Shown piece by piece: positions 1 to 64,000 of a DNA stretch of 64,000 nt. Location: positions 62,001-126,000 of the forward strand of contig CP137879.1 of NCBI GenBank assembly GCA_034406715.1, read 5' to 3'. The notes beneath the pieces are model-generated. The model had not been told where the DNA came from. It was given only the letters and a program-made list of their open reading frames with translations, and ran no database searches. The translations under genes were made by a program, and so were the position numbers. The stretch is from Rhodotorula mucilaginosa. Taxonomy: Eukaryota > Basidiomycota > Microbotryomycetes > Sporidiobolales > Sporidiobolaceae. The number at the start of each line of letters is the position of its first letter. Position 1 is the stretch's first letter.

Positions 1-1923
1 GCATTCGAGTTCTCGCCCGTCACCTCGATGCCCGTCACCATCGCCGGTGGGCCTCCCTCCGCTTCGCTCCTGTCGCAGTTTGCGCCGTCGACCGTCAAGG
101 CCAACTCGTCCATCTTTGACGACTTGCCGAACGACCTGCGGTCCGAGTTGCCGACCGTGCCCGAAGTTCCCGACATGTCGTTCACCTCGTCGACGCCGAT
201 GCGGCCGAGCTACATCAGTTCACCGACGGCCTTGTCCGAAGACGGCGACAGCCTGCCTTCGCCGACTTTTCCTTCGCCGGCGATGGCGCCGAACCTGCTC
301 TCGAGTCAGCAGACGTCGCCGAACGGAATCGCAAAACCGCTCCCGTGGTCGACGCCAGCCCCGCTCGCGAACCGTGGCGCCTCTCCGCCGTCCCTGTCGC
401 CGTCGGCGACGGTCCCTTCTTCGCCCCACCTGAGTCCTGCCAGCGGGATCTCTCTCTTGGCTGCCCGCCGTCCGACCCTGCTCGAAGCGCACGCCGACAG
501 CACCATGTCAAACTCGAGTACGGTTCTCGCGCCGTCTAAGCCCGCCTCGCCTACCGAAGAGACGCAAACATCGCCTGCACCGGTCAGCGAACCGGAGACC
601 AAGGCAGTCGAAACGCCGGAAGTCGCTCCTTCGGGCGAGGCGTCGCCCGCGCAGCAGCCTCAGCAAGACCAGGACGAACAGGACGATGGCGCCGGCGATG
701 GCTCCAAGACTCCCGGCGAGAAGGAAAAAGCCGGCAAGTCGAAGCGCCGAAAGCGCGGTGCTCGGAAAGAGAAGCGCGCAGCGCGTCAAGCCGAGCGCGA
801 GAGCGGGATCGGCTCGGGTTCCGGCGCTGCTTCGCCCGTCGCCTCGCCGCGCTCTGGCAAGTTGCCGACCGTCGACGAATCGCGCGCCCACGACCACGTC
901 CTCGAAGATCTCGCTGCTGCCTCGCAAGAACTCGCGCGGGAACTGAGCTCGACCCGGTCCGGCTCTTCGCATCGCAGTTCTCGACCGCGACCGGTACCGG
1001 GCTCTCGCTCCCTCGGCACGCAGTCGACCTCAGCGATACCGACTCTGACGCACGAGCCGCCGACGCCGGGTCCCGGCAAGCGCGGCGGCGGCATGTTTGG
1101 CCGGCTCAAGACGCTCGTCAACGAAGGCAATTCAGACCTCGAGGCCTTCAAGCGTCGAGTGGACGAACGAGACACTGCGATCGGAGCCAAGGCGGATACC
1201 TACTCTGCACCCGCTCAAATGCAGGGCGGGCGTGTCCCGCGCGGCAAGTACGACTCGCCGTTCTCGTCGCATGGCTCGATCGGCACCGCCAGCTGGGGGT
1301 CTACCCAAGAGGGCGACGAAGACGGGCGTGGTCGCGCACACGACCATTGGTCGTCCGCTCAGTCTCGCCGTGATCGTTTGGCCGACAGACGAGGACACCG
1401 ACCGGCGGGCGCTGCCGACTTTTCGCCCTCCGCGTCAAGCACCACCCGAGGCAACCCGTCTTCGACTTTCGAGTCTTCGGCCAGCAGGATCACGACGCCG
1501 TTGTCGAGCTTTGGCAGTGTCGGCTCGCCCATGGCTTCTTCGGCCGCCACCGTGCGCGACTGGCGCTCTCCAAGTCCCGCCGTCGTCGACAAGAGCGCCT
1601 CGACTTCGCGCGGCCGCAAGGAGGCCCCGGCTCCGGCGGCCGTCCGTCCCAAGCTCCGCGACGCCTCTACGGATACGAGCGACCTCGTCGTCAAGAAGAG
1701 CGTCGGCGTCGAAGTGGCGGTTCCACCACGCGCAGTTTCGGCTTCGCCGCTGGCGTCCGCCGCGCCTCCCAAGCCGACCGGCTCTGCCCCTCCCCTCTCG
1801 GCATCCTCGACGCCTCCACCACCTCCCCCCGTCAGCTCGAGTCCCGCACCGAAGACAAACAAGCTCTCCAAGATGTTTGGTTCCATCTCGGTCTTCAACC
1901 GCACCCAAGCTGGCGCGTCCTAA
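1..1923 (+). CDS. Ser/Pro/Ala-rich protein, 3' part of a gene running in from upstream
   Basis: The reading frame is open from base 1 to a TAA at 1921-1923, and the codons before the first ATG at 28 are also open, so the true start lies outside the window. The visible 640 or so residues are mostly low complexity: Ser/Pro/Thr-rich stretches, a strongly basic KR-rich patch (around residue 235-260 counted from the ATG at 28), and a short ordered-looking segment GGGMFGRLKTLVNEGNSDLE near residue 350. The C-terminus KLSKMFGSISVFNRTQ resembles that MFGRLK segment, so it may be a repeated short motif. No catalytic domain is visible and I do not recognise the family. A scaffold or signalling adaptor would fit the composition, but that is inference. 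Confidence 0.7.
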   Translation, partial: AFEFSPVTSMPVTIAGGPPSASLLSQFAPSTVKANSSIFDDLPNDLRSELPTVPEVPDMSFTSSTPMRPSYISSPTALSEDGDSLPSPTFPSPAMAPNLLSSQQTSPNGIAKPLPWSTPAPLANRGASPPSLSPSATVPSSPHLSPASGISLLAARRPTLLEAHADSTMSNSSTVLAPSKPASPTEETQTSPAPVSEPETKAVETPEVAPSGEASPAQQPQQDQDEQDDGAGDGSKTPGEKEKAGKSKRRKRGARKEKRAARQAERESGIGSGSGAASPVASPRSGKLPTVDESRAHDHVLEDLAAASQELARELSSTRSGSSHRSSRPRPVPGSRSLGTQSTSAIPTLTHEPPTPGPGKRGGGMFGRLKTLVNEGNSDLEAFKRRVDERDTAIGAKADTYSAPAQMQGGRVPRGKYDSPFSSHGSIGTASWGSTQEGDEDGRGRAHDHWSSAQSRRDRLADRRGHRPAGAADFSPSASSTTRGNPSSTFESSASRITTPLSSFGSVGSPMASSAATVRDWRSPSPAVVDKSASTSRGRKEAPAPAAVRPKLRDASTDTSDLVVKKSVGVEVAVPPRAVSASPLASAAPPKPTGSAPPLSASSTPPPPPPVSSSPAPKTNKLSKMFGSISVFNRTQAGAS

Positions 1924-2386
1924 GCTGTAGCATCCCCCCAATTCCTAAGCATCGCAAAGAACTCGAAACACACTGTCATTGTCTCGTATACTTTGTCGTT
2001 ATCGGCAGGCGTCCTTGCTGGCGTTTTCCGCGGCGAGCTCAATGATTCGCCTTGATCAATGAACTGCGTTCGCGAGCACATATAGAGGGTGGAGCGAGCA
2101 CTTATTCGGCACGCGAAGCTCTCTCTGATGGTTTATCAGGTCGTCGCCAGCGTGTCATCGCCAGTATGTAGCCAACTTTCTCCCTTCTCTGAGAAGCTCG
2201 CGGCGGGGCGAGTTTTTCGAGAACACCTGCTGCAGCCTCCTCGCTCTCTCCTAGGCAAGCCAGCCGCACGGATAAAGATGTGTGGAGATTGTGACACACT
2301 CATGATTGCAACGTAACCCGACGCCGACCGGATGTCCTACTCGCGAAGCGGCAATTGCAGGAAGCTATGTACCAACGGTGGTCCCT
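1924..2386. other. intergenic region, no gene seen
   Basis: This holds the 3' flank of the Ser/Pro-rich gene and the 3' flank of the minus-strand gene M1. Base composition drops here to the less GC-rich character of the accessory island. I see no supported ORF or RNA gene. Confidence 0.4.
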
Positions 2387-3378
2387 TTACAGGTATGACT
2401 GACCGTGGTATATGAGCCTGTGGCGGTAACCAATGAAGTGCTCGACAGAGGCTTCACGAGTGGAGCCACCGGCGAGACCGTCGTGAGTAGGAGCTTCATG
2501 GGTCGTCGAGACATTGCTAAGCCGACTCGGTCCCCGACGAGGTGGTCGCAGGTGTACCGGCTGAATTGAACGTCCGACCTCAGCACGATACAAGCGACGG
2601 CGCATGTGGAGATTGCTGGGCTCAGGAGTGCTTGACTGCAGATTGCGTTGTCCCATTTGGCGCCGAATTGCACAGATTCGGTGGGCAGTAAGCTGTTTAC
2701 AAGGTTTCTCGTAAGCCATCGGAATTGACTTGAGGAGAGCACAGCTTGAACCGAGCTGAACAAGGCAGGGAGGAAACAGATACTGACGGCCTCTGAACTG
2801 CCGGCTTCCGCCCTCCTTCTGAGTTCCCATTCCTAGGCAGTGCAGGTCTTCATCAGTCCATGAGGAATATGAGAAACCTGCTGCTGAGTGCACCTCACCA
2901 CAGCCAAAAGATACAGGTATGTTTGTTCCGTGTAGTCCATGTCGCGCTTGTATTCATCTGCCGACCAAAGCCATCAACATCAGCCAAACACTTGAAGCTG
3001 CACCGGTGTCAGCAGAAAAGACTGGACTTGCCTCTAGCTCATGTGAAGGAAAGTGGCTCTCGGAGGGGTAAGGATCGGGTTCAAGGTAGTGGTAAATCCG
3101 AATGTAGTGCCGCGCTGGACCTTCAAACCATGCCCACGCTGGCAACAGTGGACGTTGCGTCAGCTTGACTTTCCAGACGTACATAGGCTAGCATACAGAT
3201 AATTGACTCAAACTGTCAAATACTAGATGTTGTCACGGGCAGATGCGTCAAGACCGGTCAACGGTGCACGGATCTCTCCGCAAAGCAGAACATGGAACCC
3301 ACCTTGCTTTTCAAGCTCAGCTACCGTGAATTGCTGCAGAAACTCCTGTGTCTCGGTGTTTGGGGTGTAGACGGACAT
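2387..3378 (-). CDS. Unknown family M, copy M1 (multi-exon, possibly decayed)
   Basis: I do not recognise this family. It is supported by comparison with M2 at 4002-4969. Both start with an exon MxxxTPxxxxxEFLxxxTVxxLE (here MSVYTPNTETQEFLQQ) ending at a GTGGGT donor. Both then have an exon with a WxWxxGxA core (WAWFEGPARHYIRIYHYLEP), a short helical exon (DEYKRDMDYTEQTYLYLLAV), an exon EWELRRRAEAGSSEA, and a last exon ending GYRHRLIYHGQSYL and stop. Introns are short with CTGAC branch sites. One intron after the WAW exon would use a GC donor (GCAAGT). I could not bring the second and third exons into one frame with ordinary splice sites, so this copy may be a decayed paralogue. Motif TCCGCGGACAACCC lies about 200 bp before the ATG. 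No domain or localisation signal is evident. Confidence 0.45.
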
Positions 3379-4001
3379 CCTGCTGCCGGGCGATCCGGAG
3401 TGCGTTATGGAGTTGTAGCGTGTCTTGACTGATGTGTAACCCTCTCTTGGCTGTCACACCAAAGCACAGATCTTCTGCAGACTGGCGCAGCTCGGGATGT
3501 GAGAGGAAGAGGAGGAGGAAGAAGAACATGGATGGTCCGACTGCTGTGACAGGCCGCAGGGGCCTCTTCGGACCGGGTTGTCCGCGGAGGACGGACCCAT
3601 CACGTGTACCACGCGCCTCCGAACGCCCGTGGCATACGGCGCCTATATTCCTGGACAACCAAGTTATGGTGCGCAAAAGAGTCGGTCCCGATGGCTACTT
3701 GTGCGTGGCTATTCGCGGCGAAACAAGCGCGAGCAAGTGGCGCAACTTGAGAAGGTCCAGTTACATTACTCTTGCCGTCCCCTTGGGGTGCTGGAGACAT
3801 GCGTAGGCAGCTTGCACACTGAAGATGAACTCTATCATGCTTTCTTTGCAGAATGGGAGCAAGAATGTGGGGGTCAGACCGAAGGAGAATTTGAGATGTC
3901 GTTGCGAGCTGCTCCGATTTCCAGGCCACCAACGCTCCTTTGAGCCTGTCTATGGTCACCCTACACCCAGGTCCTGCAAGCCCTTCCTGCCTCTCCTCCG
4001 G
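3379..4001. other. M1 upstream / M2 downstream region
   Basis: Apart from the motif at 3575-3588, a minus-strand open frame covers 3600-3959 but has no paralogue or recognisable domain. I treat it as promoter and leader sequence of M1 rather than as a gene. Confidence 0.35.
3575..3588 (-). promoter_or_regulatory. Shared upstream motif TCCGCGGACAACCC (gene M1)
   Basis: Read in the sense of M1 the sequence is TCCGCGGACAACCC, about 200 bp before its ATG at 3378. The palindromic core TCCGCGGA followed by CAWCCC recurs in front of M2, N1, N2 and N3 in the same orientation. It is probably a binding site for a sequence-specific regulator; that is inference. Confidence 0.5.
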
Positions 4002-4969
4002 TCACAGGTATGGCTGGCTGTGATAGATGACTCGGCGGCGATAACCTTGGACATGCGAGAGAGAGGATGGATTGGCGGATGGTCCTTGTTCTTCCTCTTC
4101 TGGCGTCCAGGAGTGCTGGAGTCTGCTCTGTCTGTGAGGCCTTGGTGGGTGCCCATGCACTGCTTCCGCAGCGGAGCTGCCCCGTTGATGCGAATGGGCT
4201 TCTGATTGATTCGTGTTCTGCTGCCTCATATTTCTGCATCGACGCAAAGCGAGAACCTGCATGTTGGACAATGATGCAAGAGATGGGTAAGGGGCCACAG
4301 AGATATATAAGAAAGCAAGCAAATCTAGCTGTGATGTTGCACCACTGTGGGAACTGTGGGGACTCACCGCGCTGGAATCCCCACGGATGGCCCTCCGGTC
4401 AAGTTCCCATTCCTGCATAGGAAAAGTCTTTCTCAGCTGTGAAGAGGTTACTCAAAAGGCAAAAAGCAAAACGAACAGCAGCCTTGAGCTTCAGGAGGCT
4501 ATCTGCCACAGCTTTCAAGTTGTAATCAAGGATCTCTGCACGGGCACGCTATCAGTTGTGCAGGTGAACTAGCCCAGATCATTCAGCCTGCAAAGAGAAC
4601 AACATCCTTACGCCGTTGTTCAGCCTCAGCCAGCGAGTAGTGTGGCTGTTCTTCGGGATGCTGCAGCCATCGAAAGGATTGGCTCGCGTCACCTTGGAGC
4701 CATGTCCACACTGCATGCCCAATTGGAGGAGATCAGCACCCAGGATCTATTGCACGCACACAGGAGTATGGAGTGAAAAGTGAGACCATTTACGACTAGC
4801 ACGGCAGAGGTTGGGATGTAAACAGGCGGTCAGCATTCCGCATTCGGGCAGATTGGCCGACGCGCGCGTAGACAGGCGGAGCAGGGCACTCACCGGCTTC
4901 TTCGAGTTGTTCGACTGTCTGTCTGCTCAAAAACTCCCGTATGTGCTTGGCTGGGGTGAAGGTGGGCAT
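4002..4969 (-). CDS. Unknown family M, copy M2 (multi-exon)
   Basis: This is the better preserved partner of M1. The predicted start exon is MPTFTPAKHIREFLSRQ...EQLEEA (ATG at 4969), with a GTGAGT donor. A short second exon follows. The third exon reads WTWLQGDASQSFRWLQHPEE and ends ..AEAEQRR at a GTAAGG donor. Then come a helical exon EILDYNLKAVADSLLKLK, the exon EWELDRRAIRGDSSA with a GTGAGT donor, and a final Ser/Gln/Arg-rich exon ending GYRRRVIYHSQPYL and stop at 4002-4004. Splice phases agree for exons 1 to 3. Similarity to M1 is patchy but spans exon order, the EWEL exon and the C-terminus with its stop. No enzymatic motif, signal peptide or membrane segment is seen. Function is unknown. 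Confidence 0.5.
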
Positions 4970-6224
4970 GTTGGTGCGCAGAGCGTGAGCGTCAAGTTGT
5001 GGCACAGCTCTTGAGATGGCTCTCGGCAGCGGGCCTGTGCTCTTGTCCCGGCACCACCAGCAGACGAGAGCACTAGTGGGAAGAGTGTATGGAGGGAGAG
5101 AGCGCTCCTCTTCTTCCCGGACGCAGGCGCCTCTCGAGCAATCTCGTGACCGGGATGTCCGCGGAGGAGTGACACGCAACCGTTGCGTCCACAGACTGTA
5201 GCGAGCTGCACAAGCTCCCACTTCGCCGTAGCATGCAAGAAGCCAGGCATGCGCACGGAGTCGGCAGCGCGTCTCAAGCTGGCCCGCCAGCGCGTCGCTC
5301 TCCTTAGCGGAACGGACGCGGCAAGACTTATAGCCAACCGGCAGTGCACCGAGAAGACAGGCATCGCAGCGGCAGGATTGCGCGACAAAGCAGCTGAGTT
5401 TGACCACACATTCTCAGGTTGGGGTTCGGATGGCGCATCGGTCAGCGGGACCGGGGTGGTCGCTTCGGGCGAGGCGTTTTAGTTCTGCAGCCTCAGTCCG
5501 CTGCCGGACGTTGCATCCCGGCTCAGCATTAAGCAGACGTCAAGAGAAAGGGGCGGTGGAGCTTGGTAGTATAGCGAGTCGCTGCCCTAGATCGTGATCC
5601 TCTCGGCGGAGCAGGCGGCGTGTCGAAGAGAGGCAAGGGTCAGCGGCAGAGGTGCGCGCACTGTCGACAGCACTTCCGCTCGTTCTCAAGGCTTGGTAGC
5701 CGCGCCTGCCGCACTCTGTAGGCGGCCGTGAGTGGCGCTCCGCGGGCTGTGTGAGCGCCAGCTTATGCAGCGAGTCGCGTGCGGCGGTAACTTACGGAAA
5801 GAGCTGAGACACTGATGAAGATCAGCAGGCGGTGGTGGTGAGTCCAGCAACACGCGGGAGCAGCGGGTCGGCGCGCTGACGAGCCCGAGGGAGGAAACCT
5901 CATAAGCAGGCAGCTTCCTTGTCCCAGTGCTTGGAAAGAGCACACCTGCGGTTGGCTGCGGCCGGGCGGAAGCTGCGGCGACTTTTGATCGTTCCGCGTC
6001 AACCAGACTTTTTCTGGGGCAACGCAAAAACGCTCGCCGCCTCTTTGTTGCCGTCCACCACTCTACAGCCTGCTCTTGGCCTGCTATACGATATACACAC
6101 AGAGAGCACTGGCTTCTGCCCAACTTGCCCGCTCCCGAACCAAGAACCAGCTCAAAGCAAGTCTCGGAACCGCCCGCTCGACTTTTCCGACGTCTTTCCC
6201 CAACCCCCGCCTGAATCGCTCGGA
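4970..6224. other. M2 promoter and 5' flank of the next gene
   Basis: This holds the M2 upstream motif at 5152-5165 and, further right, GC-rich sequence leading to the plus-strand gene at 6225. Several long open frames overlap here on both strands, as expected in GC-rich DNA. None has a recognisable domain, so none is annotated. Confidence 0.4.
5152..5165 (-). promoter_or_regulatory. Shared upstream motif TCCGCGGACATCCC (gene M2)
   Basis: In the sense of M2 the sequence is TCCGCGGACATCCC, about 185 bp before the ATG at 4969. It is the same 14-base element, orientation and spacing class as at M1, N1, N2 and N3. Confidence 0.5.
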
Positions 6225-6989
6225 ATGGCTTCCTACGGTGCGCAAAGCTGCCAGGGTCTCTCACAGAGACCCCAAGAAGCTGACCCGCGAGCGTACACAG
6301 GCCTCTCGGTGTTGCCTTCGCTCGCCGACTCGTCGCCCAACATGGATCGCCTCGCTCTCGGCGCCCGAAACGGCAACCCTCCCTCGCCGCTGTACGGTGA
6401 CGAGAACCCCCTCGGATCCTACTTTGCCATGCCGACTGCCGCCATGTACTCCCCCGCCGGTGGTTCCGGCACCCGCCGCGAGTCCAACGCCAGTGAGAGC
6501 AGTTCCGAATCGACGTCAGACGACGATTCGTCGTCGTCTTCGGCCAGTCGACCCTTCTCGCCCCATGTGACCAGGGCGGCTTTGCACGGCTCTAAATCCT
6601 CTACACACGGTCACGTGGCCAGTAGAGTGGCGGGCTCCTCGTCTGCGTCATCGTCATCACTCGCGTTGGCGGTCTCGGCGCGCAGTCCGTCGGCCTTGGC
6701 AGCATCCGTTTCGACCGCCCCCATCGTCGCCGAAGACAACGACGACGACGACGACGCCGCGCCGATCCAGCCCCTGCCGATGCACCTCCCCCGACCCAAG
6801 ACGAAGCAAGATCGCGACCGCGAGCGCGCAGCCGGGCGCGGACCCTCGAACGCCGGCGTCAAGCGCGAAGGACTCGGGACCCGCTTGGCGAGGAAACGCG
6901 CGGACAGCCTCAAGTGGGCCAAGTATGCCAACGTCGCGACCTTCCAGGTCGAACTCGGGCTCAGCAACGACGAGCTCCGGTCCGGGTGA
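6225..6989 (+). CDS. Uncharacterised acidic, Ser-rich protein
   Basis: A single open frame of about 254 residues runs from ATG 6225 (MASYGAQSCQGL) to TGA 6987-6989. The frame continues upstream to 5919, but sequence before 6225 reads like a leader. The protein has a Ser/Asp/Glu-rich block (about residues 90-115), an Ala/Ser-rich stretch, a run of aspartates (EDNDDDDD) near residue 170, and a basic C-terminal part (KTKQDRDRERAAGR, LARKRADSLKWAKYANVATF). The C-terminal 40 residues look ordered and could be the conserved part. No family is recognised. Basic and acidic tracts suggest a nuclear or nucleic-acid-associated protein, which is inference. Confidence 0.55.
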   Translation: MASYGAQSCQGLSQRPQEADPRAYTGLSVLPSLADSSPNMDRLALGARNGNPPSPLYGDENPLGSYFAMPTAAMYSPAGGSGTRRESNASESSSESTSDDDSSSSSASRPFSPHVTRAALHGSKSSTHGHVASRVAGSSSASSSSLALAVSARSPSALAASVSTAPIVAEDNDDDDDAAPIQPLPMHLPRPKTKQDRDRERAAGRGPSNAGVKREGLGTRLARKRADSLKWAKYANVATFQVELGLSNDELRSG

Positions 6990-7401
6990 GCGTTCGCGGG
7001 ACGACGGCGCGACCGAGGAGGTCATTTCGGGAGCCGGACTCTTGGCCTTTTTTCCCTTTCGCTCCTTCATCCGCTCTACCACTACAGACACACGCTTCCT
7101 CCGACACTGTACCATCTCACTCTTTCCCCTTTTTTGTTGTCATCATTTTGCTCCGGTTCACTCGCCCGACTTTTTCGTCCCTCGGAATCTCTTGCGCATC
7201 CCTTTTCGCATTTCAGTTGCAATGTGTTGTACAAAGCGCGTCTATCACCCTTTGTTGACATCTTTCCTGCGCTTGGCGCGGTTTTCTCTGCGTACACTGG
7301 AACGAGTAATCTTTCTTGACTTGAATGATTTCCAACCGAGAAAGGTGCCTCTGGATCAATCTAGATGAAGAATGAGAAGCGTGCCGCACAAGTTCCCACA
7401 A
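6990..7401. other. intergenic region between convergent genes
   Basis: This is the 3' flank of the plus-strand gene ending at 6989 and the 3' flank of the minus-strand M3 gene. It contains T-rich tracts and no supported gene. Confidence 0.4.
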
Positions 7402-8795
7402 TCAGAACGTGCGTCCGTAGATGCGCGAGCGACGGTAGTGTCCGACTCGCCCGACCGCGCGACCGCTGAGCGAGTGCTCCATGTCTCCGTCAGCGCTCTC
7501 TGAGAACGAGAGGAGGGAGCTCCGCCTACGCCTCTGGCGCTGCGAACTATCCCGTAGCCCGTAACGCCTCAGAAATTCACGTGCGTTGTTCTCGTAAGTT
7601 GGCTGGAAATAGTCGGGCCAGTCGTACGCAATCTTGTTGAGCAGTTCGCTGTCACCGCGTTTGGTAAGCTTGATCAGGCTGTTGACCTCGTCAATCTTGC
7701 ATTCATTGGAGTCTGTGTCAGTTGAGTAGTTACACTAGCTGAGCAGCGGACTTACGCAATGCCTCTTATACGCGTAACGGTCGCTGTAGCCGAGTGGCGG
7801 AAATAACGCCTCGTCGGCGCTGTCCAAGGCTGGTGGTTGCAATCTGTTAGCAGATTTCATGCATGCACAGCTAGGTCTCCCAACTTGGACGCACTTGGTT
7901 CAACTAGTGTCAAAGGTTTAGGAAAGGGACAGAAGGGTCAATTTCTTGACTGCCCAAGCGGAAATGGGAACTAAATCACCAGCATTAACTACGGGAAGAC
8001 CATAGCAGGTGCAAAGGGTATGTCAGCAATCCAGCAAGAAAAGCAACCCGGCCCACTCACGGTCTTCAAGCAGCCGATCAAGCTGTGGCAGAGGTAGAAT
8101 TCGCTCGGTAAGTGATGCGAAACAAATCAGGGCGGGCCGCGGCGGCATACTACTGACTTCAGTGTTAGCCTGCCGGTAGATTGACAGGTAGTGTTGCATA
8201 GTGGGCTTAGTGAGCACGTCGCTGGCTGCCTCGAGGCGCTCTTTAAGCTCGGTGAGGCGGGCTCGACCTTTCGTTGACTTTTTCGTCTTGAGTTGTTCCT
8301 CTGCGCTCAAACCATCCGAGGTCAACTGGTTGCCCAGGTCATTCAGATATGCCCAGGGAACTTACCAATACTCTCTGTAAACATTTCGGGCAATTAAACA
8401 AATCAATTAGCTGTGCATGAGATCACGTCGCGCTCGAGTTGTGTGACGGGGAGGGGCGTACTGATCTTGCGCGGGACTGAATGCAGGGCATAATCGGCTT
8501 TCCGCATCTTGAGCACGTCATCTCTGTTATCCGAATTGAGGAGTGTGCGCCAAGCTGGAAGCAAGGGCATGTAGAGAAGAGGCGGACCGGGAACATGATT
8601 AGCTCAGGCCCTCCGTTGAAACTTGAAAAGTGGCGAGGCGCTTCACCCACCTTCACGGACTGCAGGTTACAACAATCTATGTGTGAGCACAAGATTGCTC
8701 AACAATTGACCAATTCCTGTGGACTTACTACTTTTTGAGCTATTTTCTAGGTGGCTGTTGAAAGCTTTGATGGACTCTTGGACGCTGTCTGTCAT
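7402..8795 (-). CDS. Unknown family M-like, copy M3 (many small exons)
   Basis: The exon chain can be read in one frame. MTDSVQESIKAFNSHLENSS is followed by a 26-nt exon (NCCNLQSVK) and an exon LGAHSSIRITEMTCSRCGKPIMPC with a Cys pair pattern CxxC...C. Next come a possible 9-nt micro-exon (RVL), a coiled-coil-like exon (LTSDGLSAEEQLKTKK...YLSIYRQANTE), LDRLLED, LNAGDLVPISAWAVK, ALDSADEALFPPLGYSDRYA, and a last exon IDEVNSLIKLTKRGD...REFLRRYGLRD. It ends RVGHYRRSRIYGRTF with the stop at 7402-7404. Most introns have consensus ends, one acceptor would be AAG. The C-terminus closely matches the decayed copy at 9172 and loosely M1/M2. No known domain is recognised; the CxxC could bind zinc. Confidence 0.5.
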
Positions 8796-8946
8796 TCTTG
8801 ACTGAGGCGTGAGTTTGCGTGTGGAGGACTGCCTTTCGGGTTTCTGTGCGGGAGCTAAGATGGGGTGCGGATTCCGAAGGTGAAGAATAGGAGAAAGCCA
8901 TGCAATCTATGCAGATGCAGACATCGTTCAAAGGACGTTTCTCCGC

Positions 8947-8958
8947 GGGATGTCCGGA
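8947..8958 (-). promoter_or_regulatory. Variant of the shared upstream motif (gene M3)
   Basis: In the sense of M3 the sequence is TCCGGACATCCC followed by GCGGAG, about 150 bp before the ATG at 8795. It keeps GGACATCCC but changes the palindromic core, so it is a weaker example of the element. Confidence 0.3.
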
Positions 8959-9171
8959 CGCCGGACACCGCCACAGGTGCTCGCCCCCCCTTCACTCGCG
9001 TGATAGGCGGGCCGCGGAATGCCGGCGAATGTCCATCTATAGCCGACAAACCTGGACCCGCTGTGAGCTTCTCACTACCTTGTCTCGAGGGGTGACCTTG
9101 CAACATCCCAAAGTAAACTTCCTCCACGACAAACACGTTCAAATGCTAGCATATATCTGCTGCACCTTGCT

Positions 9172-9300
9172 TCACCCTGCGCATCCGTAGATACGCAAGC
9201 AACAACAGTGTCCAACCGGACAACCGGACAAGCTGCTGACGAAGAAGGGGCCTTCGAAGGGGAGTGTGCTCACAACAAACTCCCCGGACCTCCCGGGAAG
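9172..9300 (-). pseudogene. Decayed 3' end of an M3-like gene (M4)
   Basis: On the minus strand the frame ending at TGA 9172-9174 reads VGHCCCLRIYGCAG and stop, against VGHYRRSRIYGRTF and stop in M3. The DNA match continues upstream for roughly 100 bp and then fades, so only a 3' remnant is recognisable. Relative to M3, most changes in the matched part are C to T at CpG sites on the sense strand (CGT to TGT, CGC to TGC, TCG to TTG), turning two Arg and a Ser codon into Cys, Cys and Leu. This looks like an inactivated tandem copy. Confidence 0.45.
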
Positions 9301-9857
9301 GCAGCTTAAGCTTGCCACGCTTGCCAAAAACGTTTCTGACCACTTTTTGCTTTACTATACAGTAGGAATGTCGATGGGGTGGCTTCTCACTGCTTGCCAG
9401 CTCCATCCCTTTCACGCGACTCAACTCCCACCAATCCACATTTGAGTCTCTTTCTCACTCCTTCTTGTCAAGGAAGTGAATGTTCAGATTGAAGATGGTC
9501 ATACTCAATAGTATCAGACTTGACCGGACAGCAGTGCCTCAAGCCCCGTCGTGCACCGCCCAGGAGTTTACGGAAGTTGGTTGAGCATCTCAGTTGACTT
9601 CTTGGGGAGCCCTTGCTCTCCCCTCTCGAGCGTCATCACTTCTTCACATATTTGTTCTGAAGTTTTAGGTCTCGCTTGCTCATTCCAGACTGTCCATGGC
9701 TCCTTGTCTGTGATCCGCTACCCTCAGGGCCTCCAACCTGCGCAGAGGGCATTTTGCATCAAGCTTGAGAAACCAGACTTTTCTTCCTGCATACTTCTAG
9801 GAGAGGACCACATTCAGTTCAGGTGTTTCATACCTAGGGACGAACAATAATTGCACA
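9301..9857. other. low-GC spacer, no supported gene
   Basis: A plus-strand open frame at 9551-9850 (about 99 residues) has no paralogue in the window and no recognisable domain. I leave it unannotated. The segment is the 3' flank of N1 and lies inside the less GC-rich island. Confidence 0.35.
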
Positions 9858-12385
9858 TCAGACCACGGGGTTTGAGAGCCCTGTCTTCCTCATCTTTGAA
9901 GGAGGGGGTTCTTTTTGGAAAGGAAATGCACGTCGCTTGCCACGCGCAAGTGGTGTAAAGGCCGGAGGTGCGGGATGGTTGCTGTCAAGCTTGTACCATA
10001 ACTCAATGCAGTAGGCCGGAGCTTCAGCAGGGTCTGCTTCAACAGATGGCAGTGGCTCTCGCCAGAGGTGGAGTGACCAACAAGTTGTTGTGTTGGCAGC
10101 TGCAGACTCCCGGAAAACATCCCGTTGGAAGCATACTGCTGAGTATTTGCTGCCACTTTTTCCACTCACTGCAAGAAGAGGTTTAGAGTTTATGTAAGAC
10201 CTGCAGGCTCAGTCAGCAGAAAAAATAGGAATGCGTAACTGACATGTGATCTTTCTCCCTTGGGAATCCATCAGCCAGTGCGCACTGGGGATGCTGGCTG
10301 ACTTGCTCATGCATGCTGCAAGGCGTTCTGTAGGCCATTCATAGCCGCTGCTTTTCTGTTTTGCATCCTGAAGATACTTGAGACATGCCGGTCCCGGAAC
10401 GATCAAGTTGTTCTTCTGATTGAAGGTGTCGGGTGGGTTTAGAACCTTTGTCCAGAACCTTTCTCCATCTTTGTATCTTGAGATATCAGCTGGCCTGGAA
10501 TTGACGTTGTAAGCAGAAAGATGGAGGATCAACGGATTTGTGGCTGAGAGGCACAAAGAGAAGAGGGTGTCAGCAGTAGACGACGCTCTGGACTGCAGGC
10601 TGAGGGGCGAGGGAAGGGGACAAGGCACCTGTAGCATCTCCTTTTCCCACCTGAAAATCTGATAGTTTGCGGAACTTGTGATTTGTCACACTTGGTCGAC
10701 CCGGATTGTCTTCTGTGATCCCGAGGGTGAATCCTTGCAAGTACGTGTCAACATGGTGGAGAAATCTGGGCACAGTTGCGCCAGTGCTTAAGCGTAGCTC
10801 TTCAAGCTGCAGCAAAGGCTCATAGTCAGGGCTCTTCTGTCCTACCATGTTCAATTTTCTTTAGAAAGGCATGGACTCACACAGAGGTTGCGGGAACTCA
10901 AGCGAAGCGCCTCGTCTTGGAAGAGCTTGGGCCTTGCTTGCAGACTCATCATAGCATACTCCACTGCATTACGGCCAACCTGTGCCGCTTTGCAATCTGC
11001 AAAGCGGAAGTCATAGGACAGCGTCAAAGAGAAGAGTATTACTTCTGGCAGGCTCGATACGCCACCTGGAGGATGTGGCAAGAGCTGTAAGGACCAGGTG
11101 ACAGAGTTGATGCCCCCCTCTTTATAGACCCCAGTGCTTGCAAATTCCTGAGCATTGCGCTGGTGAAGTTTCACCCAGTACCTGTCCGTGGACGGTCTGC
11201 AGAAACTCAATGGAAACCTCAGTCAGCAGGGAGATCTGCATAGGAGGGGAATGCTAACTTGCCTGCAAAAGGGAGTAGCTTGTCACCTGGCAATATAGGC
11301 CACTGCCTGTCCAGAACTCCCTCCTTGATTTGATCTGTAGGCCACATATAATTCCCATATCTCTTGTGTCCAGAATCAGGGGTCCAGCCCTGCAGAGATA
11401 CTGGTCCAGGGAAATCGAGTGTATGCTTAATCCCCCGGAGGAGTTCACTGTTCCGGGCCTGTTGAGGTAACAGGTAGGCAACAGGAACCTGCTTCAAGTT
11501 TGCTTTCGAAGGCTTGACAATCCGAGTCTTGACCGTGTAAGCTGGTAGGCAAACATGGAGAGGCTTTTCAGCTTCACACCAGGGCAAGTTGCCACAGTGT
11601 CTAGGTCAGCATACGCTTGCAAGACAGACCGGGAAAAAGAAAAGAAAGAAGAAAAAAAGGGCTGCACCTGTCGCATCCCCCTCCTGGACCGCAAACTGAA
11701 AGGGTTCAAGTAGACGAAATTTGTGATTGGTGACTTCAGGTCGCTCTTGACGCTCCCGGGTGATACCAAGAGTGAGCCACTGCAAGTAGACGTCGATGTT
11801 TCGCAAGAAGCCGAACAGTCTGCGCTGCGCGTGCACTGAATCTTCCTCTGCGCCCAGAAAGTTGCGGAACTGGGTTCAAGGGGAGTCAGCCCCTTTTGTA
11901 CGTGCATTACAGACTGTGACTCACAAACGCCTTGCGAGCTTCTGACGGCGGCTCGAGATCTGCAGGACCTGTACGGACGTCCGTGCTGGGTCGGTACCCC
12001 TTCCTTCGCCTCGCTCGTCATCAACTTCCCATTCTAAGTCTCCTCCTCGCTCCTTTCTTTTCGAACGTCACTAACACTTCTTTTCTTGCAGATGATCTAC
12101 TCTATCGTACCGGACTCAAAGTGTCGGCCGACGCCTCAAGATTTCGTTGTCGGATCAAGGAGGCGGTGTTGGCGGATACTCTCGGTCGTCTCGTGTTGTA
12201 GCTCTCTTCTCCCTTAGCATTCCTGCCTCGCTCATATCTCTCGAAATCCAAACTCGAATCACTGTTTATCGGCTCTAGTCCGTCTACACGACCTACGACC
12301 CGACGAAGCACGCAGTAGACCCGCCCTCGCATCGAGCTGAGAGCGGTGTCCCTGCAGTCCGCCGGTCCCGACACCAACGACGACA
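9858..12385 (-). CDS. Unknown family N, copy N1: two-unit repeat protein
   Basis: I do not recognise this family. Two units follow each other. Unit 1: FRNFLGAEEDSV..FLRNIDVYLQWLTLGIT..HKFRLLEPFQF..EGDATG; then PLHVCLPAYTVKTR..FPGPVSLQGW..YMWPTDQIKEG..GDKLLPFA; then YWVKLHQRNAQEF..VTWSLQLLPH..LTLSYDFRF. Unit 2 repeats the order: VDTYLQGFTLGIT..GDATG; NPLILHLSAYNV..VPGPACLKY..YEWPTERLAACM..GRKI; GKSGSKYSAVCFQRD..CWSLHLWRE..APAYCIELWYKLD. It ends in a basic tail, stop at 9858-9860. Each piece is an exon with consensus splice sites and conserved phase (the GDATG exon always ends after the first base of a codon). Predicted size is about 650 residues. The N-terminus is uncertain: the ATG at 12385 matches that of N2, but a foreign block at 11998-12260 interrupts the first exon. 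No transmembrane segment or catalytic motif is obvious. Confidence 0.6.
11998..12260 (+). repeat. Dispersed repeat R, copy 1, inside the N1 5' region
   Basis: This block matches 33855-34095 in the same orientation. Both contain a pyrimidine tract, CTAACACTT, a CAG acceptor-like end, ATGATNNACTCT-type sequence, and then a stretch that on the plus strand reads GLKVSADASR here and GLKVSADSSR in the other copy. It is absent from the equivalent place in N2, so it was probably inserted into N1. It looks like a fragment of an unknown spliced gene, intron 3' end plus exon. No terminal repeats are seen. Confidence 0.45.
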
Positions 12386-12521
12386 TGATGCAGGAGCAGT
12401 GTTTCGGCAAGCTGTTTGACGCGCGAGCACAGGATGCTTCCGTAACTTTGTGCAAGAGCAGAGTGACAAGTCTTCTGTTGAAAAGCCCTGCGTCTTCTTT
12501 GAGGGAGGGCGACGAGATGTC

Positions 12522-12535
12522 GGGATGTCCGCGGA
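12522..12535 (-). promoter_or_regulatory. Shared upstream motif TCCGCGGACATCCC (gene N1)
   Basis: In the sense of N1 the sequence is TCCGCGGACATCCC, about 140 bp before the ATG at 12385. Downstream of it N1 and N2 also share GACTTGTCACTCTGCT, so the whole leader region is homologous. Confidence 0.55.
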
Positions 12536-13527
12536 ACGAGCCGGGTTCGCGCGAGGGGGCGCGAGCGCTAGAAGGGCTGTAGATGCTCACTGTACGAAGA
12601 GCCAACAGCAACCTGTGTAGGCGGATTGAGCTGGAGGACAGTTCCGGGTAGCAAAGCAGAGCCACTCAAGGGCACGCGCTCTGATTTGCAGCGAGCTTTG
12701 TTGAAGGCTTGCCCACGAGGCACGAGAAAATGGGACGCGGCATTCTCCATAACTTCTTTGTATCCGGATCATCTGCCAGCTGGACTTCAAGAAAGCTGCC
12801 CGATCGGCGGAAACTCGCGAGCAACGTCTCGAGAGATGGCAAAGAAGCTCAAAGAGGCGGCGCTCGGTACCGAAGGGGTCAGCTCGCGGGGGATGACGAG
12901 GGGAGGCCCATGGGCGTGCAAGAGAGGGGCCCCGACTTCAGTAAGCTTGCAGGGGCGTCGCCGAGCCGGTCCTGTACAGTCCTGCGATGACGAGTTCGAG
13001 GGTTCCGCCACCGGGCGCAAAGCCAAAGGATAGAGCGTCAAACGGCAAGGTCGGCGGGCCGGTAGCGGCAGGATGGCGGTAAGCACCATGAAGCTTCACG
13101 AAGCGACTAAAGCGGACCCAGTCCGGAGTTGCTGAAGTGCTAACATTGTCGAGGAAGAGCTGTGCGCCGGCGGCCTAGGCTTCGTGAGGCGCAACTCTCA
13201 AATCACGGCTTGAAGCGGAGCGGGAACCTGAGCAAAATCTATGATCATTTCACGGTCATGCCTGCCTTTTAACCCCGGCCTGTCGCGCTGATTTGCTTCA
13301 TCACTGCCATGCGACGTCGCGATGAAAACCTGCCAGCATCGTGTGTTTTTGCCTTCGACTGCTCTAAGCAGACGCGAGCTTACCTGGGACGCACATCTTT
13401 GCACACATTAGGATAGCCCGCGCTACTCTGCCAGCAGGACCGGCTCTCAGCTGTGCGCGGTCCTCCGCCCGACCTCTCGCCGTCGTCTCGACGTTGAACC
13501 AACCTCGAACGGACGCCGCGGTGGACG
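12536..13527. other. N1 / dynactin divergent intergenic region
   Basis: About 1 kb between the N1 leader and the dynactin start. A plus-strand open frame at 12626-13033 lacks any recognisable domain or paralogue, and I do not annotate it. Composition rises back to GC-rich toward the dynactin promoter. Confidence 0.4.
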
Positions 13528-16500
13528 ATGGCGGCGGTAATTCCGCTGAATGGACGCGTGCAAGTGACTGCTGGCACGGGCACCGTCCGCTTCGTCGGCC
13601 AGACGGCGTTCGCGGCGGGGAAATGGGTCGGGATCCAACTCGACGAACCGACCGGCAAGAATGACGGATCCGTCGCGGGGACGCGCTACTTCACGTGTGC
13701 GGACGGGTACGGCGTGTTTGTACGGGCCAGTATGGTCAGCGTCCTCGACCAGGGGGGTCCCGTGGCAGAACAAGTGAGTCGCGACCGTTGGGGCCCAGGT
13801 TTGTGGTCGCTCGCTGACCTTGTTGTTCGCCAAACAGCCGCCACAAGGCGACCGTCCTGCGTCTCGTGCTTCAACACACACTGCAGCGTCCTCTTCTCGC
13901 CCGCCGACCCGCCCAGCTTCGTCTGCCTCTGCGACGACGAGACCGAGAGCCTCCCTCGTGCCGGCGACGTCCGTCCCTGCAGCGACTCCTTCCGCCTCGC
14001 GGCCGCTGTCAGCAGCCTCGTCCCATGCATCGACCTCGTCTTCAGTCAGCCGGCTACGTTCCACTTCGCCGACGAAACCGCGACAATCGCTCGTCCCGTC
14101 TGCAGGCTCCTCCTCTCGACCCGCTTCGGCCGCTTCACAAACAGCAACGGGCACTGCCGAAAGGCGCACCTCGATGCTCCCGCCGCCGACCCCAAGAACA
14201 CGGACAGGCGGTCTAGCACCACCCACTCCAAGGAGTGCTTTCGTTCGACCGGGAACCACAACAACGGGTCCGACCACCCCGTCGACCGCGAAAAAGGCCC
14301 CGCCCGCCAACTTTGCACCACCATCTGCGGCACCAGTTTCGCCATCGCCTGCTACTGGAAGCGGTACGACTCCGAGGCCTGCGCGACCCGCTGCCGCGTC
14401 CACCACGAGTTTCGCGAGCGGGGGTCGAGCAGGTCTCGCAAGACCGGGCGGTCCAGGAAGCGCTCGCCCCGTCGGACTTGCGTCAAGAGCCCCCGCTCCA
14501 ACAGCTGGGGCGACTATGCGTCGGACCCTGTCCTCATCCAGCAACCTCTCGTCGACTTCGAGCGTCGCGAGCAGTGTCGCTTCGACTTCGTCGGCACGAA
14601 GGACTCGTCCGCTGGCCTCGCCCTCGCCGAGGCTGACTACTCAGCGACGCAGCACGGCAAGCGCGCGTTCAGAGTCGGCAACAGAAGATGAAGCCGACGG
14701 AGGTGGCTCTGCGCCCGGAAACTTCGTCGGCGACGACCAAGACGACGACGATTCCGGTCTCGGCACGATTCGAGCGACCAAGTCCACTGGCCAAGCCTTC
14801 CAAAAGGCTTCCATTCTCCCGACGGCCGCCAGCGACCCGTTTTCACTGAGGAATACCGAACAGCGAAGACCGCTCGAAGCGACCGTGCCGCAAAGAGCGT
14901 ACGATGAACTCGCCGCGAAGCTCTCGATTGTCGAACGAAGGCGAGCCGAAGATCGAGACAAGCTGAGAGATCTCGATCGACTAATCGAGGAGCAAGGAGA
15001 ATGGAATCGCGTCAAGGAGAAGACCAAGGCGAGAGTGGCAGAGTTGACTGGGGAAGTCAAGGAACTCAAGCGAGAGGTTAGTCTCTCGGACGAGCCCTGT
15101 CTTACTCCCCGGCTTTTTCTTCCAGCCGCTCACTCTTACTCGCGCTCTCGCAGAACAAGGACCTCCTCGCCGAGCGGGATTCCGTCCAATCCAAGTTCGA
15201 CGACCTACAGGAACAAGTCGAGCACAGCTTGCTCGATAAGGAGATTGCCGAATCGGAACTCGAGGACGTCCAAGCGCGGGTGAAGGAGCTCGAGGAGCAA
15301 CTCGGAGAAGTCCAAGTTGAAATGGAAGTGGTCAAAGAGGAGAATGGTAGGTCGGGTTTGGTTCGCTTTCTTTTCCCGCGATCAGGTGCAGTTTCCTGAC
15401 TCTCGCCAATCTCCACCCACAGCTCGACTCGAAGGCCTCGGTGATGCCGAAATCGCACAAGCGCGAGATGCGGAGGCAGGAGCTGGTAACGGCACGGAGC
15501 AATCTGGGAGCACCGCGCCGTCATCGCTTGCCTTCCGCCAACTCGAAAAGCAAAACGCCCGTTTGAAGGAAGCATTGCTCCGGTAAGAGACCAGACTCCG
15601 ATCAGCGCCAAAGATGACTGTGTGGCTGACATGCTGCCTGCGCGTAGATTGCGAGACCTGACCAGCGAGAACGAGAACGAGATGAAGCGCAAGATTGAGA
15701 ACCTCGAGAAAGAGGTCGACCTCACTACAGACTTGCAGGGTGCGTCCTCGCCAGCTCTTATGATCTCCCAACGAGTCTGACTTTACGAGTACGCAGGCGA
15801 TCTCGACAACATGGCCGTCGAGCTCGACGCGGCCGAAGCCAAAATCGAAGATTTGCGCTCGCAGCTCGACATCGCGGCTGAAGCGCAAGATATGCTCGAA
15901 GAACTGACCGAGCGCAACATGCATCTCCAAGACGTTCGTCGCTCTGCTGTCTGCCCTGAAATATCCCAGGACACTGACGCCTAGCACCGTCTGACAGGAC
16001 AATGAAGCGCTCAGGGTCGACGTCGAAGAGCTCGAGGCGCTCAAGGAGCTGGCCGACGAGCTCGAAGAGTCTCACGCCGAGACGGAGAAGCAGCTTCAGG
16101 AGGAACTCGGTCCGTGTGCCTTCCATCGATGGATGCGGCACCTCGAGTGCTCCGGCTAACTTCACTGCGCGCGACCAGATCTCCGCGACCTTCAACTACA
16201 AGAGATCCGAAGGCGTTGCTCACTTCTGGAGGACAATTGTGTCGATTATGAAACCACGATCGGGCAGTTCCGCGAACTCGTCATCTCCCTCCAAGCGTGC
16301 GCGGAACCCTCTCTTTCGTGGGTTGTGATCCCTGAGCTCTCTCCTAACCAATCGTCTTCCCTGCTGCAGCGATCTCGAACAGCTTCGGCAGCACCAAGCG
16401 ACACAAGAGACCGAGTCGCAGAACCTGACCAGTCAATCGCAGGCGATGCTGAACCTGAACCTCAAGTTGCAATCGACTGTGCTGAAGAGCCAGGTCAAGG

Positions 16501-19209
16501 CGATCGACCTCGAGCTACGCGAGCTCGAAGCCCGTCAGGCCGCGGAACATTTCGCCATCGTCAAGGTGAGTGCGATTTGACACAGGATCGATCACATCGT
16601 CGCACCCATTTACCAAACATCCCGCGCAGCCTTATCTTCCAGCGGCCTTCTTCGAGTCCGACTCGGACGCCGTGGACGCCCTATTGTTCTTCGAGCGGGT
16701 GGGCGAAAAAGTGGCCTTGCTTGGTCGTTACATCGAGCAGAAACACACCGTCGGCGAAGCGCTCGACGGCACAGTACCGGACGACTTGATCGGTATCTGC
16801 GAGGTTAGTCGAGTCTGTCGTGCTTTCCCAGCTCCAGACACCACGACTCAGAGTTCACATCCTCTTTCGACAGGCCCGGAGCAAACTCGACCACTTTGCG
16901 GCACTCAACAAACGCTTCTCCGCACACTTGCGACGCTGTCCCCCGGCGACCTTCCTCAAGATGGGAAGCGTCTACCGCGAAGTCGCCTCGACGGAGAAAC
17001 GAATCGACGCATACGTGGAGGCTTTGCGGAGGGAAGAGTTGCAAGAGATCAGTTGCGCCAAAGATCTGGAAGGGTGAGTCTGCGATTTTCCCGCGCTGCA
17101 AGGGCGCTTTCCCGACTGACTCATTCGCCGAAAGAATCATCGCGCAAACCGAGCATCTTGCCGAGACTGTTCTTCGCGATCTCGATCCGATGCTCGACCT
17201 GTTCGAGCGGGAGTCCGCGTGCGTCGGTAGCCTCGACCTCGACTTGGACACGATCGCCGTCGCGGCAGGGTTCGCCAAACAGACGGTTGCAGCCATTTCG
17301 CGCGAGCCAGGTACGTCTTGTGGCATTGCTCTTTATTCTGCGTCCGCTGACAATGAACGCGAACAGATGTCACAGTCGAGCTGGGCGGCGGTGATCTCGA
17401 CGATGCCATCTTCAAGCCCCTGCAGAACCTTGTCAATTACTCCCGCAACGCCAAAGTCCTCATCAAGTACGCCCTTTGTTTCGATGTGCATCTCGACGAG
17501 CGCGAGCTGACAAATCGGCTTTCCCGAAGGAAAATGCGTCGCCGACTCGACGAGCTTCAGACTGCTGGGAGCGCTGCGAGTCTCGAACATGCCCAGGGAC
17601 TCGAGACGCTCGCGTTCAACAGCTCGGCGATCGCTTCCGCGTTGTCCAAGGTGAGTCGGCGCACTTTTGGCTCGCCGCTATAACATCCGCTCACAGATTC
17701 CTCGCACGTTCACAGCTCGCGGCCGACGTACGACACTACTGCGGCGAAGTACGGTCGTCCAAGGCACCGCTGCAATTGACGACACTGCACGGGATCGCCA
17801 AGGAGATTGCTGCAGTCGAGCTCGGCAAGCAGTCACCGCGCCCGTTGGACGAGGTGAACGCGTTGTTGGTCCAGCTCGTGCAAGACATGAGCACTGCGTT
17901 GTCGACTTCGCTCGAGTCTGAACACGTCGTCAAGCGTAAGGAGGCGGTTCCTGCTTGCTTCCGAGGTATGATGTACCGTGCTGACCCAGAGTGCCCTCGC
18001 CGCCGTGTCGTCACAGTGAGTTACGCAGCGCCCTGGGTCGCACGGGTCGCTGCGCTCCAATCAAAGGCCGCCATCGATGTCGACGCCGAGCGCGACGTGG
18101 CTCGTCTCACGGAGGAAGTGCGAACCATGTCGCACGCGATGCGGACCAAGGTGAGCAATTCTTCCCGAGCGCTCAAGCTTCGAACAGCATGGGAAGCTGA
18201 TCGATGCGACCGACGCCCTCAGGAACAACTGTACCAGGAATCGCTCGTCAAGATCGAGATCCTCGAGAAGAGGCTCGAAGGTGTCAAGAAACAGGCGGAA
18301 GCGATGGCTCGACTCGAGGCCGAGTTGGCCAAGAGTCGTAGGCAGGAGAGGACGTACGAAGAGGCGAATGAGGTGCTGCAGCGCGATCTCGACAATATGG
18401 AACGAGAGCTCGACAAGGTCAAGCAGGCCACCACGGCCGCAGAGAAGCAGGGTCAGTCCACTCCTCCCCCTTGTTCACTGTTGTTTTCTGCGATGACTGA
18501 CTCAACGCTTTACGATCACCCCCCGCCCGCCGCAGGTGCCGTCGATCAAACGACGACGTACGATCCCACCTCGGGGATCTCGCACCACGAAAGCAACCTC
18601 GAAACGTCGTACCTGCTCGAGCGGATCTCGTCCCTCCGGAGCGCGGTCCGGTTCCTCCGTTCCGAGAACGCGTTCCTCAAATCGCACGATTTGGTCTCGG
18701 ATCTGGACGCGCTGCCGGCGTACGAGTTACCGCCGACTCCGCCTCTCACGCCCGAGAGAAACTCCAACGATGGGTTCCCTCCTTCACGGGAACGAGACGA
18801 TGGGCAGGAGGCAGAGGAGGAGGAGGGGCTTCGCACCGGCTTGCCCTGGATGCCCACGACGAACCGCACCTCAAGTCCGCTCCAGCCCGAATCGTTCGCC
18901 GTGAGGTCAAAACGACTCTTGCGCGAAGCGCGCCTCCTCTCTTGCACGCCTCGTCTCGTCGATTTGCGCCCACCACCTTCTGCGGCGCCAACCTCGAGCC
19001 CAACAACGGCAGCATCCGACTCGAGTACGCCGCTCTTGATACGCAGCAGCAGGCGACGGGATCCGAGGAACCAGCTTTGGGCGGAGAAGGAACGGGCGAG
19101 GAGGTTGGAATGGAAGGTGGCGCTGCTGCGGGAGGAAGCGGGCGGCGCAGTCGCCTTTCGCGCTCCTCACCCTGCCCTTCATCTTAGGCGCACCGGCGTC
19201 GTTGCCTGA
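13528..19209 (+). CDS. Dynactin subunit 1 (p150/Glued), multi-exon
   Basis: This is the microtubule-binding and dynein-activating large subunit of dynactin, acting in the cytoplasm on microtubules. Residues about 8-72 form a CAP-Gly domain (GKWVGIQLDEPTGKNDGSV..RYFTC..GYGVFVRASMV) with the canonical GKNDG motif. A roughly 300-residue Ser/Thr/Pro/Arg-rich basic linker follows, as usual between CAP-Gly and the first coiled coil. Long coiled coils (ELAAKLSIVERRRAEDRDKL; EQLEEQLGEVQVEMEVVKEE-like) span many exons with short introns. The middle third is the conserved non-coiled region. The last coiled coil is KIEILEKRLEGVKKQAEAMA...RDLDNMERELDKVK, followed by a Pro-rich tail and TGA at 19207-19209. 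The start ATG 13528 puts the CAP-Gly at the very N-terminus. I count at least twelve introns; the exact models need transcripts. Confidence 0.9.
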
Positions 19210-19573
19210 GATTACGCCGCCCCTTGCGAGGTTCTCTCGCGCAGACTTCTTTTCGATTTTTCTTCCTTCCCCTGTTCTCTTTTTCTTTTTTGCAACTCGC
19301 TTTCGTGTTTTCCCGCCTTTTCGAGCCGCCGACAGGCGAGAAAGCAAATAGCTACGAGAAAACGACAAAGTATGCATATGGGGGACAGGTTGGGGGGGGT
19401 GCTACAGGCGTGCGTCCTGAGTTGTGGCGGCGGAGTGGTCGCGCGTTTTGGAAACGGAAAGGGGAAAAAGGGCGTCTTCAAACGAACGTACGTACGCGGA
19501 CCTGCCTGCGTGTATGGTAGTGCGCTGCGTCTCCTTTTCAAACTCCGTTCCATCAAACTGCTTGTGGCCCGTG
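19210..19573. other. intergenic region between convergent genes
   Basis: This is the 3' flank of dynactin and of the minus-strand zinc-finger gene. It has T-rich tracts and no supported gene. Confidence 0.4.
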
Positions 19574-20330
19574 TCATCGACTCGTAGGACCGCTCGAGAT
19601 ATTCTCTCCTCCTGCTGCTGTTGTGGCGGGCCCGGGTGCGCCGTCGAGATGGGAGAGCCATTCATCCAATTCGGCGGTGTCGATCTTGCCGTCTGCGCCG
19701 ACTCGGTCGTCTTTAATGGCTCTGTGCGCGCGCGTGGGCGGGGCGGGGTTTCATGACGAGTCAGGCAGGGTTTACCGGGCCTTCGGAGGGGGGAAAAAGG
19801 GACGCAAGACGCCGCGCCTTGGTGCAGGGCGAAGAGAAAGGACGCACCGGTTGTCGACGCGGGTATCTTCGGACTCGACGGTGAGCATAGCGTTGGGTGT
19901 TTTGGCGTCAATGACCTGCACAAAGAGGAGTCGGCCGTCAGCGAGGCAGAAGGTCGAGGCAATCGGCGGCCCTCACATAGTGGTTGTCGCAGTGGGGGCA
20001 GTACTCGTCCGACTCTTCGTACGCCTGCATGTCCTTCCTAAAGGCCTTTTTGCACTTTTTGCAGAGGAACGCCATCTCGTGCGTCTTGACGAGCGGGTGG
20101 TCGGACGTCTCGGCGTGGCATTCGGCGCACTGGAGGCGGAGCAGGTCAGTTCCGGGCAGTCAGTTTGGCTGCACTGGAAGCTCTCCGCACGCACGTCGAA
20201 CCACTTTCGGCAACAGGGTGCGCGGATGGCGGCTTGGGCGTTGAGGATGTGCTGTCGGCCGTTACACGCTCAGGTCAGCGGGTGGAGTCGCACACCTAGG
20301 GTCAGTGTAGATTTGGACTACTTTGCACAT
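19574..20330 (-). CDS. CHY-type zinc-finger protein
   Basis: Start ATG 20330 encodes MCK, then an intron, then HILNAQAAIRAPCCRKWFD. A second intron is followed by CAECHAETSDHPLVKTHEM, then LCKKCKKAFRKDMQAYEESD and YCPHCDNHYVIDAKTP. The cysteine/histidine spacing (C..H...CC....C..CH....H...C..C......C..C) is that of the conserved fungal CHY zinc-finger proteins. Later exons give AMLTVESEDTRVDN and AIKDDRVGADGKIDTAELDE, with the stop at 19574-19576. The product is about 165 residues, small and probably soluble. The family's molecular role is poorly known; related CHY domains occur in the yeast Hot13 protein of mitochondrial import and in RCHY1 ubiquitin ligases. The gene is divergent from ALG3, with under 160 bp between starts. 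Confidence 0.75.
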
Positions 20331-20483
20331 GAGTTGACACGTGTTTTCGCAGAGGTCGCAAAGCAGAAGCGGAACGCTGAGAGTTCTTGAGTGATGAGAT
20401 CGAGAAGGACAACCTCTTGCTCCGGCACTCGACTCGCTCACAGGCGACTAAAGGCACCGACAGAAGCACTATCAGGAGGGGAA

Positions 20484-22761
20484 ATGTTTGCAGTTCCGCC
20501 GCCGTCGAGTTCGAGCCTCGCTGCTTCTCCTCGCCCTCGCCCTGCTCCTGCTTCCTCCTCATCACCCAACACGATCACCGAACTCGACAACGACGATGCT
20601 CCTGCTCCTGCTCCAGTTAGAAGAGAACAGTCCCTGCTCGGGTACCTCGCGAGCAATCCGACGGCGCTCTTGACCGATCACGAACGCTGCTTCGGGCTCG
20701 TCGCGACCGCCATCCTCCTCGCAGAAACTCTCCTCTCGGCAGCCATAGTCCGCTACGTCCCGTGTAAGCCGCACACCACGCTCTCACGCCCCTAGTCCGC
20801 CGACGCTGACGAACCACGAGCTAGACAGACACCGAGATCGACTTTAGCACCTACCTCCAACAAGCGCAAGCCTTTATGGACGGCGAACGCGACTATGCCT
20901 TGCTCAAAGGCGAGAGCGGTCCCGCAAAGTGAGCTTCAGTCTCTCTCGCTGTACCCCGCTTCGTCGACACTCGGGCATCTCGAAACGCCGCCCTAGCGAG
21001 GCGGCGAACGAGCCAGAGTGCCCTCTTGGTACCAGGACGGAGAGACTGACAGGGCCTGTGATCGCGCCGGACAGCTACCCCGCCCTGCACATCTACCTCT
21101 ACTCGGCGCTTTCGTGGCTCACCGATCGAGGCAAGCACCTCGAGCGAGCCCAGTGGGCCTTCGCGGGCATCTATCTCGCCACCATGGCGGTTGTGCTCTT
21201 TGGGATCTACCGGCGAAACAAAAAGGTGAGCAGTGTCTCTCCCCCTTTTCTGGAATCAAAGTTATGCTGTTCGACTCGTCGCGAAACGACCCGCGTCCCA
21301 CGAGCAGAGACTGGCGGCTACTTTGCACCGGAGCTTCTCTTCGCGCCTCGTCCGGAACAGCGGCCGCAGTCCCATCCCATCCCACTATTCCGCACACCAT
21401 CCAGAACCCTCCTGACCAAATGCAAATGAAAACTGACCCCTCGTCACTCCCCAACAGATCCCGCCCTGGGTCCTCCCGCTCCTCTGCATCTCGAAACGAC
21501 TCCACTCGATCTACATGCTCCGGATGTTCAACGACTGCGTCGTCATGCTCTTCGTCTACTGTGCCCTCGCCCTCTACATGGTGCCTGCTTCCACAAAGTT
21601 GAATGGCGAGCGGGCGAAGAAACAGGTGGAGAGGAGGTGGTTGTTTGGGACGGTCTTGCTCAGGTGCGATGCGCGCTTGCGCGATACCGGCTTTCGTCTT
21701 CCGCAACCACCCGGCATATTGACCTCCTTTTGAAAAAAAAAACGGGAACCTTTGCAGCTGCGCCCTCTCCATCAAGATGTCGACCCTGCTCTTCCTCCCC
21801 GCCCTCTTCTACCTCGTCTTTGTCCACTTTTCCCCCCTCACGTTCGCGCAGCATCTCGTCGTCCTCCTCTCGACTCAAGTCTTGCTCTCCTACCCTTTCC
21901 TCCATACGTCATCCAACCGACTCGCCTACCTCTCGCAAGCGTTCGATTTCGGCCGCGTGTTCGAGTGGGAATTCACCGTCAACTGGCGCTGGGTCGGACA
22001 AGAGGCGTTTGAGGATCCGAATTGGAGGCGGAGGTTGATGGTGGTGCATCAGGTCGGTCTACTGATCTGGGGACTCAAGTGGGCGGAAGAGGACGGGGAT
22101 CGGGCGGGCGCGAGGATGGTGGTCAACCCACTGCGTCCGACCGAGAGGTTGGCACGGGGCAAGGCACTCACGTCGCCGCGTGAGTCTTGGTTCATGTAGC
22201 CTTCGTGCCAACGTCTCGCCCTCTACAAGATGCTGACCCGGGAACCCCCTACTCTCCGACGACGACGACCGCTCCGCCCGACCGACCGACCGACTTGCAG
22301 GCATCGCGACCATCTTTTTCTGCGCCAACTTGACCGGGATCGTCTGCGCCCGGTCGTTGCACCCTCAATTCTATGCGTGGTTCGCACACCAGCTCGTCTG
22401 GCTATGCTTCGGAACCGGGTGCCCGTTCGAACCGATGCATTGGTGCGCTCTCTCCGTTCTGTTCCGATTCTGCCCGCGCCGCGGAGAAAAACCCTTTGAA
22501 TTTTGCGGCAACTGACGCTCCTCCCGCTTTCCCTGACACATGAACAGCCTCGTATTGATCTCGTTGGTCGAGTACGGGTTCTCGGTGTGGCCTTCGACGG
22601 TCAACTCGTCGCTCGGGTTGGTCCTCTCGCTCGTGATCATTCTGTTCGGAGTTTACTACGGGTCGTCAGGGGAAACCCTGCCGGAGCGGGAGGACGAGGT
22701 GGTCGTCCCTGCCGAGTGGGATCGTCCTGTAGACACACCAGCTCTCAGAAAGACGCAATAG
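20484..22761 (+). CDS. ALG3: Dol-P-Man:Man5GlcNAc2-PP-Dol alpha-1,3-mannosyltransferase
   Basis: ALG3 adds the first lumenal mannose from dolichol-phosphate-mannose to the lipid-linked N-glycan precursor in the endoplasmic reticulum. Diagnostic segments are present: [42 protein letters not shown]-like, [57 protein letters not shown], and [21 protein letters not shown] near the C-terminus. About ten hydrophobic segments are spread over at least seven exons. The start is ambiguous: ATG 20484 and an upstream in-frame ATG at 20394 are both possible. The first 60 residues are a Ser/Pro-rich cytosolic tail either way. Stop at 22759-22761. Length, near 440 residues, fits the family. Confidence 0.88.
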
Positions 22762-22862
22762 ACCGAGGAGTAGCTGCCCGCGCGAAATCGAAAACTTCTG
22801 TTCGGGAGGCGCAGATTAAAAGGACGACCTCGGAGTTTCCCCACTTCGGAACGAGCTTCGGA

Positions 22863-22889
22863 ACGCACGCGCACGCACGCACGCACGCG
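22863..22889. repeat. short (GCAC)n microsatellite
   Basis: About six imperfect GCAC units lie in the 315-bp spacer between ALG3 and the acetyltransferase gene. A CT-rich tract follows at about 22950. No other feature is seen in this spacer. Confidence 0.7.
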
Positions 22890-23076
22890 AGAGAGAATCG
22901 TCATCATCAGTCGCGCATTCTCTACACTCTGCAGTCGCGGGACTTGTTCGTCTCTCTCTCTCTGCACGAATTCAGAGACGCTTCTGTTTGATCCGTCACT
23001 CCTCGCCCCTGCGCATTGAAGGCTTCTTTCCGCCCGCCCCCCGCTTTTGTTACAGTCCCCCAGCTTGGCAGCAGCG

Positions 23077-26000
23077 ATGCCGTACAGACCCGCGACTGTT
23101 ACCGAGACGAGCGTAATCGAAGGCTATGAGTTCCCCGTCGGCAAGACCTTTGCAGGGCAGGAGCAACTCCCGAGGTGAGCGAGCGTCTGTCGGGTGTATG
23201 GGCAGACGTACAGCTGACATCTGGGTGCGGATGGACGAACGCAGGCTGCCGATTCCGCCGCTCGAGGATACGATGAAGCGGTACCTTGACGCTCTCGAGG
23301 GTTTGCAGGTCAGTGCAGTGACTATGCATGCACGCTCTGCGGGAAACTGAACTGACGCCGAGATTTCTCTCTTTCTTTCCCCGCTCTCGCTGCTTGGCGT
23401 GCCTCAATGCCGCATCGCCGTTGCTCTGCACTCCTGTCTGCGGGACGATCTGGTGGTGCTGTGCTTATGACCGCCGACCGCAGTCACCGGAAGAGCACGA
23501 GCAAACGAAAGAAGTCGTCGACTCGTTCCTCAAGAACGAAGGACCCGAACTGCACGAACGCCTCAAGGAGTATGCTTCGACTCGCGCGAGCTACATCGAA
23601 GAATGGTGGACAGAGTCGTGAGTACAGGGCGCTCCTCACACTTCACCGGCATGTCGACGCTGACACGCTGCTTGACCGGCAACCAGCTACCTCTCCCATC
23701 AAGAATCGGTCGTGCTCTCCCTGAACCCGTTCTTCATCCTCGAGTACGTGAGAGAGTCTCTTACCGGACTAGACGCGGTGAACAGGAAGACCTGACATGC
23801 ACCTCCTGCAGAGACGACCCAACCCCCGCGCGTGGCAACCAACTCATGCGCGCCACTTCTCTCATTCTCGCCTCGCTCGCGTTCGTGCACGACCTCCGCA
23901 CCGCCCAACTCGAACCCGACAACTTTCGCGGCATCCCGCTCGACATGTCCCAGTACCCGAAACTGTTTGGCACGGCGAGGATCCCGACAAGGGAAGGGTG
24001 CCGGATGCAGATTGATCCCCAGTCGAAACATGTCGTCGTCATGGCGCGCGGCCAGTTCTACTGGTTCGATGTGAGTCGTTTTGGCCTCGTAGCATCTATC
24101 GAACTTGATGCGCAGCGACTGACCTGCGCGAACGTATTGGCTTGGTCGCGCACTGCAGGTCCTCGACTCGAAGAACCGCCCCGCCCTGACCGAGCGAGCT
24201 CTCCTCGCCAACCTGACCGCGATCCTCAACGACGCCGCCCGCACTCCGCCCAACCAAGTCGCCCAACAAGCCCTCGGCGTCCTCTCGACCGAGCGCCGTT
24301 CGACGTGGGCCGCGATCCGCCAAGACTTGATGAACCACGAAGGCAACTCGCTCTGCCTCGACATGATCGACAAGGCGCTCTTTGTCGTCTGTTTGGACGA
24401 CACGAGTCCTGCGACGGCGAGCGAGATGTGCAACAACATGTTGTGCGGGACGTACAAGCTCGAGAAGGGAGTGCAGGTCGGGACGTGCACCAACCGGTGG
24501 TACGACAAGGTGAGGTGGCGATTGCCGAATGCGCTCGCGCTCGGATCCTTTGCCGATGCCGAGGGACCTGTCCTTGCTTCTGGAGCGCTGACCATGTTGA
24601 GCTACTCACCCTCACAGCTCCAAATCATCGTGGCGGCAAACGGAGCTGCCGGTGTCTGCTTCGAGCACTCTGCCGTCGATGGCCACACCGTCCTCCGGTT
24701 CGTTCCACTCTCCCAGACTCTTGCGCCCCGCTTTCGAACGCTGACAAGCTTTCTCTCTCGACAGCTACGTCGCCGACGTCTACACCGAGCTCATTCTCCG
24801 CTTTGCGCGCTCGATCAAGTCGGGCGCGGGCACGCTCTTCAAGGCGCGGTTGTCCCCGTGGGCGACGGGAGGTCCAGGCAAGAAGACGGCCGTCGAGGGC
24901 GAAGAGCCGGAAGTGGTCGACACGGAACCGAAGAAGTTGGAATGGAGCATGTCGCACGAGCTCAAGATGGCGGTGGTCCGTTCTCGATTCCGCGGTCCAA
25001 GGCGTGGCTGGGTCTCTCGTAAACAGAGTACTGACTCGGCCTCGGTACTTGCACACACAGCGCTATGCCGAGACGAGGCTGTCGGACTTGATCTGCCAGA
25101 ACGAAGTCGTCGCTCTCGACTTTGAAGCGTACGGCAAGAACGCCATCACCCGTACGTTCTCTCATCAAGCGCCCGCGCTCTTTGGCTGCCGCAAAGCCAG
25201 CTCACCTGTCTCCTGCGTAGAATACGGTTTTTCGCCCGACGCTTTCGTCCAGATGGCCTACCAGGCGGCGTACTACTCGCTCTACGGCAAGGTCGAATCA
25301 ACGTACGAGCCGGCAATGACCAAGAATTTTTTGCACGGTCGCACCGAAGCGATCCGATCCGTCACTCCCGAGTGAGTGCTCCGCTCTCGATGCGTACTCA
25401 GCAGACGCGAGCATTCAGCTGATTGACGGAACCATCGACAGTGCCGTGAACTTTGTCAAGACGTTCTCTTCCAACGCGTCGGCCCGCGAAAAAATCGACG
25501 CTCTCCGTCGCGCGTGCAAGACCCACACGGCGTTGACGAAACAGTGCGCGAGCGGTTTGGGTCAGGACCGGATCCTGTACGCGATGTACTGCCTCGCCCA
25601 GCAGCGACGCAAACGCGCGCAACGTGCGCGGTCAGCCTCGATGAGCGCGGGGAGTGCCGTCTTGTCCTCTTCGTCGGACGAGGACGACTCGGATGGACCG
25701 CAGGCGGGACTCGCCGGCGCCGAAGTCAGCGCGCGGATCGCGGCGCGGATTCCGCAGCTGTTCAAGGACCCGGGTTACGCCCAGCTCGGTCACTCGACCA
25801 TCTCGACTTCGAACTGCGGCGATCCCTCGTTGGCCTACTTTGGCTTTGGACCGGTTGTGAGTGACGGACTCGGAATCGGGTACATCATCAAGGTGGGTCT
25901 CGTTTTCCGGTTTCTTGTATTCGGTTCTGCGCGCGCGAGTAAACGGGCTGTTGATGACCGCTAGTTCCTCAGGCCGACTCCATCGCGTTCTGTGTCTCGA

Positions 26001-26419
26001 GCAAGCACCGGCAAACGCAGCGCTTCCTCGACGCGCTCCAGTCGTACTTGATGGAGGTGTACAGTCTCCTGAAGCAGCTGCATTCCGAAGCGAACCGGAA
26101 GCCGAACTCTGTACGTTCTTCCCTCGTTTGCTCGCTCGCAAGCTACGCATTCTCTGACTCGCGAATGGCGTACTCGCAGGTATTTGTCGATCACTTTGCG
26201 GGCGAGATCGACGCGCAGACGGGCAAGCCGATCCGGCAGGAGTACAAGCGGAGCGGCACTCGGACTCCGCTCGAGTACTCGGACGGGTACGGGTTCTACG
26301 GCGCGCTCTCGCAGGACGTCGAGAAGGCGCTCGAGAAGGTCAAGGGCAAGGATGGCAGGAACGGCCGCGTCAAGACCGATGCGCGGCCGGGGACGAGGAT
26401 TGCGAAGGTTGAGCTCTGA
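23077..26419 (+). CDS. YAT2: Carnitine O-acetyltransferase, Yat2-like
   Basis: This enzyme transfers acetyl groups between CoA and carnitine, for shuttling acetyl units to mitochondria during growth on fatty acids or C2 compounds. The first exon MPYRPATVTETSVIEGYEFP begins at ATG 23077. The choline/carnitine acyltransferase fold is recognisable from LPRLPIPPLEDTMKRYLDAL onward. The catalytic His motif is CFEHSAVDGHTVLR (about 24660-24700). The carnitine-binding segment is TYEPAMTKNFLHGRTEAIRS, and the STISTSN...FGFGPVVSDGLGIGY block carries the CoA/acyl site. No mitochondrial presequence or peroxisomal C-terminus is evident (it ends AKVEL), consistent with a cytosolic Yat2-type enzyme. An acidic Ser-rich insertion (SSSSDEDDSDG) lies near residue 660, and about a dozen introns split the gene. 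Confidence 0.88.
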
Positions 26420-26945
26420 GTCGATGTCCTTCCGCCTCGGCGGAAGGTGTGCATACTTGTGTGTAGCCAGTATAGTACTATGAAGCAACAAGCCCTGTGC
26501 TTTTTGTATGAAGCTCTTGCCGGCAGTGTGGGAGTGTGCAAGGGCTTGGTGCGCCACTGAACACTTGGCGATGCCGGATTTGCAGAGCATACGCAAGAGC
26601 TAGGGAATCAGATTAGTATGCTTGTTCAAACTACAGGATGTAAGAGGTTGTGTGGTATGCATGCTATAGAGACTGTAGCTGTAAAGATCTGACTCATTCA
26701 GGCTCACAACTTTTACTTGTAAGCCTTCGCTTCAAGGCAGGAACAAAGAGATGTTCTCTCAGCTGGTGTCGCAAGGTGCATCTTCCAGTGCCAAGCTAAA
26801 TGCATGGAGCTGACAGTGTATGATGGATGGGCTCTCTTGCATGTTGCCTTGCCTCTGGTCAAGAAGAACCAAGTAAAAATGCATGACTGAGGCAGGGTCC
26901 GTGTTTCACATATCCATGATCAAGGGTTGTGAGAGCACCCAAGGT
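26420..26945. other. spacer at the left edge of the N2 island
   Basis: This is the 3' flank of the acetyltransferase gene followed by AT-richer sequence that is the 3' flank of N2. The composition change sits at about 26460. No supported gene is seen. Confidence 0.4.
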
Positions 26946-29081
26946 TTAACGTGCTTCCGGAACATATTCTGGAGGGACAGGTTGGCGGAAGTCAAGGTCA
27001 TAACACAGCTCAAGGCAATAGGCGGGAGCTTCAGGCGGTGTCATCTCGACAGGATCAAGTTGCTCTCGCCAAAGCTGGAATGACCAGCACACTCTCCTCG
27101 TGGCCGGGCCTGCTTGAGATCGTGAGCAACAATCCTGCTGGAAGCATATTGCGGCATACTTGCTGCCGCTTTTGCCGCAAACTGCAAAAAAAAATGTGTA
27201 CAAGCATGCGTCAGACCCGCAACCTCAGGTTGAGAAAGAGAAAAAGAAAAGACAGAGCAGTAGACAAAACTGACATAGGATCTTTCTCCCTTCAGAATCC
27301 AACAGCCAATGCATGCTGGGGATGCTGCCTGACTTGCTCATGCATACTGCAAGGCGTGTTGTAAGCCATTCATGTGTTGCCCTTTGACCTCTTGGATGAT
27401 TTGTATACTGAAGGCAAGATGGTCCGGGGAGAATCTTTCTGGACCTGAGAGCTGCGACATCAGAAGTCAACACCTTTTGCCATGCTCTGACCCCTCTTGT
27501 GTGGACTGAGGCGTTCTCGTAATGCAGTGCTAAAGCAGGAAGATCAATCCTCAGTGGATTTTCAGCTTAGCAGTGTAAATAAGTAAATTGGTCAGCCCAC
27601 TAGTGCCGGACTTGCGGCATTGTAATGCCAGAGTTGCCCGGGCATTGCCTGTGAAACGCACCTGTAGCATCACCAGTGCTGACATGGTACATTGAGTTTG
27701 AGAGCACACGGAAGCGGTAGTCACATAATGGTGGTTGTGCTTGTTGTTGTGCTGTTATACCAAGGGTAAACCACTGCAGGTACCCGTCAATCCAACGGAG
27801 AAAGCTCGGCAGGGGTTGACCTCTGCCCAGCCCAAACTCTGCCAGCTGCCGTTTGACACTTTTTGTCAGCTCTATGCAGTGCACTCCAAGAAGAGAAGAC
27901 CAACCATGACTTACGAAATGGCTCCGGGAGTCAGGGGGTCCCTGTACATTCACCTCATTTGACGGAGTCGACAAGGGATTGCAAGACTTGTACCTCCTGT
28001 ATGCATCAATTGCCGCAGGTGTTTGGAGTGCAAATACAAAAGGCACAAAGGCAACATGTGCTGCTTTGATATCGACAAAGTTGAAGTTGTAGCACAACTT
28101 GAGGCAGTATAGTGGCTGTGTGGGGGCGCCTGAATGGTCTTTGGGCCAGACCTGGACAAACCAAGTGATAGTATTATAGTTGATTCTGTCTTTTGCATGC
28201 ACTCCTTTTGATGCGGAGCTTTGGATGTCGTGCTGGTAAATCTTGATCAAGTACTTGCACCCCTTATGGGTAGCAGCGACTATCATTGTGACTGCATGAA
28301 TGGCCAACAATGTTAAGTGGTTACACTGGGAAACAAAGAACAATGCTCATAGTTTGAGTGGAGCACATACCTTTTACTGGCAAGATTTGGTCACTTCTCA
28401 ATACTGGCCATCGTGCTTCTTGTACCGATTGTTCCAGCCTGTCGGTTGGCCAGTAGTATTCACCAATGATCCTCTGTCGCTCAGAGAGACGCCAGCCCCG
28501 GAGAGAGACTGGTCCGGGGAAAGAGACTAGATCTTTTGTTGCTGTCGGTTTCCCAATGCGTCCCAGCTTTCGAGGTACGAGGTGCGCAGCACGAGTTCCC
28601 CCATTTTCAGCAGCCCGAGTTGCTACTTTGTAAGCTGGTAGGCTAACATGGAGAGGCTTTGCAGCTTCAGGGCAAGGTATTGTGTGGGTCAGCAGTCCTT
28701 TCTTGGTGAGGTGTGCCAACAGGAAACCGAATGCTGCACCTGTCGCGTCTCCCTTCTGGACCGCAAACTGAAAGGGTTCAAGTAGACGAAATGTGTGATT
28801 GGTGACTTCAGGTCGCTCTTGACGCTCCCGGGTGATACCAAGAGTGAGCCACTGCAAGTAGATGTCGATGTTTCGCAAGAAGCCGAACAGTCTGCGCTGC
28901 GTGTGCACTGAATCTTCTTCTGCGCCCAGAAAGTTGCGGAACTGGGGTTGAAGGGTGTCAGCCTCTTCCATACTTGTATTGCCAGACTGTGACTCACAAA
29001 CGCCTTGCGAGCGTCTGACGGCGGCTCGAGATCTGCGGGACCTGGACGGACGTCCGATGGCCCGGACACCGAAGACGACAT
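26946..29081 (-). CDS. Unknown family N, copy N2: two-unit repeat protein
   Basis: This has the same architecture as N1, with a complete first exon: MSSSVSGPSDVRPGPADLE (ATG at 29081) ending ..ARKAF at a GTGAGT donor. Unit 1: FRNFLGAEED..IDIYLQWLTLGIT..GDATG; AAKPLHVSLPAYKVATR..FPGPVSLRGW..YYWPTDRLEQSV; KGCKYLIKIYQHDIQS..ITWFVQVWPK..PLYCLKLCYNFNF. Unit 2: KRQLAEFGLG..IDGYLQWFTLGIT..GDATG; ENPLRIDLPALALHY..LPGPSCLQY..MHWLLDSEGRKIL; GKSGSKYAAICFQQD..VCWSFQLWRE..APAYCLELCYDLDF. Stop at 26946-26948. All exons join in frame with consensus splice sites and short introns, so it looks intact at about 620 residues. Exons 1-2 are nearly identical to N1 while later exons are strongly diverged. The function is unknown. 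No signal peptide or membrane helix is clear. Confidence 0.65.
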
Positions 29082-29216
29082 GGTGGGAGGAGCAGTTTTT
29101 CGGCGCATTGTGTGATGTTTGAGGACAGACTGCTTGAACAGCTGGTAGGAAAGCAGAGTGACAAGTCTCTGGTCAAAGGGTGCCGCGTTTGCAAGAACGG
29201 AGGGCGAACGAGCGTC

Positions 29217-29230
29217 GGGATGTCCGCGGA
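29217..29230 (-). promoter_or_regulatory. Shared upstream motif TCCGCGGACATCCC (gene N2)
   Basis: In the sense of N2 the sequence is TCCGCGGACATCCC, about 136 bp before the ATG at 29081. The position relative to the start is nearly the same as in N1. Confidence 0.55.
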
Positions 29231-29315
29231 CCTGAAGCAGCAACACCGATTTCGCGAGCTCGCAATGGCCAATAATGGCCAGTGGGCCCGGCCCGAGCTG
29301 CATCTCTTGGCGGCG

Positions 29316-29328
29316 GCTTGTCCGCGGA
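29316..29328 (-). promoter_or_regulatory. Second TCCGCGGACAA element upstream of N2
   Basis: Here the sense sequence is TCCGCGGACAAGC, keeping the core and CAA but not the CCC. It lies about 235 bp before the ATG and could be a second binding site. Confidence 0.35.
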
Positions 29329-30480
29329 TCTGAAAGCATCGCGGCTCGAGCTGGGGCCGCGCGAGGGATGCGCCCGCCAAACCAAAGAGAGCTAGAGCGT
29401 CAACCGGACTCGTTCTAGCATTGGTGACGACACACTGCGGACAGTAAGCTGCCTTGGGCGTATAGGGCAAGCAGGCTGAGCAGCCAAAGTCGAGCAGATG
29501 CGCTGACGATGGTGGTTGAATCGATCAGGCTTTTTTTGCAGCGAGTCCCTGTCAATTAGGCACCTTTCGAGTATGCTTACATCACATGGGAGCCCTGGCT
29601 ATCAGCATAGCCTGAAAGCCTCGTTTTGAGTGGGAAGAGCTGGTCATTGGCGGGCGCGGATTCGCAAAGTAACCGGGCTATTGCGAGTTGAAAGAAAATT
29701 GGCAGCAAAAAGCGGTCGGTACGCTGTCGTGTCGGAGCCTCATCGGCCACAGCGGGCGGAGCAAGAGACTTGTCAATATTGAGGCATTGTAATAGTGACA
29801 TTGCCGGTTCGCATTGAGCGAGCAAGCAAGCGAGCGATGGTCAGTAAGGAGTCTGAACTCTTCCGGGTCGAGGCGCCCGCGCAAGACTGCAGCTGCCAGC
29901 AAGAGCGCGGCACCTGTATACTGGGATGATGCTCTAGCACCCCAGACAAGCATGTATTGGGAAGGGAGGGCCTCGATGCATCCAGGTGACCCTGACCCGC
30001 TTGTGAACCCGTCGCCAGCAGTTTAGCTCCGGAGCACGAAGGGTCACTGATTGCTGGAGCGCTCAACGTCAAGAAGTCTGCATGGACGAATCTCTGAGCC
30101 GGGAGCGCAAGAGAGCGCATGAGAGCGCCTTCGATGGTGCAATGCAGCGGCGGATCCCGCTTCGGAGAGCGCTCTTCGAAGCAACTTGAAGTCTCGGGTC
30201 GAGGGTGACGATTCTCGGAGAAAGAGACAAGAGACAGTGTGACCTGCTTGGTGTATATAGTCACAACGCGCGGGGCGCATGCGACGACGAAGCAGGATCG
30301 GAGGAGCGAAGTGTGATCCGCGCTCTCCGCGGATGAGAAGGCTGACGCGGAACGGAACGCGAGCGGACGAGAGCGCGAGCTCAGCCTCGAAGAGACTCGG
30401 CGTCACTCCGTCTACAGAGCCTGTCGAGGAATCCAAAGTTCCTTGCCAAGCACTCGAACCGAACTCCCTTCGTCTACATC
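29329..30480. other. divergent intergenic region between N2 and eIF4A
   Basis: About 1.1 kb shared by the N2 upstream region and the eIF4A promoter. A TATATAG-like element lies near 30253 and a lone TCCGCGGA core at 30325-30332, without the CAWCCC extension. A minus-strand open frame at 29773-30264 has no recognisable domain, and I do not annotate it. Confidence 0.4.
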
Positions 30481-32780
30481 ATGGCTAGCGAACAACCCGC
30501 GGCGCAGCAGTGAGTCGCCGCCTCTCGCCTCTCGCCTCTGAGCCTTCGCATCCCTCGTCCGCCCGACCACCGCGTCGCCCGTTCTCGCTCCCTATAGCGT
30601 GTGGGAGACGGTGTGGCGGGCAAATTCAGGCCATTCGGGCTGCCCGATCGAGCGCAGACGCTCGCCCGAGCAGCAGTGCAGGAGCGCCGCCACTTTGCGG
30701 TCGTCCCGGACGCGCTGACCTTTTGTGTTGCCCACCCGCCTTTTCTCTCTCGCCCGCGCCGTGCTGTGTGCTACCAATTCGGAACCGCACCTGCGCCTAC
30801 GCCATGCACTCCCTCCGCCGTGACCACCGCCCTCGACGTTGCGCGCGCTCAGGCCGGAGGCTCAGGCCGATGCCCAGAACGCCGGTCTCGAAGTCTCGGA
30901 GAACCTCATCGAGTCCAAGTCAGTCGCGCCCGCTCTTTATCCTCGGTGCCAAGATGCGGAACTGACGCTCTTGCCAAACGTGCAGCTGGGACCAGGTCGT
31001 CGAGTAGGTCGCCTGCTGGTCGCCGCGTCGAGGCAAGAGGAAGGAATGCTGACCGCGTGCGTGTGTCAACAGCAACTTTGACGACATGAACCTCCGCCCC
31101 GAGCTCCTCCGTGGTATCTACGCCTACGGGTGAGTCTTTCCCGTACCGCGGCTCCGTTGTTGGTGACGCGCGGACAGCTGACGGTTGCCTCCACCCTCGC
31201 TCCGGCGACGCACAGTTTCGAGCGCCCGTCGGCCATCCAGCAGCGCGCCATCATGCCCGTCGTTGCCGGCCACGACGTCATTGCCCAGGCCCAGTCCGGA
31301 ACCGGCAAGACGGCGACCTTCTCGGTCTCGATCCTCCAGTCGATCGACGTCTCGCTCAAGCAGCCGCAGGCCCTCGTCCTCGCCCCGACCCGTGAGCTCG
31401 CGCAGCAGATCCAGAAGGTCGTCGTCGCCCTCGGCGACTACATGAACATCGAGTGCTTCGCCGCCGTCGGTGGCACGTCGGTCCGCGAGGCCATGGACAA
31501 GCTCAAGGAGGGCGTCCACGTCGTCGTCGGAACCCCCGGTCGCGTCTACGACATGATCCAGCGTCGCGCGCTCAAGACGGACCACATGAAGATCTTCTGC
31601 CTTGATGAAGCCGATGAGATGCTCTCGCGCGGATTCAAGGACCAGATCTACGACGTCTTCCAGCTCCTCCCGCCGACGACCCAGGTCGTCCTCCTCTCGG
31701 CCACCATGCCCCAGGACGTCCTCGAGGTCACGACCAAGTTCATGCGCGACCCGATCCGCATCCTCGTCAAGCGCGACGAACTCACCCTCGAGGGTATCAA
31801 GCAGTTCTACGTCGCAGTCGAGAAGGAGGAGTGGAAGTTGGACACCCTCGCCGACTTGTACGAGACGGTCACCATCACCCAGGCCGTCATCTTCTGCAAC
31901 ACCCGCCGAAAGGTCAGCCCCGGGTTCCTCGCGTTCGTTTCCCTCCGATCCGCACGCCGCTGACTTTTGCCCGCGTTCCGCAGGTCGACTGGCTCACCGA
32001 GAAGCTCACCGAGAAGGAGTTCACCGTCTCGGCCATGCACGGCGACATGGACCAGCAGCAGCGCGAGGTCATCATGAAGGAGTTCCGCTCGGGCTCGTCG
32101 CGTGTCCTCATCACCACCGACTTGCTCGCCCGTGGTATCGACGTCCAGCAGGTCTCGCTTGTGAGTCGTCGCCGTCTTTTTTGTTTACCTGGGGTTGTCG
32201 TCGGTATTCGTCGGGTGGGGAGACGTCGGGGGCGGGTGCTGCTGGTGGGAAGGATCGATCAAAGGGGAACCCTCCAGCTCCTTCGCAGCTTCCCACGCCC
32301 CGCCTCGCCTCGCCTCGCATCACCTCGATTCGACGCCAGGTCTCTCGAGGTCGTCTTCAAGTCCAGTATCGATACTGCGCTGGCGGGGAGATGGTGATCG
32401 AGGCAACGAGAGGCTCGGGCGACCCGGTCCTTCGACACCACCAGCAACTCTCCGAGCAACTTTGCACGCATCCTTTCGAGCCGCCTTGCTGACCGTTCCC
32501 CGCTGCACAGGTCATCAACTACGACCTCCCCGCCTCTCGCGAGAACTACATCCACCGGATCGGTCGCGGCGGCCGTTTCGGTCGCAAGGGTGTCGCGATC
32601 AACTTTGTCGCCGCCGAGGATGTCCCGGCGCTCCGTGACATTGAGCGCTTCTACAACACCCAGGCAAGTCTAGCTATATTTCCTCCAAGTTCTCCCTAGG
32701 ACCAAATGCTGACCTTCGAATTTTTTGCGCGCTGCGCCCAGATCGACGAGATGCCGATGAACGTCGCCGACCTCATCTAA
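30481..32780 (+). CDS. TIF1: Translation initiation factor eIF4A, DEAD-box RNA helicase
   Basis: eIF4A is the ATP-dependent helicase of the eIF4F cap-binding complex. All DEAD-box motifs are visible: Q motif [12 protein letters not shown], motif I AQSGTGKT, Ia PTRELAQQ, Ib TPGRV, II DEAD ([12 protein letters not shown]), III SAT (LLSATMP), [45 protein letters not shown]. It ends with [10 protein letters not shown] and TAA. Exon 1 is only [10 protein letters not shown] (ATG 30481), followed by several short introns within the first 700 bases. Length, about 400 residues, is normal. The intron after VQQVSL (32161-32513, about 353 nt) is unusually long for this window. The last two exons and the 3' flank are duplicated immediately downstream. 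Confidence 0.95.
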
Positions 32781-33084
32781 GCGCGCCTTGTCTACCCTGC
32801 ATGGGCCTGTCGCTTTCGACCTCTAGACTCGGTGGTGGCATCACCCAGCCACACAGCAGTTTCCCTCCCCTTTTCTTCCCAACCCCGACGCCACTTCTCT
32901 CCATTCTGTTGCAATCTCCCTCTCCCTCCTCCTCTCTCTCCCCGCCCCCCAAAAGCCTTTCTTTACCCCCAACCCCCTCCTATTGGCACCCCAGCCTGTG
33001 CGATTCGCTCGTTGTCTCGTTAATCTCGCGTCTCTTTTCAGCTTCACTGCCGCTTGATCTGGTTGTAGCGAGAGACCGGCCGGC
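32518..33084 (+). repeat. Direct repeat, left copy: eIF4A 3' end and flank
   Basis: This covers the penultimate exon, its following intron, the last exon and about 300 bp of 3' flank. I found no mismatch against 34127-34693, at a constant offset of 1609 bp. The next roughly 50 bp remain very similar with a few changes, then similarity falls sharply. Confidence 0.85.
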
Positions 33085-33439
33085 GGGAAAATCTCCGGGC
33101 TTACTTGTATACTTTTGCTTTTTACCCTCACAGCTGTCACTTCTCGAGAGGACTTGCACTCTAGTGTGGCGGACTCTGGTCGTTGTCGCCGCTACGCGCA
33201 CTGAATATCGTGCTAATTTCCCTCCGTTCGCTTCATGTGAGCAAATAATCTGCGCGCAGTTTCACTTGCCCGCCTATGCACCGTGAAGCGAACCTACAAT
33301 GCTTGAAGTGCGTCTATGGAGAATCTCCTATCATCCTTTGAGCACTCCTTCCCGAGTCTCTTTGTGCTCCTCCTCCAGCTGCGGCCCACTCACCGCGCTG
33401 ATTCTTCGTCCTCACTCGAAGTCGCGTGATCTGCTGTGA

Positions 33440-34389
33440 ACTGTGATGCGCAAATGTTTCTCCAAGTCCAGCTTGCTCTTCTTGACACGCACAGGCAGAC
33501 GACATCGACAATGCGAGTGCAACGCGGATCCCAATTCGCCACCAACTTGCTCGCCGGCGGTGTCAACATCCAGCGGCGGCGTCTTCTTGGCTTGTGAGTA
33601 CTTGTCTTACTTTCTATCGCAGTACAAGCTCGTCCGCTGGTAAGGTTTTCAGGGAACTCGCCTTGCGTTCACTGCCGCAGCGAGTCCTCGCGCGTCAAAG
33701 AGTGCGTCTCTTGTTGTCACAACAAAAGCAGCTAGTGTTCCGAGCTGTAATTGGAACCCAGTACAGTATCAATCACGGTACAAGCTATAGCGGGCTGACC
33801 AGCCCTGGGACTGCTGGACCGGCAATTCGTCCTGCGCATCAATCGAGCTCGACACATCCCAAGTCTCACTCCCGTTTCCTTTCCTCTTGCGAACGAAACT
33901 AACACTTTCTTTTCACACAGATGATACAATCTGCGTGCTGGGACTCAAAGTCTCGGCGGACTCCTCAAGAAGCTGTTGTTTGTCGTCGCAGGGCCGTGGA
34001 GCGAAAGTTGATTTCGCGCACTCCGTGCGATCGCAACTCTCTTGTATAGCTAGCTCTCCCTTTCCCCGGCTCACTCTCTGAAATGCACACGGCATTAATT
34101 GTATACTGTATCTACTGCAGCCATGTACTACGACCTCCCCGCCTCTCGCGAGAACTACATCCACCGGATCGGTCGCGGCGGCCGTTTCGGTCGCAAGGGT
34201 GTCGCGATCAACTTTGTCGCCGCCGAGGATGTCCCGGCGCTCCGTGACATTGAGCGCTTCTACAACACCCAGGCAAGTCTAGCTATATTTCCTCCAAGTT
34301 CTCCCTAGGACCAAATGCTGACCTTCGAATTTTTTGCGCGCTGCGCCCAGATCGACGAGATGCCGATGAACGTCGCCGACCTCATCTAA
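33440..34389 (+). pseudogene. Partial tandem duplicate of the eIF4A 3' part
   Basis: The left part is a degraded version of the exon encoding [13 protein letters not shown]: at 33525-33595 the DNA still matches CACCRACTTGCTCGCC and GTCCAGC, and ends at a conserved CTTGTGAGT donor. The enlarged intron-equivalent holds repeat R copy 2. From 34127 the last two exons are perfect ([19 protein letters not shown]...MNVADLI, TAA at 34387-34389), with an ATG at 34124 just before them. The N-terminal ATPase half is absent, so this cannot be a working helicase. It might serve as an alternative 3' exon set for eIF4A, but that is speculation. Confidence 0.6.
33855..34095 (+). repeat. Dispersed repeat R, copy 2, inside the eIF4A duplicate
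   Basis: This matches 11998-12260 in the same orientation: pyrimidine-rich lead, CTAACACTT, TTTTCNNNCAG, ATGAT, then sequence reading GLKVSADSSR on the plus strand. Identity is roughly 70 percent by eye, highest around the acceptor-like junction. It lies in the intron-equivalent of the partial eIF4A duplicate. Confidence 0.45.
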
Positions 34390-34693
34390 GCGCGCCTTGT
34401 CTACCCTGCATGGGCCTGTCGCTTTCGACCTCTAGACTCGGTGGTGGCATCACCCAGCCACACAGCAGTTTCCCTCCCCTTTTCTTCCCAACCCCGACGC
34501 CACTTCTCTCCATTCTGTTGCAATCTCCCTCTCCCTCCTCCTCTCTCTCCCCGCCCCCCAAAAGCCTTTCTTTACCCCCAACCCCCTCCTATTGGCACCC
34601 CAGCCTGTGCGATTCGCTCGTTGTCTCGTTAATCTCGCGTCTCTTTTCAGCTTCACTGCCGCTTGATCTGGTTGTAGCGAGAGACCGGCCGGC
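34127..34693 (+). repeat. Direct repeat, right copy: eIF4A 3' end and flank
   Basis: This is the partner of 32518-33084, offset 1609 bp, with no mismatch found, including intron and 3' flanking sequence. Identity in non-coding parts argues for very recent duplication or gene conversion rather than selection on protein sequence. Confidence 0.85.
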
Positions 34694-35164
34694 AGGAAGT
34701 CTCCGGGCTTACTTGTATACTTTTGCTTTTTACCCCCAAAGTCGTCACTTGGACTCGATTGAGAGGACTTGCCATAGGTTGAGCTTTTATGGATTCCGGC
34801 CCTTCGTCGCCACTGCGCAATGAGAATGTGCTTTCCCTAAGTCAGAATGCGGTGTGAACGCTTCGGCGGTTTTCCCCTGCTCGCTGTGCACCATGAAGAG
34901 CCTGCACACGATTGGAATGCGCCCATGTCAATCTCCTACTCCTCCAAGCACTCGAGCGCCCTTTTCTCGAGCCCCTACATCCCGCCGCTCGCTACGCGCC
35001 GGTCACAGCTTGCCAAGCTGATTCTTTGTCCTCACTTTGTGTCTCGTGCTTCCCCGAGAGATTTGACGTTGTATTCCTAGTACACACGCGTCCCGCCTGC
35101 CTGTCCTTGTCGAGCACGAGCCAACAAAGCTCGAAACGTCTCCAAAAGCTCAAGCGCTCAGGCC
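34694..35164. other. diverged right flank of the eIF4A duplicate
   Basis: This is homologous to 33085-33440 but strongly diverged: short runs such as GAGGACTTGC, AATCTCCTA and GCTGATTCTT are shared in order. No gene is seen. It leads into the N3 upstream region. Confidence 0.4.
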
Positions 35165-35178
35165 TCCGCGGACAACCC
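35165..35178 (+). promoter_or_regulatory. Shared upstream motif TCCGCGGACAACCC (gene N3)
   Basis: TCCGCGGACAACCC on the plus strand, about 130 bp before the ATG at 35298. Because N3 lies on the opposite strand from the other family members, the strand switch of the motif shows that its orientation follows the gene. Confidence 0.55.
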
Positions 35179-35297
35179 AAGCGCGAATGTTCCAACGGGG
35201 GAGCTGGTGGGCCACTCCTTTCTTACCTTCTTGCACTTTGCTTGGGTCTGCGCTCTCTTCTGCTTCCGGAGCTCTGCCCGCCAGTCAGCCTCGTGTC

Positions 35298-37576
35298 ATG
35301 AACTCCCAGGTGCTACCCCAAGCAGCCAACTCGGCCGAGGCGCAGGAGCCCTCCATTACACATCGCCAACTTGTAAGGAGAACATCTCCTCAACCCCAGT
35401 CAAACCATGCGAGACTGCACCATGCTGATTGCTTTGAAATGGCCTAGTTCGAGGACTTTTTGGGCGCACCAGAGAACACGCCGCATGCGAATCACCTCTT
35501 CTTCTTGTTCCTCTCTGATGTGGACCGATACTTGCAGTGGTTCACACTCGGTGTAACAGAAGAGACGCCAAGGCAACCTGAATACACCACCCACGAGTTC
35601 CGTGGACTTCCAGGTTTCAAGATTGAAAAAGGCGGCGCCACCGGCAGGTTTTGCCCTTCACGAACCCCACAGCAAAGGGCTTGCGGCCACTGACATGCCA
35701 GACCCTGCTCTACAGCTTCTGACCCACTTCTGATCCACCTGCCAGCTTACCAAGTCAGAGCTGATATTGTCACAAACATGATCCGTACAACCGAGTCAAC
35801 ATGCCGAAGGTACGGGGCTGTGCTCATTCCTTTAGGTGCCGAGACACCACAGCGGGGGGAAACACATGAGGGATTGGGGAATCTGCTGCAAGGGCTGCCG
35901 ACACAGAAGTTACCACTGGCAGTCTTCCTCCCCGGACCAATCTGCCTTCCTTGTCGCATCCCAAATGATCCAGGCAGTGAAAGGAAGCCCAAGGGCTACT
36001 ACTGGCCTACTAGTCCCTTGAAGACTCTCATGGAACAACAGACAAGCCCTTGGCATCCAATGCAGAGTCCCGACGGCAAGCTCCACATCTGTAAGTGTGC
36101 CAGTGATCACTTTCTCCGCTTTGAAACTCCCGATCAACAGACCAGAAGGCGGGTTGTTGATGCTTGCGGATGCAGGGACTTTCCGAAGAACAGGGCGCAC
36201 CTACACCATGCAAATTCGGCAGCAAGATGTCTCCTTCACCAGAAATGGCTTGAAGAAAACGGAAGACTCAGTCATTTGGTCAGTTCAATTTCTTGAAGTG
36301 ACCCATGGGGTGACACAAGATGAACCAGCCTTCTGCTTGCACTTGTGCTATGACTTCTCCTTTGATGCCATGGACAAACTGTCCCACCTCGAGTATGGTC
36401 CGGAGACCTTTGCGCGGCGAAGGCTCTTGGCTCTGCTTCCTCAATACCGCCAGCCATTGACTGCCCCGAACCCCATGTGGGAACGTAACATGTTTGTGAG
36501 ACAGATTTATTGCAGAACTTGCATGCAAGGCAACAGTCACTAAATCTGGGTGTTTTCCACAGCTTGATGAGTTTCCCGCAACCATCCAAGAGGCACAGCC
36601 TGCATATCCAGACCGTTTTCTGCAGCTTCATCAGTTTCCTGCAACCATCCAAGACGCACAGCCTGCAAATCAAGATTTGCTTGGTCTCCTTACAAAGATT
36701 GACCAACATCTGCAGTATTTCACTTTGGGCATTACAGAGGACAAACCCCAGCAATCCGACTTTGACTCGGGCCACACATTCCGTGGACTAGAAAGCTTTC
36801 GGGTTGGGATGGGAGACACAACTGGTGCGCTGCTGCAGTCAATTGCAAACCCGGGTGGCACAGTGGCTGACCTTACCCAACTTTGATGGGTTTCAGTTGA
36901 TGAGCCCCTTATTGTTCATCTGCCTGCATACCGTGTCCACGCCTTCCGGGAAAGGATCAAACGCAACAACAAAATGCACACAGTGCCATTCTTGGTCCAT
37001 TCAGATGCCCGGCAGAAGGAAGGAACGGGACACTCCCTTCCCGGACCAGTGTGCCTGCAGGGTCTGCAGCCAGCTAAGCCTGGACAGACGCGATGTTCCC
37101 AGGTTCGGCCCACCACTCCCCTCATGGCATCTATCCAGAAGGCTGGGGGTATCAAAAGCCTACATTGGCTGACTGACTCGAGTGGGAAGAAACAGATATG
37201 TACGTCTTTCTTGACTTTGAGTTCCAGAAATCCGCTCAACAAAAGATCCTCACTGCATGGGTTTGCAGTCTATAGCCAAATTGGCATCCCCTATACTGCA
37301 GCCATCTTCCAGCAAAATCTTGAGAGGCCATTCAGTGATGCACAAGAAATCACCTGCTGGTCACTTCAGCTCTGGCGCATGCAGCAAGGGGCACCTACAG
37401 AGGCTCCCACGTTCTGCCTAGACTTGCGATACGAGCTTGATTTCATTCCCCCTCCATCACCTTCCACCCATGTGCAGTCCTCTCCAATCCACTCTGCTCA
37501 TGGGCAGTATTCCCCTCAGAAACGGATATTGTCAGAGCGGGTGCCTTCCAGTTGTGTGGTCAGACCGTTCTCATAG
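35298..37576 (+). CDS. Unknown family N, copy N3: two-unit repeat protein
   Basis: Exon 1 begins MNSQVLPQAANSAEAQEPS (ATG 35298) and ends THRQL at a GTAAGG donor near 35373. Unit 1: FEDFLGAPENT..VDRYLQWFTLGVT..HEFRGLPGF..GGATG; DPLLIHLPAYQVRAD..FLPGPICLP..YYWPTSPLKTLM..DGKLH; GRTYTMQIRQQDVSF..VIWSVQFLE..EPAFCLHLCYDFSF. Unit 2: LDEFPATIQEAQP (a short internal direct repeat), IDQHLQYFTLGIT..GDTTG; DEPLIVHLPAYRV..LPGPVCLQG..LHWLTDSSGKKQ; GIPYTAAIFQQNLER..CWSLQLWRM..APTFCLDLRYELDF. Stop at 37574-37576. The first module exon ends at a probable GC donor (GCAGGT) where N1 and N2 have GT. Exons join in frame at about 680 residues. N3 is the most diverged of the three genes. Function is unknown. Confidence 0.62.
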
Positions 37577-37813
37577 AAACTGTGACCCTAGGTTCCCTGT
37601 GTATCAGTCAGGTAGACACTATAGTGAAATGTGCAGTGGTTGAATGACTTTGTTACAATCAAAAGTAAGCGGAACTTGAACCGGGCGACGAGATTTTGAA
37701 CTGAACCGAGTGCCAAAAAAGGCGGGGTGCGTCTGGACTCAAGTCACGCGGCAGCTGTGGGTCGGCAGTGCATACACAGCGGCAGAGCGTACAGTTCGAG
37801 CGAGACCCCAGCT

Positions 37814-42554
<4,741 letters not shown>

Positions 42555-42913
42555 TGTCGCCTTTTTTTTCGCTTCTCTCTCCTCTCGTCATCTGCCATAC
42601 CTTCCTTCTCCTTTGTCCATTCCATCTACCAAAGTGTATTCCTCCCGCCTCCGTGCCCGGTCCATTCTTGATCTCTCAAAACATCGAAATGTAGCTGTTT
42701 GTGCTGCGAATTCGCTCCTCCTGCTTTGCAACAAAAACAAAAAGTATTCTGTGTCTCTCCATCGTGCTATCGTCTATCTGGACCAGTGCGAGTGTGCTAT
42801 ACTTTCGGGTGTCTCGGCCGGCGAGAGCTTCACCGCCTCGCTCGGTCCGACGAGTTCAACTTGATCTTGATCTCGACTTCGCTTGCACATACTCGAGGAG
42901 CTGCGCTGACGAG
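42555..42913. other. intergenic region, no gene seen
   Basis: This is the 3' flank of the demethylase and the short promoter of the mitochondrial uL14 gene. It is T/C-rich, and no supported ORF lies within it. Confidence 0.4.
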
Positions 42914-43731
42914 ATGCTCGGACTCAAGGCAACCATGGTGCGCTCCCTCCTCCTCTCCTCGGCCTGCCTGCGAGCCGTGTCCCTCCATCAGCGGCTGATC
43001 CTCCTCTTTTCCCATCTCAAACTCGGCCCTCGTCTCCCATCGCTCTGCCTGCCTGTCGACTGTACTGCCTCTCGGTTCGGGATATCGACGTGCGCGCGCA
43101 CAGAGCATCATCGACAACTCGGGCGCGTTGGTGGCCGAGTGTGTCAACGTGCTGAAGCAAAAGACTGGGCACGGCATGGCTGGCATCGGTGCGTCTACTG
43201 GCCAGAGAGGGAGACTCTGAGACGAATCAGGCAAGACTCCGACTGACTGACTGACGTTGGCTACCACGGGCCAGGCGACGAGATCGTCGTGGTGATCAAG
43301 CGCGCGCGACCACAACCTCACGCCTCTCAACTCTCTGCCTCCTCTTCCGGCGGCGGCGCAGGCGGCGGCGCCCCCAAAGTCCGCAAAGGCGACGTCCGTC
43401 ACGCCGTCGTCGTCCGTACCAAATACCCGACTCGGAGACCCGACGGGCGGTACATCCGCTTTGACGACAACGCCGCCGTGTTGGTCAACAACAAGAAGGA
43501 GATGATTGGGAATCGGATCGGTGGAGTCGTCGCGGCAGAGTTGAGGGCACGGGGATGGGGAAAGATCGTTTCGCTAGGTGAGTGATGCGAGCGCGCGTTA
43601 TGGCGATGGGTGGTCCGCCCTGTGTGACCCGCTTGGTATGGAAGCTGACTGTTGGCGTTTCTGCTCTGCTCCTGAACCGTCAATGCCCTCCTGTATCTCG
43701 ATCGATCAACACAGCACCCAAGGTCGTCTAG
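42914..43731 (+). CDS. MRPL38: Mitochondrial large-subunit ribosomal protein uL14
   Basis: Four exons: MLGLKATM, then [24 protein letters not shown], then [13 protein letters not shown]...[48 protein letters not shown], then APKVV and TAG at 43729-43731. This is the full bacterial-type uL14 (L14) fold, with its conserved [11 protein letters not shown] and GxRIxGPVxxELR-like segments (here [13 protein letters not shown]). A Gly/Ser-rich insertion follows KRARPQ. It binds 21S rRNA near the GTPase-associated face of the mitoribosome. A separate presequence is not obvious, as is common in fungal mL38/uL14m. Splice phases agree throughout. Confidence 0.9.
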
Positions 43732-43983
43732 TGTAAGGTGTCGACCAGCATGTAGGAACATCCGGGCGCCGAACGGACACGTCGCGCGACAACCTCTCTT
43801 TGTATCACCACTCCTCGTTCCATCCCTTGCAAGACGCAATCTCTCTCTCCAAACTTTCAGACGATGCCTTGAGGATTGCAGAGTGCGTTCTATGACTGGG
43901 GTGGAAAGTGGTGGCTGAACGACAACAAGGAATACAAAAAAATAGTAAGACTGAGAACGAGAGAGCAGGGAGCGGCGGCTGCC

Positions 43984-44979
43984 CTACCGCGGGCCAATTG
44001 AAGGGTGCGCGAGTTGCGAGCAACGCCAGGCGACGACGGCCGCGACGGAGGAAGCGGTCGCGAGTCCGGCAACGAAGCCCGTCATGCCGACGAGGAACGG
44101 GCACTTGAACGGGTTGCCGTCCGGGTCGCGGTCGACGGGGCAGGACCCGTTCGCCTGGCCGGTGACGAGTCGGGCGACCACGTGGGCGAGGTACCCGAAC
44201 CGGTCTGAGAAGGACCGCGAGCGGACGACGTCCCAGTAACCGAGGGCGGTGTCCGAGTCCCAACCCGCCAGGACGGCTTGTCGCATCGCGTCGTCCATGC
44301 GGGCGAGTTGGTCAACGCTCCACAAGTCCGACACGCGAATCATCCACTGCATCCTCCTCTCGATCGTCTCGGGGTCCTTGGCCGGTTCTTTGACCCGCAA
44401 CGCGGCGCGGAGTTTGCCCACCTTGTCGATCGCGAGTCCCGCTCCCTCGGGGATAGATTTCTCGATCCGGCGGCGCAGTCTCGCGGCGAGGCGGGGACCT
44501 TTGCCATTGGTCGAGACCATGACGCTCAAGGCTCCGCGACGGAGGACCGAGCCAAAGTAAAAGTCGCATTCGGGGGGGACGTCGGCGACGTTGACGGGGA
44601 TGCGGCGGTGTCGGCATTCGGTGCAGATGCGGGAGGACAAGGTGGCATCGTCTGTTGCGACGAGGACCATCCCGAGGCCGTCTTTGGAGTCCTTGGGGAG
44701 CAAGTCGTCGAGGTCTTGGTGTTCTCGATACGGGCGCTTGATCCACTCCAACTCGGTGCCGGGGGAGGAGGGCCGCTGCTCCAAGCGGTACCTGATCTCT
44801 GGATCGACCTGGTCATTGTCCGGTGCGACGATGATGACCTTGCGCGGGTTGGCGCAGACGAGGTGGTACAGCCTCGAGGCGGCGACGGTCCCTGCTCCGA
44901 TCAGCAGGACGGTCTGCTGCGAGACTTGCCAGGCCAGGAGCAGGGATCCGGTCGGTTCGACGGGTGCATACGCTGACAT
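43984..44979 (-). CDS. MET8: Siroheme synthase Met8 (precorrin-2 dehydrogenase / ferrochelatase)
   Basis: A single uninterrupted frame of 331 residues from ATG 44979 to a stop at 43984-43986. The NAD-binding Rossmann segment is VLLIGAGTVAASRLYHLV (residues about 24-41), followed by the Met8-specific LVATDDATLSSRICTECRHR..VNVADVPPECDFYFGSVLRRGALSVMVSTNGKGPRLAARLRRRIEKSIPE. The enzyme makes siroheme, the cofactor of assimilatory sulfite reductase, from precorrin-2. The C-terminal 70 residues contain a hydrophobic segment (GMTGFVAGLATASSVAAVVAW) that could be a membrane anchor. Absence of introns is notable among such intron-rich neighbours. Short divergent spacing (144 bp) to the glucanase gene. 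Confidence 0.9.
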   Translation of the reverse strand: MSAYAPVEPTGSLLLAWQVSQQTVLLIGAGTVAASRLYHLVCANPRKVIIVAPDNDQVDPEIRYRLEQRPSSPGTELEWIKRPYREHQDLDDLLPKDSKDGLGMVLVATDDATLSSRICTECRHRRIPVNVADVPPECDFYFGSVLRRGALSVMVSTNGKGPRLAARLRRRIEKSIPEGAGLAIDKVGKLRAALRVKEPAKDPETIERRMQWMIRVSDLWSVDQLARMDDAMRQAVLAGWDSDTALGYWDVVRSRSFSDRFGYLAHVVARLVTGQANGSCPVDRDPDGNPFKCPFLVGMTGFVAGLATASSVAAVVAWRCSQLAHPSIGPR

Positions 44980-45123
44980 GTTGCTTTATATGCGCTGTAG
45001 AGCTGGCAGAGCGAGAGACTCACGCTGAACGGCTGAGTGAGCTCGGAGCCGAGAGCTGAGCGAGAGGGGCGCCACATCCTCCTCTCCAGCTGACTCTATA
45101 CTTGACTGCATGCTCTTCGGGGA

Positions 45124-48100
45124 ATGGCGGCGCTGTCTAGTGTCCCGCTCCAGCTCGGGACTCGGCGGCGCCTCGGCCTCCTCCCCCTCCTCCTCCTCGC
45201 AACCGCACTCGCTCTCGTCGCCGTCTCCGTCCTGTTGCACTTTAAAGCGCCCTCCTCCTCCTCGTGGACGTCGACGGGCCTCGTCAGCCCAGCCGCTTAC
45301 ATTGCTGGACTCGTCAGGACTGGGGCTGCCGAGATCTCGCACCCCGTCAACAACGAGTGGGAGGGAGGCATCGGACCCACCGACTCTTTCAACTGGCAGC
45401 GAGGCAGCGACGGTGACCTCGTCCAGCTCCAGAACGGCACCACAGTCACATACCGTAACCCTTTGTGCGTCACCCAGTCCCGTCCCGTCCCGTCCCGTCC
45501 CCGTTCCCGTTCCGAGGAGAGAGCTGCTGACCCCCCCCCCGACCGGACTCGCAGTGGGGGCACGTTCGACGCCAATCCGTTCTCGTACGAGGCGAGGGCT
45601 CAGCACTTTTCGAAACCGCTCTCGGAACCATGGGACTGGGAGACGGACCGCATCCGCGGCGTCAACCTCGGAGGGTAAGCCGCCAGGGTCACGCGGCTTC
45701 CACCGAACAAGGTTGGGACTGACTCCAAACTGATGAAACCTCTGACACAGCTGGCTCTCGCTCGAACCGTTCATCACCCCGTCACTCTTTGAACGCTACC
45801 TCGACCATGTACCCGAACCGGCGAGGGACGAATGGAGCCTCTCCGAGCTCGTCAGAGCCGACCAGAGACTCGAACCCTCCGTTGCTCTTGGCGCTGGCGG
45901 CGCCGGCGCGGATTTGGGCACAGAGAGGCTGGAACGCTTTCTCCGAAGGGAACATTACGATCAGTTCATCGTGCGTCATTGGACAGTGATGCCATGCTCC
46001 TCCTGTGTTAATTTGCACAAGAAAGAAACTGACTCGTTCGCCTCCTTCTCGGCCCTCGCTCCCGCGTACTGTAACGCAACTGTACCGCCGCGCAGACCGA
46101 GCACGACTTTGCCGAGATCGCCGCTGCCGGGTTGAATTGGATCCGTTTGCCATTCCCGTTCTGGGCGATCGAGACCTGGCCGGGCGAACCGTTTCTCGAA
46201 AACGTCGCGTGGGAGTGTGAGTCCAAGAGACCTCTCTTTCTCTCCCTTTCTGCCGTACGACTGTAATGACTGACGGATAGAAATGGAACGGAACGGCGAG
46301 TCTGCAGATGTGCTCAAAGCGATCGAATGGGCGAGAAAGTATGGCTTGCGGATCAACCTCGATCTGCACTCTCTTCCCGGCTCGCAAAAGTACGTACTAT
46401 TTCGCCGCACTCTTCCCATTATCTCCCGCCAGTGTGCGTCAAGTGAGCTGAACCGGCTGACTAAAAGCTGTGACGGCTTCGCGCCAACAGCGGCTGGAAC
46501 CACTCTGGCAAACTCGGCCCGATCGGGTTCCTCCAGTCCGCAATGGGGCTCGCCAACGCCCAACGCACGCTCGACTACCTCGCCGCGCTCGCCGAGTTCT
46601 GTACCCGCGACGGAGTGAGGCAAGTCGTCGGGATGTTGAGCGTTGCGAATGAGGTGCCGATGCTGCAAGTCGGGCAGGTGGCGGTCAAGAGTTTGTGAGT
46701 GTAGAAGCTTGCCTCGGCGTGCGGTCGACCTTCTTGCGCTGACAGTCATCTCGGATACGATAAGCTACGCCGAAGCGTATGAACGGATCCGGAACGTGAC
46801 CGGCTACGGAGCGGGCAACGGACCCGTGCGTTCCCTTTTTCGCCTCCCGTCGCTGGACTGCGCCGCCAAGTAACGCGGTTCCCTCACATGTAAATCTCTT
46901 CGCTGACTCCGAGCCAACCCCTCTCTTTGGCTGGCTGATCAGGTCATCGTCATCCACGACGGCTTCAAAGGCACGCGTCGATGGGCGCACTTTCTCGAGA
47001 CGCAAACATCCTTCCGAGTCAACGTCAACGTCAAGGGTAGACCAATCGGCGGCGGCGGTGGTAGTCCGACGAGGAACAAGCACAAGGTTGAGACCAAGAC
47101 GAGGTGGATCGCGGGACTGGACCGCGTCGCGCTCGATTCGCATCGGTACATGGCTTTCTTGGAGCCGCAAGGGCTGAGCGGGATCGAAGACCATCTCATG
47201 AAGGTGCGTCACGCGTCGTCTCGGCTTCTTCGGTCGCTCGTCGAAAAGATCTGAGCATGGTTCCGTGACTGTGACGACTGAGCTCTCGCCCCCATGGTGC
47301 TTACAGCCCTGCCTCAAATGGGCTGCCGATTTCAACCGCACGTTTAGCACCTTTGGGATTCCAGTCTCGGGCGAGTTCAGCCTTGCCATCAACGACTGCG
47401 GACGGTGAGTGATCCTCTCTCGTCTTCGTGTTTCACGGGATATTCGGCCACGGGTGGCGTCGCTTCCCGCCAAGACCCGTCCATGGTATGCAGCAGGTCA
47501 CTGACAACCGCCCGTCCGATCCGCAGCTTTCTGAACAACGTCGGCGAGGGCAACCGGCTCGAGGGAACCTTTCCGAACGAGTTGCATCCTCAGTTCCCGC
47601 CGAGCGCACCGGTCGGGACTTGCGAGTTCTGGGAGGTCAGTCAAGGGACTCTTGAGAGACTCGCCCTTTTCGTGTGGATTCAATAGGATCAAGGCAGAGA
47701 TGGGCTCGAAGTTTCCCAAGCACCTTTGGACTGACGCGTTCCTCGATGCAGAGATATGACTTGTGGGACGAGGACATGAAGTCTTCGCTGCAAGACTTTG
47801 CTCGTGCTCAGATGGACGCTTTCCAGGTGCGCACTCCCCCTTACGCTAAGTGTATCGAGTCGTCTGCTCACGACCGATATTTACCTCCGCAGAACTGGTT
47901 CTACTGGACTTGGAAGACCACCCCATCGAGCCGACACTTTCCTCACCTCGAAGCGAACCCGCTATGGTCCTATTCTCTCGGCGTTCGTCAAGGCTGGCTC
48001 CCTCGAGACCCGCGTGATGCGGAAGGGTTCTGCTTCTCGCACCCGCGTGACGGTGTTGCCGAGCCGAGGCGGTACTCTCGTCGTCCGACGGATCCCTGGA

Positions 48101-48435
48101 AGGTCGGTAAAGCAGGAATGGAAGAAGCAGGTCCGATCCCTCCGGAGGTACGCGAACGAGATCGCGCAACCTGGCCTCCACTCGAACTGAATCCGCCGAA
48201 CGGCGGCGTCGACGGCGTGGACGGAGCAGGTCCCGAGACTGCGAACTTGCCCGTGTACGAGCGAGGTCGGGAGAACGCCACTCCTCTGCGAGGTCCGGTC
48301 GGGAGCAGGAAAGTGCACGGACGGTTGGACTGGGTGCAGCCGATCGAGGGCTGCGACTATCCGGATGCTTGGGGCGGCGTTCAAGACTTTCAAGGGGCGT
48401 CGAGGTGCACCGCTGCTGAGCGCGGGGTTGCTTGA
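45124..48435 (+). CDS. Glucan 1,3-beta-glucosidase, GH5, membrane-anchored
   Basis: Start ATG 45124. Residues about 17-37 (GLLPLLLLATALALVAVSVLL) form an uncleaved signal anchor, giving a type II membrane or cell-surface enzyme that trims beta-1,3-glucan in the wall. GH5 core: [58 protein letters not shown], acid/base region SVANEVPM, VIVIHDGF, DSHRYMAF, nucleophile region GIPVSGEFSLAINDCGRFLN, and NWFYWTWKT with LWSYSLGVRQGWLPRDPR at the end. The acid/base Glu is followed by Val where most family members have Pro. The tail after about residue 640 is Pro/Arg-rich and unusually long, and the last exon boundary is uncertain. At least ten short introns. Confidence 0.85.
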
Positions 48436-48587
48436 CACCAGAGGCGTCTGTTTTTTGTTTTCTCTGTGGCAATGTTGTCGTAAATACTACTCGCCTTCTC
48501 GCACCACAGCTTGCAACACGTTTCAAGTTTTGCGATTTCAACGAGTCCGGTCGTCTGTCGGACTCCTTGAGATCTAAACAGCGACCG

Positions 48588-50931
48588 TCATCCGACCTCA
48601 TCGACTTTCATCCCCTCCCTTTCGATCGAGTCGGCCCAGGAAGCCCGCCTCACGTCGAGCGCGATGTTGGCTTTGCGAGCCGCATCCTCCCGCCAGCTCG
48701 TCTTGAGCACAAAGTCGGGATCGATCGCGCGCGCAAACGTCTCGAAGTGCTCGAGAACATAGTTCTCCACGTCGTAGTCGTACAGGGCGAAGGTAAGCGG
48801 GCAAAGTGAGGGTCGACTTGGACCGGGCGCATTTGTTGAAGAATCCGACGAGCGGGAAAGCCTGCGGCGGCGAGCGGCGGGCGGTGGGAGATACTGATGC
48901 CACAGATCTTGTTGCTGTCGGCCAATGGGCAGATGCTCAGCCATCGCATGTAGAGAGTTTGCGGGCGTGCGCAACGTACCAATTTTCCCAGCGCCTGTGC
49001 CTCTTTGATGCGCGGTCGTCGCAGCGCTTCGTACGTCTCGAGTGCTAACGGCACACCATCGGGACGTCCACCAGTGAGAGCCAAGCAAAGAGCTATCGCT
49101 GCTGCATCTTCAATCGCTTGTGAGCCACCTTGGAAAGCTGTCGGCTGCGCGCGGGAACGAAATCAGCACGGCCGGACGATCGACAGACCGGTCCGAGAAC
49201 GAACCATCATAGGGTGGACAGAGTCGCCGACGAAGCAGATCTGCAGCGGAAGAAAAGGCTCGGTAAATCAGAGTGCGACGAACTTGAAACCTGCGGCGGG
49301 AAAAGTAGCTTACTCGCCCTCCAGCGCTGATCCATTCCTCCTCCGGCTTCTCGTCAACGATAGTCCAATGCAGCGAGCTCGGAAAGTGCGAGAGGGCAGC
49401 CAAGAGGACGGGGTCCCATCCTTGCAGTTCCTTGAGCATGCCTGCGATCGGCTTCTTGTCGCGCCAGTCGAGCGAGGCGAGGCTTCCGTCATCGCGGTGC
49501 GTGTAGGTCTGCATTTCATGAGACATTGCATGAGTCAGAGCAGTGGCCGGTTGCAATCAGAAAGAAAAGGAGTGCTCACAAAGGCAAGACCGTTGCCGTT
49601 GTCGAGTGGATATGTACAAGCGTGTGCATCGGGGCCGAGCCAGGTGCGTATGGTCCCGTCGAGCAGATCTGCACAGAGGAATAGCGTTGGTCTGCTGTGC
49701 GATTGACAATTCGGGCTCTAGACGTACGCGAACAGCGGCTATCAGCCTTGAGCTTTTCCGCCGAGATGGCGGAACGATGAACCGAATAGCCAGAAGGGAT
49801 TTTTTCGGCGGCCTTGCGAGCGTGCGGCGTGAGTAGCCAGCGCGCCGGAGAGTGCACACCATCCGCCACAATGACGACCTACATTTTGACAGAATCAGGG
49901 ATGCGACCAGCTCAACCCGAAACGATTTCTGGAACTCACATCCGCTCGCAAAGTCTCTCCCCCTCGCAAGACCACCGCCGGCTCTTCGTTCGAGTCCCAG
50001 TATTTGACGACTTCGCTTGCGAGTCGAATCGTGACTCCGAGCAGGCGAGCCTCGGTACCGAGCGAGCCGAGAAAAGTTGACCGTCGACCTTGCAGAATCG
50101 GCGCGCCGTGTTGATCGATCCTGCAGCACCACAATGCGGCGGCGATGTTCAGCACGGCGTGGCTGAAAGTCCGAGACGCTCGCTTACGACCAAGGGATGC
50201 AGACTCACATGTCACCGATCTGAACCTGCTCAACTATCTTGCCCTTTTCATCCTGAAAGATCCACCGTCCCCCTCTACTCCCTCCCCTCCGATACAGGTC
50301 TCCTCCAATGCCCCACCGGTAAAAGATCCGACTGGCGTTTGCTCCGAAGAGGATCGAGTCGCCATGCGGCGAGATGCCGGCAGACCGCTCGCACACTGTG
50401 ACGGAGAACCCTTGTCGAGCGCAGGCGATAGCGGCCGCCAATCCGGCTACAGGAAGACAATATCAACGTCCGCGTTGATCCGCGGAGAGCGCTGTCGAGT
50501 GCTCACCGAATCCCGTTCCTACGATTACGACCCGCAGATTTTCGTTGCGAGCGAGGTCGTCGAATGCAAACGTATCGCCGTCGCCAAGGCTTTCTGCGCA
50601 AGGGAACACTTGCGATGGTGGCTCCGTATACTCGCTCGGTGGCAGGCGAACCTGGTGGCATGCTGACAGTAAGCGCTATGCAGCTTGAAAAGTTGCACCG
50701 GCTCACCAGTTTCCCTCCTGACGTTCCAGACTTGACTCGGGTTTCCTTCTGTGGAGGCTTGCCCTTGACCAGTCGTTCATGCGAATCTCGTGGCGAGTTT
50801 ACAGGACTCGCCGCGTCCGAGGTAGAACTCGTCGCTGTCGGTTGAGCGGGAGTGCGGTGACTTTTCGGCGTAGAGCTCTTCTTCTTCACTCCTCGGCGCA
50901 AGAAGGGCGGGCAGAGGTTGAGCAGCTGCAT
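48588..50931 (-). CDS. FAD-dependent aromatic-ring monooxygenase, salicylate hydroxylase type
   Basis: This is an FAD- and NAD(P)H-dependent hydroxylase acting on an unknown aromatic or related substrate. The FAD-binding loop is spread over two exons: NLRVVIVGTGF, then GLAAAIACARQGFSVTVCERSA (GxGxxG then acidic E). Later come the DG motif VVIVADGVHSPAR and the second FAD motif CFVGDSVHPMM...GGSQAIEDAAAIALCLALTG. The C-terminal part ends AREANIALDV-like ..SIEREGMKVDEVG at stop 48588-48590. A start at ATG 50931 (MQLLNLCPPFLRRGVKKK) requires an intron whose exact donor I could not settle, so the first 60 or so residues are uncertain. About eight introns. No signal peptide or C-terminal anchor is obvious. 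Confidence 0.78.
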
Positions 50932-51632
50932 CCGTGCTTTACTCGCGAGTCCAAAGCAAGCAGCGAATGAGAGGAGACAGCCACGGAATCAAGTCACGTC
51001 TTTGCCAAGGCATGTGGCTGATGAGCCGAGCGCGCAAACGCAAGCATGCGGGGCGCCATCCGTCGCAGCGACGTAGGCTGACCTTGTAAGCAAGCTCAAG
51101 TCCGAGTCTGGGAGGGATCGTCAGCGTGTCGGGACAGCGAGGCGAGCAAGCGGGAGCCGGCGAGAAACGCGAAGGTGCGAGAATCGGGAAAGGACCGACG
51201 CCCGGCGCAGATCCGCGCAAGACCTCACGCTGCGGCTGGAGACTCGACTTGCCCTCTTGTTGCCCTGTAGCGAGGATGAGCTCGAGCTTCACCAAGCTGG
51301 GGCGGTTGGGCGCAGCGGTTGGCGCAGATTCACTGTCGCGGACGCTGACTGGTCTGCCGTCGCGGACCCGCGGAGCAATTACCGAGCTTGGATGCAATAC
51401 GACTCGACGGGCGCGGCAGCTGGTTACATTTTTGTATGCAAATACTACTGAATGCGGGGACGGAAAGAAGGAAGGAACGACAACGGGAAGAAGATGGCGC
51501 AAGAAAACGAGGAAAGGTCCTAGGGAAGTGAGCCGTCGAGCGAAACGGCATTTTAGTCTATTCCCGGCGGCAGCGGCGGGCGGTACGAATCTAGAGAGAA
51601 GGCCGGAGTGCGAGGGGCCGAAATGTCGGCAG
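50932..51632. other. monooxygenase promoter / 3' flank of the sulfide oxidoreductase gene
   Basis: About 700 bp with no recognisable gene. Open frames on both strands (for example 51126-51710 plus) overlap the neighbouring coding region and look like shadows. Confidence 0.4.
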
Positions 51633-53965
51633 TTACGGGCCATAGAGGTAGTCGACGGGGCGGAACGGTCCACGCGAGCCGAACCACTTGCCCTGCAGGT
51701 GTCCGGATAAACGTCAGCATGCCGCTCTTGTTTCATTTGTTCTTCTCCACTCAAATAGCGACTGACCTTGACAAAGCCGTGCCAGTAGACCCACGGGAAG
51801 AAGTCCTGTACGCATTGTCGCGCGGACATAGAGGTCAGACCAACGTGGTGCGACTCGCCGCCGGACCGCGGTACGGGACATCCTTTGAGACGCAAGCGTA
51901 CCTTCTTGAGGTAGTAGTAGAGCATGTTGGGCTTGTCCTGCGAGCCGAGGATCGGAGCGAACGTCTCCTTCGGAATTCCGCCATACTTGAACTCGGCGAG
52001 CCTGTCACGCATTCATCACAAGATCAGCTTCTCGCCCTCCTTCGAAGCCTAGTCGAACACACTCAACCACCGTGCATGTGAATAGGACGTACATGAGTTC
52101 GTTGTGTCCGGTCAACAACGGGCACGAAGCGTACCCGTCATACTTGGCCGGCAACTCCTTGCCGTCGTACGCGGCGCGGATGTTGTCGACGAGGACCGGG
52201 GCTTGAGACGTGATGGCCGCGGCGGTCTTCGAGTTGGGCATCGAAGAGGCGTCGCCGAGGGAGAAGATGTTGGCAAACTTGGTCGATTGCGTGGTGGCGT
52301 TGTTGACCGCGACCCAGCCCGCCTCGTCGGCTGTGCATCCCGCATCAAAGAACGTCATCAATACAACCGTCCACATCAAATAGAATAGTGATGAGAATAG
52401 TGAGGAAATGCAGAGGAGACGCACCGATCGGCGAACCCTTGAGGAAGTCGGGCGCGCCCTGAGGCGGCACGACGTGCAAAAACTCAAACTCTTGCTCGCT
52501 CGTCTTGCCGTCTGGTCCCGTCGCAAACGTTGCCACCTTTTTGGCATTGTCGATCGAGACGAGGTTGTGGTTAAAGAGTCCGGTCACGTTCCGCTCTTGG
52601 CGGATCTTTTCGAGCGCGGCGCTGTACTTGGGGACGCCGAACATGCCTGTCGGGTCGGGGTCAAAAGCGTTAGGTTGAAAGTGAGTACGGCTTTGAGGGA
52701 GAGAGATATGACGCACTCGGAGTGCCGGTAGCAAAGATGGGCTCGATCTGATTCCGGACACCGTCCTTGCGCCACTGCGACTCGGCCTGCGAAACTCGCC
52801 TCTCCTCTCAATCAGCGTCTGCTTGGTCCGTCGAGGTTTTGTAGAACTGTGCGCACCATCCAAAGGACCTGTACGCCGATGAAACGATGGCAGCAAGATG
52901 AGTGTGAAAACGGGTCAGCTTCTCTCAGTGTCGCTGCATCCGTGATCTCCTGACGTACCTTCTGCGGAGCACCGGCGCACTTGATGATACCAGCCGGCTG
53001 AGTAAAGATCTGCAGCAGCAAAAGGGTTCGGTATCAGCCACTCTCTTCGTGATATGCTCGCGGTCACCAGATCGGAAGCGAGAACCGATACAACCAGGTC
53101 CGGCAGACTCACGGCGCGACCCTCTTTAAAGTTCTGGATGTTCTTCCAGGTCTTTTCGCACGAGTCGACCGAGTAGATGGACGAGACGGGCCCGTTGGGG
53201 TTGTCGAGCCCTTCGCGGAGGCCCTTGACGGCGTCAAAGTTGATCTTGAGGCCGGGAGCGACGACGAGGAAGTCGTACCTGGTCGCAAGGAAAAGGAGAC
53301 ATCAGCACAGGGTCTTCCCTCGAGTAAGCCTGGAAAAAGGGGAAAGAAGGCGCCTGATCTGAGGGAGAGAATCTCGCGGCTGACTTACTTGAGGGTCGAG
53401 TTGTCGGCGGTCGAGACGGTGTTTTGCTCCGGCTGGAACGAAGTCACGGCGGTCTCGTATCGCTTGACGCCTCCCGGGATGACTTCCTGCATGGGCTTTT
53501 GCATCTTGCTCAGAGGCTGGAGGCCGGTGCCGCTGTTTTCGGGAGTAAGGTTAGCTCTCGAGGTCTCGCCAGCCTGTGACTTCCGGATGGGCCATATGAG
53601 CTGTTGGAGATACGTACACAAGGGTCCATCCTGGCTGGTCTGCAATGGCAAAGAGTCCAGGTGAGCGAGGTGTACACACGAGCAGAGACAACCTGTCGCA
53701 ATCACGCCACTTTGCGCAGATCGGGTTCCTTCTCCAACTCACAGTGGTGCGTCTTTGCCGGCTCGACGATAGCAATATCGCCCTCGTTGAGCGGGCGTCC
53801 TTCAGCTGCGAACGCGCGCTGCAACTGGGCTGCGACTGTGACGCCGGCTGTGCCACCTCCGACGACGACAAACTTGTGTGCGGCGGTCGAGGCGTTCCGG
53901 GCAAACGAGCGCGCGAGAGAGGCGCCGGTCGGGCGGACAGCGGCGAGCGTGCGAGAGGACAGCAT
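51633..53965 (-). CDS. Mitochondrial sulfide:quinone oxidoreductase
   Basis: This enzyme oxidises hydrogen sulfide, passes electrons to ubiquinone and makes persulfide on glutathione or another acceptor at the inner mitochondrial membrane. Start ATG 53965. The N-terminus MLSSRTLAAVRPTGASLARS is Arg/Ser/Ala-rich with no acidic residue, a typical presequence. FAD loop: KFVVVGGGTAGVTVAAQLQ. DFLVVAPGLKINFDAVKGL follows. The conserved Cys-containing segments are AGIIKCAGAPQKV and YDGYASCPLLTGHNE, the usual active-site cysteines. GVPKYSAALEKI and IFSLGDASSMPNSKTAAAI mark the second nucleotide fold. It ends FPWVYWHGFVKGKWFGSRGP and DYLYGP (stop 51633-51635). S. pombe Hmt2 and human SQOR are family members. 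About nine introns. It is head-to-head with the persulfide dioxygenase-like gene. Confidence 0.88.
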
Positions 53966-54338
53966 CTCTGGTCTCGAGTCTCTCACTGTGAGTGCACACA
54001 GAGGTGAGAGGACAACTCGAAGCCCGAAGCCGCGAGAATCACTCACCGCTTCCGCGCGTTTGCCGCCGCGCGGTCCGCGGATTTTACGGCCGTCTACAGC
54101 CGGTCATCCCCTTATAGCCTCAAGCTGCCTCGGAGGGGAAGAGACAAAGCTGCGCCAGTCTGTAAAGACTCAGCACCGGCCTCTAGCGGCGGCTCGAGAG
54201 CGTAGACACTGTCTGCGAGTCTATACCCGCCGCTGACGCCGGCTGAGAGCTGAGCGGCTCTCGGCCGAGGCGGCTTCGACTCGCTGAGTCTCTCTCTCGC
54301 GCTTAGCAAACACGCACCAGAGCTGGAGACGAGCTTCC
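53966..54338. promoter_or_regulatory. Bidirectional promoter between sulfide oxidoreductase and persulfide dioxygenase genes
   Basis: Only 373 bp separate the two start codons, so both genes must share this promoter region. It contains a palindromic GGTCCGCGGATT-like sequence around 54070 and CTCTCGGCCGAGG near 54260, but I cannot assign a specific regulator. Confidence 0.55.
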
Positions 54339-55728
54339 ATGACCGCAGCGACTCTTGCCTTCCGCCAGATCACTCGCACCAGCGCGTCGCGTCCATTCAC
54401 CGCCGCCGCTCGCCGAACTCCCGCCGCATTTCGACGGATTCCCGTCACCGCTACAACCTTCGCACGCACCGTTCACACCGCCCCAGCGCTGCCCAGTCGA
54501 GCCAGGACAGCGAGCAGCATCCGCACTATGGCTACGACCGCCGCCGCCAAGAGGAAACCCACGCCGCCGCTCGTCCCGTTCCGGACGCACTCGCCGCAAC
54601 CGAACGCTTCCAAGGACACGCCGCTCACCCACGTCTTTTTCCACCAACCCACCTCCACCTGGACGTATCTCGTCGTGTGCCCTACCACGCGCAAAGCCGC
54701 CGTCATCGACTCCGTCCTCGACTTTGACCCAGCCACCAACACCGTCTCGACCGAGACCGCGGACGGGTTACTCGCCTTTGCCGAGCAGGAGCACATCCAT
54801 ATCGAGCGGATCCTCGAGACGCACGCCCACGCCGATCACTTGACCGGAGCCGCGTACCTCCAACTCCGCCTCGGAGGCAACCCCGCCGCGTTCGACTCTG
54901 AAATCGAACCCCTCGCCGCTTCGGCCACCGCTCGCATCCCCATCGGAGCCTACTCTGCCGTGCGCGAGACTCAGGCCCACTTTGCCAGACTGTACGAGGT
55001 CCCGATGGAGGAACTCGAGAATGCGTTCGACGAGCTGTACGAAGAAGGGAGCAAACTCCGGATCGGCGACTGCGAGGGAGAGGTGTGGCACCTGCCCGGG
55101 CACACCGAGTGCTCGGCCGGGTACGTCTTTGGCGACGCAGTCTACACCGGCGACTCTGTCCTCCTCGTAAGTACCCCACCCCTGTTCTCCGGACGACTTC
55201 TTTCCCGCTCTGGACAAGAAGCTGACTCATTCGCCGTCCTAACTCGCGCGCAGCCCTCGATCGGTTCCGCCCGCGTCGACTTCCCCGCCGGTTCCGCCAC
55301 CCGCCTCTTCGCCTCCTCCCAACGCCTCCTCTCCCTCCCTTCCCACTTCCGCCTCTTCAGCGGCCACCACTATGCCGCCTCGCCGACTTACGAAGGCGGC
55401 AACCGCTGCTCCGCCACGGTGGGCGAGCAAAAGGCGCTCAATAAACACTTCAAGGAAGGGACGGCACCGGAAGAGTTTGTCAAGATGAGGGAGGAGAGGG
55501 ACAAAGAGTTGAACGAGCCGAGGTTGTTGCACCAGTCGCTGCAGGTGAGCCGTCGCTTTCTTTTTCCCCAAACACGGCTCTACTTTTCCTTTCTCTGCCC
55601 GAGACTGGACTAGTGACTTACCCCTTTACCTGCTCGGCTAGGTCAACATCCGCGCCGGTCGCCTGCCCAAGGGGAAAGACGGACGCCCGTACCTGCGCAT
55701 CCCGCTTCACGCGCCGGCTATCCTCTAG
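54339..55728 (+). CDS. Persulfide dioxygenase-like metallo-beta-lactamase-fold protein (ETHE1/Blh type)
   Basis: Predicted to oxidise glutathione persulfide to sulfite, the step after sulfide:quinone oxidoreductase. The N-terminal 65 residues (MTAATLAFRQITRTSASRPF...) are Arg/Ala/Ser/Thr-rich with no acid, a strong mitochondrial presequence. Metal ligands: THAHADHLTGA (HxHxDH), HLPGHTECSAGY (His), AVYTGDSVLL (Asp), SGHHY (His). After the Asp, PSIGSARVDFPAGSA and the C-terminal TVGEQKALNKH..EEFVKMREERDKEL..QVNIRAGRLP fit the bacterial Blh subgroup linked to sulfide regulation (BigR operons) better than the animal ETHE1 subgroup. Three exons, the last ending LHAPAIL, TAG 55726-55728. Confidence 0.85.
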
Positions 55729-57204
55729 ATGAACCCGGCCACTCTCGCTTCCTTTCCGCATCGTTCCAAATCGCAGCCCCCAATAAGTCAATGTACATAA
55801 AAGCAGCATTTCCTACATCCCATGTAGATACCCCCTTGAATCGAATTGGAGTGTCTTTTTCCCATGGACTGTTGTCGGTGTTTCTCGGCTTCTTAGCCAC
55901 GCTTTCAGACGAGCTGACCGACTCGAGCGCTATGTGCATCAAGATATCCCTTTGGTCCGTCGCATGTACCTCGGAGTGCCGCCGAAGACGTTTCGCAAAT
56001 CTCTTGTTTGCTCCATATGAAATCCGAGCTTCGTTTTCGACTCCCGATACCGCTTTGCAAAGGCGGCGATTCGCTCGACCTGCACTACACTTGCGCACCG
56101 TCACCTTATCAGCAAACCTGCCGAGCCGATTATCTTTTTTTCCTTTCGGAGGGTCCGCGGACCGCTCAGTCCCCTTCGAGTCGTTTGCCGCATCCGCTAG
56201 CGCTCATGCTTGCGTCCTCCCTTTGACTTCCTCACCTAGCCACTCCTCGAACGGGTCTATACCTGTGCCGTGCCAGCTATCCGGGGCACCGCCTCCTATC
56301 TTCCGTACGCTTGCGCCGCTCTCGCTAGCTTTTCTGGCGTCGCCTGGGCCTCATTCGCGCGTGCGGTGGCGCTCGCAGTTCTCGGTTGACGGACTGCTAC
56401 ACGCCGACATGACGCTACAAGGTACCGCTGTATGACATGGACCTCGGATGCCGTTTCTCATAGAGTACGAGCGTCTCCTCTACAGCTTGCGTCGGCAATC
56501 AAGGCTTCCATCCGGCGCCGGCTTGATCCGACGCTAGCAGACTAGCACGCACGGTACAGCGACCTTGATTACGGTCCAGATGGGCGCAGGCTCTTCAGAT
56601 AGAGACGGGGAGTCTTCTCCAAGCAAATGGAAGACGTACGCGGTCGCTGTTCTTTTCGGCGGCTGCATCTGAACTTGCACCGACGCTGACCGAGGTCACA
56701 CCCTCTCGTAACGCCACACCGCTTCGGACATCGGCTTCCGTTACGTATGCGAGTTCTGAGTGGAGGTCAGGTTAGATCTGAGGCCGACCGGCAGTTACGT
56801 TGTTGGGGGTGGAGCATGAGACGGCCAGGAAGAAGATAGCGGGACGTCGGATCGCCGGCGCTTGCCTTCAACGACGAACGCATATCGCTGCGTACGTGGC
56901 GTCAAGGCTTGCTGTCAGCTTGCCTGCTGGATGTTGCAGCTATGCATGCTTGTCAAGGACAGCTTGAGCGGGGGACGTCCTGGCGCTGCCATCAACTGAA
57001 GCTGCAGCTGCCCGCGTGGACACTCTGCATGGCCTCCACTTTTGATCAACCGCATGCCGTCATCGATCACCTCCACAGAGGAGGGATCGTCTCCAGCTGC
57101 AGCTGCTTCCCAAAAAGAAGCCTCTCGCCGTCTCACCGCTCTCTTTCCTCTCCTTTCCCCAACGCTTGCGTCTTTCACCGACTGCACGCACCCTTTACTA
57201 CAAA
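55729..57204. other. 1.5-kb intergenic region, no convincing gene
   Basis: A plus-strand open frame at 55791-56435 (214 residues) lacks a recognisable domain and has an even composition typical of chance ORFs, so I leave it out. The right part (56.9-57.2 kb) is the promoter and CT-rich leader of the alcohol dehydrogenase gene. Confidence 0.4.
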
Positions 57205-58969
57205 ATGGCTACCGAGAACAAGTTCATGGGATGGTGCGCCCTCGGCGAGGACTCTATCGAGGGAAAGTTCAAGTAAGAGGCCTGCCCACGTTCACCCGAT
57301 ATGCCCCCGGAGCGCTCTCGATCGCTGACAATCGGGACGCTACATAGGTGGCAGGAGTACGAACCGAAGCCTTTCGCGGACGATGATGTCGAGATCAAGG
57401 TGAGAGAAGGCAGGGAACTGTTGTCAACTTGCACATATGGCTCCGAGTACTGATTGCCTTCGCGCACCACCGGGGGATGTTCTCTTTCACCTACGCACCC
57501 ACCTCTACAAACAGATTCAGTACTGCGGTGTGAGTTCTCCTTATCTTCTTCTCATCTCCGCCGGTCCACATTCCGTCGCTCGTTCTCTTGCCGCGAGGAA
57601 TTGTACGCAGGTTCCTGACCGGTCTACAACCTCCATACAGATTTGCGCTTCGGACTTGCACACTGCTTCCGGAGGATGGGGCAAGGTCGACTACCCGCAG
57701 GTGCGTTCTCGCTGCCGTCGAAAATCGGAAAATCTCAACGTCGATCCCGGATCTCTAGAATTCGATCTCTGACCTTCCCTTGGCCCGTCTCTACAGGTCG
57801 TCGGACACGAGATCGTCGGCGAGGCTGTCCGCGTCGGCAAGGACGTTAAGCACGTCAAGGTCGGCGACATCGTCGGCGTCGGTGCTCAGAACGATTCTTG
57901 CCTCGAATGCGACTATTGCAAGGCGGACCGCGAGCAATATTGCGAGAAGGGCCAAGTCGGCACCTACAACGGGAAGTACTACCGCCAGGAAGTCGCCAAG
58001 GGCGCCAAGTCGTACGGCGGTTACGCCGACTTCCACCGCGCTCCGGGTCACTTCGTCGTTCGTATCCCGGACGGCCTCGATCTCGCGCTCGCTGCCCCGA
58101 TGTTGTGCGGTGGCGTGACAGTTTTTTCGCCTTTGCGCCAATATGGTGCCGGTGGAGAGAAGGCGAAAGATGTCGGGATTGTCGGTATCGGAGGACTAGG
58201 CCACTTTGGCCTCCTCTTCGCCAAGGCGCTCGGTGCCAACGTGACGGCCATCTCGCACTCCGAGTCGAAGAAGGCCGACGCCGAGAAGATGGGCGCGACT
58301 CGCTTCATTGCGACTCACAGCGGGAAGGACGACGACTTTGCTCCGTACAAGCGCTCGCTTGACCTCATCATCTGCACGACCAACGACAAGGACATGCCCC
58401 TCCTCGGTTACCTTTCCCTCCTTCGTCCTGGCGGTAACCTAATCCGTGAGTTCCCGTGTCGCTCTCCCTCGCGTTGCCGAGATCCAGCTGACATAGGAAT
58501 GTTGTGCATAAAGTCGTCGGTGCGCCGGAGAAGCCATTCCCCCCGGTCCCGGCATTCCCGTTCATCATGGGCAACGTACACCTCGGCGGTTCCGGTCAGT
58601 CATTACATCCCATAGTGTCGCCGGAGCACCCCGACTGACTTTGTCCATTTTCCAGCCATCGGCTCGCCGAAGATGATCAACGAGATGCTCGAGCTCGCCT
58701 CGAAGCAGGACATCAAGCCGTGGGTCACCAAGCGGCCGCTCGAGGACGCCAATCAGGCCGTCGTCGACATGCACAACGTGAGCTCTTTGTTTCGGTTCGT
58801 TGTCGAACGGGCGCTGATTTTTTCTTCCTTCCCGTGTGCAGTCGAAGGCTCGCTGTAAGTCTATCTTGACGAAGGGCGTAGTGTGTCGTTTTTCGCGGTG
58901 CGCTAATCTTGCTTTACCTCCGCAGACCGCTACGTCCTCGTCAACCAGAAGAACGGCGGCAAGCTCTAA
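57205..58969 (+). CDS. Zinc- and NADP-dependent alcohol dehydrogenase, Adh6/Adh7 (cinnamyl) type
   Basis: This cytosolic medium-chain dehydrogenase reduces aldehydes such as cinnamaldehyde, veratraldehyde or furfural to alcohols. ATG 57205 gives MATENKFMGWCALGEDS. Catalytic zinc ligands are in CGICASDLHTASGGWG, VVGHEIVGEAVRVG and the later APMLCGGVTVFSPLR. The structural zinc site is CLECDYCKADREQYC. The cofactor fold is VGIVGIGGLGHFGLLFAKALGA, with SHSESKK after strand two fitting NADP. GNVHLGGSAIGSPK and the C-terminal YRYVLVNQKN are family-typical. Stop TAA at 58967-58969. About eight exons, several very short at the 5' end. A truncated copy of its middle exon lies at 63131-63350 on the opposite strand. 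Confidence 0.88.
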
Positions 58970-59959
58970 GTGCGAGAGTAACGTGCTCCCCGTGACGCAA
59001 ACTAGAGTAGATCCAGCGCAATGTCTATACTTCGTCTGCCGTACATGGATTTGTTGACATCAGGTCCTACGTCGGAATCGCTGGTCTCGTGAGCTGGTGC
59101 TCCCGGAATACCGAGGAAAGCTTTGCCAGAAGCGGTACTTGTTTAGCCTTTTCTCTGATCTCTCCAATACCTTGGCTTCTGGGCAGTGTAATTTAGTGTG
59201 TACTTGAGGACCAGTAGCTTGAGGTACCGTAAAGGAGGTGTTCGTACTCGAGCTCGAGACTTCGACGGTGCGTACTCGCAAATCAAACGATCTAGTTAAT
59301 AAAGATCTAATCAGAACTGTAATATTAATGCGGTGTTTCGAACCGCGGCGGCTGGCGCCGATGCGAGCCGCTCGCGTACGATCGAACTGCGGACCTCTCT
59401 CGCTCACCGACATGCTCTTCGCATCGAAGCTGAGCTGCTGAGCTTGACTGAGCTCGACTGAGCCGACGTACAATGCAAATCGGCTGTACGATACCGTGCG
59501 AACGCTCCGCTCAGGCCGTCTGCTTGGCTGGGAAGGTGTGCCCGCAACTTTCATCGGCGCCACACATCCATAGCCGACTCTTTTCCTATGCACAGTAATA
59601 TGTAGTCGAAGGGCGATCCTCAATATCCCTAAACGCAAAGCTCCTCGATCTTCAGTGCGTGTTCCGCGAAAGGTGCAAGGGCTCCACGAAACTTTCTGCC
59701 CATCGGACCCGGATTCGCCCTGGTTTCCTTGACCACGATCAGTAGAAGGCTAGGTGCGAAACGGCTAAACAGCCGCTTTCAATTACCTCCCCCAGCAATT
59801 ATGCAGATGCCACAGGCGATCGGACTCCTCGCGCGCGCAGCGGAAACAGCATCTGCCGGTCCTCGTGAGCCCAGGAATCGCGATCTCCTCTGGACAGCTC
59901 CTTCGGAGCGAGCCCTTGCTTCTTTGCTTCACTCTGTGTAGTTGAAGCCGTTCGCCATC
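58970..59959. other. intergenic region, no gene seen
   Basis: About 1 kb with no recognisable gene. I examined a T-loop-like sequence near 59335-59440 as a possible tRNA and rejected it, because neither the T stem nor the acceptor stem pairs. Confidence 0.4.
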
Positions 59960-62869
59960 ATGACGGTCCCCGCTACGCTGAGCCCTGAGCAGAAGGATAC
60001 CGCTCTGACCGACTCTCCCATGCTTGCGCCGTCCGAGATCAACGACGTCGATGCCAAAGCGTCTACCTCGGAGAGCGACCTTCGCCACCTAGAGGACCTC
60101 AAAGTCTCGGACGATGAGCTCTTCGGTGACTTGACCTACAACCAGCTCTCTCTATACGAGAAGAAGTCGTGCGTGCCCGATCTGCAAACTCGCGCGAAAA
60201 AGACTTTCCCCGCTGACATCGCTCTTTGCGGCTACAGGGTTCTGGTGCGCTCGTTCTGCGGTACAGTGAAGTATCGTCGATCTCGCTAATTCTATCGTCA
60301 AACCGCAGATTAACCGCGAATTCGACCGCATGGTGCGTAACGACGTTCTGCCCTTTGGCACGTGACAATCGTCGAGAATGCTGATCCGCCATCACCGCTT
60401 TCCAGAATGCTGTCTCGCGCTTCGGAATGGGACGATACCAGGTGCGTTGACTGCAGCGCAGATACTCGCGTCGCCGCCTCGCCGGGAAGCCCGCAGCTGA
60501 CTTTGATTGCTCGCGCAGTGGTGCATCTTCTTCCTCTGCGGCTTCGGCTACTTCCTCGATCTTTGCTGGGCGCAAGTCTTCGGTCTCGTTGCCGGACAGA
60601 TTCAGCAGGTACGCTCCCCCCTCCCTCGACTACCTGCACGAACTCCGAGGTGGCAAATTCCTGACGTGCGACAACGCTGACTCCGCGCCCGTGTCGACTT
60701 GCAGGAGCTGGATGTTCCGAACAACAAGATTGGCAACCTGAGCGTGCTGTTCAGTGCGGGAATGACGGTCGGAGCGTTGTTCTGGGGTCTCGCCGTCGAC
60801 ATCATCGGCCGACGGTATGTCACGTTCTCCAACCTTGTTCTTGCTTCTGCGTTCCCGTGCTGTTCCGGCACCGGCTGACGTTCTGTGTCGCGTCGTGTAG
60901 ATGGGCATTCAACCTTACGGTGAGCAAGCACTCGGATCGGGTCGGAATTATCCGTGCTGACGGACATGCACTTCGTCGCAGTGCCTCATCTCGTCTGTTT
61001 TCGGTCTCATGTGAGTTCGATTCGTGCTCAGCGACAGTCATCTCGGGAGTATATTGACGCGACACCTGCAGCTTCGCCGCTCCGAGCAACTTCGACGCGC
61101 TTTGCTTCCTTACGTTCTGCATCGGACTCGGCGTCGGCGGCAACATCCCGATCGACGCTACCATCACCCTCGAATTCCTGCCCAACAACCGTCGGTTCCT
61201 ACTTTGCGCCCTATCGACTTTCCAGCCCATCGGTGTCGTGGTCGCCTCGCTCATCGCGTGGGGTCTCGTGCCGAACTACGCTTGCGACACGGCGCTTCCA
61301 TCGTGCAAAACTGGCGAGACGCCTTGCTGTGGACGCTCCGACAACATGGGATGGCGGTACACGATTATCTGCATCGGCGCGTTGACGCTTGCGATCTTCA
61401 TCGCTCGATTCGTCATCTTCAAGTTCTACGAGTCGTGAGTCTGGTTCCGCTCTCTCCCAGCACCTGGTTTCGCTTTTCCCCCGCACCTCCGGTACCGGAC
61501 CATCATGGAGCTTTACATGCTGAGCAATCACCTCCCACAGGCCCAAGTTCTTGCTCGCCAAAGGCCGCGACGAAGAGGCCGTCGACGTGCTGTACAAGAT
61601 CGCCGCCTTCAACAAGCAGCCCCCTCCTCAGCTCACGATCGATGACTTCCGTCTCCTCGACAAGGAGTACAGCGAGAGCCGTTCCATTCACTCCGACGAA
61701 CCCTTGCACGAGGGCGCGAAGGAGCTCAACACGAAGCAGCTCACCAAGTCGCGTCTCCGTCAACTCGTCGGCCAGTTCAAACACCTGAAAGGCCTCTTCA
61801 GCAGCAAGCGCGCGATCTGGATCAGTGTCTCTCTCTGGATCGCTTACGTGCGGGCTTTCTCTTGGCTTGACTGGAGCATGAGCATCCGTTTTGCGACGCT
61901 GACTGCGTACCCCGTGCAGATGGCGCTCTTCTGGTCCTTTTCGGTGGCGGGCGGCTACATCCCGCTCATCTTGCGCCAGAAGGGTATCGACACGTCGCAG
62001 ACTCTCAACCAGACGTACATCGGCTACATCGAGGTCTACACCCCCGGAGTAAGCTGCTCCTGTCAGCGCAATATTGCTTCCTAACGTCTGACTGACGGTT
62101 CTATTCTCCCTTTGCGCACTCGCAGATCTCCGCGACCATCTTGGGTGCTTTCGTAAGTCGCTTTTCAACTCCTTCAGATCCGCCTATGCGGGGAACTACG
62201 CTCATCCGAAGTGCCTGCGCAGCTCATGGAAATCCCGAAGCTCGGCCGTCGATGGGCAATGGTCGCCTCCGCCGCGTTGATGGGCACGTCGTTCTTCCTC
62301 TACGCTACGGTGTCGTCGTTCGCCGGCTACAACGGCATTAGTCTGCTCGAGTACTGGGCGCAATCGCGTGAGTAACCGTCGGAGCGATCTTTCCCTCGAA
62401 ACTCCGCACCGGGGCGACTTTTCCGCCGTTTCTTGCGCTTTTTAGCCCCTACGGTTTCGCTGCAGACACTGACGACGCCCTATACGTCAAAAGTCTATGC
62501 AGGATTATTATATGCATTCACTGTCTCTCTCTTTCACTGTGCTTTCGCTGTCGTACCCATTTCTGACCCCGTTTCTTTCCGCTCACAGCCGGAGATCTTC
62601 CCCGCTCCTTACCGCGGCTCCGGATCCGGCATCGCATCCACTCTGGGTCGACTCTCGGGTACTGTCGCGCCCCGCGCGGCTGGCACGTTCTTCAACCCGC
62701 GATCCAACGGCGTGAGTTTCCTGCTCCGTCGCATTCGTCGTCGAGTCGAACATGCACTGATCGCTGCGAGGTGGAACAGGTTCTCTACATGGCCGGTGGC
62801 GCAGCTTTTGTATCTATGATTGCCGTCGGTTGCGTGCCCTACGAAACCAAGGGCCGTCACACATTCTAA
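59960..62869 (+). CDS. MFS transporter, SV2/SLC22-like branch
   Basis: A plasma-membrane or vacuolar secondary transporter of unknown substrate. ATG 59960 gives MTVPATLSPEQKDTALTDS, a cytosolic tail of about 70 residues, then YQWCIFFLCGFGYFLDLCWA (TM1) and FSAGMTVGALFWGLAVDIIGRRWAFN (TM2 and the loop motif GxxxDxxGRR). TM3-6 continue as LCFLTFCIGLGVGGNIPIDA and LLCALSTFQPIGVVVASLIAW, then a large central loop. The second half runs ALFWSFSVAGGYIPLILRQ, IPKLGRRWAMVASAALMGTS, LLYAFTPEIFPAPYRGSGSG and LYMAGGAAFVSMIAVG. The PESPR-type motif is KFYESPKFLLAKGR. Stop TAA at 62867-62869. Twelve TM segments and about ten introns fit the family; the substrate cannot be told from sequence. Confidence 0.82.
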
Positions 62870-63130
62870 AGACTGTCTATCTTATGCTTCTTTGATAATA
62901 TGGAGACTTTCAACATGTGTAGCCTATCTGTAAGGCGCTACTTGCGTGGCCTCTTAGACAAGGAAAGGAGGAGAGTCTCAGGCTGGAGTGACAGCTCTAG
63001 GGGAGCAGGTCGCCCAACAATCAAGTCCTCAGCTGGGTCAGAATGACTCATCGCTTTGCCCTCTATGCATTGAGAGAACGTCAGTATCGGAGGGGAACTG
63101 TATATCGGAGAAAAGGGATGCGTGAACAAG

Positions 63131-63350
63131 ACCGACGATGCCGACGTCCTTCGCCTTCTCTCCTCCAGCACCTTACTGGCGCAAAGGCGGAAAACGGTCA
63201 GGCCACCGCACAACATTGGGGCAGCGAGCGCGAGATCAAGGCCGTGCGGGAGACGAACGACGAAGTGACCCGGAGCGCGGTGGAAGTCGGCGTTTAACCG
63301 CCGTACGACTTGACTTGGCGCCCTTAAGCTTGGCGACTTCCTGGCGACGA
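63131..63350 (-). pseudogene. Fragment of the alcohol dehydrogenase gene
   Basis: The minus strand reads ADFHRAPGHFVVRLPHGLDL and ALAAPMLCGGLTVFRLCA, matching residues near the middle of the dehydrogenase at 57205-58969. The DNA corresponds to about 57985-58190, entirely within one exon, at roughly 90 percent identity by eye. It carries small insertions and a frame change relative to the parent. Flanks do not match, so this is an isolated inverted duplicate of one exon piece, not a gene. Confidence 0.8.
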
Positions 63351-64000
63351 CTGGCGTTGCCCCATCCTGTTTCCAGCGAAGAAGAGCAACATCAAAAAGA
63401 TTGGCGTGCATGTTTAGTCGCCTGCGGCGGCGGCGTGCAAGCTCATGCGCCTTCGCCGGCTGGGCTCCAGCGGCGCAGTCAATCTCGCAGCCTCGCAGGT
63501 GTGTAATTGATTCTTCGCAGTCCCGCGTATCTCAACATACATACCTCCGGAAGCAGTGTGCAGCTGTCAGCAATCGAGAGTCGGGCGGATGTGTCGGATG
63601 AATGTGGGCTGCAAGCCTCGACTCGGGCGTTTGCGGAGCTCGAGCTCAGCCGGGTCATACGAGCGTATCTCCATCGTGGGAGTGCTGGAGCAGACAGGAC
63701 CTCCGCGGACACGGAGTTGGGAAAGGCAGATACCGCCTATCTAGAGCATGCAGAGAAGAGGAGGAGAGGAGTTCCGGCGAGGTCGACACCGCTTAGGAAA
63801 ATCCGTGGTGGCAAATCTCGACACCGATCGCGGGTTCTGATGCGCGTACGCGCAGAATCAGCGTGGGGCCGGCCGTACGCAATGACATGGCGCGAGTGGA
63901 CGCCGGCTCGGCAGAGGCATCAGCCGCGAGAAAAAGGGCCTCCAAGCGAAAGGGGGGTGAAACGGCGTTTCCGCCGTTCGTAGCCGAAGAAAAGGTTGTA
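63351..64000. other. right edge of window, no supported gene
   Basis: Open frames on both strands (for example 63507-63983 plus) have no recognisable domain. A lone TCCGCGGACAC sequence at 63702-63712 carries the core of the shared motif but not the CAWCCC extension. It might belong to a gene beyond the window. Confidence 0.35.

What the first reader, a model, noticed from the sequence alone, without database searches (positions are those of the whole stretch)
3575..35178. One 14-base element lies before five genes of two unrelated-looking families
TCCGCGGACAWCCC occurs at 3575-3588 (M1), 5152-5165 (M2), 12522-12535 (N1), 29217-29230 (N2) and 35165-35178 (N3), always in gene-sense orientation, 130-210 bp before the proposed ATG. 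It switches strand with N3. A second partial site lies at 29316, and a variant before M3 at 8947-8958. I noticed no full match elsewhere. The core TCCGCGGA is the palindrome bound by yeast Pdr1/Pdr3-type zinc-cluster factors, but here the asymmetric CAWCCC extension is also conserved. This suggests that families M and N form one co-regulated system.
Basis: partly seen in the sequence, partly recalled or inferred. Interest (0 to 1): 0.85.

Follow-up and report, generated by a model that had tools for sequence, protein, structure and literature searches.

The report
Shared promoter element of orphan genes
In what appears to be the red yeast Rhodotorula mucilaginosa, one nearly invariant 15-16 base DNA sequence sits just ahead of many otherwise unrelated, fast-changing gene families of unknown function, so a single regulator may switch them all together.

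Summary
All five 14-base sites are exact in the window. The genome holds 41 exact copies (reversed control 0), and 176 if position 12 may be C or G. The true element is about TCCGCGGACAW(C/G)CCGA. Flanks lose similarity at its edges, so it is not a copied flank.

M and N are two of at least ten sequence-unrelated orphan groups, mostly tandem families. The element usually lies 90-230 bp before the modelled ATG. In 31 paralogue promoter pairs, 29 share nothing beyond shuffles once the element is masked. Five orphan models lacking an exact copy have a degenerate one.

"Always gene-sense" is true only of the window: 18 of 32 copies before orphan models are sense and 14 antisense, and one family shows both.

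Best reading: a DNA-binding site, probably of one zinc-cluster-type factor, defining a large regulon of genus-restricted orphan families. Expression, binding and the factor are untested. Of 41 exact sites, 17 have a modelled orphan start within 320 bp, 8 only an ordinary one and 16 neither. A random sample of G-class sites failed because the genome server stopped answering.

The parts
3573..3588 (-). element before M1 (TCCGCGGACAACCCGG)
5150..5165 (-). element before M2 (TCCGCGGACATCCCGG)
8942..8958 (-). possible degenerate copy before M3 (TCCGGACATCCCG, two core bases missing); not scored as a site by the weight matrix
12520..12535 (-). element before N1 (TCCGCGGACATCCCGA)
29215..29230 (-). 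element before N2 (TCCGCGGACATCCCGA)
29313..29328 (-). second element before N2, G-class (TCCGCGGACAAGCCGC)
35165..35180 (+). element before N3 (TCCGCGGACAACCCAA; lacks the usual G at position 15)
2387..3378 (-). gene M1 (start MSVYTPNTETQEFLQQ; split into three models by the gene finder)
4002..4969 (-). gene M2, 177 aa, 5 exons (model)
7652..8795 (-). orphan gene M3 (model, 10 short exons, uncertain; kinship with M1/M2 not shown)
9680..12386 (-). gene N1; start by comparison with P0003, rest from the model (the gene finder began it at 12021)
26946..29081 (-). gene N2; start by comparison with N1/P0003 (the gene finder began it at 28971)
35298..37576 (+). gene N3 (model holds one stop, probably at a splice junction)

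Best explanation
The element, about TCCGCGGACAW(C/G)CCGA, is a promoter-proximal binding site for one sequence-specific DNA-binding protein. It defines a large regulon of lineage-restricted orphan gene families: at least ten groups unrelated by sequence, of which M and N are two. Tandem duplication carries the site along with each gene, promoter and protein then diverge, and selection keeps only the site. It works in both orientations, usually about 90-230 bp before the ATG. The palindrome CCGCGG plus a further CCG five bases on suggests a zinc-cluster (Zn2Cys6) factor contacting CGG/CCG triplets. Shown: the element, its independent contexts, its placement before modelled genes and its persistence among diverged paralogues. 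Inferred: protein binding, the factor's class, common expression.
For: 41 exact copies against 0 for the reversed pattern; 251 against 5 with up to one mismatch, exact ones included; 135 G-class copies against 0. Over 41 exact sites no position outside 1-16 exceeds 0.25 bits in the range examined, -20 to +35. Element at score >= 11.9 within 400 bp upstream of 32 of 53 orphan-class gene models against 13 of 79 ordinary-class models; in the window alone 4 of 9 against 0 of 17. Distances: median 134.5 bp, 30 of 32 between 80 and 260 bp. Of 31 paralogue promoter pairs, masking the element leaves 29 no more alike than shuffles, both orientations tried. Of 26 orphan models without an exact-pattern copy, 5 have a degenerate copy above a threshold that about 0.5% of random 400-bp stretches pass: L022:1192, L026:1644, L028:5497, L044:1345, L044:3137. 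N family, nine gene loci by my grouping: 5 have a sense element with at most one mismatch 253-291 bp before the matched domain, N1 is a sixth by its own ATG, one more has it antisense. Family K has it sense in L021/L022 and antisense in L023.
Against: No expression, binding or factor data. Orphan gene models come from my own gene finder, whose orphan class was seeded with 15 reading frames lying beside the element, and nearly all loci were fetched because they hold the element, so 32/53 versus 13/79 is partly circular. Of the 41 exact sites, 17 have a modelled orphan start within 320 bp, 8 only an ordinary start and 16 neither; 11 of those 16 are in loci of only 801 bases. Two of the 8 (L019, L043) look like a Met-Ser-Ala-Asp start codon read backwards; others lie near an aminotransferase (L011), a permease (L015) or a CAP protein (L024). 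21 of 53 orphan models show no element. In 7 of 31 paralogue pairs the element is not the best shared stretch. The random sample of G-class sites was never delivered, nor was a search with M.
Confidence: 0.76

Rival explanations
1. The element is a leftover of duplicated flanks or the end of a mobile element, carrying no function.
For: Genes lie in tandem arrays and sites cluster: 42 neighbour pairs under 10 kb against 11 expected.
Against: Flanks are unrelated immediately outside the element. Paralogues 24-46% identical in protein share nothing beyond shuffles in 29 of 31 masked promoter pairs. One family carries both orientations.
Confidence: 0.04
2. It is a directional core-promoter or 5'-leader (RNA) element rather than a transcription-factor site.
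For: In the window the five exact copies are sense and 133-210 bp before the proposed ATG.
Against: 14 of 32 copies before orphan models are antisense and one family uses both orientations. No Rfam family matches in the window. No element before 17 of 17 ordinary gene models in the window.
Confidence: 0.07
3. It is a chromatin or recombination element (boundary, silencer seed, duplication hotspot) that builds or silences the arrays.
For: Sites cluster, and 64 of 133 placed sites lie within 150 kb of contig ends against 23.5% expected.
Against: Within 50 kb of ends there is no enrichment (14 of 133, p = 0.16). The narrow distance to modelled ATGs fits a promoter better. Clustering inflates the end enrichment and contig ends are only assumed to be chromosome ends.
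Confidence: 0.1

Closest known systems
Pleiotropic drug resistance element (PDRE, TCCGCGGA) bound by yeast Pdr1/Pdr3
   Same: Identical 8-base palindromic core, upstream position.
   Different: Here 15-16 conserved, asymmetric bases; no ABC transporter domain among 20 proteins or parts scanned beside sites; factor unknown.
DOG box of cyst nematodes and STATAWAARS of the pinewood nematode (promoter motifs of effector families)
   Same: One short promoter motif recurring before several unrelated, diversified gene families.
   Different: Those genes are effectors made in gland cells, and the DOG box is 6 bases (ATGCCA) with up to 16 copies per promoter (passages of PMC10946958). Here the element is far longer, and 1 of 29 proteins has a hydrophobic N-terminus. 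Copies per promoter were not counted systematically here; N2 has two.

Membership tests
PDRE / Pdr1-Pdr3 site | core TCCGCGGA | tested here: met
   PDRE sequence from passages of PMC11111045
PDRE / Pdr1-Pdr3 site | lies before drug-efflux (ABC) and other PDR genes | tested here: not met
   no ABC transporter domain in 20 proteins or parts scanned beside sites; limited sample, and ABC genes of the genome were not checked for the element
PDRE / Pdr1-Pdr3 site | bound by a zinc-cluster activator | not testable with these tools
   no binding data; factor not sought in the genome
lineage-restricted effector promoter motif (DOG-box type) | shared promoter motif across unrelated gene families | tested here: met
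lineage-restricted effector promoter motif (DOG-box type) | genes encode secreted proteins | tested here: not met
   1 of 29 with a signal-peptide-like N-terminus by a simple hydropathy rule; 11 of 56 ordinary models by the same rule
repeat or transposon end | homology extends beyond the motif | tested here: not met

The most novel reading that the evidence does not exclude
The element marks one switchable repertoire of intracellular, rapidly diversifying recognition or conflict proteins (allorecognition-, killer- or element-defence-like). Many protein families, some perhaps of common origin beyond recognition, would be recruited under a single master regulator, so that the cis-element is more conserved than any of the proteins it controls.
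Probability: 0.15. Interest if true: 0.85.

Novelty: new variant of a known kind. Interest (0 to 1): 0.62.

Why it matters
Orphan gene families are usually studied one at a time and stay without a function. A single 16-base tag that recurs at well over a hundred places in one yeast genome gives a way to find such genes, group them and look for the one factor and condition that turn them on. It also offers a clean case where a regulatory site outlives the sequences of both promoter and protein.

Tried and rejected
Flank duplication: rejected. Fixed orientation: rejected. A first comparison of ATG-opened frames on both sides only leaned to sense (37 of 56 sites longer on the sense side, 19 on the other). 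A second motif at fixed spacing: none within the -20 to +35 range examined; CTTGGC is about 2.4 times denser in orphan promoters with the element than in ordinary promoters without it (2.10 against 0.89 per kb) but is not placed. Common origin of all families: hhalign linked K with the L028 family (87%), the two parts of N (99.9%) and weakly L034 with L036 (58%); every other pair was below 5%, M-N and my impression of N-L025 included. One-class gene finder: missed the orphan genes, replaced by a two-class one. Structures of K and N relatives: mean pLDDT 42 and 35, so no fold search was made. The masking was faulty (masked letters matched each other); one search tried masked pairs in one orientation only; one search repeats it in both and is the one cited. 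Papers, listings only: motif strings (40 of 183 papers listed), Rhodotorula promoter motifs (15 of 44, 4 of 4), orphan families (15 of 212), R. pacifica and Rhodotorula genomes (10 of 21; two papers with Rhodotorula genomes seen there, PMC12509554 and PMC12866564, were not read). Nothing about this element was seen, which does not prove that it is unpublished. In PMC5821985 the only TCCGCGGA found is in a primer.

Full report
OBSERVATION. All five sites are exact and at the stated places, and no sixth exists in the window. The window lies in G000, a 20.35 Mb assembly of 19 contigs. The organism is inferred to be Rhodotorula mucilaginosa or a very close relative: an N-family exon matches the R. 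mucilaginosa protein C6P46_001081 (88% identity over 19% of the query), and family K matches Rhodotorula sp. JG-1b (46% over 55%) and R. pacifica (31% over 97%) proteins.

IS IT MORE THAN CHANCE. TCCGCGGACAWCCC occurs 41 times in the genome and its reversed control 0 times. Up to one mismatch gives 251 against 5. TCCGCGGACAWGCC occurs 135 times against 0, so 176 copies have C or G at position 12. Of the TCCGCGGACAAGCC copies, 112 carry G at position 15: 56 with A at position 16 and 56 with another base. Over the 41 exact sites, position 15 is G in 39 and position 16 is A in 23; no other flanking position from -20 to +35 exceeds 0.25 bits. The element is therefore about TCCGCGGACAW(C/G)CCGA.

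NOT A COPIED FLANK. Flanks differ from site to site. Seven families had two or more members with a modelled start, giving 31 promoter pairs of 320 bp. After masking the element, 2 of 31 pairs were more alike than shuffles at p < 0.05, both orientations tried. The best shared stretch scored higher with the element than without in 24 of 31 pairs (with masked pairs tried in one orientation only, gave 4 of 31 and 28 of 31).

WHAT IT LIES BEFORE. A one-class gene finder, which learned plausible splice signals by itself, did not model M and N. A second coding class, seeded with 15 reading frames beside the element, recovered most of them. Orphan-class models with the element and at least 90 aa (29) have a median of 267 aa, a mean of 3.9 exons, GC3 of 0.59 against 0.76 for 56 ordinary models, and 1 of 29 has a signal-peptide-like start (11 of 56 ordinary). 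None of 10 spliced models beside the element (nine orphan-class; one, L044:4999, classed ordinary) has a Pfam match above cut-off, nor do 9 other correctly typed pieces. Families with members 24-46% identical lie in L021/L022/L023 (K), L025, L026, L028, L044 and L045, besides M and N; L013 holds an N relative. Profile comparison links K with the L028 family (87%) and weakly L034 with L036 (58%), and shows the internal repeat of N; every other pair is below 5%. Counting M, N, K plus L028, L025, L026, L044 and L045, and the single or weakly supported groups L010, L013:493, L016/L017 and L027, gives at least ten groups without detectable kinship; the single-gene groups rest on gene models alone.

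PLACEMENT AND ORIENTATION. With a weight matrix and a threshold at the 99.5th percentile of random 400-bp stretches, 32 of 53 orphan-class starts and 13 of 79 ordinary starts have an element within 400 bp upstream (Fisher p = 2.5e-7). The seeding and the choice of loci make this partly circular. In the window alone 0 of 17 ordinary models have it and 4 of 9 orphan-class models do; N1 is missed because its model starts late, and M1 is split. Distances: median 134.5 bp, 30 of 32 between 80 and 260 bp; 18 sense and 14 antisense. All 15 seeds lay on the sense side, so the antisense cases were not built in. Family K shows both orientations. Less biased support: of 26 orphan models without an exact-pattern copy, 5 have a degenerate one above threshold, where about 0.1 would be expected.

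SITE BY SITE. Of the 41 exact sites, 17 have an orphan-class start within 320 bp on either side (14 of 26 with long flanks, 3 of 15 with 801 bases), 8 have only an ordinary start and 16 have neither. Among the 16 are N1, L026:4503, L036, L041 and L042, which show candidate orphan reading frames by eye. Of the 8, L019 and L043 read ATG-TCC-GCG-GA on the other strand, a start-codon coincidence; L011 lies near an aminotransferase, L015 near a permease, L024 near a CAP protein. Eight G-class sites fell in the window and in loci fetched for exact sites: six are upstream of orphan-class models (N2, L013, L021, L023 and two in L025), one (L026:448, at the locus edge) precedes a frame related to that of L026:4503, and one (L027:2975) is ambiguous. 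This is a small, clustered stand-in for the random sample that could not be fetched.

A search with the N2 exon gave 12 matches, which I group into nine gene loci. Five have a sense element with at most one mismatch 253-291 bp before the match (N2, N3, and C2 near 1,485,758, 1,373,649 and 1,372,187). N1 has one 149 bp before its proposed ATG. C2:1,346,861 has an opposite-strand one-mismatch copy about 300 bp away. C2:1,344,433 shows none. C16:40,109 shows none among exact and AAGCCG copies, but other one-mismatch copies on that contig were not listed. With 251 sites in 20.35 Mb, a given 300-bp sense stretch would hold one by chance about 0.2% of the time. The same test for M homologues could not be run.

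DISTRIBUTION. 153 of the 176 sites entered the test; 133 of these lie on contigs of known length. 64 of 133 are within 150 kb of a contig end against 23.5% expected, but only 14 of 133 within 50 kb (7.8% expected, p = 0.16). 42 neighbouring pairs are under 10 kb apart against 11 expected. Clustering inflates the first figure, and contig ends are only assumed to be chromosome ends.

MECHANISM. A site that keeps its sequence and rough distance, occurs in both orientations and is the sole clear conserved part of diverging promoters behaves like a transcription-factor site. The core equals the yeast PDRE, bound by the zinc-cluster proteins Pdr1/Pdr3 (passages of PMC11111045). The conserved arm with a third triplet (CCG) is not part of that element and suggests a different or more specific factor. 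This last step is inference.

WHAT IS KNOWN. The nearest parallel is the promoter motif of unrelated effector families in plant-parasitic nematodes (DOG box: passages of PMC10946958; STATAWAARS: listing and the same passages). There the genes are effectors; here they are not evidently secreted. Relatives of N (4 records), K (3) and M (2) were found in the protein collection; the three whose source name gives an organism are all Rhodotorula. That search is word-based and could miss distant kin.

CHANGE ON RE-CHECK. The footprint figures were recomputed with masked pairs in both orientations, and the site-by-site count was added. Confidence in the best explanation was lowered from 0.78 to 0.76 because 24 of 41 exact sites have no modelled orphan start close by.

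Noticed in passing
window 32513-32812 and 34122-34421: A 300-nt block repeated at 99% identity 1609 bases apart, in and after the 3' part of the DEAD-box helicase gene model and lying before N3.
   Followed up: partly
window 9680-12386, 26946-29081, 35298-37576: The two halves of the N proteins match each other over about 234 columns (hhalign 99.9%); a low-confidence model of a relative suggests pairs of strands.
   Followed up: partly
L019:4470, L043:399: The reverse strand of the ACATCCC form spells ATG-TCC-GCG-GA, so Met-Ser-Ala-Asp/Glu starts of ordinary genes can mimic the element.
   Followed up: partly
L017, minus strand, about 1-2483: An 827-aa single-exon frame beside an orphan array; it looked retroelement-like by eye (recalled, not searched).
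   Followed up: no
promoters in L009-L045 and the window: CTTGGC/GCCAAG is about 2.4 times denser in element-bearing orphan promoters than in ordinary promoters without it (2.10 against 0.89 per kb), without fixed spacing.
   Followed up: partly
window 8001-12000: G+C dips to 0.52 across the M3-N1 stretch; the other 4-kb blocks lie between 0.565 and 0.615.
   Followed up: no
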